A stretch of 64,000 nt of DNA from Streptomyces sp. NBC_00525 (lineage in GTDB: Bacteria > Actinomycetota > Actinomycetes > Streptomycetales > Streptomycetaceae). How positions within the stretch are numbered: position 1 is the stretch's first letter; each line of letters starts with the position of its first letter. Below the pieces are notes generated by a model. The model made no database searches. It had not been told where the DNA came from and was given only the letters and a program-made list of their open reading frames with translations. The position numbers and the translations under genes were made by a program. Of the stretch, positions 1 through 64,000 are shown one piece after another. Location: the NCBI RefSeq assembly GCF_036346595.1, contig NZ_CP107834.1, forward strand, positions 3,410,001 through 3,474,000, read 5' to 3'.

Positions 1-462
1 GCAGGCCAGCATCGCGACGGCGGCCTCGGGGATCATCGGCAGGTAGACGGCGACGCGGTCGCCCTTGCCGACACCGAGCTCGGTGAGGGCGTTGGCGGCG
101 CGCGAGACCTCGTCCTTCAGCTCCGCGTAGGTGATGGCGCGGCTGTCACCGGGCTCGCCCTCGAAGTGGATGGCGACCCGGTCGCCGTTGCCCGCCTCGA
201 CGTGACGGTCCACGCAGTTGTACGCGACGTTGAGCTTGCCGTCCGCGAACCACTTCGCGAAGGGCGGGTTGCTCCAGTCGAGCGTCTCGGTCGGCTCGGT
301 CTCCCACGTCAGGCGCCGGGCCTGCTCGGCCCAGAAGCCCAGCCGGTCCGCTTTGGCCTGCTCATACGCCTCGGCGGTGACGTTGGCGTTGGCGGCCAGC
401 TCGGCAGGCGGAGAGAACTTCCGCTCTTCCCGAAGCAGGTTGGCCAGGCTTTCGTTGCTCAC
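1..462 (-). CDS. acs: Acetyl-coenzyme A synthetase, N-terminal part (gene runs off the left edge)
   Basis: Activates acetate to acetyl-CoA through acetyl-AMP in the cytoplasm. The visible 154 codons read VSNESLANLLREERKF, then the acs-typical stretches RLTWETEP, PFAKWFADGKLN and YNCVDRHVEAG, then GDRVAIHFEGEP and AITYAELKDEV. This is the N-terminal ACAS domain and the start of the AMP-binding domain; the P-loop and catalytic Lys lie beyond the window. The start is a GTG at 462 with GGGAGAAG a few bases upstream. It is the last gene of a leftward stretch, 232 bp downstream of the SulP-carbonic anhydrase gene, and the gap is large enough for its own promoter. A DasR-like palindrome lies 86 bp upstream. 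Identification is confident from the N-terminal signature alone; paralogous ligases are less likely. Confidence 0.9.
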   Translation of the reverse strand, partial: MSNESLANLLREERKFSPPAELAANANVTAEAYEQAKADRLGFWAEQARRLTWETEPTETLDWSNPPFAKWFADGKLNVAYNCVDRHVEAGNGDRVAIHFEGEPGDSRAITYAELKDEVSRAANALTELGVGKGDRVAVYLPMIPEAAVAMLAC

Positions 463-547
463 GACTTCTCCCAGTCCCAGGGTGTCCGTTGTGTCCCGGG
501 CATAGCTCATCAGTCCGAAGGCCGGGTGACAAGGGTCTGCCGGGAAT

Positions 548-559
548 TGGTTTAGACCT
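548..559. promoter_or_regulatory. Putative DasR (dre-like) operator upstream of acs
   Basis: The sequence TGGTTTAGACCT matches the known DasR responsive element core TGGTCTAGACCA at 10 of 12 positions and keeps most of its two-fold symmetry. It lies 86 bp upstream of the acs GTG, in the only gap that could hold the acs promoter. DasR is the GlcNAc-responsive GntR regulator of Streptomyces. That it acts here is inference from the motif only. Confidence 0.4.
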
Positions 560-694
560 GTGTCTCGTGTATAAGGCATGATCCCGCTTCCGTACCGGCG
601 CGGCGCGTCGAATCGACGTGTTTGCGCCAGTGCGGCGGCCGGTCCGGCCCGGAAGCGGGGTCACTGGGACTCACGTACCCGACGTGCCTGCGGT

Positions 695-3547
695 TCAGGC
701 CCCGGAACGGGCCAACTCGGCCGGACGGGCGGGCGTGACCGGGTCGAACACTGCGGCTCGCCCCTCCTTCGCACCCGCTGCTTCGGTCAGCAGATACGAC
801 TGGGCCTCGGCCACGTGGAAGTACATCCCGTGGAGCTGCAGGGTGCTTTCGGCGATGCGGCGGGCCACTGAGGGGTGGGCCCTCAGATGGTCGAGCTGCT
901 GCATGACGTTGGTCAGGCAGAGCTGCTCCACTGTATCGGCGGGCGCCCGGCCGGCGATACGGGCTCGGACCTCGCCGGCCGCGGTCATCCGGCCCAGGCT
1001 CGGCAGCCCGTGCCGGAGCCAGCGCGCGAGTGAGGTGCCCGGCGCGTGCGGCGAGGGGGCCGGGGCATTGGCCAGCAGCGCGTTCATCGCACCGCAGCCC
1101 GAGTGCCCGCAGACGGTGATGGACTCGACGCCGAGCACATCCACGGCGTACTCGATCGCCGCCCCCACGGAGTGGTCGCCCTGCTCGGAGCCCGGGAGCG
1201 GGACCAGATTGCCGATGTTGCGCACGGTGAACAGATCACCGGGACCGCTGGCCGTGATCATGCTCGTCACCAGGCGGGAGTCCGCGCAGGTGATGAAGAG
1301 CTGAGAGGGGCGCTGGCCTTCTCTGGCGAGGCGCGCCAGCTCCGCGCGGACCAGGGGCGCCGTATCGCGCTGGAAGGAGCTGAGTCCTCTGACCAGCCGG
1401 TGTCCGCCGTGTCCGCCGTGGGCGGCGGGGCTGGTGGGGCTTTCGGCCGCGTTGGGCCTGGCCGGTCCGGCGTGCTCGGTGGCGGCGGGGGCCGAACGCG
1501 AGGCGGGGGCCGATTGCGAGGCGGGGGGCGTCGGCGCGGGTGAGCCGGCGGGGGGTGCCTGGGCCGACGCGGGCGTGGCGGGCGTCGCGGGGACTTCGGG
1601 GGCTTCGGGGGCGGTGGGGGCCGACTGGGATGGAGGTGGGCGGTGCGCGGGCTGTGGAGCCGCATCCGCAGGAGCGCCGGTGCCGGGGTGGGGCGGGGCG
1701 GAAGTCGGAGCCGGGGCGATGACGCCGATGGCTGGGGCTGTCGTCGGGGAGCCGGTGGTGGACGCGGGGCGCGGTTGGCTGTCGGCCGTCTGTGGCGGAG
1801 GCGCGTGCTCCGGCCGGTCGTGACAGTGATGGTTGCGCCATGGCGTCCACGGTCGGCAGCAGGAGTGAGCTGCGGCAGCGGGCTCGGCGATCCTGCCACC
1901 CGAGCGTCCGGCGAAGGCAACCTGCCCGCCGTGCGCCGTATGGGCGTTGCTCCAGTCCTGGATGGCTTCGTAGGCGGCGTGATCCATGAAGAAGCCGTCC
2001 AACTCGACCACCGCGTCCGCGCCCTGGGGCAGTCCTGCCAGCATCCGGCTCAGGCGCGGCACGGCCAGGAACGTCAACTGGCCTCGTACGAGCACATGAT
2101 GCTGCCCGTTCAGGGTGGAGATGGTGATCCGGGTCCGGCCGAGGCGGTGCAGCGCGACGGCCACCGCCACGGCGATCCCGATCGCGACACCCTTGAGGAC
2201 GCCGACCACCAGCACCCCGGCGATCGTCGCGCCGTAGACCAGGAACTCCCGGTGTTTGTGGACGTTGCGGATGTGCGCGAGGCTCACCATCTTGAGGCCG
2301 ACCATCATCACCAGCGCCCCGAGGGCTGCCAGCGGGATCAGCTCCAGCGCGGCGACGAGCAGCCCGGAGGCGAGCAGAATCCACACGCCGTGCAGCACGG
2401 TCGAGGCACGGCCGGTCGCCCCGGCTCTCACGTTGGCCGAACTGCGCACGGCTCCTCCGGAGACCGCGAGCCCACCCAGCAGCCCGGACACCATGTTGGC
2501 GATGCCCTGTGCGCGCAATTCCCGGTCCAGGTCGGAGCGCTTCAACGGGGGCGGCGCGAGACGGACGGGGCCGGCCGGTGCGGCGGGGGCATCGGAGCGG
2601 TCGGGGGTATCGGGGACGTCGGGGCCGGGCGCCACGGGGGAGCCCACCGCGTGGGCGCGGTTCCGGTCGGCGGCCAGCTTGTCCACCGCGACGGCGGCCA
2701 GCAGCGACTCCAGGCTGGCCACCAGCATCATCGTGAACACCGCTGTGGCCAGGCCGAACACCGGCCCGTGCGGCAACTCGGGCAGGGCGTGCGAGCTCCA
2801 GGAGGGCAGGTCCACCCGGGCGATCGACGGGGCCGCCCAGGCTGCCGCGGCCGTGGCCAGGGCCACTGAGGCCAGGGCCGCCGGGGCCCGGCGCAGGAGC
2901 CGTCCGGCACGGCCTGGCAGCAGCGGCCACAGGACGAGGACGGCGACGGTGAGCCCGCCGATCAGCGGGGCGGCGGGGTCGACACGCGCCAGCTGTTCCG
3001 GGAGGTGCAGGACGTTGGAGATGGCCGAGCTCTGGGGCGATCCGCCCAGCACGATGTGCAGTTGAGCGAGCGCGATCGCGACACCGATACCGGCGAGCGT
3101 GCCGTGGACGATGGCGGGGCTGACGGCGAGAGCGCTGCGGGCCGCCCGCAGGGAGCCGAGCACGAGTTGGAGCAGGCCCGCCCCGATGGTGATGGCGCAG
3201 GTGGTGCGCCAGCCGTAGACCTGGATTGTCTGGGCCGTCACCACGGTCAGTCCGGCGGACGGGCCGGAGACCTGGAGAGGTGTGCCGCCGAGAAGCCCGG
3301 CGACGATGCCGCCGACTGCGGCTGAGAGGAGGCCCGCCTCCAGAGGGGCTCCCATGGCCACGGCCAGGCCGAGCGACATGGGGATGGCGAGCAGAAAGAC
3401 GGTGATGGACGCGGAGACATCGGCGCCCGCGATGAGGAATCGTCCGCCGCGCGGCGGCGGGCTGTGTGGTCGCTTGACTCCCAGGGAGCGGGAAGGCCGC
3501 GAACTACGGGATGAGTGGTCGTGACGAGTGGGTACGCAGGCAGACAT
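695..3547 (-). CDS. SulP-family anion transporter fused to a beta-carbonic anhydrase
   Basis: A 950-residue fusion. Roughly residues 40-490 are an SLC26/SulP membrane domain with many hydrophobic helices and a GGTPLQVSGPSAGLT signature. A STAS domain follows (about 500-590), then a Pro/Ala-rich linker of over 100 residues with an HSCC and NHHCHD cluster. A beta-class carbonic anhydrase occupies about 717-950, with zinc-ligand motifs ITCADSR and CGHSGCGAM. The family fusion suggests bicarbonate uptake coupled to CO2/bicarbonate interconversion at the membrane; this is inference. The start is the ATG at 3547, preceded by AGGAGGAG; a longer frame to 3763 lacks a better ribosome site and runs into the divergent gene. 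It is divergent from the deacetylase-like lipoprotein gene. Confidence 0.88.
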   Translation of the reverse strand: MSACVPTRHDHSSRSSRPSRSLGVKRPHSPPPRGGRFLIAGADVSASITVFLLAIPMSLGLAVAMGAPLEAGLLSAAVGGIVAGLLGGTPLQVSGPSAGLTVVTAQTIQVYGWRTTCAITIGAGLLQLVLGSLRAARSALAVSPAIVHGTLAGIGVAIALAQLHIVLGGSPQSSAISNVLHLPEQLARVDPAAPLIGGLTVAVLVLWPLLPGRAGRLLRRAPAALASVALATAAAAWAAPSIARVDLPSWSSHALPELPHGPVFGLATAVFTMMLVASLESLLAAVAVDKLAADRNRAHAVGSPVAPGPDVPDTPDRSDAPAAPAGPVRLAPPPLKRSDLDRELRAQGIANMVSGLLGGLAVSGGAVRSSANVRAGATGRASTVLHGVWILLASGLLVAALELIPLAALGALVMMVGLKMVSLAHIRNVHKHREFLVYGATIAGVLVVGVLKGVAIGIAVAVAVALHRLGRTRITISTLNGQHHVLVRGQLTFLAVPRLSRMLAGLPQGADAVVELDGFFMDHAAYEAIQDWSNAHTAHGGQVAFAGRSGGRIAEPAAAAHSCCRPWTPWRNHHCHDRPEHAPPPQTADSQPRPASTTGSPTTAPAIGVIAPAPTSAPPHPGTGAPADAAPQPAHRPPPSQSAPTAPEAPEVPATPATPASAQAPPAGSPAPTPPASQSAPASRSAPAATEHAGPARPNAAESPTSPAAHGGHGGHRLVRGLSSFQRDTAPLVRAELARLAREGQRPSQLFITCADSRLVTSMITASGPGDLFTVRNIGNLVPLPGSEQGDHSVGAAIEYAVDVLGVESITVCGHSGCGAMNALLANAPAPSPHAPGTSLARWLRHGLPSLGRMTAAGEVRARIAGRAPADTVEQLCLTNVMQQLDHLRAHPSVARRIAESTLQLHGMYFHVAEAQSYLLTEAAGAKEGRAAVFDPVTPARPAELARSGA

Positions 3548-3830
3548 ATTTCCGGTCTCCTCCTGGGCGGCGCGGTCTCGGAACCCGATGACGCGGCCGT
3601 GGGTGACGGTATGCAGCGGCGAGGTATTTCCAACTCTCGGTAAACAGACGGTAATGGAGAGTAAAGATCTGTGTCCAGGATTGCTGGCAAATAGGCCGTC
3701 TAGCCACCCATTCCGGTGAATAGGCATCTTTTCATTCGGCCTGTCGCTCCCACTCTTCGTCAATGCGTGCGACCTTGACGGGGCCGTGTCGGCACTCGGC
3801 GCAAGCTACCTGCGAGGAAGAGGTGGGCGG

Positions 3831-5144
3831 ATGATGGCCGCCACGAAGAGGATCGCCCTCGGTGTCATGGCCGCCGCGCTGGTCGCGGGGGCGGCCGGAT
3901 GCTCGGGGATCGGTTACGGATCGGGGGACTCCGGCCCCGGAGCCGTCAATGGCGCCGCGGGCGAGAAGAAGAAGGCCGCCGAGGCGGCCCCCAAGAGCGT
4001 GTTCCGGGCGATCGGTGACGGTTCCACCGCGTTCACGGGTGCCCAGCCCGAGCAGCCGGCGGTGAAGCGCCTGGCGGTGGGGCAGAAGCCGCCGCAGTTC
4101 GTGGTGTTCTCGTGGGACGGTGCGGGCGAGGACAGCCAGCGGCTCTTCTCGCACTTCCGCGAAGTGGGCAAGAAGTACAACGCGTCGATGACGTACTTCC
4201 TCAGCGGCGTGTACCTGCTGCCGGAGACGAAGCGCGCACAGTACGACCCGCCCAAGCACAACGCGGGCAGCTCGGACATCGGATTCAACGACACCGAGGG
4301 CATCCGGAACACTCTCACCCAGCTCCGCGGAGCCTGGGAGGACGGGAACGAGATCGGCACCCACTTCAACGGCCACTTCTGCGGCAAGGACGGCGGCGTG
4401 GGCACCTGGTCCGTCGAGGAGTGGAAGAGCGAGATCAGCCAGGCGAAGTCCTTCGTCAAGAGCTGGAAGTCGAACGCCCCGCTCCTCAAGGCCGAGAAGT
4501 CGCTTCCCTTCGACTACGACAAGGAACTCGTCGGCGGCCGCACCCCTTGTCTGGAGGGCAGGGAGAACATGGTGGCGGCAGCACGCACCATGGGGTTCCG
4601 CTATGACTCCAGCGGCGTCAACGACCAGGTGTGGCCCGCGAAGGAGAACGGGATCTGGGACCTCTCCATGCAGCTCGTCCCCGTTCCCGGGCGCGACTTC
4701 GAAACGCTGTCGATGGACTACAACTTCATGTTCAACCAGTCCGGGACCACCCAGGGAGACCCGGAGAAGCGCGAGTTCTGGGGGAACCAGATGCGCGACG
4801 GGCTGCTCCAGGCCTTCGACCGCGCGTACAAGGGCAACCGTGCGCCGCTGATCATCGGCAACCACTTCGAGTCCTGGAACGGCGGTACGTACATGCGGGC
4901 CATCGAGGAGACGATCGCGACCGTCTGCACCAAGGAGGAAGTCCGCTGCGTCTCGTTCAGACAGCTGGCGGACTGGCTCGACGCCCAGGACCCCGCAGTG
5001 CTGGCGAAGCTCCGGACGCTGAAGGTCGGCCAGGCGCCCAAGGCGGGATGGCCCGCGTTCCTCAAGGCGGGCGCGGGTGCCGGCCGGGACGGGGCGGCCT
5101 CGGAGGCGCCCGCAGCGGCGGCGGGGAATCCGGCCGGACGCTGA
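3831..5144 (+). CDS. Polysaccharide deacetylase-like lipoprotein
   Basis: A 437-residue exported protein. It has a lysine/arginine N-region, a hydrophobic stretch and a lipobox ending at Cys24 (VAGAAGC), so it should be lipid-anchored outside the membrane. The body (about 85-400) has NodB/carbohydrate-esterase-4-like landmarks: FVVFSWDGAGED near the first strand, where catalytic Asp residues sit, and GTHFNGHF, the H-x3-H metal pair. A late GNHFESWN segment may be the second catalytic His region. A Gly/Ala-rich tail ends the protein. The likely role is deacetylation of a cell-wall or extracellular glycan, but the substrate cannot be read. The start is the ATG-ATG pair at 3831 with GAGG/AGGTGGG upstream. 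It is divergent from the SulP gene and convergent with the CooC-type ATPase gene across two hairpins. Confidence 0.75.
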   Translation: MMAATKRIALGVMAAALVAGAAGCSGIGYGSGDSGPGAVNGAAGEKKKAAEAAPKSVFRAIGDGSTAFTGAQPEQPAVKRLAVGQKPPQFVVFSWDGAGEDSQRLFSHFREVGKKYNASMTYFLSGVYLLPETKRAQYDPPKHNAGSSDIGFNDTEGIRNTLTQLRGAWEDGNEIGTHFNGHFCGKDGGVGTWSVEEWKSEISQAKSFVKSWKSNAPLLKAEKSLPFDYDKELVGGRTPCLEGRENMVAAARTMGFRYDSSGVNDQVWPAKENGIWDLSMQLVPVPGRDFETLSMDYNFMFNQSGTTQGDPEKREFWGNQMRDGLLQAFDRAYKGNRAPLIIGNHFESWNGGTYMRAIEETIATVCTKEEVRCVSFRQLADWLDAQDPAVLAKLRTLKVGQAPKAGWPAFLKAGAGAGRDGAASEAPAAAAGNPAGR

Positions 5145-5159
5145 GTTCGGGCATGGCCC

Positions 5160-5192
5160 CCGGCGCCGGGCAGGAGATGTGCCCGGCGCCGG
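5160..5192. terminator. Hairpin terminator between convergent genes
   Basis: Perfect 13-bp arms CCGGCGCCGGGCA and TGCCCGGCGCCGG enclose a 7-base loop just past the lipoprotein stop. There is no T-tract, as is usual for Streptomyces hairpins. Confidence 0.7.
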
Positions 5193-5206
5193 CCGTCGCG
5201 TCCATC

Positions 5207-5246
5207 GCGGTTCCGGCGGCTCAGCGGGTGGGCCGCACGGAACCGC
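5207..5246. terminator. Second hairpin, probable terminator for the leftward CooC-type gene
   Basis: Arms GCGGTTCCG (5207-5215) and CGGAACCGC (5238-5246) are perfectly complementary and lie just beyond the stop codon of the leftward gene at 5253. With the hairpin at 5160 this separates the two convergent units. Confidence 0.55.
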
Positions 5247-5252
5247 CGTTCC

Positions 5253-6254
5253 TCAAGCGGGCTGGGCGGCTTCGGCGTGAATGAAACGCTCATCCAGCAC
5301 GAATGCCGGATCGACCTGGGCGGCGAGGTCCGCCCCGGTCTTCTCGTTCCCCCAGCTCTCCGCGTTCTTCAGATGGAAATGAACCATCTGGCGCGTGTAC
5401 CGGCCCCAGTCCCGCCGCTCGTACGAGTCCTCCGCAGCGTCCTGGAGGCGCTGCAGGGCCATCCTGTTGTCCGCTTCGAGCAGTTCGAAACGCGCCGGGC
5501 GGCCCTTCTCCATGGCCCGTACCCAGTCGGAGTGGCCGACGGTTACCAGCAGGTCGTCACCCACCTCGGCGCGCAGGAACTCCAGGTCGTCCTCGCCCTG
5601 CACCTTGTTCCCGACGACCTTCAGGTCGACGCCGAAGTCCCGCGCGTACTCCTTGTACTGGCGGTAGACCGAGACGCCCTTGCGGGTGGGCTCGGCGATG
5701 AGGAACGTCATGTCGAAGCGGGTGAACATCCCGGAGGCGAAGGAGTCCGAACCGGCCGTCATGTCGACCACCACGTACTCGTCGGGGCCGTCGACGAGGT
5801 GATTGAGGCAGAGCTCGACCGCGCCGACCTTGGAGTGGTAGCACGCCACGCCGAGATCCGACTCGGTGAACGGCCCGGTCGCCATCAACCGGATGTCTCC
5901 GTCGTCGAGCCGGACCGTACGGGCGCAGGTCTCGAAGATCGGGTTGTCCTCGCGCACCCGCAGGAGCCGCGAGCCTTCGCCGGGCGGCGTCGTTTTGATC
6001 ATCGTCGCCGCCGAGGCGATCCGCGGATTGCTGCCGCGCAGGTACTCCTTGATCAGAGGCAGCTGCGCCCCCATGGCGGGCAGTGCGGCGGATTCGTCCT
6101 CGTCGAGGCCGAGGGCGGCTCCGAGGTGCTGGTTGATGTCGGCGTCCACGGCGACGACGTGAGCTTCATTGGCGGCGAGGTGGCGGATGAAGAGCGAGGA
6201 CAGCGTCGTCTTGCCGCTGCCGCCCTTCCCTACGAAAGCGATCTTCATGTTCAC
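5253..6254 (-). CDS. CooC/MinD-type P-loop ATPase
   Basis: A 333-residue SIMIBI-class ATPase. The N-terminus carries a deviant Walker A, GKGGSGKTT at about residues 9-17. It is followed by VVAVDADINQHLG (switch I-like) and YVVVDMTAGSD (Walker B/switch II). The length and the VDADINQ segment fit the CooC-like family, whose founding member inserts nickel into carbon monoxide dehydrogenase. No CO dehydrogenase is nearby, so the client here is unknown and the family name should not be taken as function. It is cytoplasmic. The start is taken at 6254; an internal ATG two codons later is equally possible. It is divergent from the Fic-like gene with under 100 bp between them. Confidence 0.75.
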   Translation of the reverse strand: MNMKIAFVGKGGSGKTTLSSLFIRHLAANEAHVVAVDADINQHLGAALGLDEDESAALPAMGAQLPLIKEYLRGSNPRIASAATMIKTTPPGEGSRLLRVREDNPIFETCARTVRLDDGDIRLMATGPFTESDLGVACYHSKVGAVELCLNHLVDGPDEYVVVDMTAGSDSFASGMFTRFDMTFLIAEPTRKGVSVYRQYKEYARDFGVDLKVVGNKVQGEDDLEFLRAEVGDDLLVTVGHSDWVRAMEKGRPARFELLEADNRMALQRLQDAAEDSYERRDWGRYTRQMVHFHLKNAESWGNEKTGADLAAQVDPAFVLDERFIHAEAAQPA

Positions 6255-6336
6255 CTAGGGTAGTCGATCGATCGCTTTGTGTTCTCCGCTTGCGTGAAGA
6301 AGGCCACTGCGGACCGGTCGGGACGGGCGGGGCGCG

Positions 6337-6342
6337 TAGCCT
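6337..6342 (+). promoter_or_regulatory. -10 element for a probable leaderless transcript of the Fic-like gene
   Basis: TAGCCT ends eight bases before the ATG at 6351, and no Shine-Dalgarno sequence is present. This is the arrangement of leaderless Streptomyces mRNAs. No convincing -35 is visible. Confidence 0.4.
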
Positions 6343-6350
6343 CGCTACTT

Positions 6351-7175
6351 ATGAGTACGACTTCCTCGGACCCGCTCGCCGCCCTGGGCGCTCTGCCGGG
6401 CGTGAACGACGCGGTGGACTCCGTACGCAAGGCCGTCGACCGGGTCTACGGGCACCGCGTGATGCGGCGCCGCAGCAACGAGGTCACTGCGGAGGCCGCG
6501 CTGCGGGGGGCCCGTGGGTCGGCGGCGCTCTCCGGTGCCGACTGGAACCTGGAGGAGGTGCGCCGGCGCACCGACTTCAGCGGCGACGACGAGGCCCGCG
6601 TGGTCGGAGCCGCCCTGCGGCTGACGGCGGAGGCGGGGCAGCTCCTCTCCATCTGGCGTCAGTCACCCGTGCGGGTCCTCGCCCGGCTCCACCTCGTCGC
6701 GGCGGGCGGCGCCAAACCCGAGGACGCCGTCGGACGGCCCCGGCTCGCCGGTGAGCCGGTGGACGAGCCGCTGATCGACGCGCCGCTGCCGAGCGCCGAC
6801 GAGGTCGCGGGCCGGCTGGACGGACTCGGCCGGCTCATTCTCGCCGGGAGCCAAGCGCCCGCCCTGGTCACCGCCGCCGTCGTCCACGGAGAACTGCTGG
6901 CCCTGCGCCCCTTCGGGTCGCACAACGGCCTGGTGGCGCGTACGGCGGAGCGGATCGTGCTGATCGGAAGCGGACTCGACCCCAAGGCGATCTGCCCGGC
7001 CGAGGTCGGACACGCCGAACAGGGGCGCGCGGCCTACACGGCAGCCTTCGAGGGCTATCTGTCAGGCACTCCCGAAGGCATGGCGACCTGGATCGAGCAC
7101 TGCGGGCGCTCGGTGGAACTCGGCGTCAGGGAGTCGACGGCGGTGTGCGAGGCGCTTCAGCGAGGTGCCGCGTAG
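6351..7175 (+). CDS. Fic/DOC-fold protein with a degenerate active site
   Basis: About 274 residues from the ATG at 6351 (MSTTSSDPLAALG). The C-terminal half has the helical pattern of Fic/Doc proteins, including a segment RPFGSHNGLVAR. The classic AMP-transferase motif is HPFx(D/E)GNGRxxR. Here the catalytic His is Arg, the first Gly of GNG is His and the Arg after it is Leu, so AMPylation by the usual mechanism is unlikely. Streptomyces orthologues are often labelled oxidoreductase without support. The gene is divergent from the CooC-type ATPase gene, and that pairing is conserved in my recollection of related genomes. Function is unknown. A GC-rich hairpin follows it. Confidence 0.6.
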   Translation: MSTTSSDPLAALGALPGVNDAVDSVRKAVDRVYGHRVMRRRSNEVTAEAALRGARGSAALSGADWNLEEVRRRTDFSGDDEARVVGAALRLTAEAGQLLSIWRQSPVRVLARLHLVAAGGAKPEDAVGRPRLAGEPVDEPLIDAPLPSADEVAGRLDGLGRLILAGSQAPALVTAAVVHGELLALRPFGSHNGLVARTAERIVLIGSGLDPKAICPAEVGHAEQGRAAYTAAFEGYLSGTPEGMATWIEHCGRSVELGVRESTAVCEALQRGAA

Positions 7176-7205
7176 CGGCCGCACCCGACGAACGCGGACA
7201 TGATT

Positions 7206-7233
7206 GCGGCGGTACCGGGACCGGTACCGCCGC
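7206..7233. terminator. Perfect hairpin downstream of the Fic-like gene
   Basis: Arms GCGGCGGTACCGG and CCGGTACCGCCGC (13 bp each) are separated by only GA. It lies 30 bp past the stop at 7175. The rest of the 7176-7522 gap, between this gene and the end of the leftward HAD gene, shows no convincing coding frame on either strand. Confidence 0.6.
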
Positions 7234-7522
7234 TGGCACGTCCATCCGGTTACCAAGCGTCCTCGATATGTGCCCATCAGGTCGGGGTCTTTGCCCGCTC
7301 CTGGTGCGGCTGGCCCGTAATCGACGGGTCGACGTCGCGTGGGTGCCGGGTCTCCGTGCGCGGTCCGTGGGGCCTTGCTGCGTAAACAGGTCATCCTCTC
7401 GGATGTCCTTGGTCTCGCGGGCCGTTGACTCCTTTGTACTCCAGGGGCGGGACAAGCGGTAGTGGGAGCCGCACTTCTTTACTTTTAGGTTCAATTACGG
7501 ACGAGTCGGTCCAATGGGCTCG

Positions 7523-8362
7523 TCAGGCGGGAGTTGCCGAGGCCCGACGCCGGGCGGCGAACCACACGACTCCCGCCGTGAGCGCGGCGGCGCTCACCGC
7601 TGCGGCCGCCATGAGCGCGGGACGCGGGGGCAGGGAGAGGGCCGAGAGGCGCTGCTTGAGCCGGACGGGTCGGTTGAAGACGAGAATCGGCCACTCCCGC
7701 AGGGTCGCCTCGCGGCGCAGCGCCCGGTCCGGGTTGACCGCGTGCGGGTGCCCCACGGCCTCCAGCATCGGTACGTCGGTCGCGGAGTCGCTGTACGCGT
7801 AGCAGCGGGCCAGGTCGTACCCCTCGGAGGCCGCGAGCGCCTTGATCGCCTCGGCCTTCGTGGGGCCGTACGCGTAGTACTCGATCTCGCCCGTGTAGCA
7901 GCCGTCGTCGCCGACGACCATGCGGGTGGCGACGACGCGGTCGGCGCCGAGCATCTCGCCGATCGGTTCGACCACCTCGGCGCCCGACGTCGAGACGATC
8001 ACGACGTCGCGTCCGGCGGTGTGATGCTCCTCGATGAGCGTCGCCGCTTCGTCGTAGATGATCGGGTCGATCAGGTCGTGCAGGGTCTCGGCCACGAGTT
8101 CCTTGACCTGCTGGACGTTCCAGCCCTTGCAGAGCGCCGAGAGGTATTCGCGCATCCGCTCCATCTGGTCGTGATCCGCTCCTCCGGCGAGGAACACGAA
8201 CTGTGTGTACGCAGTGCGCAGCACCGCGCGACGGTTGATCAGTCCGCCGTGGTAGAAGGACTTGCTGAAGGTCAGCGTCGAAGACTTCGCAATGACCGTC
8301 TTGTCCAGGTCGAAGAAGGCGGCTGTGCGCGGCAAGAAGCGGTTTTCCACATGGCAGAGCAT
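7523..8362 (-). CDS. HAD-IB family phosphatase with a C-terminal membrane helix
   Basis: A 279-residue haloacid-dehalogenase hydrolase. Motif I is FFDLDKT (nucleophile Asp and acid/base Asp), motif II is around VVIVSTSG, and motif III/IV is around YAYSDSATDVPML. These features place it with the IB subfamily (SerB-like/CicA-like phosphatases). The last about 35 residues contain one hydrophobic helix (AAAAVSAAALTAGVVWFAA) followed by arginines, so the protein is probably tethered to the inner face of the membrane. The substrate is unknown. Streptomyces orthologues next to ssd carry the label morphological-differentiation-associated, which is annotation lore rather than shown here. The start at 8362 has no clear ribosome site; a GTG four codons later is an alternative. 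Confidence 0.72.
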   Translation of the reverse strand: MLCHVENRFLPRTAAFFDLDKTVIAKSSTLTFSKSFYHGGLINRRAVLRTAYTQFVFLAGGADHDQMERMREYLSALCKGWNVQQVKELVAETLHDLIDPIIYDEAATLIEEHHTAGRDVVIVSTSGAEVVEPIGEMLGADRVVATRMVVGDDGCYTGEIEYYAYGPTKAEAIKALAASEGYDLARCYAYSDSATDVPMLEAVGHPHAVNPDRALRREATLREWPILVFNRPVRLKQRLSALSLPPRPALMAAAAVSAAALTAGVVWFAARRRASATPA

Positions 8363-8498
8363 AGGGGCCCGCCATTCGGCGTAAACCCCGGCGCGTGGGT
8401 TTGCCTGAGAAGGCCCTCGGGTACACCATGGAAGTCACGGATCGTTCGCGACCGTGCTAACCCCGGTCCGGCTCCTCCCCCCCCGAGTCGGCCGTGGG

Positions 8499-8533
8499 GA
8501 CGACCCCCGCTCTCCCCCCCGGCGGGGGTCGTC
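8499..8533. terminator. Stable hairpin in the 498-bp gap before the tad operon
   Basis: Arms GACGACCCCCGC (8499-8510) and GCGGGGGTCGTC (8522-8533) are perfectly complementary. The gap 8363-8860 lies between divergent genes, so this may be a relic terminator or a leader structure. The remainder of the gap contains a more AT-rich stretch (8680-8760) that could hold the tad promoter, but I cannot assign -35/-10 boxes. No coding frame is convincing. Confidence 0.4.
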
Positions 8534-8860
8534 GCATGTCCGGACGCGGTTTGACGCGCGGATTCAACCATTTCTCTTCCTTCCGCTCCATGCCCGGCTG
8601 TGCGGTCGGGCTGCTGACTTCAGCGTGCGCCGTGACCGTGGGTAGCGAAAGTGTCGCGCCTGGAAGTCACCGGTACGAGCGACGGAGTTATTCACAACCA
8701 CTGAGTTGTCCACGGTTTTCCAGCAAGATCCACATGATTTCCGGAACCGTCGCACCGTGATTCCACCCGTGAAGTCCACGGGTACCGGAATCGCTGTTCT
8801 CGGATGTGCTCCGAGATCGCCGTGAACCGCGGCGAAGGCGAGTGAGGGAGCGGTGGTGAG

Positions 8861-9994
8861 ATGAGCGTGGCTGAATCCAGTGCCCGGGAGCGATTGACGG
8901 CCGCCGGCGCGCGACGGGGCGGACCACTGATCGTGACCGAGGACGTGGAGTTGCTCGACGATCTGCTGAGGCTGTGCGCAGCGGCCGGCACAGAACCGGA
9001 GGTGCATCACACCCTGCCCGACCGTCGAGGAGGCTGGGAGCAGGCCCCCATGGTCCTCGTCGGCGACGACGCGGCTGTGCGGTGCCGCGGCGCGGCGCGC
9101 CGGACCGGTGTCATGGTCGTCGGGCGGGACCGGGAGTCGCCCGAGGTCTGGCGCCGAGCTGTCGAAATCGGCGCCGAGTACGTGATCCGGCTGCCCGAAT
9201 CGGAGGGCTGGCTCGTCGACCAGATCGCCAACGCGGCGGAAGGCATCGGCCGGCCCGCGCTCACGGTGGGGGTGGTCGGGGGCAGAGGAGGCGCGGGCGC
9301 GTCCACCCTGGCGTGCGCCCTCGCGGTGACGGCGGCCCGAGCCGGGCACCGAACCATGCTCATCGACGGGGACCCGCTGGGTGGAGGGATCGATGTGCTG
9401 CTCGGGGGCGAGCGGGCCGAGGGAATGCGCTGGCCTGATTTCGCCCACTCCGAGGGGCGGGTCGGCGGCGGAGCCCTGGAGGAATCGCTGCCCGCGATGC
9501 ATGGGCTGAGGGTGCTCAGCTGGGGCCGTGACGACTGGGTGGTCATCCCCGCGCCCGCGATGCGGGCGGTGCTGGCCGCGGCGCGCAGACTCGGTGGAGT
9601 GGTGGTGGTCGACCTGCCGCGCCGGGTGGACGAGGCGGTGGCCGAAGCCCTGGCCCAGCTCGATCTCGGGCTCGTGGTCGTCCCCGGGGAACTGCGCGCG
9701 GTCGCGGCGGCGAAGCGGGTGGCGTCCATGGCCGGCATGGTTCTCGACGATCTCCGTGTCGTGGCCTGCGGTCCCTATGCGTCCGGGCTCGACGAGGGGT
9801 GGGTGGCCCGAGCCATGGGTCTGCCGCTGGTGGGCGAAGTGCCCCGGGAGCGGGGGCTGTCGGCCGAGCAGAACCTGGGCCAGCCTCCGGGAGGCAACAC
9901 GCGCGGCCCGCTCGCCCGGTTCTGCGCCGCCTTCTGGGAGCAGGCGCTCGTGGCGGAGGGCGCCCACAGCCCGGTTGCCGGAGGCGTCTCATGA
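8861..9994 (+). CDS. ssd: Ssd/CpaE-type septum-site-determining ATPase-like protein
   Basis: A 377-residue protein of the MinD/ParA superfamily. It has an N-terminal receiver-like region (about 20-125) and an ATPase-like domain from about 135. The P-loop equivalent is GVVGGRGGAGAST. LIDGDPLGGGIDVLLG follows, and then VVVVDLPRR as the Walker B strand. This arrangement is that of actinobacterial Ssd, a CpaE-like protein linked to septum placement and to Tad pilus loci. It is the first gene of a tightly coupled operon: its TGA overlaps the ATG of the tadA gene (ATGA). The start is the ATG at 8861, and the GAG-containing upstream sequence is only a modest ribosome site. Confidence 0.82.
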   Translation: MSVAESSARERLTAAGARRGGPLIVTEDVELLDDLLRLCAAAGTEPEVHHTLPDRRGGWEQAPMVLVGDDAAVRCRGAARRTGVMVVGRDRESPEVWRRAVEIGAEYVIRLPESEGWLVDQIANAAEGIGRPALTVGVVGGRGGAGASTLACALAVTAARAGHRTMLIDGDPLGGGIDVLLGGERAEGMRWPDFAHSEGRVGGGALEESLPAMHGLRVLSWGRDDWVVIPAPAMRAVLAAARRLGGVVVVDLPRRVDEAVAEALAQLDLGLVVVPGELRAVAAAKRVASMAGMVLDDLRVVACGPYASGLDEGWVARAMGLPLVGEVPRERGLSAEQNLGQPPGGNTRGPLARFCAAFWEQALVAEGAHSPVAGGVS

Positions 9995-11139
9995 GCGAGG
10001 CGCTGCTCGATGCCGTCAGGCAACGGCTCGCGCACAGCGGCACGGCGCCGACACCGGCCGGAGTCGCCGCCGCGCTACGGGCGCAGGGCCGGTTGCTCGG
10101 CACGGCGGAAGTGCTGGGCCGGGCGGACGAGCTGCGGGGCGAGCTGATCGGAACCGGGGTGCTGGAACCGCTCCTGACCGATCCCGGTGTCACGGACGTC
10201 CTGGTGTCCGCACCCGATCGCGTCTGGGTGGACCGGGGCGGCGGGCTCGAACTCACCGAGGTGACCTTCGCGGACGCGGCTGCCGTCCGCAGACTGGCCC
10301 AGCGGCTCGCGGCCGTGGCGGGGCGCCGGCTCGACGACGCCAGGCCCTGGGTGGACGCCAGACTGCCGGACGGCACCCGGATGCATGCCGTGCTCCCACC
10401 GGTGTCGGTCGGATCGACGTGCCTGTCGCTGCGAGTGGTCAGGCCTCGTGCCTTCTCGCTGGCGGAGCTGGTCGGGGCCGGAACCGTGCCTCCGGGAGGC
10501 GACCGGGTGCTGCGGGCCCTGGTGGAGGCACGGGTGTCGTATCTGATCAGCGGCGGCACGGGGGCGGGCAAGACCACCCTGCTGTCGAGCCTGCTGGGCG
10601 CGGTGGGGCCGCATGAGCGCATCGTGCTCGCCGAGGACTCCTCCGAGCTGCGACCGGACCACCCGCATGTCGTACGCCTGGAATCGCGCCCCGCGAACCA
10701 GGAAGGTGCCGGACAGGTCACCCTTCGCGACCTGGTGCGCCAGGCACTGCGCATGCGGCCCGACCGGCTGGTGGTCGGTGAGGTGCGCGGCCATGAGGTC
10801 ACCGAACTCCTGGCCGCCCTCAACACAGGACATGAGGGGGGCTCAGGCACGGTTCACGCCAACGCCGCCGGGCATGTACCGGCGAGGCTGGAGGCGCTCG
10901 GAACCGCTGCGGGGCTGGACCGGGTGGCACTGCACAGCCAGTTGGCGGCGGCTCTGTCCGTCGTGGTCCACCTGGCGAGGGATCGCGCGGGGCACCGGCG
11001 GATCGCCGACATCCATGTGTTGGAGCGGGACGGCGCCGGGCTGGTGCGGACGGTTCCGGCGCTGCGCTGGGGCGTCGACGGCTGGCAGCGGGAGCGCGGC
11101 TGGGACCGGCTGCACACACTGATCGGGGACGCGCTGTGA
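9991..11139 (+). CDS. tadA: TadA/CpaF-type secretion ATPase
   Basis: A 382-residue type II/IV secretion ATPase that would power assembly of Flp/Tad pili or a related export system at the cytoplasmic membrane. It has the Walker A GGTGAGKTTLL, an Asp box around IVLAEDSSELR, and the Walker B/His-box region LRMRPDRLVVGEVRGHE followed by TGHEGGSGTVHAN. The length is close to the compact TadA forms. It overlaps ssd by ATGA and the next gene by GTGA, so the genes are translationally coupled. Confidence 0.9.
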   Translation: MSEALLDAVRQRLAHSGTAPTPAGVAAALRAQGRLLGTAEVLGRADELRGELIGTGVLEPLLTDPGVTDVLVSAPDRVWVDRGGGLELTEVTFADAAAVRRLAQRLAAVAGRRLDDARPWVDARLPDGTRMHAVLPPVSVGSTCLSLRVVRPRAFSLAELVGAGTVPPGGDRVLRALVEARVSYLISGGTGAGKTTLLSSLLGAVGPHERIVLAEDSSELRPDHPHVVRLESRPANQEGAGQVTLRDLVRQALRMRPDRLVVGEVRGHEVTELLAALNTGHEGGSGTVHANAAGHVPARLEALGTAAGLDRVALHSQLAAALSVVVHLARDRAGHRRIADIHVLERDGAGLVRTVPALRWGVDGWQRERGWDRLHTLIGDAL

Positions 11140-12011
11140 CGGCCTCCGCCGGAGCCCCGGCGATGGTGCACGCGGCGGTGCTGTGCGCGGTGATGGCGGT
11201 CTGGCTGGTGGTGGGGGCGCAGGGTCGTTCCCTGCGGAGAGCGCGGACGCTGTTCTTCGGCGCAAACGAGCAGCCACTGCTCCAGGAATGGCGGTGGAAG
11301 GCTCGCGCCCTGGTCGAGAAGCGGCTGAGGGGGCGGTGGGAGTGGCTGTGTCTCCCGGTGGCCTGCGCAGTGGCGCTGCTCGGTCGATCCGTACTGCCGT
11401 TGATCGCGGGGCTCGTCGCGGTTCCCCTGGCACGACGGTGGTTGGAGAAGAGACGGGCGCGCGGCGCAGAGGACGCGAAGGGCGCCGGAGTGGTGGACCT
11501 CTGCGGGGCGCTGGTCGGAGAGCTGAGGGCAGGACATGAGCCGGGGCAGGCGCTGCTCGTCGCGGTGCGCGACACGGATGTGCTGGGCGAGGCCGGGGCA
11601 CGGCTGTCGGCGGCGGCGCGGTTCGGCGGCGACGTACCCAAGGCGCTGGTCCAGGCGGCGGGCGAGCCGGGGCTGGACGGGCTGGCAGGAGTGGCCGCCT
11701 GCTGGCGGGTGGCGGTGGGCAGTGGGGCGGGCCTCGCGGCGGGCCTGGCCCGGCTGGAAAGCGCGCTGAGAGCGGACCGCCGCCGACGCGAGGAGCTGCG
11801 GGCGCAACTGTCGGGAGCGTGGTCGACGGTCGTCCTGCTCGCCGTGCTCCCCGTACTCGGCATGGGGCTCGGGGCCGCCCTCGGAGCGCGGCCGCTGGAG
11901 GTGCTGCTCCACAGCACCGCCGGGCTGGTCTGCCTGGTGACGGGCGGGCTGCTGGAGGTGTGCGGTCTGCTCTGGGCCGCACGCATCGTCCGGGCGGGGG
12001 AAGCGGGATGA
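11136..12011 (+). CDS. tadB: TadB-like membrane platform protein
   Basis: A 291-residue integral membrane protein of the type II secretion F family. The N-terminal helix is HAAVLCAVMAVWLVVG. A hydrophobic segment LPLIAGLVAVPLA follows, then a cytoplasmic region with LCGALVGELRAGHEPGQAL, which is the T2SSF-domain signature. Two C-terminal helices occur around VVLLAVLPVLGMGLGAALG and GLVCLVTGGLLEVCGLLW. The family forms the inner-membrane platform that partners TadA. The start is GTG at 11136, overlapping the tadA TGA; the stop overlaps the tadC ATG. The sequence is weakly conserved, so assignment leans on the operon position. Confidence 0.8.
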   Translation: MTASAGAPAMVHAAVLCAVMAVWLVVGAQGRSLRRARTLFFGANEQPLLQEWRWKARALVEKRLRGRWEWLCLPVACAVALLGRSVLPLIAGLVAVPLARRWLEKRRARGAEDAKGAGVVDLCGALVGELRAGHEPGQALLVAVRDTDVLGEAGARLSAAARFGGDVPKALVQAAGEPGLDGLAGVAACWRVAVGSGAGLAAGLARLESALRADRRRREELRAQLSGAWSTVVLLAVLPVLGMGLGAALGARPLEVLLHSTAGLVCLVTGGLLEVCGLLWAARIVRAGEAG

Positions 12012-12856
12012 ACGCCCCGAGCGGTGAAGGCGTCCGGGTGGCGCAGGCCCTGGGGATGGCGGTGGTGCTCTATGCCCGCGTGGTTCTGCCGCTGGCCCGG
12101 CGGCAGACCGGCAGACGAACACGGCGTCGGGGTGAGCGGCTTCTGGCGGTGACCCCGGTGGAACGTGCCGTGGGTTCGTCCCGGTGGCCCGGCTTCCGGG
12201 CGGGCGGGTCGGAAGGGTCGGGCCGTGCCGTTCCGGTCGGCGCGGTCGGACAGTGGGCGGCGTTGGCGGCGATCGTGCCGGCCGGGTGGTTCCTCGTGGG
12301 CGGCCCGGTGGGATGGGCGGCCGGCCTGGCCGCGGCCTACGGCGCACGGTGGTGGTGGCGCAAGCGGCTCGGGAGCGCCTCCGCATCCGCAGAGGCGAAG
12401 GAGCGATCGGCGGAGGCCGCGCGGCAGCTGCCCATGGCGGCGGACCTCCTGGCGGCCTGCAGCTCCGCAGGCGCCGGTCCGGTGGAAGCCGCCGAGGCTG
12501 TGGGGGAGTCGCTGGGCGGTCCGGTGGGTGAACGGCTCGCCCGTACGGCGGCGGAGATCCGGCTCGGGGAAGACCCCGCTGTCGCCTGGGGGCGGTTCGG
12601 CGAGCTACCGGGGGCCGCGGGCCTAGCCCGCTGTCTGGACCGGGCGGCTTTGACCGGTGCGCCGGCGGCGGAGCCGGTGGCCCGGACGGCCGAGGCGTTG
12701 CGGGCCGACCGGGCGAGAGCGGCCGTGACACGGGCTCAGAAGGCGGCCGTGATGGTCACCGCGCCCGTGGGGCTCTGCTTCCTTCCCGCCTTCCTGGCGG
12801 TGGGGGTCGCGCCGGTGGTGATCGGGCTGGCCGGGGGCTTGCTGCGGCCCGCGTGA
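12008..12856 (+). CDS. tadC: TadC-like membrane platform protein
   Basis: A 282-residue partner of TadB. Features are the hydrophobic stretches AALAAIVPAGWFLVGG and WAAGLAAAYGA, a T2SSF-like helical domain (ADLLAACSSAGAGPVEAAE, then LGEDPAVAWGRF), and two C-terminal helices (VMVTAPVGLCFLPAFLAVG and VVIGLAGGLL). The ATG overlaps the tadB TGA (ATGA). About 70 bp separate it from the pilin gene, the first real gap in the operon, and that gap includes a short AT-rich run TAAAGATTTTT. No prepilin peptidase (TadV/CpaA) is encoded in this operon. Confidence 0.8.
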   Translation: MNAPSGEGVRVAQALGMAVVLYARVVLPLARRQTGRRTRRRGERLLAVTPVERAVGSSRWPGFRAGGSEGSGRAVPVGAVGQWAALAAIVPAGWFLVGGPVGWAAGLAAAYGARWWWRKRLGSASASAEAKERSAEAARQLPMAADLLAACSSAGAGPVEAAEAVGESLGGPVGERLARTAAEIRLGEDPAVAWGRFGELPGAAGLARCLDRAALTGAPAAEPVARTAEALRADRARAAVTRAQKAAVMVTAPVGLCFLPAFLAVGVAPVVIGLAGGLLRPA

Positions 12857-12927
12857 GGCGAGGCGTGCACACGTAAAGATTTTTCGGGTGTTTCTGTACA
12901 CAACTGACCTGTTGGGGGTTCGAAGGC

Positions 12928-13131
12928 ATGCGCAAGATCAAGAACTGGATGCGGTCCGTGGCTCGTGTTGTCCGCTCGCGGGGGGACGGCGGTATGACGA
13001 CGAGCGAGTACGCGGTCGGCACGATCGCGGCGTGCGCCTTTGCCGCGGTCCTCTACAAGGTGGTCACCAGCGCGGCGGTCATGTCCCAGTTGCAGTCGCT
13101 GCTGAAGGGCGCCCTCGATGCGAAGTTCTGA
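12928..13131 (+). CDS. Flp-pilin-like small protein (DUF4244 type)
   Basis: A 67-residue protein with a basic N-terminus (MRKIKNWMRSVARVVRSRG), a short linker GDGG, and the hydrophobic segment MTTSEYAVGTIAACAFAAVL. The glycine followed four residues later by Ser-Glu and then a single hydrophobic helix is the architecture of Flp-type prepilins (class III signal, conserved Glu). It would be cleaved after the Gly and assembled by the TadABC machine encoded upstream. GGGGG and GAAGG motifs lie upstream of the ATG. The end overlaps the TadE-like gene by 14 bp. Confidence 0.78.
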   Translation: MRKIKNWMRSVARVVRSRGDGGMTTSEYAVGTIAACAFAAVLYKVVTSAAVMSQLQSLLKGALDAKF

Positions 13132-13609
13132 GGCCGCCGGTCGGGTGAACGGGTACGGGGCCGGGCGGGGCAGGCCTGTGGCGGGTGGCGGGCCGTCGGG
13201 GGACAGGGGAGCGGTGACGGCCGAGGCCGCCATGGTGATTCCGGTGCTGGTCGCCTTCGCGCTGGCGTTGCTCTGGGCGCTCATGGCCGCGTCGGCGCAG
13301 ATCCGCTGTGTGGACGCCGCCCGCGCCGGTGCCCGTGCGGCGGCTCGCTCGGAACCGGCGCCGCAGGTTCGGGAGGCCGCGCTCGCCGCAGCGCCCGACG
13401 GGGCTTCGGTCGAGGTGGAGCGGACCGGAGGGCTGTGGCGGGTGAGGATCGCCGCCCCGACGCCCGGACCCGGGCGCCTCGCTGTGACTCTGCGGGCGGA
13501 GGCAGCGGCGGCCGCGGAGGATACGCCGGTACGGGCCGCCGACCCGGCCGGCGCGGGGGCGGGGGCGGGCCCGGCCGTGGGGGCGGCGGGGAGAGGGGGC
13601 GAGCGGTGA
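13118..13609 (+). CDS. TadE-like pseudopilin
   Basis: A 163-residue protein. After a Gly/Arg-rich N-terminus comes GAVTAEAAMVIPVLVAF, the TadE signature: a Glu five residues into a single membrane helix. A periplasm-facing domain follows, then a Gly/Ala-rich tail. TadE-family proteins are minor pilins or envelope-anchored factors of Tad systems. The ATG at 13118 lies inside the end of the pilin gene in another frame; a later start is possible, but this one keeps the coupling pattern of the operon. The TGA overlaps the next GTG. Confidence 0.75.
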   Translation: MRSSEAAGRVNGYGAGRGRPVAGGGPSGDRGAVTAEAAMVIPVLVAFALALLWALMAASAQIRCVDAARAGARAAARSEPAPQVREAALAAAPDGASVEVERTGGLWRVRIAAPTPGPGRLAVTLRAEAAAAAEDTPVRAADPAGAGAGAGPAVGAAGRGGER

Positions 13610-14295
13610 GGCGGTGCGGTGGTGGGCTGGTCGGGAGCCCGGCGCGGAGCGTGGGTCGCGTGGACCGGCGGTCGGTCCCTCGACCGGCTCCGCCCCCGCC
13701 CCCGGGGCCCGGTCTGCGAGTCCTGCGGCGATTCGGCGGTAGGCAGGAGCCGAGGGGTGATCAGGGGCTGGCCACCGTGTGGGCGGTGGTGACCGCGGCG
13801 ACGTTGTGCGCCGTGTTCGCGGTGGTCCTGGCGTTGGGGCAGGCGGTGGCCGCCCGGCACCGTGCCGGGGGCGCGGCCGACCTGGCGGCGCTGGCGGCGG
13901 CCGACCGGGCCCTGGAGGGCGAGGCGGCGGCCTGTGCGTCGGCGGATGAGGTGGCCGGGGCGCAAGGGGCGGAGGTGGTGCGGTGCGCGATCGTGGGGGA
14001 GGTCGCCGATGTGACGGCCAGAGCGCGGTTCGGGCCGTACGCGCCGGAGGTCAGGTCTCGGGCGGGCCCTGCGTCGGAGGCTCCTCCGCCGACGCCGGAC
14101 GGGAAGGGCCTCGCCGGTCCGGCGACCCCGGCGCCGGCGCCGGCCCAGGCCCGGGCGGCCCAGGCTCCGGTGCTGCCTCCGGCCCTGGCTCCGGGCCCGC
14201 CTCCCCTGTTCCCGAACCCGAACCCGACCTCGGCCCCGAACCCGACCCCGCCCCAGACTCCGGTTCGCCCGGTGCGTGGCGGAGGAGTTCCGTGA
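13606..14295 (+). CDS. Helicase-neighbourhood TadE/TadG-like protein with a Pro-rich tail
   Basis: A 229-residue protein starting at GTG 13606 (GTGA overlap). An Arg/Pro-rich N-terminus leads to DQGLATVWAVVTAATLC and a single membrane helix. Then comes ARHRAGGAADLAALAAADR, the signature of the Rv3660c-neighbourhood secreted TadE-like family. The last about 80 residues are almost all Pro/Ala/Asn (repeats such as FPNPNPTSAPNPTPP). This tail is encoded opposite the 3' end of the convergent helicase gene: the two reading frames overlap by about 245 bp on opposite strands. It is probably the last gene of the tad operon. Confidence 0.65.
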   Translation: MRRCGGGLVGSPARSVGRVDRRSVPRPAPPPPPGPGLRVLRRFGGRQEPRGDQGLATVWAVVTAATLCAVFAVVLALGQAVAARHRAGGAADLAALAAADRALEGEAAACASADEVAGAQGAEVVRCAIVGEVADVTARARFGPYAPEVRSRAGPASEAPPPTPDGKGLAGPATPAPAPAQARAAQAPVLPPALAPGPPPLFPNPNPTSAPNPTPPQTPVRPVRGGGVP

Positions 14296-16714
14296 GGAGG
14301 CGGACGGCGCCTCGTTTGTGCAGGGGGTCGTTGCCGTTGCCGCACTTGGGGGACTGGATGCAGGACGGGCAGCCCGCGTCGCACTCGCAGGAGGCGATGG
14401 CCTCCCGCGTGGCGGTGAGCCACTCGCGGGCGGTGTGGAACGCGCGCTCGGCGAACCCGGCGCCGCCCGGATGCCCGTCGTACACGAAGACGGTCGGCAG
14501 CAGGGTGTCCGGGTGCAGCGGGACGGAGACCCCGCCGATGTCCCAGCGGTCGCAGGTGGCGAAGAGCGGCAGCATCCCGATCGACGCGTGCTCGGCGGCG
14601 TGGAGCGCGCCGCCGAGGATCTCCGGATTGATCCGGGCGGCGTCGAGCTGGTCCTCGGTGACCGTCCACCACACGGCGCGGGTGCGCAGGGTCCGGGGCG
14701 GCAGGTCCAGCTTGCTCTCGCCGAGCACCTCACCGGTGATCAGCTTGCGGCGGAGGAAGGAGACGACCTGGTTGGTGACCTCGACGGACCCGAAGCAGAG
14801 GCGTCCGTCCCCCCAGGGGATCGCGGTGTCGGTGTCCAGGACGGCGATGGAGGTGGTGTCGCGGGCGGTGGTCGAGTACGGCGGGTCGGCCTGCTCGACC
14901 AGGGCCACGGAGTCCGCCAGGTCCAGCTTCCGGACCAGGTAGGAGCGGCCCTGGTGGAGGTGGACGGCGCCTTCGTGGACGGCGCTGTGGGCGGCGGACT
15001 CGTCCACGGTGCCCAGGAGCGTCCCGGTGCCCTCCTCGACGATCTGGACGGGCCGGCCTCCCTCGCCCCGGATGTCGGTGAGGTCGGCGGCCCGCTCGCG
15101 CCGGGTCCAGTGCCACCCGGACGGCCGTTTGCGGAGCAGCCTGGCCGTCTCCAGCTGGGGGAGCAGACCGGCCGCTGCCGGTCCGAACAGCCGGAGGTCG
15201 TTCTCGGTGAGGGGCAGCTCGGCGGCGGCCGCACAGAGGTGGGGGGCGAGGACGTACGGGTTGTCCGGGTCCAGGACGGTCGACTCCACGGGCTGCCGGA
15301 ACAGCGCCTCCGGGTGGTGGACCAGAAAGGTGTCCAGCGGATCGTCGCGGGCGACCAGGATGGCGAGGGCGCCCTGGCCCGCCCGTCCGGCCCGGCCCGC
15401 CTGCTGCCACAGGGAGGCCCTGGTGCCCGGGTATCCGGATATGACGACGGCGTCCAGGCCGGACACGTCGATGCCGAGTTCCAGGGCGGTGGTGGCGGCG
15501 AGGCCCAGCAGCCGGCCGGAGTGGAGGGCGCGTTCCAGGGCGCGGCGTTCCTCGGGGAGGTACCCGCCCCGGTACGCGGCGATCCGGGGCGGCAGGGAGC
15601 GGTCGACCTCGGCGAGGCGCTCCTTGGCGATGACGGAGATCAGCTCGGCGCCGCGCCGGGAGCGCACGAAGGCGACCGACCGGACGCCCTGGAGGGTGAG
15701 GTCGGTGAGCAGGTCGGCGGTCTCGGCCGTGGCGGTACGGCGGACCGGGGCGCCCTTCTCGCCGTGCAGTTCGGTCAGCGGGGGCTCCCACAGGGCGAAG
15801 ACCAGTTCGCCGCGCGGGGAGGCGTCGTCGGCCACCTCCGTGACGGGCAGGCCGGTGAGGCGGCCGGCCGCGAGGGCGGGCTCGGCGGAGGTCGCGGAGG
15901 CGAGGAGGAAGACGGGGTCGGAGCCGTAGCGGGCGCAGAGGCGGCGCAGCCGGCGCACCACCTGGGCGACGTGGGAGCCGAAGACACCCCGGTAGGTGTG
16001 GCACTCGTCGATGACGACATAGCGCAGGGAACGCAGGAAGGAGGACCAGCGGGGGTGGGACGGGAGGATGCCGCGGTGCAGCATGTCGGGATTGGTGAGG
16101 ACGTAGTTGGCGTACTGGCGCACCCACTCGCGTTCCTCGACGGGGGTGTCGCCGTCGAAGACGGCGGGCCGGATGCCGTTGCCCAGCGGAGCCGCGAGCG
16201 CCGCGACGGAACGGCGCTGGTCGGCTGCCAGGGCCTTCGTGGGCGCGAGATACAGCGCGGTGGCGCCGCGCCCGTTGGGGGCCTCGGAGCCGTCCAGGAG
16301 GGCGCTGAGGACCGGCGCGAGGTAGGCCAACGACTTGCCGGAGGCCGTACCCGTGGCGATGACGACCGAGGCGCCGTCCAGGGCGTGCTCCGCGGCGGCC
16401 GCCTGATGGGCCCAGGGATGGTCGATGCCGGCCTTCTGGATGGCGGCGATCACTTCCGGACGGATGCGGTCGGGCCAGACGGCATGGGTTCCCTCGCGCG
16501 GGGGCAAGTGCTCCGTATGAGTGATGCGCGCGGAGCGGCCCGCCCCGGCGGCGAGCCGGTCGAGGACCATGTCCGGAGAGGGGCGGGAGCCCCCGCTCTC
16601 CGGGGGTCGACTGGGGCAATGATTCTTGGCCATCGGCACCGAGTCTGTCACTGGCAGGGCGGACAATGGTCCCAAGGCGTCGTGCATGGCTGCCGGTAAG
16701 TGATTGAATGCCAT
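14051..16714 (-). CDS. DEAD/DEAH-box helicase with a DUF1998-type C-terminus
   Basis: An 887-residue superfamily 2 helicase. Motifs in order: Q-like region HPWAHQ, Walker A ATGTASGKSL, motif Ia YLAPTKALAADQ, motif Ib TNPDML, motif II DECH in VVIDECHTYRG, motif III LLASATS, motif IV around VAFVRSRRG, motif V ATTALELGIDVSG and motif VI QQAGRAGRAG. A Cys cluster CECDAGCPSCIQSPKCGNG near the C-terminus marks the DUF1998/MrfA-like metal-binding region, a family tied to DNA repair. The tail is Gly/Ser/Pro/Glu low-complexity and overlaps the convergent gene. The start is the ATG at 16714; initiation farther upstream would run through the bldG promoter and gene. It is divergent from bldG. Confidence 0.88.
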   Translation of the reverse strand: MAFNHLPAAMHDALGPLSALPVTDSVPMAKNHCPSRPPESGGSRPSPDMVLDRLAAGAGRSARITHTEHLPPREGTHAVWPDRIRPEVIAAIQKAGIDHPWAHQAAAAEHALDGASVVIATGTASGKSLAYLAPVLSALLDGSEAPNGRGATALYLAPTKALAADQRRSVAALAAPLGNGIRPAVFDGDTPVEEREWVRQYANYVLTNPDMLHRGILPSHPRWSSFLRSLRYVVIDECHTYRGVFGSHVAQVVRRLRRLCARYGSDPVFLLASATSAEPALAAGRLTGLPVTEVADDASPRGELVFALWEPPLTELHGEKGAPVRRTATAETADLLTDLTLQGVRSVAFVRSRRGAELISVIAKERLAEVDRSLPPRIAAYRGGYLPEERRALERALHSGRLLGLAATTALELGIDVSGLDAVVISGYPGTRASLWQQAGRAGRAGQGALAILVARDDPLDTFLVHHPEALFRQPVESTVLDPDNPYVLAPHLCAAAAELPLTENDLRLFGPAAAGLLPQLETARLLRKRPSGWHWTRRERAADLTDIRGEGGRPVQIVEEGTGTLLGTVDESAAHSAVHEGAVHLHQGRSYLVRKLDLADSVALVEQADPPYSTTARDTTSIAVLDTDTAIPWGDGRLCFGSVEVTNQVVSFLRRKLITGEVLGESKLDLPPRTLRTRAVWWTVTEDQLDAARINPEILGGALHAAEHASIGMLPLFATCDRWDIGGVSVPLHPDTLLPTVFVYDGHPGGAGFAERAFHTAREWLTATREAIASCECDAGCPSCIQSPKCGNGNDPLHKRGAVRLLTELLRHAPGEPESGAGSGSGPRSGSGSGTGEAGPEPGPEAAPEPGPPGPGPAPAPGSPDRRGPSRPASAEEPPTQGPPET

Positions 16715-16792
16715 CGCGGCTGGCGATCCGTCCCCCGGCTCCGTCGGGGAGACCGAGGGGCGACCGCTCGATAGCAAGGTGCTGGAGGATCC

Positions 16793-17146
16793 GTGGACCT
16801 GTCCTTGTCGACTCGCAATGTGTCCGGCCCTGGTGGCGACCGTACGGTCGTCGAGGTCGGTGGCGAGATTGATGTGTATACCGCGCCCAAGCTGCGCGAG
16901 CAGTTGGTCGAGTTGGTGAATGACGGCAGCTACCACCTGGTTGTCGACATGGAAGGCGTCGACTTCCTCGACTCCACCGGCCTCGGCGTGCTCGTGGGCG
17001 GCCTGAAGCGGGTGCGGGCCCACGAGGGCTCGCTGCGCCTGGTGTGCAACCAGGAGCGCATTCTCAAGATTTTCCGGATCACCGGTCTGACCAAGGTGTT
17101 CCCGATCCACACCACGGTCGACGAGGCCGTCGCGGCCACCGACTGA
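16793..17146 (+). CDS. bldG: Anti-sigma factor antagonist BldG
   Basis: A 117-residue STAS-domain protein, nearly identical to the Streptomyces developmental regulator BldG. The core reads [19 protein letters not shown], then [19 protein letters not shown]. The phosphorylatable Ser is in DFLDSTGLG (residue 61 here, equivalent to Ser57 of S. coelicolor; this protein has a few extra residues, NVSGPGG, near the start). In its unphosphorylated form the family binds anti-sigma factors and releases sigma factors controlling aerial growth and antibiotic production. The start is GTG at 16793 with GGAGG five bases upstream. The downstream anti-sigma-like kinase gene is its expected partner. Confidence 0.95.
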
Positions 17147-17374
17147 CGTCCGGCCCGGCGCCGGCCCGGTCATGTGCCGGTCCGGCGCCGGTGTTCGCGA
17201 GCCTGCGGGGTCACCCGGTCGGTGGCCCGCGGCCGGTTCATTTGCCGGTTCTCCGCTTCGCCCGGCGGAGTCCGCCCGGCCGGAAAAAGCCGGGGCTCGT
17301 CAGACAGAGCCAGGGGCCCCTGGGCCATGGGGCCCGGTCCTGGCATGCACATTCGTACGTTCGAGGGGGATCGC

Positions 17375-17842
17375 ATGGCCACCGTTGAACTCCGCTTCAG
17401 CGCCCAGCCCGAACACGTCAGGACCGCCCGACTCGTGGCGGCGGCCGTGGCGCGCAGGGCCGGGGTGGACGAGGCCGTGCTCGACGAGGTCCGGCTCGCC
17501 GTGGGCGAGGCGTGCAGCCGCGCGGTCGGCCTGCACCGCAGCCATGGCATCACCGCCCCCGTCGCGGTCTTCCTGATCGAGGAGGAGAAGACCTTCGCCA
17601 TCGAGGTCGGCGACGAGGTGCCGGGCCCCGGTGCGGACGGCTCGGTTCCGGGCGGTGTCTCCGGGCGGCGTGCCGCGCACGGCGGCGGGCTCGACGACCC
17701 CGAGCCGATGGCGGACGACGAGGACGAGATGGGCCTCGCGGTCATCAGCGGCCTTGTGGACGACGTGGAGGTCAGGTCCGGTGCGGACGGCGGCGTGATC
17801 CGCATGAGCTGGCCCAAGACGCCGGTCGCCGTTCTTCCCTGA
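17375..17842 (+). CDS. Anti-sigma factor / serine-kinase-like protein downstream of bldG
   Basis: A 155-residue protein of the GHKL/RsbW-like group. VDEAVLDEVRLAVGEACSRA matches the N-box helix (E-x-x-x-A-x-x-E-A) that binds ATP-Mg in anti-sigma kinases. The middle is an acidic, Gly-rich insertion (PGPGADGSVPGG, then DDPEPMADDEDEM), and MGLAVISGLVDDVEV corresponds to the G2-box region (G-x-G-L). The G boxes are less canonical than in SpoIIAB, so kinase activity is not certain. It would bind a sigma factor and be countered by BldG. The ATG at 17375 follows GAGGGGGA; an in-frame ATG ten codons upstream is possible. A 228-bp GC-rich, hairpin-prone gap separates it from bldG. Confidence 0.8.
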   Translation: MATVELRFSAQPEHVRTARLVAAAVARRAGVDEAVLDEVRLAVGEACSRAVGLHRSHGITAPVAVFLIEEEKTFAIEVGDEVPGPGADGSVPGGVSGRRAAHGGGLDDPEPMADDEDEMGLAVISGLVDDVEVRSGADGGVIRMSWPKTPVAVLP

Positions 17843-17911
17843 GCGAGGCGCGTCTCCCCGAGCGATGCGCTTCCGCCGCGAGCGGTGCGCGTCTTCCCCT
17901 GAGCGGTGCGC
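17841..17911. repeat. Four degenerate copies of GAGCGrkGCGC
   Basis: GAGCGAGGCGC (17841), GAGCGATGCGC (17860), GAGCGGTGCGC (17880) and GAGCGGTGCGC (17901) recur every 19-21 bp. They start at the stop codon of the anti-sigma-like gene and are separated by pyrimidine-rich spacers. The rest of the gap to the lipoprotein gene (to 18202) has no convincing gene. Confidence 0.6.
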
Positions 17912-18202
17912 GCGACACGCCCGGGCGGTGAGAGCGACTCAGATCCCGTGCGGGCGTGCGGCCTGACGCTGTGTGGGGTGTGCTCGTGCGGGCAGAGGGC
18001 GTACCGACACGGGCCCTTCTCGTACGAGTGAGGGGTCGTTCGTGTGTTCCCCTCGGTGAGGGCTGTCCGGGTGAGTTGCGTATGCCTCATTTCCCTTGGT
18101 GCAAATGGCTGCAAAAGCCCGTGCATCGGACGCCCGGCACCCGGATGGACGGTGCCCGACGTGTAAGTTCCGGGGCCGAGAGCCTTGGAAGGGACCAAAC
18201 CG

Positions 18203-18877
18203 GTGAACAAGAAGCTTGCAGCCGCGCTGTCCGGCGGTGCGGTACTCGTACTGGCACTGTCGGGCTGCAGTGACGACAGCGGCGACAAGGTGAACGACTG
18301 GGCCAAGGAGGTCTGCGACCAGGTCCAGCCCCAGCTGCAGAAGATCGCGAACGCCAACGCGGCGATCCAGCAGCAGGCCTCCGACAACAGCAAGCCCGCC
18401 GAAGTCCAGGAGACCGACTCGGCCGCCTTCCAGCAGATCTCGCAGGCGTACAAGGCGCTGGGCGCGGCCGTGGAATCGGCGGGCCCGCCGCCGGTCGACG
18501 ACGGCGAGACCACGCAGAAGGAAGCGGTGAAGGAGCTCAACGCCTCCTCCGCCGCTTACGCGAAGCTGCAGGAGAAGGTGGAGGCCCTGGAGACGAAGGA
18601 CCAGGGCAAGTTCTCGGACGGCCTCAGAGGCATCGCGGACGAGCTGAACAAGATCGGCGCCAGTGGCGACCAGGCGCTGAAGAAGCTCCAGTCGGGCGAG
18701 GTCGGCGCCGCGATGGCCGAGCAGAAGGGCTGCCAGAAGCCGACCGCATCGGCCTCCCCCAAGGCCGGTTCCCCGGACGGCTCCCCGGACGACTCCGAGC
18801 CCTCCACCAAGTCCTCGACCGAACCGTCGAAGGAAGCATCGAAGGAAGCGTCCCCGGCCGCCGACAAGAAGGCGTGA
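18203..18877 (+). CDS. Small Asp/Lys/Ser-rich lipoprotein of unknown function
   Basis: A 224-residue lipoprotein with signal MNKKLAAALSGGAVLVLALSGC and lipobox Cys22. The mature part is helical and charged, with two Cys (KEVC near the start and QKGCQK late) that could form a disulfide. The tail is of low complexity (Ser/Pro/Lys/Glu). No enzymatic motif is visible. The start is GTG at 18203 with GGAAGGGA upstream. It is monocistronic, between a repeat-containing gap and a strong terminator. Streptomycete orthologues exist downstream of bldG in my recollection, but a functional link is unproven. Confidence 0.75.
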   Translation: MNKKLAAALSGGAVLVLALSGCSDDSGDKVNDWAKEVCDQVQPQLQKIANANAAIQQQASDNSKPAEVQETDSAAFQQISQAYKALGAAVESAGPPPVDDGETTQKEAVKELNASSAAYAKLQEKVEALETKDQGKFSDGLRGIADELNKIGASGDQALKKLQSGEVGAAMAEQKGCQKPTASASPKAGSPDGSPDDSEPSTKSSTEPSKEASKEASPAADKKA

Positions 18878-18915
18878 CCGGGCGGCCGGAGCCACGGCCT
18901 GCGGACTTCGGGTGA

Positions 18916-18957
18916 GCGGCCCGGCCCTTCCGGGATGCCCCGGCGGGGCCGGGCCGC
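18916..18957 (+). terminator. Strong hairpin terminator after the lipoprotein gene
   Basis: Arms GCGGCCCGGCCC (18916-18927) and GGGCCGGGCCGC (18946-18957) are perfectly complementary across an 18-base loop. Confidence 0.7.
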
Positions 18958-18992
18958 TGCCGTTGTCCGTGGCAGCCGTCACAATGGGGCAT

Positions 18993-20534
18993 GTGAGTAA
19001 GACCAGCCTCTTCGCAGCAGACCTTCCCTCGGCGGACCACACGCCCCGGCTCCGCGAGGCCCTGCTCGCGGCCGCGTTCACGGCCGACGGGCTCCTCGAC
19101 CTGCTCGGCGCGTCCGCGTACGCCGCGCTGGCGCGCAGTGAGACGGTGCCGGCGCTGCGCGCGACGCGGGGCGGGTCGCCGCTCGACACGCTGGTGCGCC
19201 TGTTCCTGCTCCAGCGGCCCGTGCCGGCCGCGCGGGCGGCGGCCGTGCTCCCGCTGGCGGAGTGCGTGGCGGACGGCTGGCTGGCCGAGACGGACGGTCA
19301 GGTGCGCGCGACCGTCGATGTGCGCCCCTACGGGGGCCCGGACGGCGAGGACTGGTTCATCGTCTCCGATCTGGGCTGCGCGGTGGGCGGTGCGGGCGGT
19401 ATCGGCTCGCGCGAGAAGGGCGTCGTCCTCGGCATCGGCGGAGCCTCCACCACCCTCGCCGGGATCACCGTCCGCAAGCCCGTGGGCTCCGCGCTCGACG
19501 TCGGTACGGGCTCCGGCATCCAGGCGCTGCACGCCGCGCAGCACGCCACCAGGGTCACCGCCACCGACCTCAACCCGCGTGCCCTGGCCTTCACCCGGCT
19601 CACCCTCGCGCTGTCCGGCGCCGCCCCCGCCGACCTGCGCGAGGGCTCGCTGTACGAGCCGGTCGGCGCCGAGACCTTCGACCTCATCGTCTCCAACCCG
19701 CCGTTCGTCATCTCGCCCGGTGCCCGGCTCACCTACCGCGACGGCGGCATGGCCGGGGACGACCTGTGCCGGACCCTGGTTCAGCAGACCGGCGAGCGGC
19801 TCAACGACGGCGGCTTCGCGCACTTCCTGGCCAACTGGGAGCACGTTCGGGACGAGGAGTGGCAGGACCGGGTGCGTGCCTGGGTGCCGGAGGGCTGCGA
19901 CGCCTGGATCGTGCAGCGCGAGGTGCAGGACGTCACGCAGTACGCCGAGTTGTGGCTGCGCGACAGCGGCGATCACCGTACGGACCCTGCGGAGTACGAG
20001 GCGCGCTACGACGCCTGGCTGGACGAGTTCGAGGCGCGGCGCACCAAGGGAGTCGGCTTCGGCTGGATCACGCTGCGGAAATCCGCCGCGGCCGCCGCCG
20101 GGAAGCCGTCGGTCGTGATCGAGGAGTGGCCGCACGCGGTCGAACAGCCGCTCGGCCCCGCGGTCGAGGCGCACTTCGCCCGGCAGGACTATCTGCGCGA
20201 GCAGGACGACGCGGCGCTGCTGTCGGCCCATTTCACCCTGGCCGCCGAAGTGGTGCAGGAGCAGGTCGGGCTGCCCGGAGCGGAGGACCCCGAGCATGTG
20301 GTGCTCCGTCAGAACTGCGGTATGCGCCGGGCCACGAAGGTGGACGCGGTCGGCGCCGGGTTCGCCGGAGTGTGCGACGGCTCGCTGCCGGCCGGCCGCA
20401 TTCTCGACGCCATCGCGCAGCTGATGAACGAGGACCCGGTGCTGCTGCGGGACCGCACCCCGCAGGCCATCCGGCTGTTGGTGGAAGAGGGCTTCCTGGA
20501 GCCGCTGCCGCCGGGCGGCCGCACAGTCGGCTGA
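18993..20534 (+). CDS. Class I SAM-dependent methyltransferase
   Basis: A 513-residue protein. An N-terminal helical domain (about 1-150) precedes a Rossmann methyltransferase domain. Motif I is ALDVGTGSGIQALH, motif II VTATDLNPRAL, and motif IV is DLIVSNPPFVISPG. The NPPF tetrapeptide is typical of enzymes that methylate amide or exocyclic amino nitrogens, such as HemK/PrmC and RsmC/RlmG types. A C-terminal winged-helix-like region follows. The substrate is not evident; rRNA or protein glutamine are the family options. The start is GTG at 18993 (VSKTSLFAADLP), with an in-frame ATG three codons earlier. A CACAAT element ends seven bases before the GTG and could be the -10 of a leaderless message. 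Confidence 0.75.
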   Translation: MSKTSLFAADLPSADHTPRLREALLAAAFTADGLLDLLGASAYAALARSETVPALRATRGGSPLDTLVRLFLLQRPVPAARAAAVLPLAECVADGWLAETDGQVRATVDVRPYGGPDGEDWFIVSDLGCAVGGAGGIGSREKGVVLGIGGASTTLAGITVRKPVGSALDVGTGSGIQALHAAQHATRVTATDLNPRALAFTRLTLALSGAAPADLREGSLYEPVGAETFDLIVSNPPFVISPGARLTYRDGGMAGDDLCRTLVQQTGERLNDGGFAHFLANWEHVRDEEWQDRVRAWVPEGCDAWIVQREVQDVTQYAELWLRDSGDHRTDPAEYEARYDAWLDEFEARRTKGVGFGWITLRKSAAAAAGKPSVVIEEWPHAVEQPLGPAVEAHFARQDYLREQDDAALLSAHFTLAAEVVQEQVGLPGAEDPEHVVLRQNCGMRRATKVDAVGAGFAGVCDGSLPAGRILDAIAQLMNEDPVLLRDRTPQAIRLLVEEGFLEPLPPGGRTVG

Positions 20535-20643
20535 TCCGGATCGAGCCGGCTTCCCGCTTCACCTCCGGGGGAAACCCGTATGACGCCCGGGCCCCTCGGG
20601 CGGATTCCGGTTTTGGCCCCGGCCGCTGCCGCTGAATCGTTTC

Positions 20644-20670
20644 TGCGATGCGGTGCGATGCGGTGCGATG
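20644..20670. repeat. Short tandem repeat, TGCGATGCGG x 2.7
   Basis: Two perfect copies and a partial third copy of a 10-bp unit sit in the 437-bp gap between the methyltransferase gene and the small membrane protein gene. No other gene is convincing in 20535-20971. Confidence 0.6.
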
Positions 20671-20971
20671 TGATGTGACTCGTCGCGGCCGGGGCCCCTG
20701 CTCCTCCCGATATCCACAGCCTGTGCGTACGGGAGCGTGAAGGCCGTCCCCGGCACCCTGTCCGCCGCCCGCCTTCGACGCGGCCGACGCATTCCGGTTG
20801 CGGTGCCTCGTGCCGCCGGCCGTGTTCGAACGGGGGGAGCCGACAGCGCGCGGCGCCCGACGTGAGTGCCGGGCCCTGCTGTTCACCCCGTGTTGGCGTC
20901 CGCGACGTTCCGCGATGGGAGCCTCCCTGCGTTGTCCGAGGACGTGACAGGGGAAGAGGGAGGCGTACGGA

Positions 20972-21169
20972 ATGGAGAGCGGGCCCGCTGTCTTCGCCGG
21001 AACGACGTTCGCACTGTTCGGTGCGGCACTGCTGCTGTGGACGGGGGCGCGCGTGCTGCACCGCGCGCCGGTCGCGTACCGGGTGAGCCCCGCCGTCTCC
21101 ACCGCACTCGCGACTGTGTTCGGCGTACTTTTCCTCGTCCTCGGGGTCTGGTGCCTCGGTCGCGTCTGA
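20972..21169 (+). CDS. Small two-helix membrane protein
   Basis: A 65-residue protein made of two hydrophobic segments (AGTTFALFGAALLLWTGA and ALATVFGVLFLVLGVWCLG) joined by a short basic loop. The ATG follows a GGAAGAGGGAGG ribosome site, which supports real translation. No family motif; function unknown. It stands alone between long gaps. The 21170-21507 gap that follows contains TTGACA at 21398 as a possible -35 for topA, without a matching -10 at the usual distance, and no other gene that I can support. Confidence 0.65.
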   Translation: MESGPAVFAGTTFALFGAALLLWTGARVLHRAPVAYRVSPAVSTALATVFGVLFLVLGVWCLGRV

Positions 21170-21507
21170 GTACGCCGGCGCACCACACGTACGAGTCCGG
21201 CCCGCAGCGGTTGGCCCGGCGCGGCGCCGGGAACACGCCCGGAGCGCCCGCCGCCCGCTCTCGCCCCCCGGAGGGCCGTCGGAGCCCCGGCGAAACGCAT
21301 GGGCGGCGAAGGCACCCGGAGCGGACCGAGCGGGCCGGGCGGCAGGAATGACGGAAGTCGGGTTACCGTTCGAGTGGCCGTTGCGGGCTTTTGCCGTTTG
21401 ACACGGGGGCGGGTTGTACCGTCACACTCCGCAGCGACAGCACTGTCGGCAGCGCCCTCGCGCTGCCCCGGATGCCCACCGAGCGTCGACCGGAGAGAAG
21501 AGCGAAG

Positions 21508-24351
21508 TTGTCCCCGACCAGCGAGACCGCACAGGGCGGCCGCCGACTCGTCATCGTCGAGTCGCCTGCCAAGGCGAAGACGATCAAGGGCTACCTGGGC
21601 CCCGGATACGTCGTCGAGGCGAGCGTCGGGCACATCCGCGACCTCCCGAACGGCGCCGCCGAGGTACCGGACGAGTACACCGGCGAGGTGCGCCGGCTCG
21701 GCGTGGACGTCGAGCATGACTTCCAGCCGATCTACGTCGTCAACGCCGACAAGAAGGCCCAGGTCAGGAAGCTGAAGCAGCTGCTGGCCGAGTCCGACGA
21801 ACTCTTCCTCGCCACCGATGAGGACCGCGAGGGCGAAGCCATCGCGTGGCACCTGCAGGAAGTGCTCAGGCCCAAGGTCCCGGTCCACCGGATGGTCTTC
21901 CACGAGATCACCAAGGACGCGATCCGGGCCGCCGTCGCCAATCCACGCGAGCTGAACCAGCGCATGGTCGACGCCCAGGAGACCCGGCGCATCCTCGACC
22001 GTCTGTACGGCTACGAGGTCTCGCCGGTCCTGTGGAAGAAGGTCATGCCGAAGCTCTCGGCGGGCCGCGTCCAGTCCGTGGCCACCCGGCTCGTCGTCGA
22101 ACGGGAGCGCGAGCGCATCGCCTTCCGCTCCGCCGAGTACTGGGACCTGACCGGCACCTTCGCCACCGGGCGCGGCGGCGACGCCTCCGACCCGTCCACG
22201 TTCACGGCCCGGCTCAGCGCCGTCGACGGGCGCCGAATCGCCCAGGGCCGCGACTTCGGTCCGGACGGCCGGCTCAAGTCCGCCTCCGGCCAGACGCTGC
22301 ACCTGGACGAGGCGAACGCCCGCGCCCTGGCCGCCGCGCTCGCCGACACCGCGTTCGCCGTACGGTCCGTCGAGTCGAAGCCGTACCGGCGCTCCCCGTA
22401 CGCCCCCTTCCGGACGACGACCCTCCAGCAGGAGGCGAGCCGGAAGCTGGGCCTGGGCGCCAAGGCCACCATGCAGGTCGCGCAGAAGCTGTACGAGAAC
22501 GGCTTCATCACCTACATGCGTACGGACTCCACGACCCTCTCGGACACCGCTGTCGCCGCGGCCCGTTCGCAGGTCACGCAGCTGTACGGGGCCGACTACC
22601 TGCCCGAGAAGCCGCGCACGTACGCCGGCAAGGTCAAGAACGCGCAGGAGGCGCACGAGGCGATCCGCCCTTCCGGCGACCGCTTCCGCACCCCGGCGGA
22701 GACCGGCCTCACCGGCGACCAGTTCCGGCTCTACGAGCTGATCTGGAAGCGGACCGTCGCCTCCCAGATGAAGGACGCGACCGGCAACTCCGTCACCGTC
22801 AAGATCGGCGGCCGGGCGAGCGACGGCCGGGACGCCGAGTTCTCCGCGTCCGGCAAGACGATCACGTTCCACGGCTTCATGAAGGCGTACGTCGAGGGTG
22901 CCGACGACCCGAACGCCGAGCTGGACGACCGCGAGCGGCGGCTGCCGCAGGTCACCGAGGGCGACGCACTGTCCGCCGACGAGATCACGGCGGACGGGCA
23001 CGCGACGAAGCCGCCGGCCCGCTACACCGAGGCGTCGCTGGTCAAGGAGCTGGAAGAGCGCGAGATCGGCCGCCCGTCGACGTACGCCTCGATCATCGGG
23101 ACGATTCTCGACCGCGGCTATGTGTTCAAGAAGGGCACGGCCCTCGTGCCGTCGTTCCTGTCGTTCGCCGTGGTCAACCTGCTGGAGAAGCACTTCGGCC
23201 GGCTCGTCGACTACGACTTCACGGCCCGCATGGAGGACGACCTCGACCGCATCGCACGCGGTGAGGCCCAGTCCGTGCCGTGGCTGAAGCGGTTCTACTT
23301 CGGTACGCAGGAGGGCGACGCGACCGGCGTGGGCGCGGCGTCCGACGCGGGCAACGGCGACGGCGACCACCTCGGCGGGCTCAAGGAGCTCGTCACCGAC
23401 CTCGGTGCGATCGACGCACGGGAGATCTCGTCGTTCCCCGTCGGCAACGACATCAAACTGCGCGTCGGCAAGTACGGGCCGTACATCGAGCGGGGCGAGA
23501 AGGACGCCGAGGGCTACCAGAAGGGGGACATCCCCGACGATCTGGCGCCCGACGAGCTGACCGTCGAGTACGCGGAGGAGCTGCTGGCCAAGCCGAGCGG
23601 CGACTTCGAACTCGGCGCGGACCCGGAGAGCGGGAACCAGATCGTCGCCAAGAACGGGCGGTACGGGCCGTACGTCACCGAGGTGCTGCCCGAGGGCACG
23701 CCGAAGACCGGCAAGAACGCGGTGAAGCCGCGGACGGCCTCGCTGTTCAAGTCGATGTCCCTCGACACGGTGACGCTGGCCGACGCGCTCAAGCTGATGT
23801 CGCTGCCGCGCGTGGTCGGTCAGGACGCCGAAGGTGTCGAGATCACCGCGCAGAACGGCCGCTACGGGCCGTATCTGAAGAAGGGCACCGACTCGCGGTC
23901 GCTCACCTCCGAGGACCAGATCTTCGACATCACGCTCGAAGAGGCGCTGGCGATCTACGCCCAGCCGAAGCAGCGCGGGCGCGCGGCCGCCAAGCCGCCG
24001 CTGAAGGAGCTGGGCACGGACCCGGTGAGCGGCGCGCCGGTCGTCGTGAAGGACGGCCGCTTCGGCCCGTACGTCACGGACGGCGAGACGAACGCGACCC
24101 TGCGTACGGGCGACAGCGTCGAGGAGATCACGCCGGAGCGGGGCTACGAGCTGCTCGCCGAGAAGCGGGCGAAGGGGCCGGCGAAGAAGAAGACGGCGAA
24201 GAAGGCCGCCGCCAAGAAGGCGCCCGCCAAGAAGACGGCGGCGAAGAAGACCGCCGCGAAGAAGACGACGGCCAAGAAGGCTCCGGCGAAGAAGACCGCG
24301 GCCGCTTCGGCCGCCGCGAAGAAGGCCGCCGCTTCGGGCGCGGAGGACTGA
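21508..24351 (+). CDS. topA: DNA topoisomerase I
   Basis: A 947-residue type IA topoisomerase that relaxes negative supercoils. The TOPRIM domain is at the N-terminus (RLVIVESPAKAKTIKGYL with the catalytic Glu, then FLATDEDREGEAIAW with the DxD metal site). The nucleophilic Tyr is in FITYMRTDST at about residue 336. The C-terminal region has repeated GRYGPYV/GRFGPYV modules instead of the E. coli zinc fingers, then a long Lys/Ala tail (KKTAKKAAAKKAPAKK type), as is usual in actinomycetes, where it aids processivity and chromosome segregation. The start is taken as TTG at 21508 (SPTSETAQGG) with GGAGAGAAGAG upstream; an in-frame ATG at 21472 is the alternative. It is followed by tmk after a gap of about 180 bp. 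Confidence 0.95.
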   Translation: MSPTSETAQGGRRLVIVESPAKAKTIKGYLGPGYVVEASVGHIRDLPNGAAEVPDEYTGEVRRLGVDVEHDFQPIYVVNADKKAQVRKLKQLLAESDELFLATDEDREGEAIAWHLQEVLRPKVPVHRMVFHEITKDAIRAAVANPRELNQRMVDAQETRRILDRLYGYEVSPVLWKKVMPKLSAGRVQSVATRLVVERERERIAFRSAEYWDLTGTFATGRGGDASDPSTFTARLSAVDGRRIAQGRDFGPDGRLKSASGQTLHLDEANARALAAALADTAFAVRSVESKPYRRSPYAPFRTTTLQQEASRKLGLGAKATMQVAQKLYENGFITYMRTDSTTLSDTAVAAARSQVTQLYGADYLPEKPRTYAGKVKNAQEAHEAIRPSGDRFRTPAETGLTGDQFRLYELIWKRTVASQMKDATGNSVTVKIGGRASDGRDAEFSASGKTITFHGFMKAYVEGADDPNAELDDRERRLPQVTEGDALSADEITADGHATKPPARYTEASLVKELEEREIGRPSTYASIIGTILDRGYVFKKGTALVPSFLSFAVVNLLEKHFGRLVDYDFTARMEDDLDRIARGEAQSVPWLKRFYFGTQEGDATGVGAASDAGNGDGDHLGGLKELVTDLGAIDAREISSFPVGNDIKLRVGKYGPYIERGEKDAEGYQKGDIPDDLAPDELTVEYAEELLAKPSGDFELGADPESGNQIVAKNGRYGPYVTEVLPEGTPKTGKNAVKPRTASLFKSMSLDTVTLADALKLMSLPRVVGQDAEGVEITAQNGRYGPYLKKGTDSRSLTSEDQIFDITLEEALAIYAQPKQRGRAAAKPPLKELGTDPVSGAPVVVKDGRFGPYVTDGETNATLRTGDSVEEITPERGYELLAEKRAKGPAKKKTAKKAAAKKAPAKKTAAKKTAAKKTTAKKAPAKKTAAASAAAKKAAASGAED

Positions 24352-24518
24352 GCCGTTCGGGGGAGGGGCGGGTCGCCGACCGCGGCGAGCCCCTTCCCCT
24401 CCCGCCCCTTCCGAAACAGGCGTTCCGTCCCGGGCCCCGCGCCTCGCACACCGGCGAGGCCGAAAGGGGCCCGGCCGCTGTTTGACGGGTGGGGACACGG
24501 GGGAACGCGGCGTCCCGT

Positions 24519-24524
24519 TAGGCT
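24519..24524 (+). promoter_or_regulatory. -10 element for a leaderless tmk transcript
   Basis: TAGGCT ends six bases before the ATG at 24531, with no Shine-Dalgarno sequence between. This is the standard geometry of leaderless mRNAs in Streptomyces. Confidence 0.5.
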
Positions 24525-24530
24525 GGGCGG

Positions 24531-27500
24531 ATGACGCGAGCCGAGCAGCCAACGGTCGTGAGCCCCACCTCCGACACACTTGCCGCAGACTCACGCGAGC
24601 GCGCCGTACGAGCCCTGCTGCGCATCCCCCCGCTCAAGCGGTTGTGGAGCGCCCAGCTCATCGGCAGTACCGGCGATGCACTCGCCCTTCTCGTGCTGGT
24701 GTTGCTGTCGCTGCAAGCAGCGGTCCTGGAGGGCTCATTCGGAACCGGATACCGGGGGGCGGCCTTCGCCGTCGCCGCCGTGTTCGGGGCCCGGATCATC
24801 TCCACCCTGCTCTTCGGAGCCGTACTCCTGGGGCCGCTGACCGCCCTCACCGCACCGGGCGGGCCGGTCGACCGGCGGTGGCTGATGATCGGGACGGACG
24901 GGCTGCGGCTCGCGCTGCTGGTCGTCGCACCCCTGTGGATCGACTGGACGCCCGCCAACGCGCTCACGATGCTCCTGGTCACCGTCTTCGTGGCCGGGGC
25001 GGCCGAACGGCTCTGGACGATCGCCAAGGAGAGCGCGGCTCCCGCGCTGCTGCCCCCGCCGCCGATCGAGGGCGCCGCCGTGCGCCCGCTGCCGGACCAC
25101 CTCGACCCGCTGCGCCGGCTCTCCCTGCGTACGGACTTCGCGGCCATTCCGCTGGCCGCGGCCGCCCTGCTGGCCGCCACGATCGTCGGCAGGCTGCTGG
25201 GCTCGGGCCTCGACTGGTTCTCCTTCCACCAGGCGGCCCTCGGTTCGTACGTCGCGGCCGGGCTGTTCTCCGCCTCCATCTCCACCCTGTACTTCCTGAC
25301 GCTGCCCGCCACCCAGACGCCCCGGCCGCGCTCGCCGCTGGAAGGGTTGCGCCGGCCGTCCCGCGGGAACGGGCCCGACAAGGGCCGCACCGGCGCCATC
25401 CCGCTGGTCGTCGCCACCTGCGCGGCGATCGCCGGAGCCATCGCCACCGCGGCCGCCGTCGCCGTGCTGCACGGCAGCGACCTGGCCGGCGGACCCGTCA
25501 CCCTCGCCCTGCTGATCCTGGCGCTCACCGGCGGTACGGGTGTGGGCATCCGCACGGCGGGGAAGGTGCTGCCCACGCTGTCGCGGCGCCGGATGCTCTC
25601 CCTCGCCACCGCCGTCACCGGCCTCGCCCTGCTGGCCATGGGCCTCGTGCCGGACACCGCGACCGTCGTCCTGCTCGCCGTACTCGCCGGGTACGCGGCC
25701 GGGGTCGCCGCCAACACCGGTCATGTCCTCATCGACCAGGAGACCGAGGAGTCCCGCCGGACCAGGACGGCCGAGCACCTCCAGGCCGTCGTCCGGGTGT
25801 TCATCGCGCTCGGCGCGGTCGGCGGCCCCCTGGTCGCCGCCGCCATCGGCACCCACCGGTTGACCATCGGCGACTCCGTCTTCGCCCACGGCGGCGCCGC
25901 GTTCACCCTGATGCTGGTCGGCGCGCTGCTGCTGCCGGTCGCGGTCATCGTGCTCGCGAAGACGGACGACCGCTCCGGCGTACCGCTGCGGCGCGACCTG
26001 CGCGAGGCGCTGCGCGGCGGCGACCCGGCGGTCGCACCCGCCGCGACCGGCTTCTTCATCGCCCTGGAGGGCGGCGACGGAGCGGGCAAGTCCACCCAGG
26101 TCGACGCGCTCGCCTCGTGGATTCGGGCCAAGGGACACGAGGTCGTCGTCACCCGTGAGCCGGGGGCGACCCCGATCGGCAAGCGGCTGCGGTCGATCCT
26201 GCTCGACGTGTCGTCGGCCGGGCTCTCCAACCGGGCCGAGGCCCTGCTGTACGCCGCCGACCGCGCCGAGCACGTCGACTCCGTGGTCCGCCCGGCGCTG
26301 GAGCGCGGCGCGGTCGTCATCTCCGACCGCTACATCGACTCCTCGGTCGCCTACCAGGGCGCGGGCCGCGATCTGGCCCCCACCGAAATCGCCCGCATCT
26401 CGCGCTGGGCGACGAGCGGGCTCGTACCGCACCTGACCGTGCTCCTGGACGTCGCCCCGGAGACCGCGAGGGAACGGTTCACCGAGGCGCCCGACCGGCT
26501 GGAGTCCGAGCCGCCCGAGTTCCACGCCCGCGTGCGCGCCGGCTTCCTGACGCTGGCCGCCGCCGACCCGACGCGCTACCTCGTGGTGGACGCCGGTCAG
26601 GAACCGGAGGCCGTCACCACCGTCGTACGCCACCGCCTCGACCAGGTCCTGCCCCTTTCCGAGGCCGAGATCAAGGCCCTGGAGGAGGCCCGCAGGGCCG
26701 CCGAGGAGGAGGCCAGGCGCCGCGCCGAGGAGGAGGCCGCCCGCAAGGCGGAGGAGGAGCGCCTGGAGCGCGAGCGCCAGGAACAGCTCGCCAGGCTCCG
26801 TGCCGAGGAGGAGGAGCGCAAGCGCCGCGAGGAGGAGGAAGCGCGCCGCCGCGAGGCCGAGCGCCAGGCCGAGGAAGCCGCCTACGAGGCGGAACAGGCC
26901 CGGCTCCGCCGTCAGGCGGAGGAAGAGGCCCGGCTCCGCAAGGAGGCCGAGGCCCAGCGGCTGGAGAAGCAGCGCAAGGCCGAGGAGGCCCTGCTGAGGG
27001 CCGAGGCCGCCCGTCGCAAGGCGGAAGCGGAGGCTCAGGCGCAGGCCGAGGCGGAGGCCCGGGCGCGGGCGGCGCGCGAGGAGGAGGCGGCCCGCGCGAG
27101 GGCCGCGCGTGAGGAAGAAGCACGTGCGCGGGCCGCGCGGCAGGAGGAGAGCGGGCTGCGGCAGGAGGCCGATGACCGCCGGGGCGGGTCGTCCTCGGCG
27201 GGGGCTGCTGGGGCTGCGGGGTCTGCTGGTGCGTCCGGGGCTCGCGCCTCGGGGGCGGCCGGTGCGTCTGGTGCGTCCGGTGGTGCTTCCGGGAGCGGTA
27301 GCGGGGGGTCCTCTTCCGGTTCCTCCCGTGCCTCCGGTTCTTCCGGTGCCTCCGACTCTTCCCGCGCCACCGGTTCCTCTCGCTCGTCCAAGCCGTCCTC
27401 GCCCTCCTGGGCGCGCGACGAGCCCACCGGGCCCGACAACGAGCTGACGGTGCCCACCCCGATCGTCGACCCGAACGAGATCACCCAGCCGGTTCCCGCG

Positions 27501-27950
27501 CCCGTGGACCCGGAGGGCTCCGGCCGGCGGGGCGGACCGTCGTCGCGGTGGCCGTCCGACGACGACGAGACGACGGTGATCCCGAAGATCTCGGACGCGC
27601 CCGAGCCCCCCGGCGCGGCGGACGAGACGACGGTGCTGCCTGCGGTGCGTGACACCGGTCGCGACGCCGTACGGGAGTCCGACCCGGCGGACCGGGTGCC
27701 GCGCGGCATCTTCCGGGACGAGCGGCCGGCGGACAGCGACAACGAGCGGACCCGCGAGCTGCCGCAGATCACCGACCCGCACGCGGACCCGCGGCAGGCC
27801 GAGGAGCAGCGCTCCCGGCGGCCCCGGTCCGACTGGGCGGAGGAGACCCCGCTGGACGACCTGCCCAGCCTGGCCGACGAGCTGCTGGGCGGTTACGACG
27901 ACGAGGGCCCGGAGTCCTCGGGCGGCCGGGGGCGCAGGCCGCGCCGCTGA
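24531..27950 (+). CDS. tmk: Thymidylate kinase fused to an N-terminal MFS-like membrane domain
   Basis: A 1139-residue protein. Residues about 30-490 contain ten or more hydrophobic segments resembling an MFS permease. Residues about 505-705 are a complete dTMP kinase: P-loop EGGDGAGKSTQ, REPGATPIG, and DRYIDSSVAYQGAGR with the DR(Y/H) motif. It makes dTDP from dTMP for DNA synthesis. Residues about 704-878 are an Ala/Glu/Arg coiled coil. After it comes a Ser/Gly/Ala-rich stretch, then an acidic tail with repeated DETTVIP/DETTVLP motifs that look like Thr-phosphorylation or FHA-binding sites. This fusion is a streptomycete trait; what the membrane part does is unknown. The transcript is probably leaderless, and holB follows. 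Confidence 0.92.
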   Translation: MTRAEQPTVVSPTSDTLAADSRERAVRALLRIPPLKRLWSAQLIGSTGDALALLVLVLLSLQAAVLEGSFGTGYRGAAFAVAAVFGARIISTLLFGAVLLGPLTALTAPGGPVDRRWLMIGTDGLRLALLVVAPLWIDWTPANALTMLLVTVFVAGAAERLWTIAKESAAPALLPPPPIEGAAVRPLPDHLDPLRRLSLRTDFAAIPLAAAALLAATIVGRLLGSGLDWFSFHQAALGSYVAAGLFSASISTLYFLTLPATQTPRPRSPLEGLRRPSRGNGPDKGRTGAIPLVVATCAAIAGAIATAAAVAVLHGSDLAGGPVTLALLILALTGGTGVGIRTAGKVLPTLSRRRMLSLATAVTGLALLAMGLVPDTATVVLLAVLAGYAAGVAANTGHVLIDQETEESRRTRTAEHLQAVVRVFIALGAVGGPLVAAAIGTHRLTIGDSVFAHGGAAFTLMLVGALLLPVAVIVLAKTDDRSGVPLRRDLREALRGGDPAVAPAATGFFIALEGGDGAGKSTQVDALASWIRAKGHEVVVTREPGATPIGKRLRSILLDVSSAGLSNRAEALLYAADRAEHVDSVVRPALERGAVVISDRYIDSSVAYQGAGRDLAPTEIARISRWATSGLVPHLTVLLDVAPETARERFTEAPDRLESEPPEFHARVRAGFLTLAAADPTRYLVVDAGQEPEAVTTVVRHRLDQVLPLSEAEIKALEEARRAAEEEARRRAEEEAARKAEEERLERERQEQLARLRAEEEERKRREEEEARRREAERQAEEAAYEAEQARLRRQAEEEARLRKEAEAQRLEKQRKAEEALLRAEAARRKAEAEAQAQAEAEARARAAREEEAARARAAREEEARARAARQEESGLRQEADDRRGGSSSAGAAGAAGSAGASGARASGAAGASGASGGASGSGSGGSSSGSSRASGSSGASDSSRATGSSRSSKPSSPSWARDEPTGPDNELTVPTPIVDPNEITQPVPAPVDPEGSGRRGGPSSRWPSDDDETTVIPKISDAPEPPGAADETTVLPAVRDTGRDAVRESDPADRVPRGIFRDERPADSDNERTRELPQITDPHADPRQAEEQRSRRPRSDWAEETPLDDLPSLADELLGGYDDEGPESSGGRGRRPRR

Positions 27951-28112
27951 CCGGGTCGGACCCTTACGTGAGAACCACGAGACAATGCCCGATGGCCCCG
28001 CACCTTTCCCTGGTACGGGGCCATCGGCGTCCGTGTTGTCGTAGGCGTCCCCCACAATGGGAGACCGGAGCGACGAGAGCCACGCGTCGTGCGAGGGGAA
28101 AGGCGGTGACCC

Positions 28113-29318
28113 ATGTCCGTATGGGACGACCTGGTCGGCCAGGACCGGGTGCAGGAGCAGCTGAGCGCCGCCGCTCGGGACGCCGACGCGCTGGTCACGG
28201 CCGGTGCGGCGGGAGAGTCGGTGCCCCCCGGCTCGACGATGACGCACGCCTGGCTGTTCACCGGCCCGCCCGGCTCGGGCCGCTCCACCGCCGCGCGCGC
28301 CTTCGCCGCCGCGCTGCAGTGCACCAGCCCGGACCGCGCGCTGGGCGGGGCGCCCGGCTGCGGCTTCTGCGACGGCTGCCACACCAGCCTCATCGGTACG
28401 CACGCCGACGTCGACGTGATCCGCACCGACCTGCTCTCCATCGGTGTGAAGGAGACCCGTGAGCTGGTGCGCCGCGCCCAGCTCTCGCCGGCGGTCGGCC
28501 GCTGGCAGGTCATCGTCATGGAGGACGCCGACCGCCTCACCGAGGGCGCGGGCAACGTCCTGCTGAAGGCGGTCGAGGAGCCCGCCCCGCGCACGGTGTG
28601 GCTGCTCTGCGCGCCCTCGCTGGAGGATGTGCTGCCGACGATCCGGTCGCGCTGCCGCCACCTCACGCTGCGTACGCCGCCGGTGGACGCGGTCGCCGAC
28701 GTCCTGGTCCGCAGGGACGGCATCGACCCGGAGCGGGCCGCGTCCGCCGCCCGCGCCACCCAGGGGCACATAGGGCGCGCGCGGCGCCTCGCCACGGACG
28801 AGCGGGCCAGGGCGCGCCGGGCCGCGGTGCTGAAGCTGCCGCTGCGCGTCGAGGACATCGGGGGGTGCCTCAAGGCCGCGCAGGAGCTGATCGACACGGC
28901 GACGGAGGACGCCAAGCAGGCGTCCGAGGAGATCGACGCCAAGGAGACGGAGGACATGAAGGCGGCGCTCGGGGCCGCCGCCGGGGGCCGCATGCCGCGC
29001 GGAACGGCCGGGGTGATGAAGGAGCTGGAGGACAAGCAGAAGCGCCGCAAGACCCGTACCCAGCGCGACAGCCTCGACCTCGCGCTCACCGAACTGACCG
29101 GCTTCTACCGCGATGTGCTCGCCCTGCAGTTCGGCTCGCGGATCGCGATAGCCAACGCTGACGCGCAGGACGCCCTGGACCGTGTCGCCCGCGCCTCCAC
29201 CCCGGAGCGCACGCTGCGCCGGATCGAGGCGGTGTCGGCCTGCCGCCGCGCGCTGGACCGCAATGTGGCGCCGTTGCTGGCGGTGGAGGCGATGACGATG
29301 GCGCTGCGCGCGGGCTGA
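28113..29318 (+). CDS. holB: DNA polymerase III delta-prime subunit
   Basis: A 401-residue AAA+ clamp-loader subunit. The modified P-loop is FTGPPGSGRST. A zinc-binding Cys cluster (CTSPDR, then CGFCDGCH) follows, then VIVMEDADRLTEGAGN (Walker B/sensor region) and LPTIRSRCRHL, the SRC motif of clamp loaders. The C-terminal third has a charged, Lys/Glu-rich insertion (KELEDKQKRRKTRTQ). It helps load the beta clamp at replication forks. The ATG follows AGGGGAAAGGCGG. It lies about 160 bp behind tmk, the usual tmk-holB pairing in bacteria. Confidence 0.93.
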   Translation: MSVWDDLVGQDRVQEQLSAAARDADALVTAGAAGESVPPGSTMTHAWLFTGPPGSGRSTAARAFAAALQCTSPDRALGGAPGCGFCDGCHTSLIGTHADVDVIRTDLLSIGVKETRELVRRAQLSPAVGRWQVIVMEDADRLTEGAGNVLLKAVEEPAPRTVWLLCAPSLEDVLPTIRSRCRHLTLRTPPVDAVADVLVRRDGIDPERAASAARATQGHIGRARRLATDERARARRAAVLKLPLRVEDIGGCLKAAQELIDTATEDAKQASEEIDAKETEDMKAALGAAAGGRMPRGTAGVMKELEDKQKRRKTRTQRDSLDLALTELTGFYRDVLALQFGSRIAIANADAQDALDRVARASTPERTLRRIEAVSACRRALDRNVAPLLAVEAMTMALRAG

Positions 29319-29346
29319 GCCGACGCGCTGCGCGCGGGCTGAGCCG
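29301..29346. repeat. 22-bp direct repeat at the end of holB
   Basis: Two perfect copies of a 22-bp unit (29301-29322 and 29325-29346; core CTGCGCGCGGGCTGAGCC) duplicate the last codons and stop of holB. This looks like a small tandem duplication by slippage. Confidence 0.7.
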
Positions 29347-29428
29347 GCCGCAGGCGAAGACCGTACGACCGGCATGTCACCGAATCACCCGAAAGAGCCG
29401 GGAATCGGATGGACGGTGTGGGTGCGGT

Positions 29429-29434
29429 TACGCT
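29429..29434 (+). promoter_or_regulatory. -10 element for a probable leaderless peptidase gene
   Basis: TACGCT is followed by six bases and then the ATG at 29441. No ribosome site is seen. Confidence 0.4.
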
Positions 29435-29440
29435 CCGGGC

Positions 29441-30991
29441 ATGGACACCAGGCGCCCGTTCCGCACTCTCGCCCTCGCGCTCGGCACTGCCGGCCTGCTC
29501 GTCTCCGGATGCAGCGGCGGGGACGCGTCGTCGGGTGCCGCGTCCTCCGCCGAGGCGGCTTCCGCCTCGCCCTCTCCCGTACCGGCGGCCCTCAAACGGT
29601 TCTACTCCCAGGACCTTCGCTGGCGGGACTGCGGGGTCAGCGGCTTCCAGTGCACGACGATGAAGGCGCCGCTCGACTACGCGAAACCGGACGGCGACGA
29701 GATCAAGTTGGCCGTGTCCCGGAAGAAGGCGACCGGCCCCGGCAAACGGATCGGCTCCCTGCTGGTGAATCCGGGCGGCCCCGGCGGCTCGGCCATCGGC
29801 TACCTCCAGGCCTACGCCGGGATCGGCTACCCCGCCCAGGTGCGCGCCCGCTACGACATGGTGGCGATCGACCCGCGCGGGGTGGCGCGCAGCGAGCCCG
29901 TCGAGTGCCTGACCGGGGCGCAGATGGACGCGTACACGCAGGTCGACCAGACCCCGGACGACGCGGCCGAGGTCACGGAGCTGAGCGCGGCCTTCGAGAA
30001 GTTCGCGGCCGGCTGCGAGAAGCGCTCCGGCGAGATCCTGCCGCACGTCTCGACGGTGGAGACGGCCCGCGACATGGACATGCTGCGCGCCCTGCTCGGG
30101 GACGAGCGCCTGAACTATGTGGGGGCGTCGTACGGGACGTTCCTCGGGGCGACGTACGCGGAGCTGTTCCCCGGTCGCACCGGCCGCCTGGTCCTGGACG
30201 GGGCGATGGACCCGTCGCTCCCGTCGGTGGAGGCGAACCGCGACCAGACGGCGGGGTTCGAGACGGCGTTCCAGTCCTTCGCGGAGGACTGCGTGGAGCA
30301 GGCGGACTGCCCGCTCGGCACCACGTCCGCCTCCGACGCGGCGGACCGCCTCAAGCAGCTGTTCGCGCGGCTGGACGCGAAGCCGATCCCCACGGGCGAG
30401 TCCCGCGAACTCGGGGAGTCGCTCGCCACGACGGGGGTGATCGCCGCCATGTACGACGAGTCGGCCTGGCCCCAGCTGAGGGATGCGCTGGCCGCCGCCG
30501 ATTCCGGCGACGGCGCCGGTCTGCTCGCCCTGGCCGACAGCTACTACGAGCGCGAGCCGGACGGGAAGTACGCCAACCTGATGTTCGCCAACGCCGCGGT
30601 GAACTGCGTCGACCTCCCGCCCGCCTTCGCCGACCCCGAGGCCGTCGACAAGGCCCTGCCCTCCTTCGAGAAGGCGTCCCCGGTCTTCGGCAGGGGCTTC
30701 GCCTGGGCGGCCCTGAACTGCGCCTACTGGCCCGTCCACCCCACGGGCACCGCCCACCGCATCGAGGCCGAGGGCGCCGCCCCCATCGTCGTGGTCGGCA
30801 CCACGCGTGACCCGGCCACCCCGTACGCCTGGGCCCGGTCCCTGGCCGACCAGCTCTCCTCGGGCACCCTCCTCACCTACGAGGGCGACGGCCACACCGC
30901 GTACGGCCGCGGCAGCGATTGCGTCGACACGGCGATCAACACGTACCTCCTGGAGGGCACCCCGCCCCCCGCCGACAAGAAGTGCACCTGA
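29441..30991 (+). CDS. Secreted lipoprotein alpha/beta-hydrolase (tripeptidyl-aminopeptidase-like)
   Basis: A 516-residue exported serine hydrolase. The signal ends in a lipobox at Cys24 (LLVSGC), followed by a Ser/Ala linker. The fold begins with LLVNPGGPGGSAIGYL, the oxyanion region, and VAIDPRGVARSEPVEC. The nucleophile elbow is GASYGTF, the acid is near TTRDPATPY and the His near GDGHTAYG. These features match the SlpD/SlpE and tripeptidyl aminopeptidase family of Streptomyces, which trims peptides outside the cell. Several Cys (ADC, VNC, NC, DC and the terminal KKC) suggest disulfides. It lies downstream of holB with its own promoter. Confidence 0.85.
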   Translation: MDTRRPFRTLALALGTAGLLVSGCSGGDASSGAASSAEAASASPSPVPAALKRFYSQDLRWRDCGVSGFQCTTMKAPLDYAKPDGDEIKLAVSRKKATGPGKRIGSLLVNPGGPGGSAIGYLQAYAGIGYPAQVRARYDMVAIDPRGVARSEPVECLTGAQMDAYTQVDQTPDDAAEVTELSAAFEKFAAGCEKRSGEILPHVSTVETARDMDMLRALLGDERLNYVGASYGTFLGATYAELFPGRTGRLVLDGAMDPSLPSVEANRDQTAGFETAFQSFAEDCVEQADCPLGTTSASDAADRLKQLFARLDAKPIPTGESRELGESLATTGVIAAMYDESAWPQLRDALAAADSGDGAGLLALADSYYEREPDGKYANLMFANAAVNCVDLPPAFADPEAVDKALPSFEKASPVFGRGFAWAALNCAYWPVHPTGTAHRIEAEGAAPIVVVGTTRDPATPYAWARSLADQLSSGTLLTYEGDGHTAYGRGSDCVDTAINTYLLEGTPPPADKKCT

Positions 30992-31046
30992 TCCCACCCA
31001 CCGCCCCACCCCGCTGACCTGCGGATACGCCCCCGCCGCGGGGTGG

Positions 31047-31076
31047 TTCGGAGCACCCCCGGAAACTGTGTAGACT
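31047..31076 (+). promoter_or_regulatory. Promoter of tRNA-Thr
   Basis: TTCGGA (31047-31052) and TAGACT (31071-31076) are spaced by 18 bp, about 40 bp before the mature tRNA. This is a plausible vegetative promoter. Confidence 0.45.
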
Positions 31077-31117
31077 TGGCGTCGCCGCTGATCGCATCAT
31101 GGTGCGAACAGGGCGAC

Positions 31118-31191
31118 GCCGCCTTAGCTCAGATGGCCAGAGCAACGCACTCGTAATGCGTAGGTCTCGGGTTCGAATCCCGAAGGCGGCT
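31118..31191 (+). tRNA. tRNA-Thr (anticodon CGT)
   Basis: A complete cloverleaf of 74 nt. Acceptor arms are GCCGCCT/AGGCGGC with discriminator T. The D arm is GCTC/GAGC with loop AGATGGCCA. The anticodon arm is ACGCA/TGCGT with loop CTCGTAA (anticodon CGT, reading ACG). The T arm is TCGGG/CCCGA with loop TTCGAAT. CCA is not encoded. It marks the end of the conserved core in this window, but I see no integrase or repeated tRNA end that would make it an attachment site. Confidence 0.97.
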
Positions 31192-31197
31192 CGGATT

Positions 31198-31234
31198 AGC
31201 CCCAGGACTCGCTCGCCGTGGCCTGGGGCTTTTT
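31198..31234 (+). terminator. Rho-independent terminator of tRNA-Thr
   Basis: Arms AGCCCCAGG (31198-31206) and CCTGGGGCT (31222-31230) are followed by TTTT. It is a classic hairpin with a T-tract. The following 31235-31464 stretch holds nothing I can assign. Confidence 0.85.
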
Positions 31235-31464
31235 CATGCCCGGTGGTCTCGGTGGCGTCCTTGGCGTGCGACAGCTCGAAGGCAGCCCAGCCGTGGGTGG
31301 GCCCGTCCTTGACACACGGGAACCGGTCCCGCCGGGTACGGCCCGGACCTCTGTTTCAGCCGTCGCGCAGGGCACGCTCCCTCACCGGCTGTCGGTCCAG
31401 GCCCCGTGCGGATGGGTTCTCCATCGACGTGGACCGCAGCCACGCAGGCCGGCACGGGCCGGGT

Positions 31465-32595
31465 TCAGCGGGCGAAGCGGTTCAGGGAGCGACGGTAGGT
31501 GTGCATGCCGATGAGGAGGGGGCGGGAGGGTTTCGAGGGCTTGCGGGGCTCACCTGCCGGCTTCGGCCCTGCCGCCGCGGCGCCGGTGCTCCGCCCGCCG
31601 ACGAAGACCGTGGCGGGATGCCCGTTGACCAGGATCTCGTGCGTCGCGCGGACCGGGAGACCGGCGTCCGAGAACGCCGCGTCGAAGACGGCCGCGCCCC
31701 GGCGGGCGCACAGGAGCACGAACCGGCCGTGCTCCGGATGCAGGACGCGGGCCAGCGACTCGCTCGTGGTGCGGGCGAACTCCTCGTACGGGACGGGCAG
31801 TTCCTCGTGCTCGCCCCACGGCGGGTCGGTCACCACGACGTCCACCGAGCCGTCGTCGAAGGACGGCAGGGTCATGGCGTCCTCGTCCAGCAGCCGCAGC
31901 CGCCGGTCGCGCAGTACCTCGTCCGGCAACTGCTCGCGGTGCTCCGCGAGATCCAGGTCGGAGTAGACGACCTCGCGGGCCGGCAGGCCGAGGCGGCTGA
32001 CCACGAAGGAGCCGCTGCCCGCGAAGGGGTCCAGGAACGTGTCGCCGGGCTGCGGCTCGGACGCCAGGACGAGCATCGACGACAGTTCGTGGGACAGGGC
32101 GCCGCGCGCCTTCCTGGGCCGCGCCTGCTTGGGCAGCCGGGCGCAGAACATCAGGTCGGCCATGTCGAGGCGGCCGATGACCCAGTACTCCTGGCCCCGG
32201 CCGCTGGGCTCCAGCCGCATCTCCGTGCACGCGGAGACCGCGCGCTCGATCTCCCGCTTCGCGGCGCCGCCGACCGAGGCCAGTTCGCCGTCCACATGGA
32301 CCATGACCCGGAAGCCTCGCGCGCGTTCACCCGGCAGCGACGGGAATGGCGACTCCTTGAGCGAGCCGGCCAGCTGCGCGATATTCCGGTCGATGTCACC
32401 GCGGCGAATTTCGCTGATCACCGAAAAGGCGTTCTTCGCGAAGGGAATGGCGGCCACGCGTTCCATCGGCGACGTCGAGGAGAAGAGCATGGCGCTGTCG
32501 TCCTGGTACTCCGCGCGGAAGCCGTCGACGAAGTGCGCCATGGCATCGGCGACCAGCTCACTGGTACCGGCGGGGTACTGGATGAAATAGCGCAT
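31465..32595 (-). CDS. THUMP-domain RNA methyltransferase (RlmL/Trm14-like)
   Basis: A 376-residue protein. The N-terminal half is a THUMP-like RNA-binding domain. The C-terminal half is a Rossmann methyltransferase with motif I DTFLDPFAGSGSFVV and catalytic motif IV VVVTDPPWGEHEE. The DPPW tetrapeptide and THUMP combination are found in N2-guanosine tRNA/rRNA methyltransferases; the exact target base is not readable. A Lys/Pro-rich tail ends the protein. The upstream region in front of 32595 is GC-rich and gives no clear promoter. Confidence 0.78.
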   Translation of the reverse strand: MRYFIQYPAGTSELVADAMAHFVDGFRAEYQDDSAMLFSSTSPMERVAAIPFAKNAFSVISEIRRGDIDRNIAQLAGSLKESPFPSLPGERARGFRVMVHVDGELASVGGAAKREIERAVSACTEMRLEPSGRGQEYWVIGRLDMADLMFCARLPKQARPRKARGALSHELSSMLVLASEPQPGDTFLDPFAGSGSFVVSRLGLPAREVVYSDLDLAEHREQLPDEVLRDRRLRLLDEDAMTLPSFDDGSVDVVVTDPPWGEHEELPVPYEEFARTTSESLARVLHPEHGRFVLLCARRGAAVFDAAFSDAGLPVRATHEILVNGHPATVFVGGRSTGAAAAGPKPAGEPRKPSKPSRPLLIGMHTYRRSLNRFAR

Positions 32596-32713
32596 CCCGG
32601 AAGGCTACCCGGCGGGGAACCGGTACGCGCCGCCCCTCGCGGAGCCGCCCCCCGCCCGGCGCCATGCGTGCCGCCGCTCGCCGTGGCCCCCGGGAAGCCT
32701 GCGGCCCGCCGCC

Positions 32714-34222
32714 CTACTCCTCCAGCCCGTCGTACGCGAACCAGTCGAAGTGGACCGTGCCGTCGGCCGCGTACAGGCCGATCACCCGGCCCGTGAAGCC
32801 GCCCGTCACCTCGGTGGAGAGGTAGCGGCCGTCCAGCGTGCCGAGTGCGGTGAAGGTGCCGGACGGGTCCTCGTGGCCCAGGGTGATCGTGTCCGGCCCG
32901 GTGCACGGGGCGACGGGCGGCGCGGTGCGGCGTACGTCGATGCCGAGGGTGACCGGGCCGGCGGGGGCCGGGACGGCGGCGACCACCGTGCGCAGGGGGC
33001 CGATGCGGGCGACGAGGCGGATCTCGGCGCCGTCCGTCTCGACCGCGTAGTGGTGCGCCTCGTCCAGGCGGACCGCGAGGCCGCCGCAGCCGTCCGCCGC
33101 GTCCACGAGGGTCCGGGCGCGGCAGGAGAGGTGCTGCTGGCGGCGGCCGGTGAAGACCGCGTCCGGGTCGTCCAGGCTGCCGCCCCTGCCGCGCAGGGTC
33201 AGCCAGCCGGGCCGCTCCGTCGTCCCGGACCGGCCGGCCGTCGAGCGGCGGGGGGAGATCCAGTACGGGCGGGGCGCGGCCCCGTCGAAGTCGTCCCGGA
33301 CCGGGGCGGCCGGTGTGGGCTGCAACGGCCAGGGCGGGGCCGGGAGTTCGGTGCTGACCTCGCCGACGACGGGCCAGCCGTCCACCCAGGTCACCGGGGC
33401 GAGGAAGGTCTCCCGGCCCAGCACGTGCCAGCCGGGGGTGCCGCCGCCCGGCCGTACCCCGAGCAGCACCAGCCACCAGGAGCCGTCCGGGCCCTGGACC
33501 AGGTCGCCGTGGCCGGTGTTCTGCACGGGGTGCTCGCGGCCCCGGTGGGTGAGGACCGGGTTGTCCGGGCAGGGCTCGAACGGGCCGGCGGGCGAGGGGC
33601 CGCGCGCCACGGAGACGGCGTGCCCGCGCTCGGTGCCGCCCTCCGCGATCAGCAGGTACCAGTGGTCGCCGATCCGGTAGAGGTGCGGTGCCTCGGGGGC
33701 CTTCGCCCCGGACGCCCCGGACCAGATGCGCCGGGGTTCGCCGAAGGTCTCGCCGGTGTACGGGTCGATGCGGACCTGGGAGACCCCGGCCACGGTGCAC
33801 CAGCAGGTGCCGTCCTCGTCCCAGGCGAGGTCCGGGTCGATGCCCGGTACGCCGGGGAGCGGGACCGGGTCGGACCAGGGTCCTGCCGGGTCGGTGGCGG
33901 TGAACAGCAGGTTGCCCACCTCGACGTTGGTGACGATCAGCCAGAACCGGCCGTCGTGGTGCCGGAGGGTCGGCGCGTAGATGCCGCCGGAGGCGCGGGT
34001 GTCCGGGGTGAGGTGCAACTGCGCGGGGCGGTCGAGGACGTTGCCGAGCTGCGTCCAGTGGACCAGGTCGCGGCTGTGGAAGAGGGGTATGCCCGGAAAG
34101 TACTCGAAGCTGGAGCACGCCAGGTAGTAGTCGTCCCCGACCCGGCAGACGCTGGGGTCGGGGTGGAATCCGGGGATCACCGGGTTGCCGACGGTGGGGC
34201 CCGTCTGGTCTCGGACTGGCAT
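32714..34222 (-). CDS. Glycoside hydrolase family 43 (beta-xylosidase/arabinofuranosidase-like)
   Basis: A 502-residue, apparently cytoplasmic enzyme. The five-bladed propeller begins with NPVIPGFHPDPSVCRVGDDYY, with the catalytic-base Asp22. GIDPDLAWDEDG carries the pKa-modulating Asp and EAPHLYRI the general-acid Glu. A C-terminal beta-sandwich (about 310-502) is the DUF1349/GH43-C2 type. The family removes xylose or arabinose from plant-polysaccharide oligomers; absence of a signal peptide suggests action on imported oligosaccharides. The start is the ATG at 34222 with AGGGACAG upstream. A LacI-type palindrome lies 58 bp upstream of the start. Confidence 0.85.
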   Translation of the reverse strand: MPVRDQTGPTVGNPVIPGFHPDPSVCRVGDDYYLACSSFEYFPGIPLFHSRDLVHWTQLGNVLDRPAQLHLTPDTRASGGIYAPTLRHHDGRFWLIVTNVEVGNLLFTATDPAGPWSDPVPLPGVPGIDPDLAWDEDGTCWCTVAGVSQVRIDPYTGETFGEPRRIWSGASGAKAPEAPHLYRIGDHWYLLIAEGGTERGHAVSVARGPSPAGPFEPCPDNPVLTHRGREHPVQNTGHGDLVQGPDGSWWLVLLGVRPGGGTPGWHVLGRETFLAPVTWVDGWPVVGEVSTELPAPPWPLQPTPAAPVRDDFDGAAPRPYWISPRRSTAGRSGTTERPGWLTLRGRGGSLDDPDAVFTGRRQQHLSCRARTLVDAADGCGGLAVRLDEAHHYAVETDGAEIRLVARIGPLRTVVAAVPAPAGPVTLGIDVRRTAPPVAPCTGPDTITLGHEDPSGTFTALGTLDGRYLSTEVTGGFTGRVIGLYAADGTVHFDWFAYDGLEE

Positions 34223-34279
34223 GGCATCTGTCCCTGTACGTCGCGCGAGTGCCGCCGTGGCGGTGGCGAGGCGCCCGTG

Positions 34280-34293
34280 TCGAAGCGCTTCGA
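34280..34293. promoter_or_regulatory. LacI-family-type operator upstream of GH43
   Basis: TCGAAGCGCTTCGA is a perfect 14-bp palindrome with the central CG step favoured by LacI-family sugar repressors. It lies in the 137-bp gap between the SDR and GH43 genes. The cognate regulator is not in the window. Confidence 0.5.
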
Positions 34294-34359
34294 TAACGGG
34301 GTGATCCTCGCCACCGGCGCGGCGCGCGTCAAGAGGTCCAGGGGGTGCCCGGTGAGCCC

Positions 34360-35193
34360 CTACGCGGCTCCGCCGTTGCTCTTGAGGAGCTGGCCGTTGA
34401 CCCACTGGCCCTGCGGGGAGCAGAGGAAGTCCACCAGGTGGGCGGTGTCCTGCGGGGTGCCGAGCCGGCCCAGCGGCGTGCCCAGGCGCAGCTCCTCCGC
34501 CAGCTCCTCGGTCATCCAGCCGGTGTCGATCGGGCCGGGGTTGATGACGTTGGCCGTGACTCCCAGGTGGGCCAGTTCGCGCGCGGCGGCCAGGGTGATG
34601 CGGTCCAGGGCGCCCTTGCTGGCCCCGTACGGCAGGTTGCCGACCGTGTGGTCGCTGGTGAGCGCGACGATCCGGCCGCTGCCCGCGGGGGCCCGGAAGC
34701 GCAGCGCGTACTCCCGGATGAGCAGCCAGGTGGCGCGGGCGTTCACCGCGAAGTGGCGGTCGAAACTCGCCAGGGTGGTGTCCAGGAGGCCGGAGTCCAC
34801 GGACTCGGCGTGGCTGAGCACCAGCGCGGTGACCGGCCCGATGCGGCTCTCGGCCTCGTCGAAGATCCGGGTGGGGGCGTCCGGGTCGATCAGGTCCGCC
34901 TCGATCGCGGCGGTGCGGGCGCCGTGCGCGGCGAGCGAGGCCTCGATGGCCCCGGCCGCGCCGCGCTCCTCGCCCCAGTCCATCCGGCGGTCGTAGGGCG
35001 TCCAGTAGGTGAAGGCGATGTCCCACCCGGAAGCGGCGAGTTGACGCGCGATCCCGGCGCCGATGCCGACGGTGCGGCCGACGCCGGTGATCAGGGCGAG
35101 CGGACGGGATGCGGCGGGGGAGGAGGTGTCTGCGGTGGTCACGGAGGTCGATCCTGCTGGATGAAGCCCCCTCCGGACAACGGAATTCGACAT
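34360..35193 (-). CDS. Short-chain dehydrogenase/reductase
   Basis: A 277-residue NAD(P)-binding SDR. The cofactor loop is ALITGVGRTVGIGAGIA. A variable insertion is rich in Trp/Tyr (TYWTPYDRRMDWGEERG). LVLSHAES replaces the usual NNAG. The active site is TSDHTVGNLPYGASKGALD (Ser/Thr, Tyr and Lys as YxxxK). NPGPIDTGWM is the family PG motif. The substrate is unknown; SDRs in this group act on 3-oxoacyl or hydroxy substrates. The start is the ATG at 35193 with GAGGTGG six bases upstream. It is codirectional with GH43 but separated by an operator-containing gap. Confidence 0.75.
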   Translation of the reverse strand: MSNSVVRRGLHPAGSTSVTTADTSSPAASRPLALITGVGRTVGIGAGIARQLAASGWDIAFTYWTPYDRRMDWGEERGAAGAIEASLAAHGARTAAIEADLIDPDAPTRIFDEAESRIGPVTALVLSHAESVDSGLLDTTLASFDRHFAVNARATWLLIREYALRFRAPAGSGRIVALTSDHTVGNLPYGASKGALDRITLAAARELAHLGVTANVINPGPIDTGWMTEELAEELRLGTPLGRLGTPQDTAHLVDFLCSPQGQWVNGQLLKSNGGAA

Positions 35194-35202
35194 CGCGCCA
35201 CC

Positions 35203-35400
35203 TCAGCGCGGGCACCGCCGGCGCACGGCGGCGCGCAGCCTCATCAGGTTCGGCAGCAGTGCGTAGACGACCGCCGGGACGACGATGCCGGTGATGACCA
35301 GGGTCCGCAGGAGCGTCGGGCAACGATGTCGTCGGTGAGACCGGGCAGAAGATCGTTGAAGGCCTGAACGCCGCCGCTCCACACCATGTGCACGCGTCGT
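35203..35400 (-). pseudogene. Possible remnant of a small membrane protein gene
   Basis: On the minus strand, one frame encodes LLRTLVITGIVVPAVVYALL followed by a basic end and a stop at 35203. This resembles the last membrane helix of a larger protein. A second frame just upstream encodes VQAFNDLLPGLTDD. No single intact frame joins them with a credible start. It may be a decayed gene, and confidence is low. Nothing else is seen in 35194-35454. Confidence 0.25.
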
Positions 35401-35454
35401 GCCCCGGCGCACTGCTCTCAGAGGTTCGGACCCCTTGCGCAAAGTGTCGTGTTG

Positions 35455-36636
35455 TCAGGCATGTGTGTCCATGGTCCCTGTTCTGGTTGCCCGCTGGTGG
35501 AGGCTGTTGACGGTGGCAGCACTGTCGAGGGCGACGGAGACGGCGTCGATACGGTCGGTGATCTCGGTGCCGATCTGTGGGGACTGTCTCCAGACAGAGA
35601 TGGGTGTGCCGTTGTTGTAGGCGGCGATCGCGTCGCGGATGGCGACGGCTCCGGCGATGGCGCGCGCCTTGGGCTCGGTGTAGGTGGCGGTGGCCTCCGT
35701 GTACGCCTGGTGGTACAGGTCCGTGTTGTAGTACGGGGCGAGCAGGCGCAGAGAGTCGTGGATGCGCTGGCGGCGCTGCAGCACGCGCAACTCCAGGGGA
35801 ACCCAGTACCCGAGCCGTGCTGTTGCCGCGGCGGGAGCCAGGACGAATACCGCGCGCCACAGTGGTCTCAACCGGCGGTACTCGCGCCGGTTCCGGTTCC
35901 ACCTCTTGAGGACCGGACCGGCCTGGGGAGTGATGAATCCCACGGCTGCGAGCGCGCCCTCCAGGATCGCCAGATGTGGTGCGACCCTTGTGCTGAGCCA
36001 GTCCCAGTCGGCGCCGGACCAGCGGGCCGTGATCGCAGTCAGTTTGCTTGTTCCGAAGGCCAGGCCCATGACGAAGGAGCCTTGCAGGAAGACGACGCCT
36101 GATTTCAGCCAGGGGTTCTTGACTGCCTTGAACCACTTCCAGAGCATGAACACCGAAGCGGAGCATGTGGTGAAGTGTGCGAGCAGGTACAACAGGATGT
36201 GTTCACGCATCCATGGCGTGCCGGCGTAGTAGGTGTCGAGGTCGTGGATTCGTACGTCCGGTGTGTCGGCGAGGAAGAAGGTGACCCACAGAACTCCGAT
36301 CATGCCGGTGTAGATCGCATGGATGCGGCGGATCTTGCGCCGCCGGTCTTCGGATGGCTCCTCACTCCAGCGCATGATCATGGCCAGGCTGGTGGCACCG
36401 GACGCGGTCAGAAACGAATAGGCCCACGGTGCCGCTATGTTAGGGACACCCGTGACGTCGTTGAGGCGCTCGATGTTGAGGGGAATGATGGTGACGAAAG
36501 CAGCCGAGGCCCAGACCAGCAGCAAGGTTGTCGCTCTTACCTCGGGGTTGCGCCAGGCCCGGATGAACGTCGGAATCTTGAAGAACAGCGCGATCGCCAG
36601 CAGGACAGCAGGGATCGAGTAGGGAACGTAGGTCAT
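35455..36636 (-). CDS. Multi-pass membrane protein of the MAB_1171c/DUF6545 type
   Basis: A 393-residue protein. The first about 235 residues hold about seven hydrophobic segments (for example IPAVLLAIALFF, TLLLVWASAAFVTIIPL, GMIGVLWVTFFLA and LLYLLAHFTTCSASVFML). A soluble helical C-terminal domain (about 240-393) follows, rich in Arg and Ala. The architecture and neighbour set match a family annotated as putative transporter without demonstrated function. Its ATG overlaps the TGA of the HExxH gene upstream (ATGA), so it is the third gene of a coupled operon. Codon use is visibly more AT-rich than the flanks, suggesting acquisition. Confidence 0.65.
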   Translation of the reverse strand: MTYVPYSIPAVLLAIALFFKIPTFIRAWRNPEVRATTLLLVWASAAFVTIIPLNIERLNDVTGVPNIAAPWAYSFLTASGATSLAMIMRWSEEPSEDRRRKIRRIHAIYTGMIGVLWVTFFLADTPDVRIHDLDTYYAGTPWMREHILLYLLAHFTTCSASVFMLWKWFKAVKNPWLKSGVVFLQGSFVMGLAFGTSKLTAITARWSGADWDWLSTRVAPHLAILEGALAAVGFITPQAGPVLKRWNRNRREYRRLRPLWRAVFVLAPAAATARLGYWVPLELRVLQRRQRIHDSLRLLAPYYNTDLYHQAYTEATATYTEPKARAIAGAVAIRDAIAAYNNGTPISVWRQSPQIGTEITDRIDAVSVALDSAATVNSLHQRATRTGTMDTHA

Positions 36637-37244
36637 AAGAGTATGCGTCGACCGCGGTTGGTGAGCGACACGTTGAGGCGACCCTCGAGAGTCGACTCAT
36701 CGACGGGGCCTTCGGCGTAGCGGCCTTTTACCCATGCACGGACCTCGCTGCCGAACAGTAGGCCGAAGGTTTCCGCTGCCGCCTCGCACTCCGCAAGGGA
36801 CTCCGCACGCGCCGCGCCCATCCGGATCGCTTCGCGCGGTACATCCGGGTCGGTCAGGATCTGGTCGACCACACGCTGCAACGCTTCCGGGGTCTGATCG
36901 GGCACGAGCGCGCGGGCGGTAGCCGCTAGACCGGGGGTGTAGTGGCCGCAGTCGCCTTGTTCCTCGTGCCACAGTTCGTGTCCGAGGATGACCAGCTGCG
37001 CCTCCGCCACGGTTGCCTTCTCGACCACGATGATCGACCGGTCCCCGCAGTCCAAGCGCATGCCGGACACGGGAATGTCCGCGGGAAAGCGCCGAAACAG
37101 GAGTTCAATCGGGCGGCCGCTACGAACACTCATCGCCCGGCAGAACTCCTGCATGACGTCCCGCGCGTCCGCGGGCCGATCGAGCGAGTGAACTGCTTCC
37201 CTCCCCAGCGCCGACAGAAGGGATTTCATGGCTCGGATGTTCAT
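36633..37244 (-). CDS. ImmA/IrrE-like HExxH metallopeptidase-fold protein
   Basis: A 203-residue soluble protein. Residues around 88-100 read VILGHELWHEEQGDCGH, with the zincin HExxH motif (HELWH). An acidic region lies further on (ESLAECEAAAETFG), with Glu residues that could be the third ligand, as in ImmA/IrrE peptidases. ImmA-type proteins cleave HTH repressors; here an HTH gene lies immediately upstream and overlaps by ATGA. The likely pair is regulator plus peptidase, with the membrane protein as output. This is inference from context. Confidence 0.65.
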   Translation of the reverse strand: MNIRAMKSLLSALGREAVHSLDRPADARDVMQEFCRAMSVRSGRPIELLFRRFPADIPVSGMRLDCGDRSIIVVEKATVAEAQLVILGHELWHEEQGDCGHYTPGLAATARALVPDQTPEALQRVVDQILTDPDVPREAIRMGAARAESLAECEAAAETFGLLFGSEVRAWVKGRYAEGPVDESTLEGRLNVSLTNRGRRILL

Positions 37245-37882
37245 CGGGCCGAGTCTCCCGCCGAGGGAAAGACCGAGCGGATAACGCCGGCAAGGAGCAC
37301 CTCAAGCTGTTCAGGCGTCAAGGGACCGGCATGCCTGAGATCAGCGTTGACGACGCCGTACTTCTTCATCAGCGCCTGGACGGGGTCGGATTCGGGACTC
37401 TCGTACTTCTGGAGGATCGGCTGGAGAACAAGGTTGAGTGAGTCCCCCGCCGGCATGGTGAAGAACGTCTCCCCGCCTTCGACGTCGAAGAATTCCGCGA
37501 AGTCGTGGAGCAGGGGCACGTTGGGCATCTTCTCGCCCCTGAGCAGCTTTCGCGCCCAGACCTCGGAGACCATGAGGCGATCGGCTACCTCGGAAACGAG
37601 GTCGCTCAGCTTCTTGTCCGTACGAGCCAAGTAGCCCTCTGCCAGGGCCTTGATGCGCGCACAGACCCTTTGCTGCACAGTGTCCTGCGGTGGTCTGCCA
37701 CCGCGAAGTAACTCACGGACGATGCTCTCAGGAAGAGCCGTCCGAGCCGCCAGCTCCCGGGAGTCGAGACTCTCCGTCTCACGGTACGCACTGAGGCGCC
37801 GAAGAGTCTCGGTGAGAGGTTGCTCCACCCATCGCTCCCAGGGTCGGTGTGTCCGATGTCCCACGCACACTACTCGGGCCAT
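37241..37882 (-). CDS. HTH-type transcriptional regulator of the peptidase-membrane protein operon
   Basis: A 213-residue protein. The HTH-like segments are ELAARTALPESIVRELLRGG and DLVSEVADRLMVSEVWARKL. A C-terminal region (PLLHDFAEFFDVEGGETFF) resembles XRE proteins of Streptomyces. The start is the ATG at 37882 (MARVVCVGHRTHRP), preceded by GGGGGACC; a longer frame to 38035 has no ribosome site. Codon TTA occurs at 37711-37709 (ReLLRGG), so expression may depend on the bldA tRNA. It is first in a three-gene coupled operon. Confidence 0.7.
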   Translation of the reverse strand: MARVVCVGHRTHRPWERWVEQPLTETLRRLSAYRETESLDSRELAARTALPESIVRELLRGGRPPQDTVQQRVCARIKALAEGYLARTDKKLSDLVSEVADRLMVSEVWARKLLRGEKMPNVPLLHDFAEFFDVEGGETFFTMPAGDSLNLVLQPILQKYESPESDPVQALMKKYGVVNADLRHAGPLTPEQLEVLLAGVIRSVFPSAGDSAR

Positions 37883-38350
37883 CGCGGTCCCCCAACGATC
37901 GTTCCGTGGCAGGAGACGATCGTTGACATGCCTCGCGCGGCGTAGCAAGATCCGGACAGCGGAATTGTCAATCTCGACACTCCGGGTGATCGCCGATCCG
38001 TCGGCATCCACTGAGAGTTGTACACAGAGAGCCACCGATGATGCGGAGACCTTTGACCGCGAATCGGTGGCGGCCGGCTGCGACCAATCGGGGCTGGTGG
38101 CCGACAGGAGCTGCGGCGGACCGCGATGCGGAGTCGGGCAGCGATGTCGATGCCACCGGTGGTGCGCAGCTGGTTGATGACGAAGCCGCGCAGGGGACCA
38201 TGTTCTCCAGGCTGTGACCAGCAGATCTTGGAGGCATCCTCACGGACGACGCTGCCCCATGATGTTTCGGGCCATCGGGTGCCGTCGTGTGGCTCGGACG
38301 GGGAAAGGCCAGCCCATGTCCGGTGTCTGTGGCCGAACGGGGAGTTCTAC
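37883..38350. other. Unassigned spacer at the left edge of the biosynthetic cluster
   Basis: No intact gene is supported in these 468 bp. Short minus-strand frames (for example one encoding GFVINQLRTTGGIDIAARL near 38150-38200) look like decayed coding sequence, but no family is recognised. It separates the leftward HTH-peptidase operon from the rightward cluster gene at 38351. Confidence 0.4.
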
Positions 38351-39232
38351 GTGAGTAATCACGACGCGCTGGACGGCGGCTGTCGCTGTTCGCGTCAGCC
38401 TGGCGAAGCGACTTCGCACGCCTCCGGGGGATCGGTGAGGAGCACAGGACGGACTGCGAAATCCGACACAGAGGGGTTACTCGCTGTCACGGCGGGTGAA
38501 CTGCATGTCTTCTGTGTCGCAGATGTGTCCCCGACCGGCGCCGGTCGAGGAGGGGGGCCGGACGGCGATCGACCGCTGCGCCGGGTACTGGGACGCATCC
38601 TCGGTATGAGCGGGCCCGAAGTGCCGCTCGCGCGGGATGCGCTGGGACGTTTTCGGCTGCGCGACGGTCCCTTCGGCCTCGCCGTGTGCGGTGACGCGGG
38701 ACGGCTTACCTTGGCGCTCGTCAGTGGCTGCTCGGTCGCGCTGAGCCTGCACGAGGTTCCGGGCTCGGGACAGCTCGGGCCGGCGATGCCGTTCACCGAG
38801 AGGGAGCGGCGCTGGGCCCGGGCGGCCCCGGAGGGCAGGAGGGCGGAACGCCTGGCCCGGCTGTGGACCCGTAAGGAAGCCGCCCTCAGACTCATGGGCA
38901 GCCCGCTGTCCGCGGCGGCCGAGTCCGACGCGCTCGCCCCCGACGGGCTGGGAGATGTGCTGCTGCGCCGACCGGAGCGGGTGGCGTGGAGCGCGCCCCT
39001 GGGATCACCGCAGGAGGCATACGTGCGGAGCCTGGCGGCCGAGCCCGGTCTCGCGGCGGCCGCCGCTACGTCGGCGCCGGTCACCCGGGTGTGCATGTGG
39101 TACGTCGACTCGGCTGTTCGCGCCGAGGGCGACGACCCGGTCGGCGAGCCGGTGGGGGGAGGGAACGCCGGAGAACACCGGTCCTCCGTAGCTGGGGGAA
39201 CCACCCTGCCGTTGTTGTCGACCGTCTGGTAG
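38351..39232 (+). CDS. Sfp-type 4'-phosphopantetheinyl transferase-like protein (diverged)
   Basis: A 293-residue protein with LARLWTRKEAALRLMG, matching the WxxKEA motif of Sfp-type enzymes that convert apo-ACP to holo-ACP. The upstream Mg-binding motif, normally VGVDVE, aligns here with ALSLHEV. The Asp is lost and the Glu kept, and the usual HS substrate motif reads CGD, so activity may be reduced. The start is GTG at 38351 with GGGGAG upstream. In-frame codon 43 is TTA (38477-38479), the bldA-dependent leucine codon. It is the left border of the cluster, and the ACP at 49.0 kb is its natural client. It ends at a bidirectional terminator shared with the regulator gene. Confidence 0.65.
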   Translation: MSNHDALDGGCRCSRQPGEATSHASGGSVRSTGRTAKSDTEGLLAVTAGELHVFCVADVSPTGAGRGGGPDGDRPLRRVLGRILGMSGPEVPLARDALGRFRLRDGPFGLAVCGDAGRLTLALVSGCSVALSLHEVPGSGQLGPAMPFTERERRWARAAPEGRRAERLARLWTRKEAALRLMGSPLSAAAESDALAPDGLGDVLLRRPERVAWSAPLGSPQEAYVRSLAAEPGLAAAAATSAPVTRVCMWYVDSAVRAEGDDPVGEPVGGGNAGEHRSSVAGGTTLPLLSTVW

Positions 39233-39248
39233 GAGGCGGAACCGTGCC

Positions 39249-39280
39249 GACGCGGCCGTGGTGACCGCCCCGGCCGCGTC
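39249..39280. terminator. Bidirectional hairpin between PPTase-like and regulator genes
   Basis: Arms GACGCGGCC (39249-39257) and GGCCGCGTC (39272-39280) lie between two convergent stop codons (39232 and 39323). Confidence 0.65.
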
Positions 39281-39322
39281 CGCCCGGGCCCGGTCAGTCG
39301 TGCCGCCGGGGGTTCCCCTCGG

Positions 39323-40606
39323 CTACGGCATGACCAGCCCGTGCGGATCGGCTGCGGGATCGTCCCCGGCGTCGGCGTGGAGTTCGCGCCAGGTCTCCAT
39401 CGCGAGCCGGTAGGAGCCGAGTCGCTCGTAGCGGTCGGCCACCCAGCGGTAGTCGGCCTCCGCCTGAGCGGACCGGCCGGCGGCGCGATGGGCGCGGGCC
39501 CGGACGATGCCGCTCCATGCCTGATCGAGCAGGGGCAGGTCCGGGGTCTCGGGCACGATGTCCGGGACGAGCCGGTCGGCCTGCTCGGTCTCGCCCCGGC
39601 ACAGGGCGGTGAGGCACTCCAGCGCGGACTGCAGGCTGCGGGCGCTCGGCGAGCCGAGCAGTTCCGTCAGGGCACGCGACTGCTCGATCAGCGTCCGAGC
39701 GCCTTCATGTTCACCGGCCGCCAGGGCCGCCAGCGCGCGTGCCCGTACCAGCCGGGCCCGGTCCGCCAGATCGGCGCCGGCACCGGCCAGGGCGTCCGCC
39801 CTGTTCAGCAGGTCGAGTGCCTCCGACGGCCGGCCGGCCAGCCGACGCAACCCACCGGCGGCCCACAGGGCCGACGCGTCCACGTGAGGCGGCACACTTT
39901 GGCCGGTTCCCGCGAGGAGTTCCTCGCACAGGACATCGGCACGCTGCCAGTCACCGCTCTCGGCATACGCCGAGACGGCGGCAACGAGGGCTTCTGTGTG
40001 CTCGGTCGGGGCGACACCGAGTTCCCCGGTGATCCGCACGGCCTGTTCGGCGTAACTCACGCTCTCGGAGAGCCGGCCCAGTCGGCGCAGGGCCCGGGCG
40101 GTCTCGATCAGAACACGGGCCTGGAACATCGGGGCGTACTCGGTCATGGGGGCCGCCAGCAGGTCCGTCAGCACATCGAGCCGCGCCTCCTGCTCTGCGA
40201 GGTGCCCGAGCGTGACAGCGAGCTCCCAGCGGGCCTCCCACAGCACCTCCTCGGACCCGGCCGCCGCGTCAGGGGAGGTCAACTGGCCGATCAACGCGTT
40301 GAGATCGTCGCGGGCGCGCTCCCAGTCACCGGAGAGCTGGCCGGAGCGGGCCGCGACGAGGCGGCCGATCAGCTCCATGCGGGAGGGGTGCCGGTCGGGG
40401 GGCGGTGCGCTGAGATCCTCGATCCGGAGTCCGAGCCGCTCGACGATCGCCTTGGCCGCCTTGACACTCGGGGTCCTGCGGCCGCTTTCGACCAGTGAGA
40501 CATAACTGGCGGAAACCGTCTCGCTGGCGAGCTCGGATTGGGGCAGGCCCCGGGCACGGCGGATCTCGCGAATCCGCCTACCGAAATCTGGCTGATGGAT
40601 GGTCAA
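39323..40606 (-). CDS. HTH-TPR regulator, probable cluster-specific regulator
   Basis: A 427-residue protein. An N-terminal XRE helix-turn-helix (about 8-65: FGRRIREIRRARGLPQSELA, then SYVSLVESGRRTPSV) is followed by about 330 residues of helical repeats of the tetratricopeptide type. XRE-TPR proteins often sense small peptides or metabolites through the repeat domain. The start appears to be a TTG at 40606 (TIHQPDFG), with only a weak GCGAG ribosome site; no in-frame ATG lies near. It is divergent from the first MFS gene. Their shared 149-bp region carries phased TGACT/AGTCA motifs plus TTGACC...GGTCAA and CTACA...TGTAG inverted repeats, good candidates for its operators. Confidence 0.75.
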   Translation of the reverse strand: MTIHQPDFGRRIREIRRARGLPQSELASETVSASYVSLVESGRRTPSVKAAKAIVERLGLRIEDLSAPPPDRHPSRMELIGRLVAARSGQLSGDWERARDDLNALIGQLTSPDAAAGSEEVLWEARWELAVTLGHLAEQEARLDVLTDLLAAPMTEYAPMFQARVLIETARALRRLGRLSESVSYAEQAVRITGELGVAPTEHTEALVAAVSAYAESGDWQRADVLCEELLAGTGQSVPPHVDASALWAAGGLRRLAGRPSEALDLLNRADALAGAGADLADRARLVRARALAALAAGEHEGARTLIEQSRALTELLGSPSARSLQSALECLTALCRGETEQADRLVPDIVPETPDLPLLDQAWSGIVRARAHRAAGRSAQAEADYRWVADRYERLGSYRLAMETWRELHADAGDDPAADPHGLVMP

Positions 40607-40645
40607 CGTCTCGCTCGCAGCATGTTACGCGCACAGGAAGGACAA

Positions 40646-40679
40646 TTGACCAGCAGTCTACAACGCGTGTAGAGGTCAA
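40646..40679. promoter_or_regulatory. Nested inverted repeats in front of the regulator gene
   Basis: TTGACC (40646-40651) pairs with GGTCAA (40674-40679), and between them CTACA (40658-40662) pairs with TGTAG (40668-40672). The position, 40-70 bp upstream of the regulator TTG, fits an autoregulatory operator. Confidence 0.4.
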
Positions 40680-40725
40680 AGGTTACGTCATGCTACCCCC
40701 TAGGGCACACAGGCCGGATTTCCAC

Positions 40726-40761
40726 GACTGTCGAGTCACCGTATAGTCAATTTTCATGACT
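40726..40761 (+). promoter_or_regulatory. Leaderless promoter and phased operator of the MFS gene
   Basis: TATAGT (40742-40747) ends eight bases before the ATG at 40756, with no ribosome site, so the message is probably leaderless. Overlapping it are AGTCA at 40734 and 40745, TGACT at 40757 (11-12 bp steps), and the hyphenated palindrome GACTGTCGAGTC at 40726-40737. A protein bound here would cover the -10 and the start codon. Confidence 0.55.
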
Positions 40762-42012
40762 GAAGCTCTGCCCGCCGTGTCGCGTCCGTGGGGGATGCGC
40801 GCCCTCCTGGGTGCGGTGCTCATCAGTTCGGTTGGCGAGGCCATGGTGATCGTCGCCGTGCCCTGGTTCGTCCTGGAAGCGACGGGTAGTGCGGCGCGCA
40901 CCGGCGTCCTGCTCGCGGTCGGCGCGGTCTCCTCGGGGCTGGCCGGCTTGCTGGCCGGGCCGCTGGTGGACCGCTGGGGCTTCAAGCGCATGGCCGTCAC
41001 CGCCTGGGTCTTCGGGGGTGCCGCAGCCGCTTGCATCCCTGTGCTGCATCATCTCGGGCGGCTCGACTTCGCCACATTGATCGCTCTGACGGTGGCGGCG
41101 TCGGTGCTCGACGTGCCCGGTGTCGCCGCGGTGACGGGCCTCGTCCCCGGCCTCGCCGGAGCCGCGCGGATGCCCCTGGAGCGCGGCAACGCACTGCTCG
41201 GCGGCGTCCACCAGGCCGCCCAGCTGGCCGGGGTGCCGCTCGGCGGCCTGGCCACCGCGACACTCGGCGCCGACACCGTCCTCGCCCTGGACGCGCTCGG
41301 CTGCCTCCTGGCGGCTTTCTTGATCCTGGTCGGTGTCCCGTCGCCGGGGCCGACCCCGTCGGCGCCGGCTGCCGAGGCGCCGGCGGGCCGGGAACCATCC
41401 CTGGCTGTCCGCGCCTACCTGGACGAGATCCGGGTGGGACTGCGGCTTCTGTGGCGGGAGCGGCTGGTGCGGGCGCTGGCCTGCTCGGGTGCTGCGTTCA
41501 ATGCGTTGGACAGCGGTTTGGCGGGGGTGCTTCTGGCTGTATACGCGCACCGGGAGCTCGGCAGCGCCGCCGGGCTCGGGGTGATGCTGACGGCTTTCAG
41601 TGTCGGGGTGCTGGTGGGCACCGGCGCCTACGCGGTCGTCGGGCACCGGTTCGGGCGGCGGCCGGCCTACCTGGCGTCCGGGGCCGGCGTCGGGTTGCTG
41701 GTCGCGGGGCTCGCCGTGGTGTCCCCGTCGCTTCCGACGGCAGCCGTCCTGCTGGGCCTGCTGGGGGTGGTGGCCGCCCCCGTCGGCCCGGTGCGGACCA
41801 CCGCCTTCCAGCGCGAGCTGCGCGCCGAGACGTACGGGCGGGTCGTCTCCGCGGTCGACACGATCGGGACGGCCGCCGTACCACTGGGCGCGGCCGCCAC
41901 CGCTGTGGCCGCGGAGTCGCTGGGGGTGCGGCCCGCCCTCGCTGCCCTGGCCGTCGCCTACCTGGCGGTGGTGACCGCCTGCTGGAGATCCTCGGCACTG
42001 CGGACACTGTGA
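40756..42012 (+). CDS. MFS transporter (cluster exporter 1)
   Basis: A 418-residue permease with about 12 hydrophobic segments. The motif-A-like loop after helix 2 is GPLVDRWGFKRM. The closest general type is the actinobacterial MFS exporter group (MFS_1/MFS_3). It probably exports the cluster product and may confer self-resistance. It is divergent from the regulator gene and probably under its control through the TGACT motifs overlapping its promoter. The second MFS gene of the cluster is at 46.0 kb. Confidence 0.75.
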   Translation: MTEALPAVSRPWGMRALLGAVLISSVGEAMVIVAVPWFVLEATGSAARTGVLLAVGAVSSGLAGLLAGPLVDRWGFKRMAVTAWVFGGAAAACIPVLHHLGRLDFATLIALTVAASVLDVPGVAAVTGLVPGLAGAARMPLERGNALLGGVHQAAQLAGVPLGGLATATLGADTVLALDALGCLLAAFLILVGVPSPGPTPSAPAAEAPAGREPSLAVRAYLDEIRVGLRLLWRERLVRALACSGAAFNALDSGLAGVLLAVYAHRELGSAAGLGVMLTAFSVGVLVGTGAYAVVGHRFGRRPAYLASGAGVGLLVAGLAVVSPSLPTAAVLLGLLGVVAAPVGPVRTTAFQRELRAETYGRVVSAVDTIGTAAVPLGAAATAVAAESLGVRPALAALAVAYLAVVTACWRSSALRTL

Positions 42013-42071
42013 CCTGACGGACAACGGCGCTGACCGGCACGCCCGATCGTCGCCCTGCGGCCCAAGTCGTT

Positions 42072-42116
42072 TCATGACTCTGCTCATGACTAGAATTGAC
42101 TTATGGTTGACTGTGG
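42072..42116 (+). promoter_or_regulatory. Four phased TGACT repeats upstream of the aldehyde dehydrogenase-like gene
   Basis: TGACT occurs at 42075, 42087, 42097 and 42108, steps of 12, 10 and 11 bp, so all four lie on about the same face of the helix. They occur as TCATGACT twice, then AATTGACT and GGTTGACT. The ATG is at 42147 with GAGGAGGG upstream. Confidence 0.6.
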
Positions 42117-42146
42117 TTCGAATCGACCATCATCCCGAGGAGGGAC

Positions 42147-43388
42147 ATGACTTCCGCTCCAGCCCTTCCGGTCTCGAAGGCGCCGTCGAAGGGCCTGGTG
42201 AGCGCCGAACGGCTCCGGGCCCTGCATGCTGTCCGCCGCCTCCTGGCCGAGCACCCGCAGGAAGTGCACGAACTGCTCTGCGAGATATCGACCCACCGGG
42301 CCGCGGCCTACGAGATCGAGGCGGCCGTCGCGACTCTCGACGGTGCTGAGCAGGAGATCGCCCTGCACCGCCCTGCCACGGTCGGCCGGCTGGCTGTCTT
42401 CATGCCGTCCAACGTGATCCTGTACTCGTACGTGCTCTACCTGCTCGTCCCGGCACTGTATGCCCGGCAGCTGGTGTTCCGTCCCTCCAGCCAGGTCAAG
42501 GACCAGATGATGCGGCTGCACGGGATGCTCTCGGAGGTCCACGGCCTGCCGATCGAAGCGGCGCAGAGCAGTCAGCGGGAGTTCCTCGACGACCTCTCCG
42601 GCCGCGCGGATGTGGTGGTCTTCACCGGCGCCTACCGCAATGCCGAGCAGGTCAGGACCCGACTCGCCCCCGGGCAGCTCTTCCTGTTCCTGGGGTCCGG
42701 AGTGAACCCCTTCGTCGTCGCGCCGGGCGCCGACCTCGACGCCGCCGTACGGGACGCCGTCGAGATCCGCCTGCTCAACTCGGGTCAGGACTGCCTGGGC
42801 CCCGACCTGTTCTGTGTGCATGAGGATCTGCTTGAGCCGTTCACCAACGCGCTGCGGGCCGCGCTCGGCCGGCTGCGCCACGGGACCTACACCGACCCCG
42901 AGGCCGACTACGGACCCTTGTTCTACGAGGGGGCACTGGAGGAGGCCGCCCTGTACCTGGCGAAGAACCGCGACCGGATCGTGCACGGCGGCAACGTCGA
43001 CTTCCGCTCCCGCCGGCTGGACCCCGCGATCGTGGTGGTCCCCGAGGTGACGCCGCGCACCCAGCTGCCGGAGTTCTTCGCCCCGGTCTTCAACATCGCC
43101 GGCTACCGCGACGAACGGGCGCTGGCCGCGACGCTCACCACCGGTGTGTTCACCGAACGAGCCCTCGGCGCCAGCGTGTACGGCCGTGCGCCGGAGCTGG
43201 TGCGGGCGCTGCGCCGCCGTACCACGGTGACCACGGACACCACCCTGCTCGCCATCGACGACGGCAACGCGGCTTTCGGTGGCTTCGGCCGTATGGCCAA
43301 CTACATCACCGACGGCACGGGGATGTGGACGGAGCCGATTCTCGTCTCCAAGGCCGTGGCCGACCACCTGCCGCGGGGGCGGGCATGA
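42147..43388 (+). CDS. Aldehyde-dehydrogenase-fold oxidoreductase, possibly acyl-thioester reductase
   Basis: A 413-residue protein of the ALDH superfamily, shorter than the usual about 480 residues. It has an RPSSQVKDQ region in the cofactor domain, FTGAYRNAEQ (the FTGS-type motif) and the catalytic Cys216 in LNSGQDCLGPD. Where hydrolytic ALDHs carry the general-base Glu in LELGG, this protein reads LFLGSG, so the Glu is missing. That pattern is seen in CoA-dependent or acyl-reducing members, which suggests reduction of an acyl thioester or transfer to CoA/ACP rather than oxidation to a free acid. It is first gene of an ALDH-ThDP-AT-MFS run, with ATGA overlap to the next gene. Confidence 0.7.
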   Translation: MTSAPALPVSKAPSKGLVSAERLRALHAVRRLLAEHPQEVHELLCEISTHRAAAYEIEAAVATLDGAEQEIALHRPATVGRLAVFMPSNVILYSYVLYLLVPALYARQLVFRPSSQVKDQMMRLHGMLSEVHGLPIEAAQSSQREFLDDLSGRADVVVFTGAYRNAEQVRTRLAPGQLFLFLGSGVNPFVVAPGADLDAAVRDAVEIRLLNSGQDCLGPDLFCVHEDLLEPFTNALRAALGRLRHGTYTDPEADYGPLFYEGALEEAALYLAKNRDRIVHGGNVDFRSRRLDPAIVVVPEVTPRTQLPEFFAPVFNIAGYRDERALAATLTTGVFTERALGASVYGRAPELVRALRRRTTVTTDTTLLAIDDGNAAFGGFGRMANYITDGTGMWTEPILVSKAVADHLPRGRA

Positions 43389-45106
43389 GCGAGGCGAGAA
43401 AGCATCCCAGCGCCTGGCACGCCGTGGCCGACCACCTCCAGCACCTTGGCACGGAGGCGGTGTTCGGGCTGCCCGGCGACGACATGGACCTGCTCGGCGC
43501 CCTGGAGGACACGCACACCACTGTTGTGCTCTGCCGGGATCAGCGCAACGCGATGTTCATGGCCACCGGCCATGCCCTCGCCACGGGCCGGCCCGCGGTG
43601 TGCGCGGTGGGCAAGGGCCCCGCGCTGACCAACGCACTCACCGGTCTGCTGGAGGCGCGCTCGGCGGCGGCGCCGGTTCTGCTGGTGGCCGGCGGTACGG
43701 CGCTCGACCGCCTCGGCACCGGGGCCTTCCAGGAGCTCGACCAGCTCGGCGCCGTCCGGCCTTTCGTCAAGTGGGCCGAACGCGTGGACCGTGCCGACCG
43801 GCTGCCGGCCGCCCTGGAGAAGGCGACCGCCATGGCAGTCGGCGGGACGCCCGGCCCTGTCTACCTGGAGATCGCCGAACACGTGGCCGGCGAAGCCGTC
43901 GAGCAGCCCGGCCCCTGGCGACCGCCGGCACCGCAGCGGACCGGTGCGGACGAGGACGTGCTGCGGGCGACCGCCCGGCTGATCGGTGCGGCACGGCGGC
44001 CGGTGCTGCTGGTCGGCGGAGGATCGCGGCACCGCAACGCGGACCGGCGGATCGAGCGCTTCGCCGAGCTGCTCGGCGCCGCCCTGTTCAGCACGGCCTC
44101 GGGCCGGGGCACCGTCGCCGAGGACCACCCGCTGTACTGCGGGGTCTCCGGGCTGTACACCGTGCCGCCCGCAGACCGGCTGTGGCAGGAGACGGATCTG
44201 GTCGTGGCGCTCGGCAGCCGACTGGAGGAGACCGCCACATTCGGCTGGCCGGACCGCACGCGGCTGCCGGTCGTCCAGGTCGTCTCGGCCGAGGACTCCG
44301 TGGTCACCGGACACCCGGGCGCCCACGTGCTGGGTGATGTGGGCCGCACCGTGGCGGACTGGACGGCGGCCCTGCGGGAGCACCGCGCGGCCGGGGACTG
44401 GACGGACCGTGTGCGCGGCGTCCGCACCGAACTGGACGGGATCCCCGCCCGCCGGACGGACCAGCCGGACGACTCCGGGGCCGGGGAGCACAGGCGCCAC
44501 GGAGTGCCGGTGGCAGACGTGCTGGCCGGGATCGACCGGGCCGTGCCCGCCGACCGCGTCCTGGTCCAGGAGAACGGCCTGCAGGACATGTGGTCCTACT
44601 TCTTCCCGTACTGGTCGTGCGGTGCGACCGGCGGCTCGGTGGTGCCCAGCGAGCAGACCCCACTCGGCTTCGGAGCCGCCGCCGCGGTCGGGGTGGCTCT
44701 GGCCGAACCGGGCCGTCCGGTGGTCGCGGTGGCGGGTGACGGCGCGTTCAACCTCTTCCGCGGCGAACTGCCCACCCTGGCCGACAGCGGCGCGGCCGTG
44801 CTGTACGTGGTGCTGGACAACGGCGGATACGGGTGGCTTCAGGCCAATCTCGACCGCGTCTGCGGCGAGCGTTCCCGGTTTTCCTTCACCGGCGACCGGC
44901 CCACCGCCACAGCCGCCCTGGCCGGCGCGTACGGAATCGGCCACTGGCGGGTGGACACCCCTGACACGCTCGATCGGGCTCTCGCCGAAGCCTGGGCGCA
45001 CTGTGCGTCCGGTCGGGCGGCCGTGGTCGAGGTCGCTGTGTCCCTCAGCGACCGGCCGCCGGGCGTGGCGGAGCCGGCGGGCGACTTCCCGACGAAGCAT
45101 CAGTAG
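43385..45106 (+). CDS. Thiamine-diphosphate-dependent enzyme (acetolactate synthase/decarboxylase-like)
   Basis: A 573-residue ThDP enzyme with the three-domain layout of acetolactate synthases and 2-oxoacid decarboxylases. The N-terminal pyrimidine-binding domain has FGLPGDDMDLL. The C-terminal pyrophosphate domain has the GDG...NN-type motif (AVAGDGAFNLF, then VVLDNGGYGW). The activating Glu near residue 50 (normally HEQ) appears as Asp52 in CRDQRNAMFMATG, a conservative but unusual change. It could decarboxylate or carboligate a 2-oxoacid to give a starter unit or an aldehyde for the neighbouring ALDH-fold protein; this is inference from coupling (ATGA overlap). The substrate is unknown. 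Confidence 0.75.
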   Translation: MSEARKHPSAWHAVADHLQHLGTEAVFGLPGDDMDLLGALEDTHTTVVLCRDQRNAMFMATGHALATGRPAVCAVGKGPALTNALTGLLEARSAAAPVLLVAGGTALDRLGTGAFQELDQLGAVRPFVKWAERVDRADRLPAALEKATAMAVGGTPGPVYLEIAEHVAGEAVEQPGPWRPPAPQRTGADEDVLRATARLIGAARRPVLLVGGGSRHRNADRRIERFAELLGAALFSTASGRGTVAEDHPLYCGVSGLYTVPPADRLWQETDLVVALGSRLEETATFGWPDRTRLPVVQVVSAEDSVVTGHPGAHVLGDVGRTVADWTAALREHRAAGDWTDRVRGVRTELDGIPARRTDQPDDSGAGEHRRHGVPVADVLAGIDRAVPADRVLVQENGLQDMWSYFFPYWSCGATGGSVVPSEQTPLGFGAAAAVGVALAEPGRPVVAVAGDGAFNLFRGELPTLADSGAAVLYVVLDNGGYGWLQANLDRVCGERSRFSFTGDRPTATAALAGAYGIGHWRVDTPDTLDRALAEAWAHCASGRAAVVEVAVSLSDRPPGVAEPAGDFPTKHQ

Positions 45107-45129
45107 CACCGAGAAATCGAGGATGATCC

Positions 45130-46032
45130 ATGTCCGTGGCGCTGTTCTTCCCAGGGTTGATACCCACCCGGTACGACACGATCAGCGAGTTCGTGGCGAC
45201 CAACGAACAGACGAGAAGGAGGTTCGCTGAGGCGGACGAGGTGCTCGGCTACTCGCTGATCGGCGCCTATCACGATGCGGCCATCTACGACTGGGAGGTG
45301 TACGAGGCCGGATTCATGGCCCTCAGCCTGGGGCTGGCCGACTGGGCGGAGGAGAATCTGGGAGGCCGTCCCACGGTGTGCGGCGGACAGAGTTTCGGCG
45401 CGTTCATGGCGGTGGTCCGGGCGGGCACGCTCTCCTACGCCGAGGGCCTCCGACTGATCCAGCGCAGTGTCGTGGTGGAACGCGACTACTTCGACTCGCT
45501 GGCCGAGCCTCTGGGCTGCCACTTCTTCTACCGCCTCCCGTATGCCACCGTGGCGGCACTCATCAAGGAGTTCGAGGCACGAGGGGAGTGGGTCGAGCTG
45601 TCGGTCGCGCTGGACGACGACGTGCACGCGGTGTCGGCCACCATGGCCACGCTGGAACGGTTCGAGCAGCGGGTGCGGGAGAAGGGCGGTTTCCCCTTCT
45701 ACACCATGAACCGGGCCGAACACTGCTCCGCCGTGAGTGATCTGAGGCAACGTCTGCAGGACGAGGTGTACAGCACGGTCGAGTGGCGGCCGGCCCGGAT
45801 TCCCGTGGTGTCCGACGTGGACGGGCGGCTGCTGACCGACCCCGAGGAGATCGAGCAGGACCTGCTCGACGGCTGGACCACTCCCGTGCACTGGGAGACG
45901 GTCGTACGGGGCCTGAAGGACGCCCGCGTCGAAGAGGTGTGGATCCCCGGCGCGCGCAGCATGTTCGCACGTATCACCAAGAACTCCTTCGTTACCAGGG
46001 TCATCTCTCCCAAACTGGTGGCGGCTTCGTGA
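45130..46032 (+). CDS. Malonyl-CoA:ACP transacylase-like acyltransferase (FabD type)
   Basis: A 300-residue stand-alone acyltransferase. It has an N-terminal ALFFPGLIP (the FPGQG-type start), catalytic Ser88 in CGGQSFGAF, and His198 in NRAEHCSAV. It would load extender (malonyl) or starter acyl groups onto the ACP at 49.0 kb. FPGLIP replaces FPGQG, so substrate choice may differ from FabD. The ATG follows GAGGATG, 23 bp behind the ThDP gene; the TGA overlaps the GTG of the MFS gene. Confidence 0.75.
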   Translation: MSVALFFPGLIPTRYDTISEFVATNEQTRRRFAEADEVLGYSLIGAYHDAAIYDWEVYEAGFMALSLGLADWAEENLGGRPTVCGGQSFGAFMAVVRAGTLSYAEGLRLIQRSVVVERDYFDSLAEPLGCHFFYRLPYATVAALIKEFEARGEWVELSVALDDDVHAVSATMATLERFEQRVREKGGFPFYTMNRAEHCSAVSDLRQRLQDEVYSTVEWRPARIPVVSDVDGRLLTDPEEIEQDLLDGWTTPVHWETVVRGLKDARVEEVWIPGARSMFARITKNSFVTRVISPKLVAAS

Positions 46033-47630
46033 GTGCCCTGGACGAGGGCACGCCGGAGGCGACGCCGAGCGGCGGGACGGACGGGGGCGGCGCGGCGGGG
46101 CAGCGGGTTCTTATGGCGGCCGCGCTGGGCAGCGCTCCGATGGAGGTGCTGGACTTCCTCCTCCCGCTGTGGGCGGGCTCGGAGCTGAAGGCCGGGGCCT
46201 CCGCCGTGGGCGCGCTGATCGCCGTCGAGGCAGTCCTGTCGCTCGTGTTCCGCCCTTTGGCGGGCGAGTTGTCCGACCGCTGCGATCCGCGCCGGGTGGG
46301 CGCGGTGGGAGCCGCCCTGTACGCGCTGTCCTTCGCCGGGTACGCGGTCGCGGACGCACTGTGGCCCGCGTTCGCGGCGGCCGGACTCGGTGGGGCCGGC
46401 GGTGCGCTGTTCTGGGTCGCCCTGGACACCTGGACAGGCCGGCGCGCGACGGGCAACGGCACCGCTGCCTACGGGAAGCTGCTCTCCGTTTCCGGCCAGG
46501 GCGCCTTCGTCGGCTACCTGCTCGCATTCACCGTGCTGGAGCGCGGCGGATACCGGCCTCTGTTCTGGCTGGGCTGCGCGGCCTGTGCCGTGGCCGCCGT
46601 ACTGCTGGCCGTACGGCCGGAGGAAGCCGCCGGGAAGGCGGATGCCGGGGAGCTGCCCGATGCCGCGGCGGGCTGCGCGGACGGTCGGCGCCGGCTGCTG
46701 CCGCTGATGGTGCTGGCCTCGGTCACGGCCGGGGCGGAGGCCGGTCTGTGGATGCTGCTCCTGCTACAGCTCCAGGGGGAGTACGGGCTGACGCCCACCG
46801 AGGCCGCCCTGGTCTTCGCCCCCGGGTTCGTGGTCTTCATCCTGCTTCCGGAGCACGCGCACCGGATCACCGACCGCGTCGGCCGCAGCTGGACCATGGG
46901 AGTCTCGTTCACGGCGTCGGCGCTCTTCGCCGGCGGGCTGGCCGTGGTCTCGGCCCCAGTGGCGGTGGCGGTGCTGTGGACGCTGGTGGCCGCGTGCTTC
47001 GCCGCGCAGATCCCGGTGGAGCAGGCGACCGTCGCGGCCGCCGCCGGGGGACGGCCCGGCCGGGCCATGGGCCGGTACGAGAGCGCCCGGCTGGTCGGCG
47101 TGCTCGTGGGGCCACCGCTGCTCGGGACGGTGTTCGAGGCGTGGGGGTGGGCGGCGGCCTGCCTGACCTCTGCGGCGGTGTCGGCGTCGGCCGCCGTGGC
47201 CGCGCCGTGGGCGATGCGTACTGCGGCCGGCGGAAACCGTACGGCGATCCGAACCCGATCCGTGGGGCAGGGGGAGCCGGAGTCGGCGCCCCCTCGGCAA
47301 AAGCGTGACCAAGTGAGGAATGAGGGCGACGAGTTGGGCACCGAGATGACATCATCGGCCGGCGCGCAGTCACCGAAGGAGCATGCCCGCAAGGAACGCC
47401 GTGACTGGCTGTTCCACACGCTGGTGTTCGCCGTGGTGCAGCTGGGACTGTGGGTTCTGGACGCCAACTGGCTGGCGTACCGGATCCAGGATGAGCCGAT
47501 CCCGGACGAGAACCGTGGCGTGCTGATGTGGATCGGCCGGATCTGGTTGACGATCTGGATCATCGACACCATCTGGTCCTGGTCGTACACCGTGTTCCCG
47601 CGGCAGAAGAAGGCCAGGTCCAGGTCCTGA
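46029..47630 (+). CDS. MFS transporter with a C-terminal 2TM extension (cluster exporter 2)
   Basis: A 533-residue protein. Residues about 1-395 form an MFS permease (LDFLLPLWAGSELKAG, then LAGELSDRCDPRRVG as motif A). After a polar linker, residues about 440-533 form a separate two-helix unit (HTLVFAVVQLGLWVLDANW and IGRIWLTIWIIDTIW). An in-frame ATG at 47346 (TSSAGAQSPKEHARK) could allow independent translation of this unit. The start is GTG at 46029, overlapping the AT stop. A likely exporter of the product or an intermediate. It ends in a hairpin shared with the convergent P450 gene. Confidence 0.7.
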   Translation: MSALDEGTPEATPSGGTDGGGAAGQRVLMAAALGSAPMEVLDFLLPLWAGSELKAGASAVGALIAVEAVLSLVFRPLAGELSDRCDPRRVGAVGAALYALSFAGYAVADALWPAFAAAGLGGAGGALFWVALDTWTGRRATGNGTAAYGKLLSVSGQGAFVGYLLAFTVLERGGYRPLFWLGCAACAVAAVLLAVRPEEAAGKADAGELPDAAAGCADGRRRLLPLMVLASVTAGAEAGLWMLLLLQLQGEYGLTPTEAALVFAPGFVVFILLPEHAHRITDRVGRSWTMGVSFTASALFAGGLAVVSAPVAVAVLWTLVAACFAAQIPVEQATVAAAAGGRPGRAMGRYESARLVGVLVGPPLLGTVFEAWGWAAACLTSAAVSASAAVAAPWAMRTAAGGNRTAIRTRSVGQGEPESAPPRQKRDQVRNEGDELGTEMTSSAGAQSPKEHARKERRDWLFHTLVFAVVQLGLWVLDANWLAYRIQDEPIPDENRGVLMWIGRIWLTIWIIDTIWSWSYTVFPRQKKARSRS

Positions 47631-47647
47631 CCCGCTTCCTGACAGGG

Positions 47648-47672
47648 GCTCGGCCGGGCTCAGCGGCCGAGC
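47648..47672. terminator. Bidirectional hairpin between MFS and P450 genes
   Basis: Arms GCTCGGCCG and CGGCCGAGC (9 bp each) around a 7-base loop overlap the P450 stop codon at 47660 and follow the MFS stop at 47630. Confidence 0.6.
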
Positions 47673-48892
47673 ACCAGCGGCAGGCGGGTGTATCCATTCA
47701 GCGAGGTCATGGCGGGCCGCAGCTTCTCGTCCGAGGCGAACTCGATCGTGCGGAACCTGGACAGCAGCGCGGGGAAGGCGAGTCCGGTCTCCAACCGCGC
47801 CAGCACGGCACCGAGGCAGTAGTGGGCGCCGGCCCCGAAGGACAGATTCGGCACCCGTTCCCGGTCCGGGTCGAAGGTCTCGGGGCGGGAGTAGCGGGCG
47901 GGGTCACGGTTGGCGCTGGCGAGCAGGCCCACGACCTGGGTGTCGCGCGCGATCGGCAGCCCGCCGAGGACGGTGTCCTCACCGGCCCATCGTGAGGCGA
48001 TCGGGACGGGCGGTGTGTACCTGAGCATCTCCTCCACCCACACGCCGACCCGCTCCGGTTCGCCGCGCAGCCGGTCGCGCAGCTCCGGCCGGGCGACCAG
48101 GGTGGCCAGGCCGTTGCCGATGAGGTTGCTGGTCGTCTCGTAGCCGGCGGAGTAGAGCAGCACCAGGTTGGCGAGCAGTTCCCGGCGCGTGAGGCGGTCG
48201 CCGTCCTCCTCACGGGCGGCGATGAGCGTGCTGACCAGGTCATCGCGCGGCTCGCGCGTGCGCAGCCTCACCAGTTCCTCCAGCCGTTCCCACAGCTCTT
48301 CGGTCGCCGTGTCCGCGGCGCGCAGGGCGGGGTCGCTGTGGGGCTGCTCGATGGCGGCGGTGACGGCCGAGATCCGGGGGCCGAACCAGGCGCGGTCCTC
48401 CTCCGGGATGCCCAGCAGCTCTCCAATCACGGTGATGGGCAGTGGAAGGGCGAAGTGCTCCATCACGTCCACCGCGCCGCCGTCGGCGGCCCGCTCGGCC
48501 ATATCGTCGAGCAGGCCGTCGATCAGGACGGCGACGGCCGGGCGCAGCTCGGCGACCCGGCGGGGTGTGAACGCGCGCCCGACCAGGCGCCGCAGCCGCT
48601 CATGGTCGGGTGAGTTCTGGTTGACCATCTCGGCCATCAGGGAGTGGATCGCGGGATGTTCGAGGCTCTCGGGCCACCGCTCGGCCATCCACGCCTCGTC
48701 CTCCATGCGGAAGACAGGGGAGCGCAGCAGAAGGTCGCATTCCGCGTACCGGCTGAGCAGGATCGTTCCGTCGGGCATGCGCCAGACGGGACGGTGCTCG
48801 CGCAGGGTCGCGTAGTGCGGGTACGGGTCGCCGCAGCCTCGTGGGTCGAACAGAGCGCGGACGGCTCGGCGTACCTGTGCCGCGTCGGTCAT
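47660..48892 (-). CDS. Cytochrome P450
   Basis: A 410-residue soluble bacterial P450. The I-helix is LYSAGYETTSN (A/G-G-x-E-T oxygen-activation site), the K-helix ExxR is EEMLRYTPPVP, and the haem ligand is Cys359 in FGAGAHYCLG. The start is the ATG at 48892 (TDAAQVRRAV) with AGGAG upstream; the longer frame to 48976 has no ribosome site. Last gene of a leftward run diiron protein, ACP, P450. It probably hydroxylates or otherwise oxidises the acyl chain, possibly while on the ACP. No ferredoxin gene is adjacent. Confidence 0.88.
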   Translation of the reverse strand: MTDAAQVRRAVRALFDPRGCGDPYPHYATLREHRPVWRMPDGTILLSRYAECDLLLRSPVFRMEDEAWMAERWPESLEHPAIHSLMAEMVNQNSPDHERLRRLVGRAFTPRRVAELRPAVAVLIDGLLDDMAERAADGGAVDVMEHFALPLPITVIGELLGIPEEDRAWFGPRISAVTAAIEQPHSDPALRAADTATEELWERLEELVRLRTREPRDDLVSTLIAAREEDGDRLTRRELLANLVLLYSAGYETTSNLIGNGLATLVARPELRDRLRGEPERVGVWVEEMLRYTPPVPIASRWAGEDTVLGGLPIARDTQVVGLLASANRDPARYSRPETFDPDRERVPNLSFGAGAHYCLGAVLARLETGLAFPALLSRFRTIEFASDEKLRPAMTSLNGYTRLPLVLGR

Positions 48893-48995
48893 GGTGCTCC
48901 TGGTAGATCGGTGAACGAGTGAGTGCGGTGGGGAGAAGCGGCCGGTGTCGCCGCAGCCGACCGGCCGCAGCGACACCGGCGGGCGTGGCCGCGGC

Positions 48996-49244
48996 TCAGA
49001 CGCTCGTCAGCTGCTTCTCGATCCGCAGCACCACATCGGAGACGAGGCGCAGTTCCTTCAGCTCCTCCTCGGGCAGCTGGACGGAGAAGCGCTCCTCGGC
49101 GGAGACGATCACCTCGACCATGGCGAGGGAGTCGACGTCCAGGTCGTCGACGAATGCCTTCTCCTCGGAGACGTCCGCAGGATCGACGTCGGCGACCTCG
49201 TTGAGGATCTCGGCGAGGGCGGAGACGATTTCTTCGCGTGTCAT
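48996..49244 (-). CDS. Acyl carrier protein
   Basis: An 82-residue discrete ACP with the phosphopantetheine site Ser39 in DDLDVDSLAMVEV. Acidic helices on both sides are typical of type II FAS/PKS carriers. It should carry the growing acyl chain for the two ketosynthases, dehydratase and enoyl reductase of the cluster, and be activated by a PPTase. The ATG follows GAGAGGA. It sits between the diiron protein and the P450, which suggests that those enzymes act on ACP-bound substrates. Confidence 0.93.
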   Translation of the reverse strand: MTREEIVSALAEILNEVADVDPADVSEEKAFVDDLDVDSLAMVEVIVSAEERFSVQLPEEELKELRLVSDVVLRIEKQLTSV

Positions 49245-49296
49245 GGGCTGTTCCTCTCAGGATGTACGGGGTCCGGCACGGTGTACGGGGACGGGG

Positions 49297-50244
49297 TCAC
49301 TGCTCGGGGGAGACCTGCTGCCGGAGGGCCAGGCCGATGACGTGGTCCGCGAAGGCGTCCTCGATGCCGATCAGCCGCAGCTGCCGGCGCAGGCTGTCGA
49401 TGCCGAGCTCGCGCATCGTCGGCCCCTGCGCCGTGCGTCCGGTATTGCCGCCGGCCCCGATGCGCAGCGCGATCGGGGCGGACTGCTCGATCACCTCGCG
49501 GATGTCGTCGCCGTATCCCTCCCTGACTCCCTGCCGCAGGGCGTGCAGACCGAAGCTGACGTGCCGTGACTCGTCGCGGCACATCGCGGTGAAGCCGGCC
49601 CGCACGCCGGACAGCAGCGGGACACCCTGCAGGGAGCGCACGATGGCCCGCTGGCCGACCAGGGCCAGGACACCTTCGGTGATGAGGTGGAACAGGGCCA
49701 CGGCGCGCAGCCAGCGACGGTAGTCGGAGGGGTGTTCCTGCAGCTCGCGGATGACCTCGGTCTCCAGTCTGCTGAGGTCGTGGTGCGGCGTGGTGACCAT
49801 GTTCCACGCCTGGGTCAGCATCCGTCGCGGGTCGGGGTCGAGGCCGAGCACCTCCTCGCCGAGCCGCAGCATGAGCTGGGTGTGGCGGGTCTCATCGGCG
49901 ATCTGCGTGCCCAGGTAGAGGTGGTCACGTTCCTCGGGCGCGCCGGTCAGGATCGGCCCGAGCAGGTCGAGTCCGGTGTACTCGCCGATGATGAACGTCG
50001 CGATCGACTCCTCGACAGCCTTGCGCGCCGCCTTGGGCAGCCGCCGCTCGAAGTCCGCCCGGTCCGGTTCCAGCTCGATGGCCTGGGCCGACCACTGCTG
50101 CTTCTCCCAGCGTTCGTACAGGGCCTGGGGGTGCGGCCGCTGAGCGGCGACGAGGTCGGCGTGCCGGAGCACGTCCGAGACCGGGAGCCGGGGCATCTCG
50201 GCGAGGGATGCGTCATCAAGGAGCAGCGTGCTCCAGCGCGCCAT
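49297..50244 (-). CDS. Ribonucleotide-reductase-R2-like diiron/Mn-Fe protein (R2lox-like)
   Basis: A 315-residue helical-bundle protein with all six carboxylate/His metal ligands of the R2 fold: Glu88 (IIGEYTG), Glu118 and His121 (ADETRHTQ), Glu190 (LITEGVL), Glu225 and His228 (RDESRHVSFG). No R1 partner is present, so DNA precursor reduction is not its job. R2-like ligand-binding oxidases bind long-chain fatty acids and carry a Mn/Fe or di-iron site. In an ACP operon it may desaturate, hydroxylate or cleave the acyl chain; this is inference. The start is the ATG at 50244, preceded by GGAGGGG; a GTG at 50262 is in frame but poorly placed. It is divergent from ketosynthase 1. Confidence 0.8.
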   Translation of the reverse strand: MARWSTLLLDDASLAEMPRLPVSDVLRHADLVAAQRPHPQALYERWEKQQWSAQAIELEPDRADFERRLPKAARKAVEESIATFIIGEYTGLDLLGPILTGAPEERDHLYLGTQIADETRHTQLMLRLGEEVLGLDPDPRRMLTQAWNMVTTPHHDLSRLETEVIRELQEHPSDYRRWLRAVALFHLITEGVLALVGQRAIVRSLQGVPLLSGVRAGFTAMCRDESRHVSFGLHALRQGVREGYGDDIREVIEQSAPIALRIGAGGNTGRTAQGPTMRELGIDSLRRQLRLIGIEDAFADHVIGLALRQQVSPEQ

Positions 50245-50342
50245 CTCACCCCTCCATGACACGTGAGTAATGGTTATGACAGAGCTGCATAAGGGAGTTC
50301 TAACAGCGGAATCGGCTTCTGGTCAACGCGATAGAGGACTGC

Positions 50343-50383
50343 AGTCATGTCATCAGTCATCAATGAGTCGAGAAAATTGACTC
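50343..50383. promoter_or_regulatory. Phased AGTCA/TGACT motifs in the divergent diiron/ketosynthase promoter
   Basis: AGTCA at 50343 and 50355, AGTCG at 50366 and TGACT at 50378 are spaced 12, 11 and 12 bp apart. GAGTC (50365-50369) and GACTC (50379-50383) form an inverted repeat. The same pentamers occur at the other cluster promoters. Confidence 0.6.
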
Positions 50384-50463
50384 TGTGGGTGTGGGCGTGC
50401 AAAGCTCTGGACCGGCAGCGGACCGTTGCTGCCGGGGAACCATGTTGAGCAGGGGAGGCAGGC

Positions 50464-51759
50464 ATGACGGCCACCGGGCCACGCCAAGACGGCAGACGGG
50501 TAGTGATCACCGGCTGCGGTGTGATCTCCCCGATCGGCCACAGCGTCGAGGAGTTCTGGGCCGCGGCCGCGGCGGGCACCAGCGGCATCCGCGCCATCAC
50601 CGGCTTCGACGAGTCCCTGCTGCCGACCCGCTTCGCGGGGCAGATCACCGGATTCGACCCGCGCGCCCACATGCCCAACCGGGTGGCACGCCGTCTGGAC
50701 CGTTTCGCCCAGTTCGCGCTCGCCGCCACCGAGGAGGCGGTACGGCAGGCCGCGCTCGACCTCACCGACGGGCTCGCCGACCGGACCGCCGTGCTCCTCG
50801 GCTCCGGCTACGGCCCCGGCAGCCTCGTGCAGGCCGCGGCGTTCGACCTGCGCGAGCGCGGGCGCCGCCGGGTGAACCCCTATCTGGCGACGGGCGGGGC
50901 GCTGGACAGCGCGGCCGGCGAGATCGCCGTACGATTCGGCGCCCGCGGCATGTCCGGGGCGACGGCCACGGCCTGCGCGACCGGCACGACGTGCGTCGGT
51001 GACGCGATGCGGATGATCCGGCACGGATACGCCGATGTGGTGATCGCGGGCGGCGCCGACGACGCCGTGAACCCCCTCGACCTCTCCGCCGCGGCCAACG
51101 CCGGTGCGCTCTCCCGCCGCGACGACGCCCCCGAGCTCGTCAGCCGTCCTTTCGACCGGGCTCGTGACGGGTTCGTCATGGGCGCCGGCGCCGGAGTGCT
51201 CGTCCTGGAGGCCGAGGAGGTCGCGCTGGCCCGCGGCGCCACAGTGCTGGCCGAAGTGGCCGGCTACGGCGCCACCAGCGACGCGTACCACTCCACCCAC
51301 CCCCACCCGGAGGGCGCCGCCGCCTGCCGCGCCATGACCGACGCGCTGGCCGACGCCGCAGTCGCCGCGCACGACATCGACCACATCTCCGCGCATGGCA
51401 CGGGCACCCCGCTCAACGACCGGATCGAGAGCGCCGCGATCCGGGCGGTCCTCGGGGAGCACGCCCGGCGGGTTCCGATCAGCTCCCTGAAGTCGATGAC
51501 AGGCCACATGATCGGCGCCGCCGGAGCGGTGGAGCTGATCGCGGCCGTGCAGACCCTGCGCACCGGCGTCGTTCCACCGACCCTCAACTGCGACGACCCG
51601 GAGGACCGGGACCTCGACTACGTCCCGCACCGGGCGCGCCGGCACCCCACACAGGTGATCATGAGCAACTCGTTCGGCTTCGGCGGCCACAACGCCGTAC
51701 TGGTGGTCCGCTCCCGGCCCTCCGCCGACGCCCAGGCACCGGGGGGACAGCAGGCATGA
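50464..51759 (+). CDS. FabF/KasA-type beta-ketoacyl-ACP synthase (ketosynthase 1)
   Basis: A 431-residue condensing enzyme with an intact triad: Cys171 in TATACATGTT, His311 in ISAHGTGTPLND, Lys343 and His348 in LKSMTGHMIGAAG. It extends an ACP-bound acyl chain by two carbons per round using malonyl-ACP. The length and the GHMIGAAGA motif are those of FabF. The ATG follows AGGGGAGG. Its TGA overlaps the ATG of the lanthipeptide synthetase gene, so lipid and peptide enzymes are made from one message. Confidence 0.9.
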   Translation: MTATGPRQDGRRVVITGCGVISPIGHSVEEFWAAAAAGTSGIRAITGFDESLLPTRFAGQITGFDPRAHMPNRVARRLDRFAQFALAATEEAVRQAALDLTDGLADRTAVLLGSGYGPGSLVQAAAFDLRERGRRRVNPYLATGGALDSAAGEIAVRFGARGMSGATATACATGTTCVGDAMRMIRHGYADVVIAGGADDAVNPLDLSAAANAGALSRRDDAPELVSRPFDRARDGFVMGAGAGVLVLEAEEVALARGATVLAEVAGYGATSDAYHSTHPHPEGAAACRAMTDALADAAVAAHDIDHISAHGTGTPLNDRIESAAIRAVLGEHARRVPISSLKSMTGHMIGAAGAVELIAAVQTLRTGVVPPTLNCDDPEDRDLDYVPHRARRHPTQVIMSNSFGFGGHNAVLVVRSRPSADAQAPGGQQA

Positions 51760-54350
51760 CGGCGACCCGACCCCAGCCCGAACCGTACTGCCAGGCCGAT
51801 CCGGTCTTCTACGACCTCGCCGGCCGCCATGACGCACACGACGACACGGTCTTCCCCCGCACCACCGCTCCCGTGCCGGACGGCTGGCGGCGCGGCGACC
51901 ACGACGTCTGGGTGATGTACACCCCGACGGGGCACCGCCTGCCCGAACAGGGCTGGAAGATCCACGTCTCGGCGCTGCCGGACAATGCCGGGCGCGTCGT
52001 GGACCTGACCGCGGACCACTGCCTGGAGCGGGGCATCCCGTTCAAGTTCCTGCGCAGCCGCAGCGTGCTCACCACCCACAGCCTCAAGTACGCGCCGCGC
52101 TCCGCCAGCGGCAAGCTCGTCACCATCTACCCCTGCGACGAGGACGAGCTGCTGCGCACGCTGGAGGAGCTCGGCAAGACCCTGGACGGTGAGCCCGGCC
52201 CGTACATCCTGACCGACCTGCGGTGGGGCGACGGCCCGCTGCACGTGCGCTACGGCGGTTTCGTCGCCCGCTACTGCCCGACCGAGGACGGCACCTCGGT
52301 GCTCGCCGTACGGCGCCCGGACGGCACCCTGGTGCCGGACAGCCGCCGCCCGGTGTTCGAGGTGCCGGACTGGGTGACCCCGCCGGCGTTCCTCGGTGAA
52401 CTGATGGCCGCCCGCTCCGGCGGAGCGGAGGAGTTCCCCTACCGTGTGGAGCGCGCGCTGCACTTCTCCAACGCCGGCGGCGTCTACCTCGCCCGGGACA
52501 CGGCCGGACGACAGGTCATCCTCAAAGAGGCCCGTCCGCATGCCGGGCTCGACGGCCGGGGTGACGACGCGGTCGTCCGGCTCGCCCGGGAGCGGCGGGC
52601 CCTGGAACGCCTCGCGGGTCTGCCCGGAGTGCCCGAGCTGTACGAGCACCGCACCGTCTGGGAGCACCACTTCCTGGCCGTCGAGCACCTGCCCGGTGAC
52701 ACCCTGCAGACCTGGCTCGCCCGCAACTACCCCTTGGTCAGGGCCGGTTCCACCCAGGAAGAGCTCGACACGTATGCCCGCCGGGCCGCGGCACTGGCCG
52801 ACCGCGTCGAGCGGATCGTGCGGGCCGTGCACGGCCGCGGCCTCGTCTTCGGCGACCTCCACCCGGCCAACATCCTCGTCGACGAGGACGACCGGGTCCA
52901 CCTGGTCGACTTCGAACTCGCCTTCCCCGTCGAGGAGGCCGACCGGCTCGGCCTGGGACACCCCGGATTCGCCGGCACCGGCCGCACCGGCACCGCCATC
53001 GACCGGCACGCGCTCGCCGCCCTGCGCCTGTGGCTGCTGTTCCCGCTCACCAACCTCTCGGAGCTGGACCCCGGCAGGGCATCCCGGTACGCGGACGTCG
53101 CCGAGCACCGGTTCGGCCTGACCCCGGGCAGCCTCGACCCGCTGCGCCGCGAACTGGCCCCCGCCGGTCCGGACCGCACGCCCGAGGCACTGCGGACCCC
53201 CGCCGCGACGGACCTGGCCGCGCCGGCCCCCGACTGGGCGGCGGCGCGCAGGTCGATGGCCGAAGCGGTGCTGCTCTCCGCCACGCCGGAGCGTACCGAC
53301 CGCCTCTTCCCCGGAAGCGTCCGCCAGTTCCACACCGACGGTCTCAACCTGGCGTACGGCGCCGCCGGTGTGCTCTGGGCCCTGGACCGGGCCGGTGCCG
53401 GACGCCACCCGCAGCACGAGGAATGGCTGCTGCGCGCGGTGCGCAGCAGCCCGCCGCAGCGGGCCGGCCTGCTGGACGGCGCCCATGGAGTCGCCCATGT
53501 ACTCGCCGGGTTCGGGCATGTCGACGAGGCGCTCCGGCTGGCCGACGACTGCCGTGCGGCCGTGGCCGCGATGCGGGCGACCAGCCTGTACGGCGGGCTC
53601 GCCGGGGTCGGCCTCACCCAGCTCGGCCTGGCGCACACCACGGGCCGCGCCGACCTGCGCGACCTGGCGCTGGAGACGGCCGCCCGGCTGGCCGAGAACG
53701 TGCGGGCCGGACAGGCCCCGGGGATCACCGCCGGGCCGGGCCGCGGCTCCCACGCGGGGCTGCTGCACGGCTGGTCCGGACCGGCGCTGTTCTACCTGCG
53801 GCTGTACGAGGAGACCGCGGACCGCGTCCACCTCGACCTCGCGGTCCGGGCACTGCACCTCGACCTCGACCTGTGCGCGCCCGCCGACGACGGCTCCCTC
53901 CAGGTGGACGGCGGCTTCCGGCTGCTGCCGTACCTGGACGTGGGGAGCGCGGGCATCGCCCTCGTGGCCGACCAACTGCTCGCCCACCGCGCCGACGAGC
54001 GGATCGCCGGGGCGCTGCCGGCCATCGCCCGCGCCGCCGAGCCGGAGTTCACCATCGAACCGCACCTTTTCGCGGGCCGCGCGGGATTGCTCGCCACGCT
54101 TGCCGCCCTGAGCTCCGGCACAGCCTGCCGCGAACCGGCGGTCGTCGGCCACGACCCCCTGGTCGCCCGCCACCTGTCGCGGCTCCACTGGCACGCGATG
54201 TCCTACCGCGGCCACCTCGCCTTCCCGGGCGAGCAGCTGCGACGGCTGTCCATGGACCTGGCCACCGGCACGGCGGGCGTGCTGCTTGCCGTGGCCGCGG
54301 CGCTCGACGGGCACCGGGACTTCCTGCCTTTCCTGGCGGGCCCCCGGTAG
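51756..54350 (+). CDS. Class III lanthipeptide synthetase (lyase-kinase-cyclase)
   Basis: An 864-residue LanKC. Residues about 45-215 are the OspF/SpvC-like phospho-Ser/Thr lyase domain (GWKIHVSALP, KFLRSRSVLTTHSLKY and TDLRWGDGPLHVRYGGF). Residues about 235-420 are a Ser/Thr-kinase domain with Lys257 (VILKEARP), catalytic loop Asp367 (FGDLHPANIL) and metal Asp385 (LVDFELAF). Residues about 505-864 are LanC-like with HAGLLHGWSGPAL but no visible Cys-Cys-His zinc set, as is usual for class III. It phosphorylates and eliminates Ser residues of the precursors, then forms labionin or lanthionine crosslinks. It is ATGA-coupled to ketosynthase 1 and lies directly upstream of both precursor genes. 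Confidence 0.93.
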   Translation: MTATRPQPEPYCQADPVFYDLAGRHDAHDDTVFPRTTAPVPDGWRRGDHDVWVMYTPTGHRLPEQGWKIHVSALPDNAGRVVDLTADHCLERGIPFKFLRSRSVLTTHSLKYAPRSASGKLVTIYPCDEDELLRTLEELGKTLDGEPGPYILTDLRWGDGPLHVRYGGFVARYCPTEDGTSVLAVRRPDGTLVPDSRRPVFEVPDWVTPPAFLGELMAARSGGAEEFPYRVERALHFSNAGGVYLARDTAGRQVILKEARPHAGLDGRGDDAVVRLARERRALERLAGLPGVPELYEHRTVWEHHFLAVEHLPGDTLQTWLARNYPLVRAGSTQEELDTYARRAAALADRVERIVRAVHGRGLVFGDLHPANILVDEDDRVHLVDFELAFPVEEADRLGLGHPGFAGTGRTGTAIDRHALAALRLWLLFPLTNLSELDPGRASRYADVAEHRFGLTPGSLDPLRRELAPAGPDRTPEALRTPAATDLAAPAPDWAAARRSMAEAVLLSATPERTDRLFPGSVRQFHTDGLNLAYGAAGVLWALDRAGAGRHPQHEEWLLRAVRSSPPQRAGLLDGAHGVAHVLAGFGHVDEALRLADDCRAAVAAMRATSLYGGLAGVGLTQLGLAHTTGRADLRDLALETAARLAENVRAGQAPGITAGPGRGSHAGLLHGWSGPALFYLRLYEETADRVHLDLAVRALHLDLDLCAPADDGSLQVDGGFRLLPYLDVGSAGIALVADQLLAHRADERIAGALPAIARAAEPEFTIEPHLFAGRAGLLATLAALSSGTACREPAVVGHDPLVARHLSRLHWHAMSYRGHLAFPGEQLRRLSMDLATGTAGVLLAVAAALDGHRDFLPFLAGPR

Positions 54351-54380
54351 CCGCATCGGCGGGCTCCGCCCCCGGAACCC

Positions 54381-54407
54381 CGGCTACCGCCCGGTGGCCG
54401 GTAGCCG
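54381..54407 (+). promoter_or_regulatory. RNA hairpin between the synthetase and first precursor genes
   Basis: CGGCTACC (54381-54388) pairs with GGTAGCCG (54400-54407) across an 11-base loop, about 30 bp before the first precursor ATG. It may protect or process the precursor message. No separate promoter is visible here. Confidence 0.35.
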
Positions 54408-54424
54408 CACCAGCAACCCCCACA

Positions 54425-54717
54425 GAGGAGGAAACGCATATGTCGATCGTTCTCGAACTGCAGGGCCTTGAGGTTCCGGCCGAGGAAGCCGCTCTGGTCG
54501 TCAGCAGCGCCAGCAACCACTGCCTCTGAGACACAGACGGCCGGGCAGCAGCCCAGCGCCGCCCCGAACTCCGGTCGCCGATACCGGTGACCGGTCCCAT
54601 GAGATCCGAGCATCCGAGAGGAGGAAACACATATGTCGATCGTTCTCGAACTGCAGGGCCTTGAGGTCCCGGCCGAGGAGGCCGCTCTGGCCGTGAGCAC
54701 CGCCAGCAACCACTGCT
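54425..54717 (+). repeat. Tandem duplication of the precursor gene
   Basis: The unit 54425-54523 (ribosome site, leader and core) is repeated at about 54618-54716 with around ten substitutions, offset by 193 bp. The intervening spacer is not duplicated. Confidence 0.8.
54440..54529 (+). CDS. Lanthipeptide precursor peptide 1 (29 residues)
   Basis: Leader MSIVLELQGLEVPAEEAAL is followed by VVSSASNHCL. The LELQ box matches the conserved class III leader helix (I/L-L-E/D-L-Q) that LanKC enzymes recognise. The last residues contain Ser22, Ser25 and Cys28 in SxxSxxC spacing, the pattern that gives a labionin or avionin ring, plus a spare Ser23 and a final Leu. At 29 residues it is unusually short: the leader is under 20 residues and the core about 9-10. 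AGAGGAGGAAAC precedes the ATG, a very strong ribosome site. It is nearly identical to the second copy 193 bp downstream. Confidence 0.9.
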   Translation: MSIVLELQGLEVPAEEAALVVSSASNHCL

Positions 54718-54719
54718 GA
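54633..54719 (+). CDS. Lanthipeptide precursor peptide 2 (28 residues)
   Basis: It has the same leader as copy 1 (MSIVLELQGLEVPAEEAAL), followed by AVSTASNHC. Ser22, Ser25 and the C-terminal Cys28 keep the SxxSxxC spacing. Cys is the last residue, as needed for oxidative decarboxylation to an avionin if a LanD enzyme acts. Differences from copy 1 are V20A, S23T and loss of the final Leu, plus a few silent changes. The GAGAGGAGGAAACACAT ribosome region is also duplicated. A perfect 34-bp palindrome follows 13 bp after the stop. Confidence 0.9.
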   Translation: MSIVLELQGLEVPAEEAALAVSTASNHC

Positions 54720-54732
54720 GCGCTGTGAGGCC

Positions 54733-54766
54733 GGCACCGGTGCACGCCGCGGCGTGCACCGGTGCC
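54733..54766 (+). terminator. Perfect 34-bp palindrome after the precursor genes (attenuator)
   Basis: Arm GGCACCGGTGCACGCCG (54733-54749) is immediately followed by its exact reverse complement (54750-54766). It begins 13 bp after the stop of precursor 2 and ends 36 bp before the enoyl reductase ATG. In RNA it folds into a stem of about 15 bp with a tight loop. It likely acts as partial terminator or 3' stabiliser so that precursor transcripts exceed those of downstream enzymes. Confidence 0.7.
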
Positions 54767-54802
54767 CACCCATGAACACCACCGACCGATGAGGAGGACG
54801 GG

Positions 54803-55573
54803 ATGAGCGGGCTGCTTGCCGGCAGAAGACTGGTCGTCACCGGCATTATCAGCGAGAGCTCCATCGCCTTCTCCGTGGCCAGGCTGGCCCAGGAACAGGG
54901 CGCCACCGTCGTTCTGACCGCCTACGGCCGGCCGACCCTGGTCAGGCGCCTGGCCCGCCGACTACCGCAGGAACCCCCCGTCGTGGAGCTCGACGTCACC
55001 GACGCCACGCATCTGGACTCGCTCGCCGACCGGCTGGGAGAGCACATGGACGGGGTCGACGGCATCCTGCACTCCATCGCCCACGCTCCGGAAGGCTGCC
55101 TCGGCGGCACCTTCGTCGACGCGCCCTGGTCCGATGTCTCCGCCGCCCTGCACACCTCCACCTACTCCCTGAAGGCGCTGGTCGCCGGCTGCAGGCCGCT
55201 GCTGCGCCCCGGCGCCTCGGTGGTCGGCCTGGACTTCGACGCGTCCCGGACGTGGCCCGACTACGACTGGATGGGCGTTGCCAAGGCCGGCCTGGAGGCC
55301 ACCAGCCGCTACCTGGCCCGTCACCTGGGCCCGGACGGTATCCGGGTCAACCTCGTCGCGGCGGGGCCGCTGCGTACTCTCGCAGCCCGCGGTATCGGCG
55401 GTGACGGCTCCGCGTTCGAGGACGACTGGGCCCGCACGGCACCGCTCGGGTGGAATCCCGCCGACGCCGGGCCCGTCGCCCGCACCTGTGTGGCCCTGCT
55501 CTCCGACTGGATGCCGGCCACCACCGGCGAGATCGTCCACGCCGACGGCGGTCATCACGTGATCGGCGCCTGA
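54803..55573 (+). CDS. FabI/InhA-type enoyl-ACP reductase
   Basis: A 256-residue SDR of the enoyl-reductase branch. VVTGIISESSIAFSVARLAQ and EQGATVVLTAYGR match the InhA/FabI N-terminus. HSIAHAPEG is the substrate-loop strand. The active site has Tyr-x6-Lys in YDWMGVAKAGLE, the spacing of FabI and not the YxxxK of ketoreductases. It should reduce 2-enoyl-ACP to saturated acyl-ACP with NADH. The ATG follows GAGGAGG. The TGA overlaps the next ATG, continuing the operon ketosynthase, synthetase, precursors, reductase, dehydratase, ligase. Confidence 0.88.
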   Translation: MSGLLAGRRLVVTGIISESSIAFSVARLAQEQGATVVLTAYGRPTLVRRLARRLPQEPPVVELDVTDATHLDSLADRLGEHMDGVDGILHSIAHAPEGCLGGTFVDAPWSDVSAALHTSTYSLKALVAGCRPLLRPGASVVGLDFDASRTWPDYDWMGVAKAGLEATSRYLARHLGPDGIRVNLVAAGPLRTLAARGIGGDGSAFEDDWARTAPLGWNPADAGPVARTCVALLSDWMPATTGEIVHADGGHHVIGA

Positions 55574-56082
55574 TGGACGCCACACCCGGAACCCGGGCCG
55601 CCCGCCCCGGGGACGCGGTTCTGGCCTCGTCGCCCTACGACGTCGAGGCCGAGAAGATACGGGAGTTCGCGGCGGCGGTCGGCGAGACCGGTGCCGCATG
55701 TCACGACGAGGAGGCTGCCCGGGCACTCGGGCATCCCGGCCTTCTGGCCCCGCCGACGTTCCTGACCGTGCCCGCCGCGCGGGTGGAGGACATGCTGCTG
55801 CGCCGGGCCGGTATCGCCCCGGACGGACTCGTCCATCGCGAGCAGCGCATCCGGCTGTACCGACCGGTCCGGGCCGGCGACGTGCTGCATCCAGTCGTAC
55901 GCCTCCGACAGTCGGGCCCCGTCGCCGGGCGCCGGGCGGTGACGGTGACGACGGAGTTCCGGGATGCGGAGGGGGCGCCGGTCGGTGTCCTCGACGCGAC
56001 CCTGCTGCTGCCGGCGGACGCCCGGCCCGCCCGCGGCCACCGACACGGCACCGACACAGAAGCACAGGAGGAGTTGGAATGA
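55573..56082 (+). CDS. HadA/MaoC-like hot-dog dehydratase
   Basis: A 169-residue hot-dog-fold protein resembling the HadA subunit of mycobacterial 3-hydroxyacyl-ACP dehydratase. SPYDVEAEKIREFAAAVGE is followed by ALGHPGLLAPPTFLTV and REQRIRLYRPVRAGDVL. The hydratase motif region reads GETGAACHD where catalytic members have GDxNPIH, so a His is retained but the spacing and Asp differ. Mycobacterial HadA relies on a catalytic HadB partner, and none is present here. It should dehydrate 3-hydroxyacyl-ACP ahead of the enoyl reductase. It is coupled by TGATG upstream and ATGA downstream. Confidence 0.75.
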   Translation: MDATPGTRAARPGDAVLASSPYDVEAEKIREFAAAVGETGAACHDEEAARALGHPGLLAPPTFLTVPAARVEDMLLRRAGIAPDGLVHREQRIRLYRPVRAGDVLHPVVRLRQSGPVAGRRAVTVTTEFRDAEGAPVGVLDATLLLPADARPARGHRHGTDTEAQEELE

Positions 56083-57503
56083 CTTGGACAGCGTCGCCCA
56101 GGATGCGTGACGCGGAGACCGCGCTGCACGGCGACGCACTGCTGCGACGGGTGGCCGGGGCGTCCCGGGCCCTGCGCGGACGCGGCGTCCGGTCCGGCGA
56201 CAGGGTGCTGGTCAGGGGGGACAACTCGCTCGACTACGTCGTGACGCTGCTCGCCCTGGTCCACCTCGACACGTCCCTCGTCCCCGTGGACCACCGCACC
56301 TCTCCGGCCGACGTGAGCGCCATGGCCGCGCGATGCGACGCGCGCTGGCTGGTCGGCGACGGCACCCGCCCGGACCGGATTCCGGCCGAGCGGGTACTCG
56401 CTCCGCAGGTCCTGGCCGCCGCTCAGGCCGAGGACGCGTCCGCTGCGGCGGACATCGACCTTGAGCCGTGGTTCCGCCGTCGTGACGCCCTGGTGCTGTC
56501 GTCCTCGGGCACGACCGGCCGTCCCAAGGGGATCGTCAAGTCAGGACCCGCCGTCCGCGACAACACGCTGCGCACCATCGAGGCCATGGGGTACCGGCCC
56601 GACGACGTCCTCGCGCCACTGCTGCCGTTCTCCCACCAGTACGGCCTGTCCGTCGTCCTGGTGTGGTGGCTCGCCCGCTGCACCCTCCTGATCACCCCGT
56701 ACCAGCGCCTCGACCTCGCCGTCGGCCAGGCCGCCGCCGGCGGGGCGACGGCGGTGGACGCGGCGCCCTCGACCTACCACACCCTGCTTCAAGTGGTACG
56801 CCGCAGGCCCGACGTCCGCGCCGGACTCGCCGGGGTGCGTATCTGGGGAGTGGGCGGAGCACCCCTGCCCCGACCGCTCGCCGATACCTTCCGGGAGACC
56901 ATGGGACGCCCCCTGCTCGACGGCTACGGCCTCACCGAACTCGGCAACGTGGCGCTGGCCACCCCCGAGTTCCCGGTCGGCTGCGGCCGGGCGCTTCCGG
57001 GGGTCGGCCTGCGGGTCGTACGGCCGGACGGGACGCTCGCCCGGCCCGGCGAGCCGGGCGAGATCGAGGTCCGCTCGCCGGGACTGATGGAGTGCTACCT
57101 CGCTGCCGACGGCGCCCTTGACCCGGTCGTCGACACCGGGTGGTACCCGACCGCCGACCTGGGGCATCTGGACGCGGAGGGCAATCTGCACGTGCACGGT
57201 CGCAACCGTGCCGTGCACCGGCTCGGCTTCACGCTCTATCCCGAGAGCCTGGAGCGCAAGGCCGAGCTCTGCGGTCGGCCGGTGAAGGTGGTGGCCGCCC
57301 AGGACGTGCGCCGTGGCGCCTCCCTCCACTTCGTCGTCGCCGACCCCGACGGCGGTGAGCCGCGCGACTGGCGCCGCCGCCTCGCCCCGCACCTCGCGGA
57401 CTACGAGCAGCCCAACTCGGTGCACGTGATCCGTGAATTCCCGCTCGGTACCAACGGCAAGGTGGACACCGCCGCCCTGGGCGCGTTGATCGGCGTGGGC
57501 TAG
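56079..57503 (+). CDS. Acyl-AMP ligase (ANL superfamily)
   Basis: A 474-residue adenylate-forming enzyme. The P-loop is LSSSGTTGRPKGI (141-151), with LLPFSHQYG (A4-like), GYGLTELGN (A5), GWYPTADLGHLD (A7), GRNRAVHRLGF (A8) and the C-terminal Lys461 in NGKVD (A10). No carrier domain is attached. It probably activates a free carboxylic acid and loads it on the cluster ACP (or CoA) as starter of the chain. The N-terminus is short compared with the about 520-residue acyl-CoA synthetases. It is ATGA-coupled to the dehydratase gene and the last gene of the rightward operon. Confidence 0.85.
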   Translation: MTWTASPRMRDAETALHGDALLRRVAGASRALRGRGVRSGDRVLVRGDNSLDYVVTLLALVHLDTSLVPVDHRTSPADVSAMAARCDARWLVGDGTRPDRIPAERVLAPQVLAAAQAEDASAAADIDLEPWFRRRDALVLSSSGTTGRPKGIVKSGPAVRDNTLRTIEAMGYRPDDVLAPLLPFSHQYGLSVVLVWWLARCTLLITPYQRLDLAVGQAAAGGATAVDAAPSTYHTLLQVVRRRPDVRAGLAGVRIWGVGGAPLPRPLADTFRETMGRPLLDGYGLTELGNVALATPEFPVGCGRALPGVGLRVVRPDGTLARPGEPGEIEVRSPGLMECYLAADGALDPVVDTGWYPTADLGHLDAEGNLHVHGRNRAVHRLGFTLYPESLERKAELCGRPVKVVAAQDVRRGASLHFVVADPDGGEPRDWRRRLAPHLADYEQPNSVHVIREFPLGTNGKVDTAALGALIGVG

Positions 57504-57535
57504 GCGCTGTGCCGGGGTAGGGCGACAGGAGGCCC

Positions 57536-57580
57536 ATGAGGGACCGGATGATCATCACCCGGCCTCATCGGGCTTCCTGA
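57536..57580 (+). other. Possible 14-codon micro-ORF behind a perfect ribosome site
   Basis: AGGAGG (57527-57532) sits three bases before an ATG whose frame reads MRDRMIITRPHRAS and stops at 57580. It lies between two convergent genes. It may be a relic of a gene start or a real micro-peptide; evidence is only the ribosome site. Confidence 0.25.
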
Positions 57581-57612
57581 AGCCGATTGTCACATTGCCG
57601 AGCATCCCTACG

Positions 57613-58785
57613 TCAGTGCCGCCGTAGCACCACGGACGCGTTGTTGCCGCCGAACCCGAAGCTGTTGACAGCGGCGAGCCGTGCGCCGTGCAGCGGCTGT
57701 GCGTGCAGCGGCAGGTGTACGCGCTCGGTGGGTTCCGGCCGGACCAGTCCGGCGGTGGGCGGGGCGGTGCCTGTGCGCAGGGCCAGCGCCGCGGCCGCGA
57801 TCGCCGGTACGGCGGAGACATGCAGCAGATGCCCGATGGCGCCCTTGTGCGAACTGACCGGTACGGTCGGTGAGTCCAGCTCCGCGGCGACGGCCTCGAT
57901 GGCCCGCAGCTCGGCCGCGTCGCCCTGGGGCGTTCCCGTGGCGTGAGCGTGTACATGGTCCAGCCGGTCCGCGTCGGCGTCGCGCAGCGCGGCGCGCAGG
58001 CAGTCGGTGACCACCTCGGCGGAGGAGGCCGCCGGCTTCTCGCCCGCCACCCGGCAGCAGACGCCGGCCACCGTCAGATCGGCGGACAGGCCGCGCGCGC
58101 GTGCGGCGGACGCCGATTCGAGCAGGAGTGCGCCGCCGCCCTCACCGAGCGAGATGCCCGCCCGACCGCTGTCGAAGGGGCGGGCGGCACCGCGGGCCAC
58201 AGCTCGCACGACGCGCATACTGGCGTACTCGTAACGGTTGAGCACGGAGGCACCCGCCACCAGGACCGCAGGAGCCGCACCGGCCCGCAGCGTGGTCCGG
58301 GCGAGGCCCACCGCGAAGGCGGCGGAGGCGCAGGCGTGCGACAGATGGAGAACCTGGGCGTCGGCCGCCGACCGCTTGCCGTCCCGCCCACCGAGCGGTC
58401 CGCCGGGGGCATCGAGGAATCCGTCGGGCGGGCCGAAGAACTCGGTCTCCTCGCCGTCGAGCTGAGGATTCCGGCCGGGCAGCGGACCCCGCGCCTGGCC
58501 GACGAGGAGCACCAGGGAGCCGGGAGGCAGGGCCGGGAGCCGGGCGGCGGTGAGGGCCTCCTCGACGGCGGCCAGCGTGAAGTGCTGTTTGCGGGGGCCG
58601 TCGGCCGGGCCGGGCAGTCCGGGAACCTCGCCCACCGGCTCGCCCTCGTACTCGGCGGAGGCGAAGCGCCGCGCGGGCCGCAGAGCGGTGTCTCCGGCCA
58701 CCAGCCCGGACCAGAACGTGCCGACACCGGTACCCAGCGGGGTGACGAGTCCCATGCCGCTGATCACCACGCGTTGCCCGGTCAT
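57613..58785 (-). CDS. Beta-ketoacyl-ACP synthase (ketosynthase 2)
   Basis: A 390-residue condensing enzyme, shorter and more divergent than ketosynthase 1. It still has Cys152 (LSHACASAAF), His281 (VHAHATGTPQGD), Lys314 and His319 (SHKGAIGHLLH), so it is a competent ketosynthase by sequence and not a chain-length factor that has lost Cys. It may handle another chain length or the starter condensation. The start is the ATG at 58785, overlapping the TGA of the 148-residue gene upstream (ATGA), which suggests a stoichiometric partner. Confidence 0.85.
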   Translation of the reverse strand: MTGQRVVISGMGLVTPLGTGVGTFWSGLVAGDTALRPARRFASAEYEGEPVGEVPGLPGPADGPRKQHFTLAAVEEALTAARLPALPPGSLVLLVGQARGPLPGRNPQLDGEETEFFGPPDGFLDAPGGPLGGRDGKRSAADAQVLHLSHACASAAFAVGLARTTLRAGAAPAVLVAGASVLNRYEYASMRVVRAVARGAARPFDSGRAGISLGEGGGALLLESASAARARGLSADLTVAGVCCRVAGEKPAASSAEVVTDCLRAALRDADADRLDHVHAHATGTPQGDAAELRAIEAVAAELDSPTVPVSSHKGAIGHLLHVSAVPAIAAAALALRTGTAPPTAGLVRPEPTERVHLPLHAQPLHGARLAAVNSFGFGGNNASVVLRRH

Positions 58786-59228
58786 ACGACCTCTCCCCGC
58801 ACGGTGGCGGACACCAGCCAGCCGGCCTGCGCCGGAGTGTCGTCGATCAGGGCGATCCGGCACTCGACGGCCGGCCCGGTCCCCCTCGCGAGGGCTGTGG
58901 CGAGCGCGGCCCAGGCGGCGTCCCCGTCCAGCAGATAGCAGGCGCCGCGGTGCCCGGCGGCCTCGGCGCGGGGACGGATCAGCTCGGCCGCTTCCAGGGC
59001 GATCGAGTCCGAAGGGCGCAGTCGTCGCGAGTCATGGCAGCGGGCGACGAACCGGTGGGCCGCGAACCGGCCGTAGTCCCCGCACAGTACATACAGCGGC
59101 GCATCGGCCCGTACGGCCTCCGGCAGCGCACCGAACGCCCGTGTCAGGACCGAGTCCACCGCTGTCGCCGGGGTCGGATGCGGTTCTCCGGGACCGGACT
59201 TCGCCTCGTACCGCCGCGTCACCGTCAT
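58782..59228 (-). CDS. Unknown 148-residue protein coupled to ketosynthase 2
   Basis: A small soluble protein (YVLCGDYGRFAAHRFVARC, then RPSDSIALEAAELI, and a C-terminal CRIALIDDTPAQAGWLVSA). I do not recognise the family. The DSIALEAA segment superficially recalls a carrier-protein DSL site but lacks the surrounding acidic helix pattern. The tail resembles the short ketosynthase-like accessory proteins of some type II systems. Translational coupling (ATGA) with ketosynthase 2 suggests complex formation. It is first gene of this leftward pair, divergent from the glycosyltransferase. Confidence 0.5.
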   Translation of the reverse strand: MTVTRRYEAKSGPGEPHPTPATAVDSVLTRAFGALPEAVRADAPLYVLCGDYGRFAAHRFVARCHDSRRLRPSDSIALEAAELIRPRAEAAGHRGACYLLDGDAAWAALATALARGTGPAVECRIALIDDTPAQAGWLVSATVRGEVV

Positions 59229-59262
59229 CTGTCCCTGCCTTGCAAGTCTTCGACACAGAGCA

Positions 59263-59299
59263 TGTCAAGTACAGTAAGTTGCAGTCATGAATTGTCAAG
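59263..59299. promoter_or_regulatory. GTCA repeats in the divergent ketosynthase 2/glycosyltransferase promoter
   Basis: GTCA occurs at 59264, 59284 and 59294 (10-bp register, with GTAA at 59274), within TGTCAAG (59263 and 59293) and AGTCA (59283). On the minus strand TTGACA reads at two places. The core agrees with the TGACT/AGTCA motifs of the other cluster promoters. Confidence 0.5.
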
Positions 59300-59312
59300 A
59301 AGGTGGGTGGGT

Positions 59313-60545
59313 ATGTCGCTGCAGCTGCTGTTCGTGAGCATCGCAGGGCACGGTCATGTGAACCCGACACTGGCCGTGGTCGAGGAGCTCACCCGCCGCG
59401 GCCACCGGGTCGACTACGTCGTGGCCGAGGAGCACGCGGAGTCTGTCGCACGCGCCGGTGCCCGACCGCTGTCGTACCGCTTGCCCGAAGGCGACGGGCA
59501 GACCCCGCCGCCCGACGACGAGTTCGGCCTGTCGTCGATGGACCTCCTGCACGAGACCGAACTCGCCCTCCAGGCGGCCGAGCGGCGCCCCGGCGGGCGG
59601 CAGGGGGTGGACATGGTGGTCTACGACGGTCTGGCCTGGGCCGGGCGCGTGCTTGCCGCGGCCTGGGAGCTGCCCGGCGTCGAACTGTGGCCCTCCTTCG
59701 TCTCCAACGCGCACTTCTCCCTGGAGGCCGAGTTCCTCGGCGACCGGATGGTCACGGCCGACACGGTGGCCCTCGCCCGGGAACTGCCCGCCCTGCTGGC
59801 CCGGCACGGACTGCCGGGCGTCCCTGCGGGCCGGTTCCTGAGGCACGGGGAGGGGCTGCGCCTCGTGTGCCTGCCATGGGAGTTCCAGTACCGGGGGGAG
59901 ACCTTCGACGACAGCTTCGCCTTCGTCGGACCCTGTCTGAGCGGCGCCCGGGCCCAGGGTGGCTGGCGGCCGAAGGGCGACGGCAGGCCCGTGCTGCTGG
60001 TCTCGCTCGGCACCCTCTACAGCGAGCAGCCGGAGTTCTTCCGGCTGTGCGCGCAGGCATTGGCGGACCTGCCCTGGCAGGTCGTGCTGTCCGGCGGCGG
60101 CCGCGTCGCCGCCGACGCCGTCGGCACCCTGCCGCCCCATGTCGAAATGCACGCGCGCGTGCCCCAACTCGATGTTCTCGCCCATGCATCCGCCTTCGTC
60201 ACCCATGCGGGCATGGGCAGCGTGATGGAGGCCGTCGTCCACCGTGTCCCCATGGTCGCCCTGCCCCAGATGGGGGAGCAGCGGGCCGTGGCCGAGCGGA
60301 TCGCCGAACTCGACCTGGGCGTACGGCTCGACCCCGCCGAGCTGACCGCCGCCGCACTGCGCGAGGCCGTCCTCGGCGTCGCGGAAGACGAGCGCGTCCG
60401 GGCCGGTCTGGAGCGGATGAGCAGGCAGGCGGCGGCCGCCGGCGGGGCCGTCACCGCCGTGGACCGCATCGAGGCGTACGCCGCCACCGCCCGGCCGTCG
60501 TCGCTCGCGACCCACCGTGCGCCGGCGGTCACGCGCACCGCTTGA
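59313..60545 (+). CDS. MGT/GT1-family glycosyltransferase
   Basis: A 410-residue GT-B enzyme of the macrolide-glycosyltransferase type. The N-terminal acceptor domain starts with LLFVSIAGHGHVNPTLAVV, containing the catalytic His region HGHVNP. The C-terminal donor domain has LVSLGTLYSEQPEFF and the nucleotide-sugar signature FVTHAGMGSVMEAVVHRVP with LPQMGEQ. It should glycosylate the product, or act in self-resistance as the MGT subfamily often does; sequence cannot decide. The start is the ATG at 59313 with AAGGTGGG upstream. Divergent from the ketosynthase 2 pair. No sugar-biosynthesis genes are present, so a common UDP-sugar donor is likely. Confidence 0.85.
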   Translation: MSLQLLFVSIAGHGHVNPTLAVVEELTRRGHRVDYVVAEEHAESVARAGARPLSYRLPEGDGQTPPPDDEFGLSSMDLLHETELALQAAERRPGGRQGVDMVVYDGLAWAGRVLAAAWELPGVELWPSFVSNAHFSLEAEFLGDRMVTADTVALARELPALLARHGLPGVPAGRFLRHGEGLRLVCLPWEFQYRGETFDDSFAFVGPCLSGARAQGGWRPKGDGRPVLLVSLGTLYSEQPEFFRLCAQALADLPWQVVLSGGGRVAADAVGTLPPHVEMHARVPQLDVLAHASAFVTHAGMGSVMEAVVHRVPMVALPQMGEQRAVAERIAELDLGVRLDPAELTAAALREAVLGVAEDERVRAGLERMSRQAAAAGGAVTAVDRIEAYAATARPSSLATHRAPAVTRTA

Positions 60546-60630
60546 CACCCCGGCTGCGCCGGGCCGGGGTCCGCCGCAGCCGTCCGGGCGCGCGTCGGCC
60601 GACGGCGTCCGCAATCCCGAGAGGACAGTG

Positions 60631-61356
60631 ATGAAGGGTAAATTCGTCCGGCTCGAACGGCCCTCGCAGGACGACTACGCACTCATGGCCCAGTGGTTCG
60701 GCCCCGACTCGGTAGTCGCCGTCATGACCGCGACCGAGGGCGAGGCCGTCTCGGCGGAGGACTTCCGCAACCTCGACCACAGCGGAGGACTGAGGCAGTT
60801 CTCCGTCCATGACCGGAACGGCAAGACGGTCGGCGCTGTCCACTACCGAGCGCACGGGCCGGTCGGCGGATACGTCATCGGTGGTGCCATTGGCGACCCC
60901 GAGCTGTGGAGCCAGGGGTACGGCGCGGAGGCGTTCGATCTGCTGCTCGACCACCTCTTCCACGCGCGCGGTGCCCACCGGGTCCAGTTCACCACCGCGA
61001 TGTACAACAAGAACGTGCTGCGGCTGGCCACACGCGCGGGCTTCGTCCTCGAAGGCATCCTGCGCGAGTACTACTACCTCGACGGCTGCCACCACGACGC
61101 AGTCATCTGGTCCCTCCTGCGTAAGGAGTACTACGGCGTCGTGGAGTACCTCAAGCGCACCGAGCCCGGCTTCACGCTCCCGGAGGCGATACCGGAGTCC
61201 GACAAGGTCGAGGCCCGCCGCATCGTGGCCGACTACCTCGCGGGTACGGAGGGCGAGTCCTCCACCCGCCTCCTGCTCGCGCGGGTCGCCGAGGAGACGG
61301 CAAACGGGCGACTGAGAGACGAGCACCCGGCGAAGGAGCCGATGGCCGCGACCTGA
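60631..61356 (+). CDS. GNAT-family acyltransferase
   Basis: A 241-residue GNAT protein. The acyl-CoA-binding motif A is around WSQGYGAEAFDLLLDHLF, followed by VQFTTAMYNKNVLRLATRAGF (motif B), typical of RimJ/RimL-type N-acyltransferases. There is an extra helical C-terminal extension of about 70 residues. In the lipolanthine goadvionin a GNAT enzyme joins a polyketide acyl chain to the peptide N-terminus; the same role is the natural hypothesis here. Resistance by acetylation is the alternative. The start is the ATG at 60631 with GAGAGGAC upstream. It is the last gene of the cluster, ending at a strong hairpin. Confidence 0.75.
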   Translation: MKGKFVRLERPSQDDYALMAQWFGPDSVVAVMTATEGEAVSAEDFRNLDHSGGLRQFSVHDRNGKTVGAVHYRAHGPVGGYVIGGAIGDPELWSQGYGAEAFDLLLDHLFHARGAHRVQFTTAMYNKNVLRLATRAGFVLEGILREYYYLDGCHHDAVIWSLLRKEYYGVVEYLKRTEPGFTLPEAIPESDKVEARRIVADYLAGTEGESSTRLLLARVAEETANGRLRDEHPAKEPMAAT

Positions 61357-61374
61357 GTGCTGAGCCGGAACAGG

Positions 61375-61413
61375 CGCGCGCCCCGCCGGCCGTAGTGGCC
61401 GGTGGGGCGCGCG
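61375..61413. terminator. Strong terminator at the right end of the cluster
   Basis: A 17-bp stem (61375-61391 with 61397-61413, one G-U pair) around the loop GTAGT lies 18 bp after the GNAT stop and before the convergent DUF397 gene. Confidence 0.75.
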
Positions 61414-61458
61414 GCGGGTTGTGCCCACAGTTCCCCGGGGTCGTCGTGGGGAGCTTGG

Positions 61459-61671
61459 TTATGCGTGGTTCTTGGCGTACTTCACGAGGGTGGTGAAGCC
61501 GGTGGGGGAGAGGGTCAGGTGGGGGCCGTTGGGGTTCTTGCTGTCGCGGACCAGGAACTCACCGGTTGCAACAGCGTGTTCGGGTGCCCACTGGACGCAG
61601 TTTCCGCCCTGGCCGCCGCTGTAGGTGCTGCTGACCCAACGCATGTCACGAGGGTCCGGGGTGCTGCTCAT
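61459..61671 (-). CDS. DUF397 protein
   Basis: A 70-residue protein with the family pattern WVSSTYSGGQGGNCVQWA, then VRDSKNPNGPHLTLSPTGF. DUF397 proteins are small Streptomyces partners of XRE regulators, encoded just downstream of them and often behaving like antitoxin or anti-regulator modules. The start lies inside the last 26 bp of the HTH gene, in another frame, so the two are coupled. Confidence 0.85.
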   Translation of the reverse strand: MSSTPDPRDMRWVSSTYSGGQGGNCVQWAPEHAVATGEFLVRDSKNPNGPHLTLSPTGFTTLVKYAKNHA

Positions 61672-62494
61672 TCGCGTGTTCCTTCATGATCGAGTGGATA
61701 AGGCGCAGTGACCGGGCCTCTGACTCGGCCGAAGCGCGTAGCCGCTCGTACGTGGCCGTCCACTCCTGAACGGTCGCCGCAGAGTCGTTCACGTGCCCCT
61801 GCCCTGCTGCTTCTGAGTACAGGACTGTTGTCCCGTCAGCTTGCGTAAGCAGAATAAACGCCAGTTCGGATGAGGGAGCTCCTGCTGCGAACGGCAGTAC
61901 TTGCAGGGAGACATGGGGATTGGCGGCCATCGCAAGCAGATGCTCCAGCTGGCCCACCATGACAGCGGAACTGCCGACGACTGTACGGAGAACGGACTCG
62001 TGCAGGATCACCCACAGGAGGGGCGGGTTCTCGCGTTCCAGTATTTCGCGACGGCGCAGCCGGATCTCGACCCTCTGCTTGATCTGAGCGTCCGACTCCC
62101 GAGGATGCGCGGCTCGATAGACGGCTTCCGCGTACTCCGGGGTCTGCAACATCCCCATGACGAACGCGTTTGAATAGTCCTCGACCTTTGTCGCCGTCTT
62201 CTCCAGTTGGATGTACGGGATGAACCACTCAGGGTGACCGAGTTTGCTCAGCTTGGTGCGGAGGCGGACGTACGTGCCCGGCGTGCCCGCTACGCGGTCC
62301 ATCGCCTGCGCGAACGCCTCCGAGGCCAGCATGACCCCGTTCTCCACCTTGCTGACCTGCGCCTGCTGGTAGTGGAGCCGGTCCGCGAGCCCCGTTTGCG
62401 ACAACGCCAGGGCCTCCCGTAACGCCCTGACCTCCGCGCCGAAGTACGCCGCGCCGTTCGCGGGCTCGTGCTCCTGGTCGCTCTGTTCGCTCAT
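61646..62494 (-). CDS. XRE regulator with a DUF5753-type C-terminal domain
   Basis: A 282-residue protein. The HTH at about 18-75 reads FGAEVRALREALALSQTGLA, then YQQAQVSKVENGVMLASE. The C-terminal domain (about 100-270) includes IQLEKTATKVEDYSNAFVMG, LLQTPEYAEAV and ANPHVSLQVLPF, the DUF5753 pattern. The start is the ATG at 62494 with GGGGAG upstream. It forms a pair with the DUF397 gene; such pairs occur in dozens of copies per Streptomyces genome and control development or local genes. It is divergent from the small gene at 62649. Confidence 0.85.
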   Translation of the reverse strand: MSEQSDQEHEPANGAAYFGAEVRALREALALSQTGLADRLHYQQAQVSKVENGVMLASEAFAQAMDRVAGTPGTYVRLRTKLSKLGHPEWFIPYIQLEKTATKVEDYSNAFVMGMLQTPEYAEAVYRAAHPRESDAQIKQRVEIRLRRREILERENPPLLWVILHESVLRTVVGSSAVMVGQLEHLLAMAANPHVSLQVLPFAAGAPSSELAFILLTQADGTTVLYSEAAGQGHVNDSAATVQEWTATYERLRASAESEARSLRLIHSIMKEHANEQHPGPS

Positions 62495-62648
62495 CTGTTC
62501 AACTCCCCGCCATGCGCCGCGCGTTGGAATGCCTGCGGACCTATCGAGCGTACGGGTTCCGGCGTCATGGTGTGAGTAATTGGTAACAGAGAGCACGCGG
62601 CGCACACGGAGCGCAGCGGGCGCAATGAGGGCGTACGGGAGAGACAGC

Positions 62649-62882
62649 ATGACGACGAACGACTGGAACCGGGCGGCGGACGAGAAGGTCGCGGAGGCCG
62701 AGCGGGCGCGGGACGAGCTGCGCGAGGCGCTGGGCGCGGCGGGGCTGAAGCTGCCGTCGCTGGGGATCGACGCCATCTCGTGCGCCGGGCCGAACCCGCT
62801 GGCGCTGATCGACCTGGGGCGGTGCAACATCGACACGGCCCGCGCACTGGCTGTGGCGCTCCGGTCGGGCGGCGCGGTGTGA
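62649..62882 (+). CDS. Small protein of unknown function next to an XRE/DUF397 pair
   Basis: A 77-residue helical, charged protein (NRAADEKVAEAERARDELR, then LPSLGIDAISCAGPNPLAL and LGRCNIDTARALAVAL). Such small proteins commonly sit divergent to XRE/DUF397 pairs in Streptomyces. The ATG at 62649 is preceded by GGGAGAGA; its TGA overlaps the next start (TGATG). No known function. Confidence 0.65.
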   Translation: MTTNDWNRAADEKVAEAERARDELREALGAAGLKLPSLGIDAISCAGPNPLALIDLGRCNIDTARALAVALRSGGAV

Positions 62883-63271
62883 TGTTCCCTCCGGCCGTCG
62901 AGCGTCCGTGGCGCGACGCGTGGCCCGTGGCCGCACAGGCCGGCGACGGGAACGCGTGGGTGACGGGCACGTGCTGGCTGTACTGCCGGCGTGAGGGGAT
63001 CGCGGTGCTGTGGGTCGGCGCCGTGGTCACGCCGGGCGCGACGGGCGACGTGTACGCCTGCGGCCCGTGCGTCGCGGAACTGGCCCGCATGGTCCGCCTC
63101 CAGGCCCACGTCCGGGACGGCGTCGCGGCCCCGGCCGCCGAGCGGTCGCCCCGTACCCCGCCCCGCCGACGCCACGCGATAGAGGCGGCCGGAGCCTGCG
63201 AGCACCGGCAGATCGAACTCCGCAGGGGCAAGACCCACTGCCGTGAGTGCAGCCGCCAGTTGTATCTGTGA
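62882..63271 (+). CDS. Small Cys-rich protein, probable zinc-binding
   Basis: A 129-residue protein with Cys in pairs: CWLYCRR, CGPC, then C-terminal CEHRQ and CRECSRQLYL. It is likely to hold one or two zinc ions. It is coupled to the preceding small gene by TGATG. It is a conserved companion of that gene in streptomycetes in my recollection; function unknown. Confidence 0.6.
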   Translation: MFPPAVERPWRDAWPVAAQAGDGNAWVTGTCWLYCRREGIAVLWVGAVVTPGATGDVYACGPCVAELARMVRLQAHVRDGVAAPAAERSPRTPPRRRHAIEAAGACEHRQIELRRGKTHCRECSRQLYL

Positions 63272-63295
63272 CCCGTACAGGGCCCCGGTCCGCCG

Positions 63296-63979
63296 CTACC
63301 GGCCCGCCAGGGCGGCGACCAGTTCCGTCGCTTCGGTGATCAGGGCCGTTTCGGACGGGGACATCATCGGGTTGAGCGTGCGGCGGGTGGCCGCTTCGGC
63401 GAGGTGGTGGGCGGGGATGCCGTCGTCGGCGGCCAGGCGCGGGACCAGCGCGCCGGCCAGCAGCCGGGCGCCGGGCGCCGCCGGGTGAGCGGGGTCCACG
63501 GCGACCTGGGCCAGGATCAGCGCCGACATCGCCCGGTCCAGGGCGGGCGCCCCCTCCTCGGTGTTGCTCCAGTCGATCACCACGGGGCCGTCAGCCGTCA
63601 GCATCACGTTGTCCGGGTGCAGGTCCAGGTGCAGGACGCGGTCGTCCGGGTCGGGCGAGAGGCGGGCCGGGACGGTGTGCAGCTCGGCGAGGAGGCCGGC
63701 CAGCAGTTCGGCGCCCTCCTCGGCGCCGACGTCCCCGGACATCAGGGACTCCAGCATCGTCGGCCCGTACAGCCGCTGGAGGACCAGATCGCCGGGCCCG
63801 GCCGACGGCGGCTGCGGGCCCAGGCGGGGCACCGGATAGCCGGAGGCCGACAGATAGGACATCACGGGGAGTTCGCGGGCGGCGTCCATACCGTCCCGGT
63901 AACGCCGCAGCACCCATGCCTCGTCCAGCTCGTACACATCCGCGTTGCGTCCGCTGCCCAGCAGTTGGCCTATGTGCAT
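63296..63979 (-). CDS. APH-family small-molecule kinase
   Basis: A 227-residue aminoglycoside-phosphotransferase-fold protein. The start reads MHIGQLLGSGRNADVYELD (Gly-rich loop). The catalytic loop is LHLDLHPDNVML and the metal Asp is in VVIDWSN. It is shorter than the antibiotic-resistance enzymes (about 260-300 residues), so the substrate may be a sugar or other metabolite. The right end lies 21 bp inside the window. It is convergent with the Cys-rich protein gene. Confidence 0.82.
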   Translation of the reverse strand: MHIGQLLGSGRNADVYELDEAWVLRRYRDGMDAARELPVMSYLSASGYPVPRLGPQPPSAGPGDLVLQRLYGPTMLESLMSGDVGAEEGAELLAGLLAELHTVPARLSPDPDDRVLHLDLHPDNVMLTADGPVVIDWSNTEEGAPALDRAMSALILAQVAVDPAHPAAPGARLLAGALVPRLAADDGIPAHHLAEAATRRTLNPMMSPSETALITEATELVAALAGR

Positions 63980-64000
63980 GAAGGGAACCTACTCGGGCTC

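Follow-up and report, generated by a model that had tools for sequence, protein, structure and literature searches.

A Streptomyces gene cluster predicted to couple a lipolanthine-like class III lanthipeptide to discrete fatty acid synthase-like enzymes

The lipolanthines microvionin, nocavionin, the goadvionins and nocaviogua are made with a class III lanthionine synthetase (LanKC) and carry an N-terminal acyl chain supplied by fatty acid or polyketide enzymes, features that the cluster described here appears to share. As far as is known, this chain comes from a type I polyketide synthase (PKS) in those lipolanthines, and in goadvionin it is reportedly attached by a GNAT. Lipoavitides, another group of acylated ribosomal peptides, are said to use a KAS III starting enzyme and to carry a short branched acyl group. 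Lipidation of microvionin by a GNAT is described in PMC13060382, guanidino fatty acids have been reported for microvionin, nocavionin and nocaviogua (PMC10373908, PMC10435860), and the enzymes of avionin formation are described as not yet determined (PMC9415263). According to PMC10435860, the number of known lipolanthines is small, and some of them are inhibitory to Gram-positive bacteria. In lipoavitides, a non-modular fatty acid synthase (FAS) provides the N-terminal acyl group of a ribosomal peptide through the acyltransferase LpvE (Ren et al. 2024, Nat Chem 16:1320), so there is published precedent for a discrete FAS acting on a ribosomal peptide.

We analysed a 64,000-nucleotide stretch of the genome of Streptomyces sp. 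NBC_00525, referred to here as the window. With a probability of about 0.6, we consider that it encodes one pathway to an N-acylated short lanthipeptide that is lipolanthine-like and has a chain begun by a cassette of an acyl-AMP ligase (AMP ligase), an aldehyde dehydrogenase (ALDH)-fold protein and a ThDP enzyme.

Gene content and conservation of the cluster

The cluster spans about 38.4-61.4 kb of the window and is common to twelve other Streptomyces genomes. It contains the following genes:

38462..39232, + strand, 4'-phosphopantetheinyl transferase-like gene whose start is uncertain (Pfam ACPS 25.4 bits, cut-off 25)
39323..40606, - strand, HTH/TPR regulator (Pfam HTH_3 and TPR; 13/13 clusters)
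40756..42012, + strand, MFS exporter (Pfam MFS_1; 13/13 clusters)
42147..43388, + strand, ALDH-fold protein (Pfam Aldedh 8.4e-27; 13/13 clusters)
43385..45106, + strand, ThDP enzyme (three TPP_enzyme domains; nearest PDB entry BbmA, 171 bits)
45130..46032, + strand, VinK-like acyltransferase, AT (Pfam VinK_C 52.1 bits, cut-off 27)
46029..47630, + strand, MFS exporter with a C-terminal membrane part (Pfam MFS_1; 12/13 clusters)
47660..48976, - strand, cytochrome P450 (Pfam p450 1.8e-35; 8/13 clusters)
48996..49244, - strand, acyl carrier protein, ACP (NCBIfam NF002147 100.9 bits, cut-off 84; 13/13 clusters)
49297..50262, - strand, R2-like diiron protein (Pfam Ribonuc_red_sm 48.5 bits, cut-off 33.6)
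50464..51759, + strand, FabF-type ketosynthase KS1 (NCBIfam fabF 509.7 bits, cut-off 493.75)
51756..54350, + strand, class III lanthionine synthetase LanKC (NCBIfam NF038151 1031.6 bits, cut-off 575)
54440..54529, + strand, precursor 1, 29 aa, core VSSASNHC followed by L (MSIVLELQGLEVPAEEAALVVSSASNHCL; orthologues in 13/13 clusters)
54633..54719, + strand, precursor 2, 28 aa, core VSTASNHC (MSIVLELQGLEVPAEEAALAVSTASNHC; NCBIfam lanthi_III_a 33.7 bits, cut-off 22)
54803..55573, + strand, InhA/FabI-like enoyl-ACP reductase (NF005908 394.1 bits, cut-off 299; 13/13 clusters)
55573..56082, + strand, HadA-like dehydratase subunit (NF040624 HadA 84.3 bits, cut-off 180; FAS1_DH_region 78.5 bits, cut-off 22)
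56079..57503, + strand, AMP ligase (Pfam AMP-binding 1.2e-51; scanned as 55698-57503)
57613..58785, - strand, ketosynthase KS2 (Pfam Ketoacyl-synt_C 70.2 bits; scanned as 57613-58863)
58782..59228, - strand, small protein encoded upstream of KS2 and matching no Pfam family (conserved in 5 relatives at 43-49% identity)
59313..60545, + strand, MGT-family glycosyltransferase (TIGR01426 382.2 bits, cut-off 260; 5/13 clusters)
60631..61356, + strand, GNAT, candidate enzyme for N-acylation of the peptide (Pfam Acetyltransf_3 51.3 bits, cut-off 25.4)

An initial annotation of this DNA had described a LanKC gene and two tiny precursors embedded among lipid genes, and Pfam and NCBIfam profile matches recovered every part that it named: the ACP, two ketosynthases, HadA-like, InhA-like, AMP ligase and GNAT genes as well as those for the diiron protein, ThDP enzyme, ALDH-fold protein and glycosyltransferase. 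The ATGA overlap between KS1 and LanKC is likewise as it described, with KS1 ending at 51759 and LanKC starting at 51756. Absent from its list were the P450, the two MFS exporters, the 4'-phosphopantetheinyl transferase, the HTH/TPR regulator and the small protein adjoining KS2.

The AMP ligase, ALDH, ThDP enzyme, AT, ACP, diiron protein, KS1, LanKC, InhA-like reductase and precursors are present in all 13 clusters. The P450, the glycosyltransferase and the HadA-like gene, this last detected in only three clusters, are variable members. The 4'-phosphopantetheinyl transferase-like gene was found in 12 of the 13, the sequence of the thirteenth not covering that position, and KS2 in 11, the other two stopping at a contig end (two KS1 cross-hits were excluded); in several cases the cluster lies on a short contig (21.7, 29.7 and 54.7 kb). 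Gene order is mostly kept across the twelve other genomes. The S. iconiensis cluster (1/13) is rearranged and its parts are nevertheless kept together. Since the genes recur in twelve other genomes, their grouping is not due to chance, and co-conservation in 13/13 clusters supports the view that the lipid and lanthipeptide genes act in one predicted pathway. No ketoreductase and no HadB partner was found in the window's cluster, so host enzymes must serve for these steps. A perhaps glycosylated product had also been suggested; the glycosyltransferase is present here but occurs in only five of the 13 clusters, which suggests that glycosylation would be at most a local decoration.

Core peptides, LanKC and GNAT

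The LanKC has the class III arrangement of a RamC-type lyase (Pfam RamC_N 9e-79), a kinase (Pkinase match) and a zinc-free cyclase domain, and no CHG motif was found in its sequence. The match to Pfam LANC_like in hmmscan is weak (31.3 bits, cut-off 23.2), and the protein was not among the hits when the whole genome was searched with the LANC_like profile. The precursors combine an LxLQxLE leader with a Ser/Ser/Cys core, as expected for class III. All 26 precursors encoded in the 13 clusters, each of which contains precursors, have the short SxxSxxC core seen in lipolanthines; Cys is the C-terminal residue in 21 of them and is followed by one or two residues in five. Nocaviogua likewise has a short SxxSxxC core, and its ring, given as Ala-Avi2-Val-Ser-Avi5-Asn/Asp-Gly-Avi8, has the same spacing as the cores found here (PMC10435860). 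We infer a labionin-type ring in the product. The residues after Cys were considered as proof against avionin and dropped as such, because trimming is possible; the precursor at locus G620 also ends in CGG.

A rare GNAT lies beside 21 of 22 short-core LanKC loci that were chosen independently of it, and the single locus without it is cut by a contig end. It lies beside none of 27 other class III LanKC loci, 25 of them with a longer precursor. These 27 are what remained of 28 controls after G094 had been reassigned to the short-core loci; L132 and G095 yielded no precursor with the patterns used, and G095 has almost no downstream flank. In a LanKC tree, one branch with support 95/92 separates 25 short-core LanKCs from 27 others. 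The LanKC of G620, a locus with a type I PKS, a GNAT and a LanKC that served as our comparator for synteny, falls on the short-core side of this branch but is itself a long branch. The cluster has a GNAT of its own along with acyl-chain genes, as lipolanthines do, and the best reading is that the GNAT would N-acylate the peptide.

Acyl-chain enzymes and the starter cassette

We surveyed residues of the ALDH-fold protein and the ThDP enzyme in 26 distinct loci, including the window. The ALDH nucleophile Cys is kept in all 26, and the position of the general-base Glu, with the column set by alignment, is occupied by Phe, His or Tyr in all 26. In aldehyde dehydrogenases this Glu hydrolyses the acyl-enzyme, and the ALDH-fold protein thus lacks the residue expected of a canonical member. 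The ThDP enzyme has a CRDQR motif in 26/26 loci, where Gln replaces the Glu of the aligned motif. Its best PDB score is for BbmA (171 bits), by a small margin over 2-hydroxyacyl-CoA synthase (168 bits), and it is perhaps a carboligase. At four loci, two of them checked with Pfam, the AMP ligase and ALDH are fused in one polypeptide. These features suggest that the cassette perhaps converts an acid to an aldehyde for carboligation as the start of the chain. To our knowledge, the chain is started by such a cassette in no lipolanthine, and the AMP-ligase/ALDH/ThDP/KS cassette is the element that is new here, as judged against open-licence papers.

The AT had been called FabD-like. It is present, but it is VinK-like: its four best PDB chains, which we take to be VinK, score 164-166 bits and the next scores 56. 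In FabD an Arg binds malonyl. At this position the AT has Ser in 13/13 clusters, and the two host FabD-type proteins compared have Arg; on these residues, a reading of the AT as a malonyl loader was rejected. By eye, the catalytic Cys is found in the translations of both ketosynthases. Both are FabF-type; Pfam scans of the cluster genes revealed no KAS III (FabH-type), and KS2 matches ACP_syn_III only below the cut-off. The nearest PDB structure to the diiron protein is an R2-like ligand-binding oxidase, and E94, E124, H127, E196, E231 and H234, taken as metal ligands, are invariant (4/4). The initial annotation attributed the acyl chain to type II FAS-like enzymes rather than a modular PKS; the discrete genes agree with this, and the idea itself had already been published with the lipoavitides.

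Proposed pathway, alternatives and related systems

The chemical steps, chain and acylation site that we infer from these genes are as follows. LanKC would phosphorylate and eliminate both Ser residues in the SxxSxxC core and close a labionin-type ring with Cys, and host proteases would take off the leader. The AMP ligase would adenylate a starter acid, the ALDH would use its Cys to reduce this to an aldehyde, and the ThDP enzyme would couple the aldehyde to a second unit. The acyl chain would be made on the cluster ACP by KS1, KS2, the HadA-like and InhA-like proteins and a host or cluster FabG, with the VinK-like AT shuttling the acyl group from carrier protein to carrier protein. The diiron protein, together with the P450 where present, would oxidise the acyl group, the GNAT would join it to the peptide N-terminus, and the MFS pumps would export the product. 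We tentatively suggest, at clearly less than even odds, a ribosomal lipopeptide family in which the AMP ligase and Glu-less ALDH give the aldehyde, the ThDP enzyme, with Gln at the position of the activating Glu, performs the carboligation, KS, VinK-like AT and GNAT serve extension, and a labionin octapeptide is capped.

The region could instead hold two neighbouring clusters, one for a plain class III lanthipeptide and one for an unrelated lipid or polyketide. In favour of this, five of six more distant loci (sampled from 14 ALDH relatives at 43-52% identity) carry the cassette with no LanKC within the 19-20 kb examined. We nonetheless regard this as most improbable given the KS1-LanKC overlap, the presence of the parts together in 13/13 clusters even after the rearrangement in S. 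iconiensis, the location of the GNAT in five clusters, where KS1 is on one side of it and LanKC on the other, and the repeated pairing of cassette and LanKC at greater distance in G370 and G515. It is also very unlikely that an ordinary fatty acid is the product of the lipid genes and that the ThDP/ALDH pair modifies the peptide. In favour of this, LanKC adjoins ALDH in 11/11 loci with at least 68% identity (392 genomes of the genus, window included). Against it, loci lacking LanKC have the pair next to the AMP ligase or fused with it, in most cases together with a KS.

The other two alternatives concern the ring and the starter. Avionin is the mark of lipolanthines, and a LanD encoded elsewhere could decarboxylate the C-terminal Cys to make the product a true lipolanthine. 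The 21 precursors ending in Cys fit this, as do two genes elsewhere in the window genome, far from the cluster and LanD-like by eye, which could act in trans, and a LanD-like gene adjoining G094, a small short-core locus with a GNAT. Against it, PF02441 (LanD family) had no match on the contig that carries the cluster in 11 of the 13 genomes and its nearest matches in the other two lie about 300 and 800 kb away, although short cluster contigs could hide a LanD just past their ends; the only two matches in G207, a draft assembly, are CoaBC- and UbiX-like; and five precursors extend past Cys by residues that trimming could remove. We judge an avionin ring unlikely. G620 also has no LanD match, so a missing LanD fails to separate this cluster from all lipolanthine-like loci. 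A PF02441 match in G194 (26.5 bits) was judged by eye not to be LanD-like. Possible, though doubtful, is a starter from arginine, in which the ThDP enzyme would decarboxylate 2-ketoarginine, the ALDH would form 4-guanidinobutyrate or its thioester, the ligase would load it and an agmatinase-family enzyme would later convert guanidine to amine. Such a gene follows InhA in 8/13 clusters, scores above the TIGR01230 cut-off and has agmatinase 2, proclavaminate amidinohydrolase, 3-guanidinopropionase and guanidinobutyrase as nearest structures; it hints at an acyl chain with a guanidino or amino tail. The guanidino fatty acids of microvionin, nocavionin and nocaviogua also fit an arginine-derived starter. 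The ThDP enzyme scores 198.8 bits with a 5-guanidino-2-oxopentanoate decarboxylase model, but this is below that model's cut-off of 500, and higher scores, up to 256, are reached with other ThDP models. The ALDH lacks the acid-releasing residue, the agmatinase-family gene is missing from the window, and Pfam scans found no aminotransferase among the cluster genes. A guanidino acid may be the substrate of the AMP ligase, which would combine the arginine and reductive starts.

The preferred reading is a lipolanthine-like peptide with an acyl chain begun by the reductive cassette. The short SxxSxxC core, GNAT and class III LanKC agree with the lipolanthine-like assignment of the initial annotation; membership among the avionin-containing lipolanthines is unproven because in none of the 13 clusters could a LanD be located nearby. 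The lipopeptide family occurs in at least 13 Streptomyces genomes, and one genome from a different family has a more distant version. Its products would be short lipopeptides that are genetically encoded and draw on a discrete acyl pathway. The family also defines an AMP-ligase/ALDH/ThDP/KS cassette that recurs in other Streptomyces pathways. If correct, a start by reduction and carboligation would be a new way to begin a lipid chain among lipolanthines.

Unlike lipolanthines, for which G620 was the nearest sequence comparator used, the cluster has discrete FAS-like enzymes and no LanD was found with it; we know of no lipolanthine cluster with the AMP-ligase/ALDH/ThDP cassette, the VinK-like AT or the diiron protein. 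It differs from lipoavitides, as described above, in that no KAS III was seen and the starter cassette is another one. VinK of vicenistatin, to which the AT is closest among proteins of solved structure (166 bits, VinK_C match), is part of a modular PKS macrolactam pathway. LuxE/LuxC and carboxylic acid reductase convert an acid to an aldehyde with an AMP ligase and a reductase; the cassette would follow the same logic with other protein families, no luciferase, and a ThDP enzyme and KS next in line. CybE and CsmA are described as alpha-hydroxy-beta-keto acid synthases in PMC12395478, where BbmA is spelt BpmA, and the ThDP enzyme, for which BbmA is the best-scoring PDB relative by a small margin, differs from this group by its change of Glu to Gln.

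Gene content and conservation of the cluster

The genes at ~38.4-61.4 kb of the window, in a genome of 7.1 Mb, form one cluster. Family scans of these genes recovered all of the enzymes listed in the initial annotation and added two more (a P450 and a PPTase), as well as a pair of exporters, one regulator, and a small protein that adjoins the second ketosynthase (KS2). LanKC (51756-54350) scored above the threshold of the class III lanthionine synthetase model, and the two precursors are identical apart from two substitutions and a Leu at the end of one. Two of the added genes are:

Window 46029-47630: MFS exporter with a C-terminal membrane part
Window 58782-59228: gene upstream of KS2 for a small protein without a Pfam match, kept in five relatives at 43-49% identity

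In G200, another genome with a short-core locus, the C-terminal membrane part of this exporter is a small open frame of its own. The window genome also encodes a second VinK-like acyltransferase (L180, G000:C1:2967050-2967862; judged by eye) near a large type I PKS region.

Among 199 genomes of the genus, the window's own included, LanKC was found at 71% in three other genomes, and the remaining matches among those listed were at 52% or less. A scan with the diiron alignment yielded 11 loci, all in Streptomyces and including G042 and G048, that together with G036 and the window make 13 clusters. All 13 contain the ALDH, ThDP enzyme, VinK-like acyltransferase (AT), ACP, diiron protein, first ketosynthase (KS1), LanKC, InhA, AMP ligase, first MFS exporter, and regulator. 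The GNAT (12/13), PPTase (12/13), and KS2 (11/13) are absent only at contig or fetched ends, and the second MFS exporter is present in 12. The P450 and an agmatinase-family gene (each 8/13), glycosyltransferase (5/13), and HadA-like gene (detected in 3/13) are variable. Gene order is largely conserved; the GNAT adjoins LanKC in five clusters, KS2 sits on the opposite side in two, and FabG-like genes (by eye) lie inside the clusters of five relatives. The blocks are reshuffled in S. iconiensis and still all together. This retention of the core set bears out the earlier proposal that the lipid-type and LanKC genes belong to one cluster. The 13 clusters encode 26 precursors, all with S-x-x-S-x-x-C, and five of these have one or two residues beyond the Cys.

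The GNAT, short precursors and related loci

The GNAT, a proposed peptide N-acyltransferase, is scarce, with matches at 1e-20 in 8 of 394 genomes of the class, own included. In goadvionin a GNAT reportedly couples the acyl chain to the peptide. GNATs lipidate microvionin, and goadvionins and lipoavitides are other N-lipidated class III peptides (preprint, PMC13060382). Among 22 LanKC loci with short SxxSxxC precursors, selected independently of their GNAT, 21 contain one and the 22nd (G200) is truncated by a contig end. No GNAT was found within the fetched stretches of 27 other class III loci, one of which (G095) has hardly any downstream flank. Of these 27, 25 have a longer precursor and two have none by the patterns used. 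In the LanKC tree a branch supported at 95/92 splits the 27 other rows from 25 short-core rows; the tree leaves the deep order of the short-core rows unsettled, with G620 on a long branch.

A second layout occurs in seven genomes, each with three short precursors, a KS, a GNAT, and a LanKC (45-47%) in addition to ALDH and ThDP enzymes at 67-73%. Six also contain the AMP ligase, HadA-like gene, InhA, and ACP, and the contig of the seventh (G194) stops before that side. The pairing of ALDH/ThDP with LanKC recurs at greater distance in G370 and in G515, a genome from another family whose locus also has the AT and diiron protein. G436 has a GNAT, LanKC, precursors, and an FAD protein. In G620, the best available stand-in for mic-like clusters, the GNAT and LanKC occur with two type I PKS proteins (KS, AT, KR, DH, and ACP domains).

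Other loci were observed alongside these. L053 (G094 C1:872046-872489 and 875417) is very small, with LanKC, a GNAT, a LanD-like gene, and an ABC transporter (by eye), and its 27-residue precursor has Cys at the end. The G620 locus (L159:7684-18623, with LanKC continuing into L160) has, besides its two type I PKS proteins and GNAT, a precursor with a terminal CGG; the sole PF02441 match of that genome is a 410 aa frame (CoaBC-sized), and this is apparently a mic-like locus without LanD. In L153:12467-13834 and L156:6301-7764 (G762, G740), relatives of the GNAT occur with FabG- and AT-like genes, and LanKC is replaced by a radical SAM/SPASM peptide maturase that scores under the model's cut-off; these are possibly another acyl-RiPP hybrid type.

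Origin of the acyl chain

The AMP ligase, ALDH, and ThDP enzyme form a run that also occurs in five loci whose fetched stretches contain no LanKC:

L112:8122-15862: cassette without LanKC
L113:8908-14968: cassette without LanKC
G256, G240, G213: like loci

Because these loci contain a KS (four, with a KS fragment only in the fifth), an ACP (three), and a FabG-like gene (four), the cassette most likely belongs to acyl assembly. In L112 its neighbors are a condensation-domain protein and an enzyme with a PLP aminotransferase fold, and this locus would represent another pathway. The AMP ligase and ALDH are fused into one polypeptide in four loci, two confirmed by Pfam; they are also fused in G515, as judged by frame, and probably in G370, as judged by frame and open-frame length. 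In all 26 loci the ALDH retains GQxC and has its general base substituted, a residue that hydrolyzes the acyl-enzyme in aldehyde dehydrogenases. Thus, acyl transfer or aldehyde formation would be possible and acid release should not be expected. The ThDP enzyme has Gln, again in 26/26 loci, at the position of the Glu in the KHE motif of BbmA; such a Glu serves in cofactor activation in ThDP enzymes.

A guanidino or amino acid starter is suggested by the agmatinase-family gene (PF00491, 1.5e-86; TIGR01230 above cut-off) and by the guanidino groups in the acyl chains of microvionin, nocavionin, and nocaviogua (PMC10373908, PMC10435860). The window genome has just a 41% homologue located elsewhere, so the product of this strain may retain the guanidine.

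Ring type and relation to known systems

The avionin macrocycle is described in a review as the work of MicKC acting with the decarboxylase MicD (PMC10373908). A search for LanD, the cysteine decarboxylase family PF02441, found no match on the cluster's contig in 11 of 13 genomes, some of these contigs being short. The nearest matches in the other two lie ~300 and ~800 kb from the cluster. The absence of nearby matches and the presence in G207 of only two, resembling CoaBC and UbiX by eye, lead us to favor labionin, the alternative being a LanD that acts in trans. The PKS-type GNAT/LanKC locus of G620 also lies in a genome that apparently lacks LanD. The description of the cluster as lipolanthine-like stands in that it appears to work like one; LanD, a lipolanthine marker, was sought and not found beside it, and we therefore do not class the cluster as a lipolanthine.

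We found no report in the open-licence literature of the cassette, VinK-like AT, or diiron protein in such a cluster, and these are apparently new. Lipoavitides are a published case in which a non-modular FAS serves to N-acylate a ribosomal peptide, and the goadvionin authors reportedly remarked on GNAT homologues next to FAS and RiPP genes. Thus, the cluster is a variant of an established theme.
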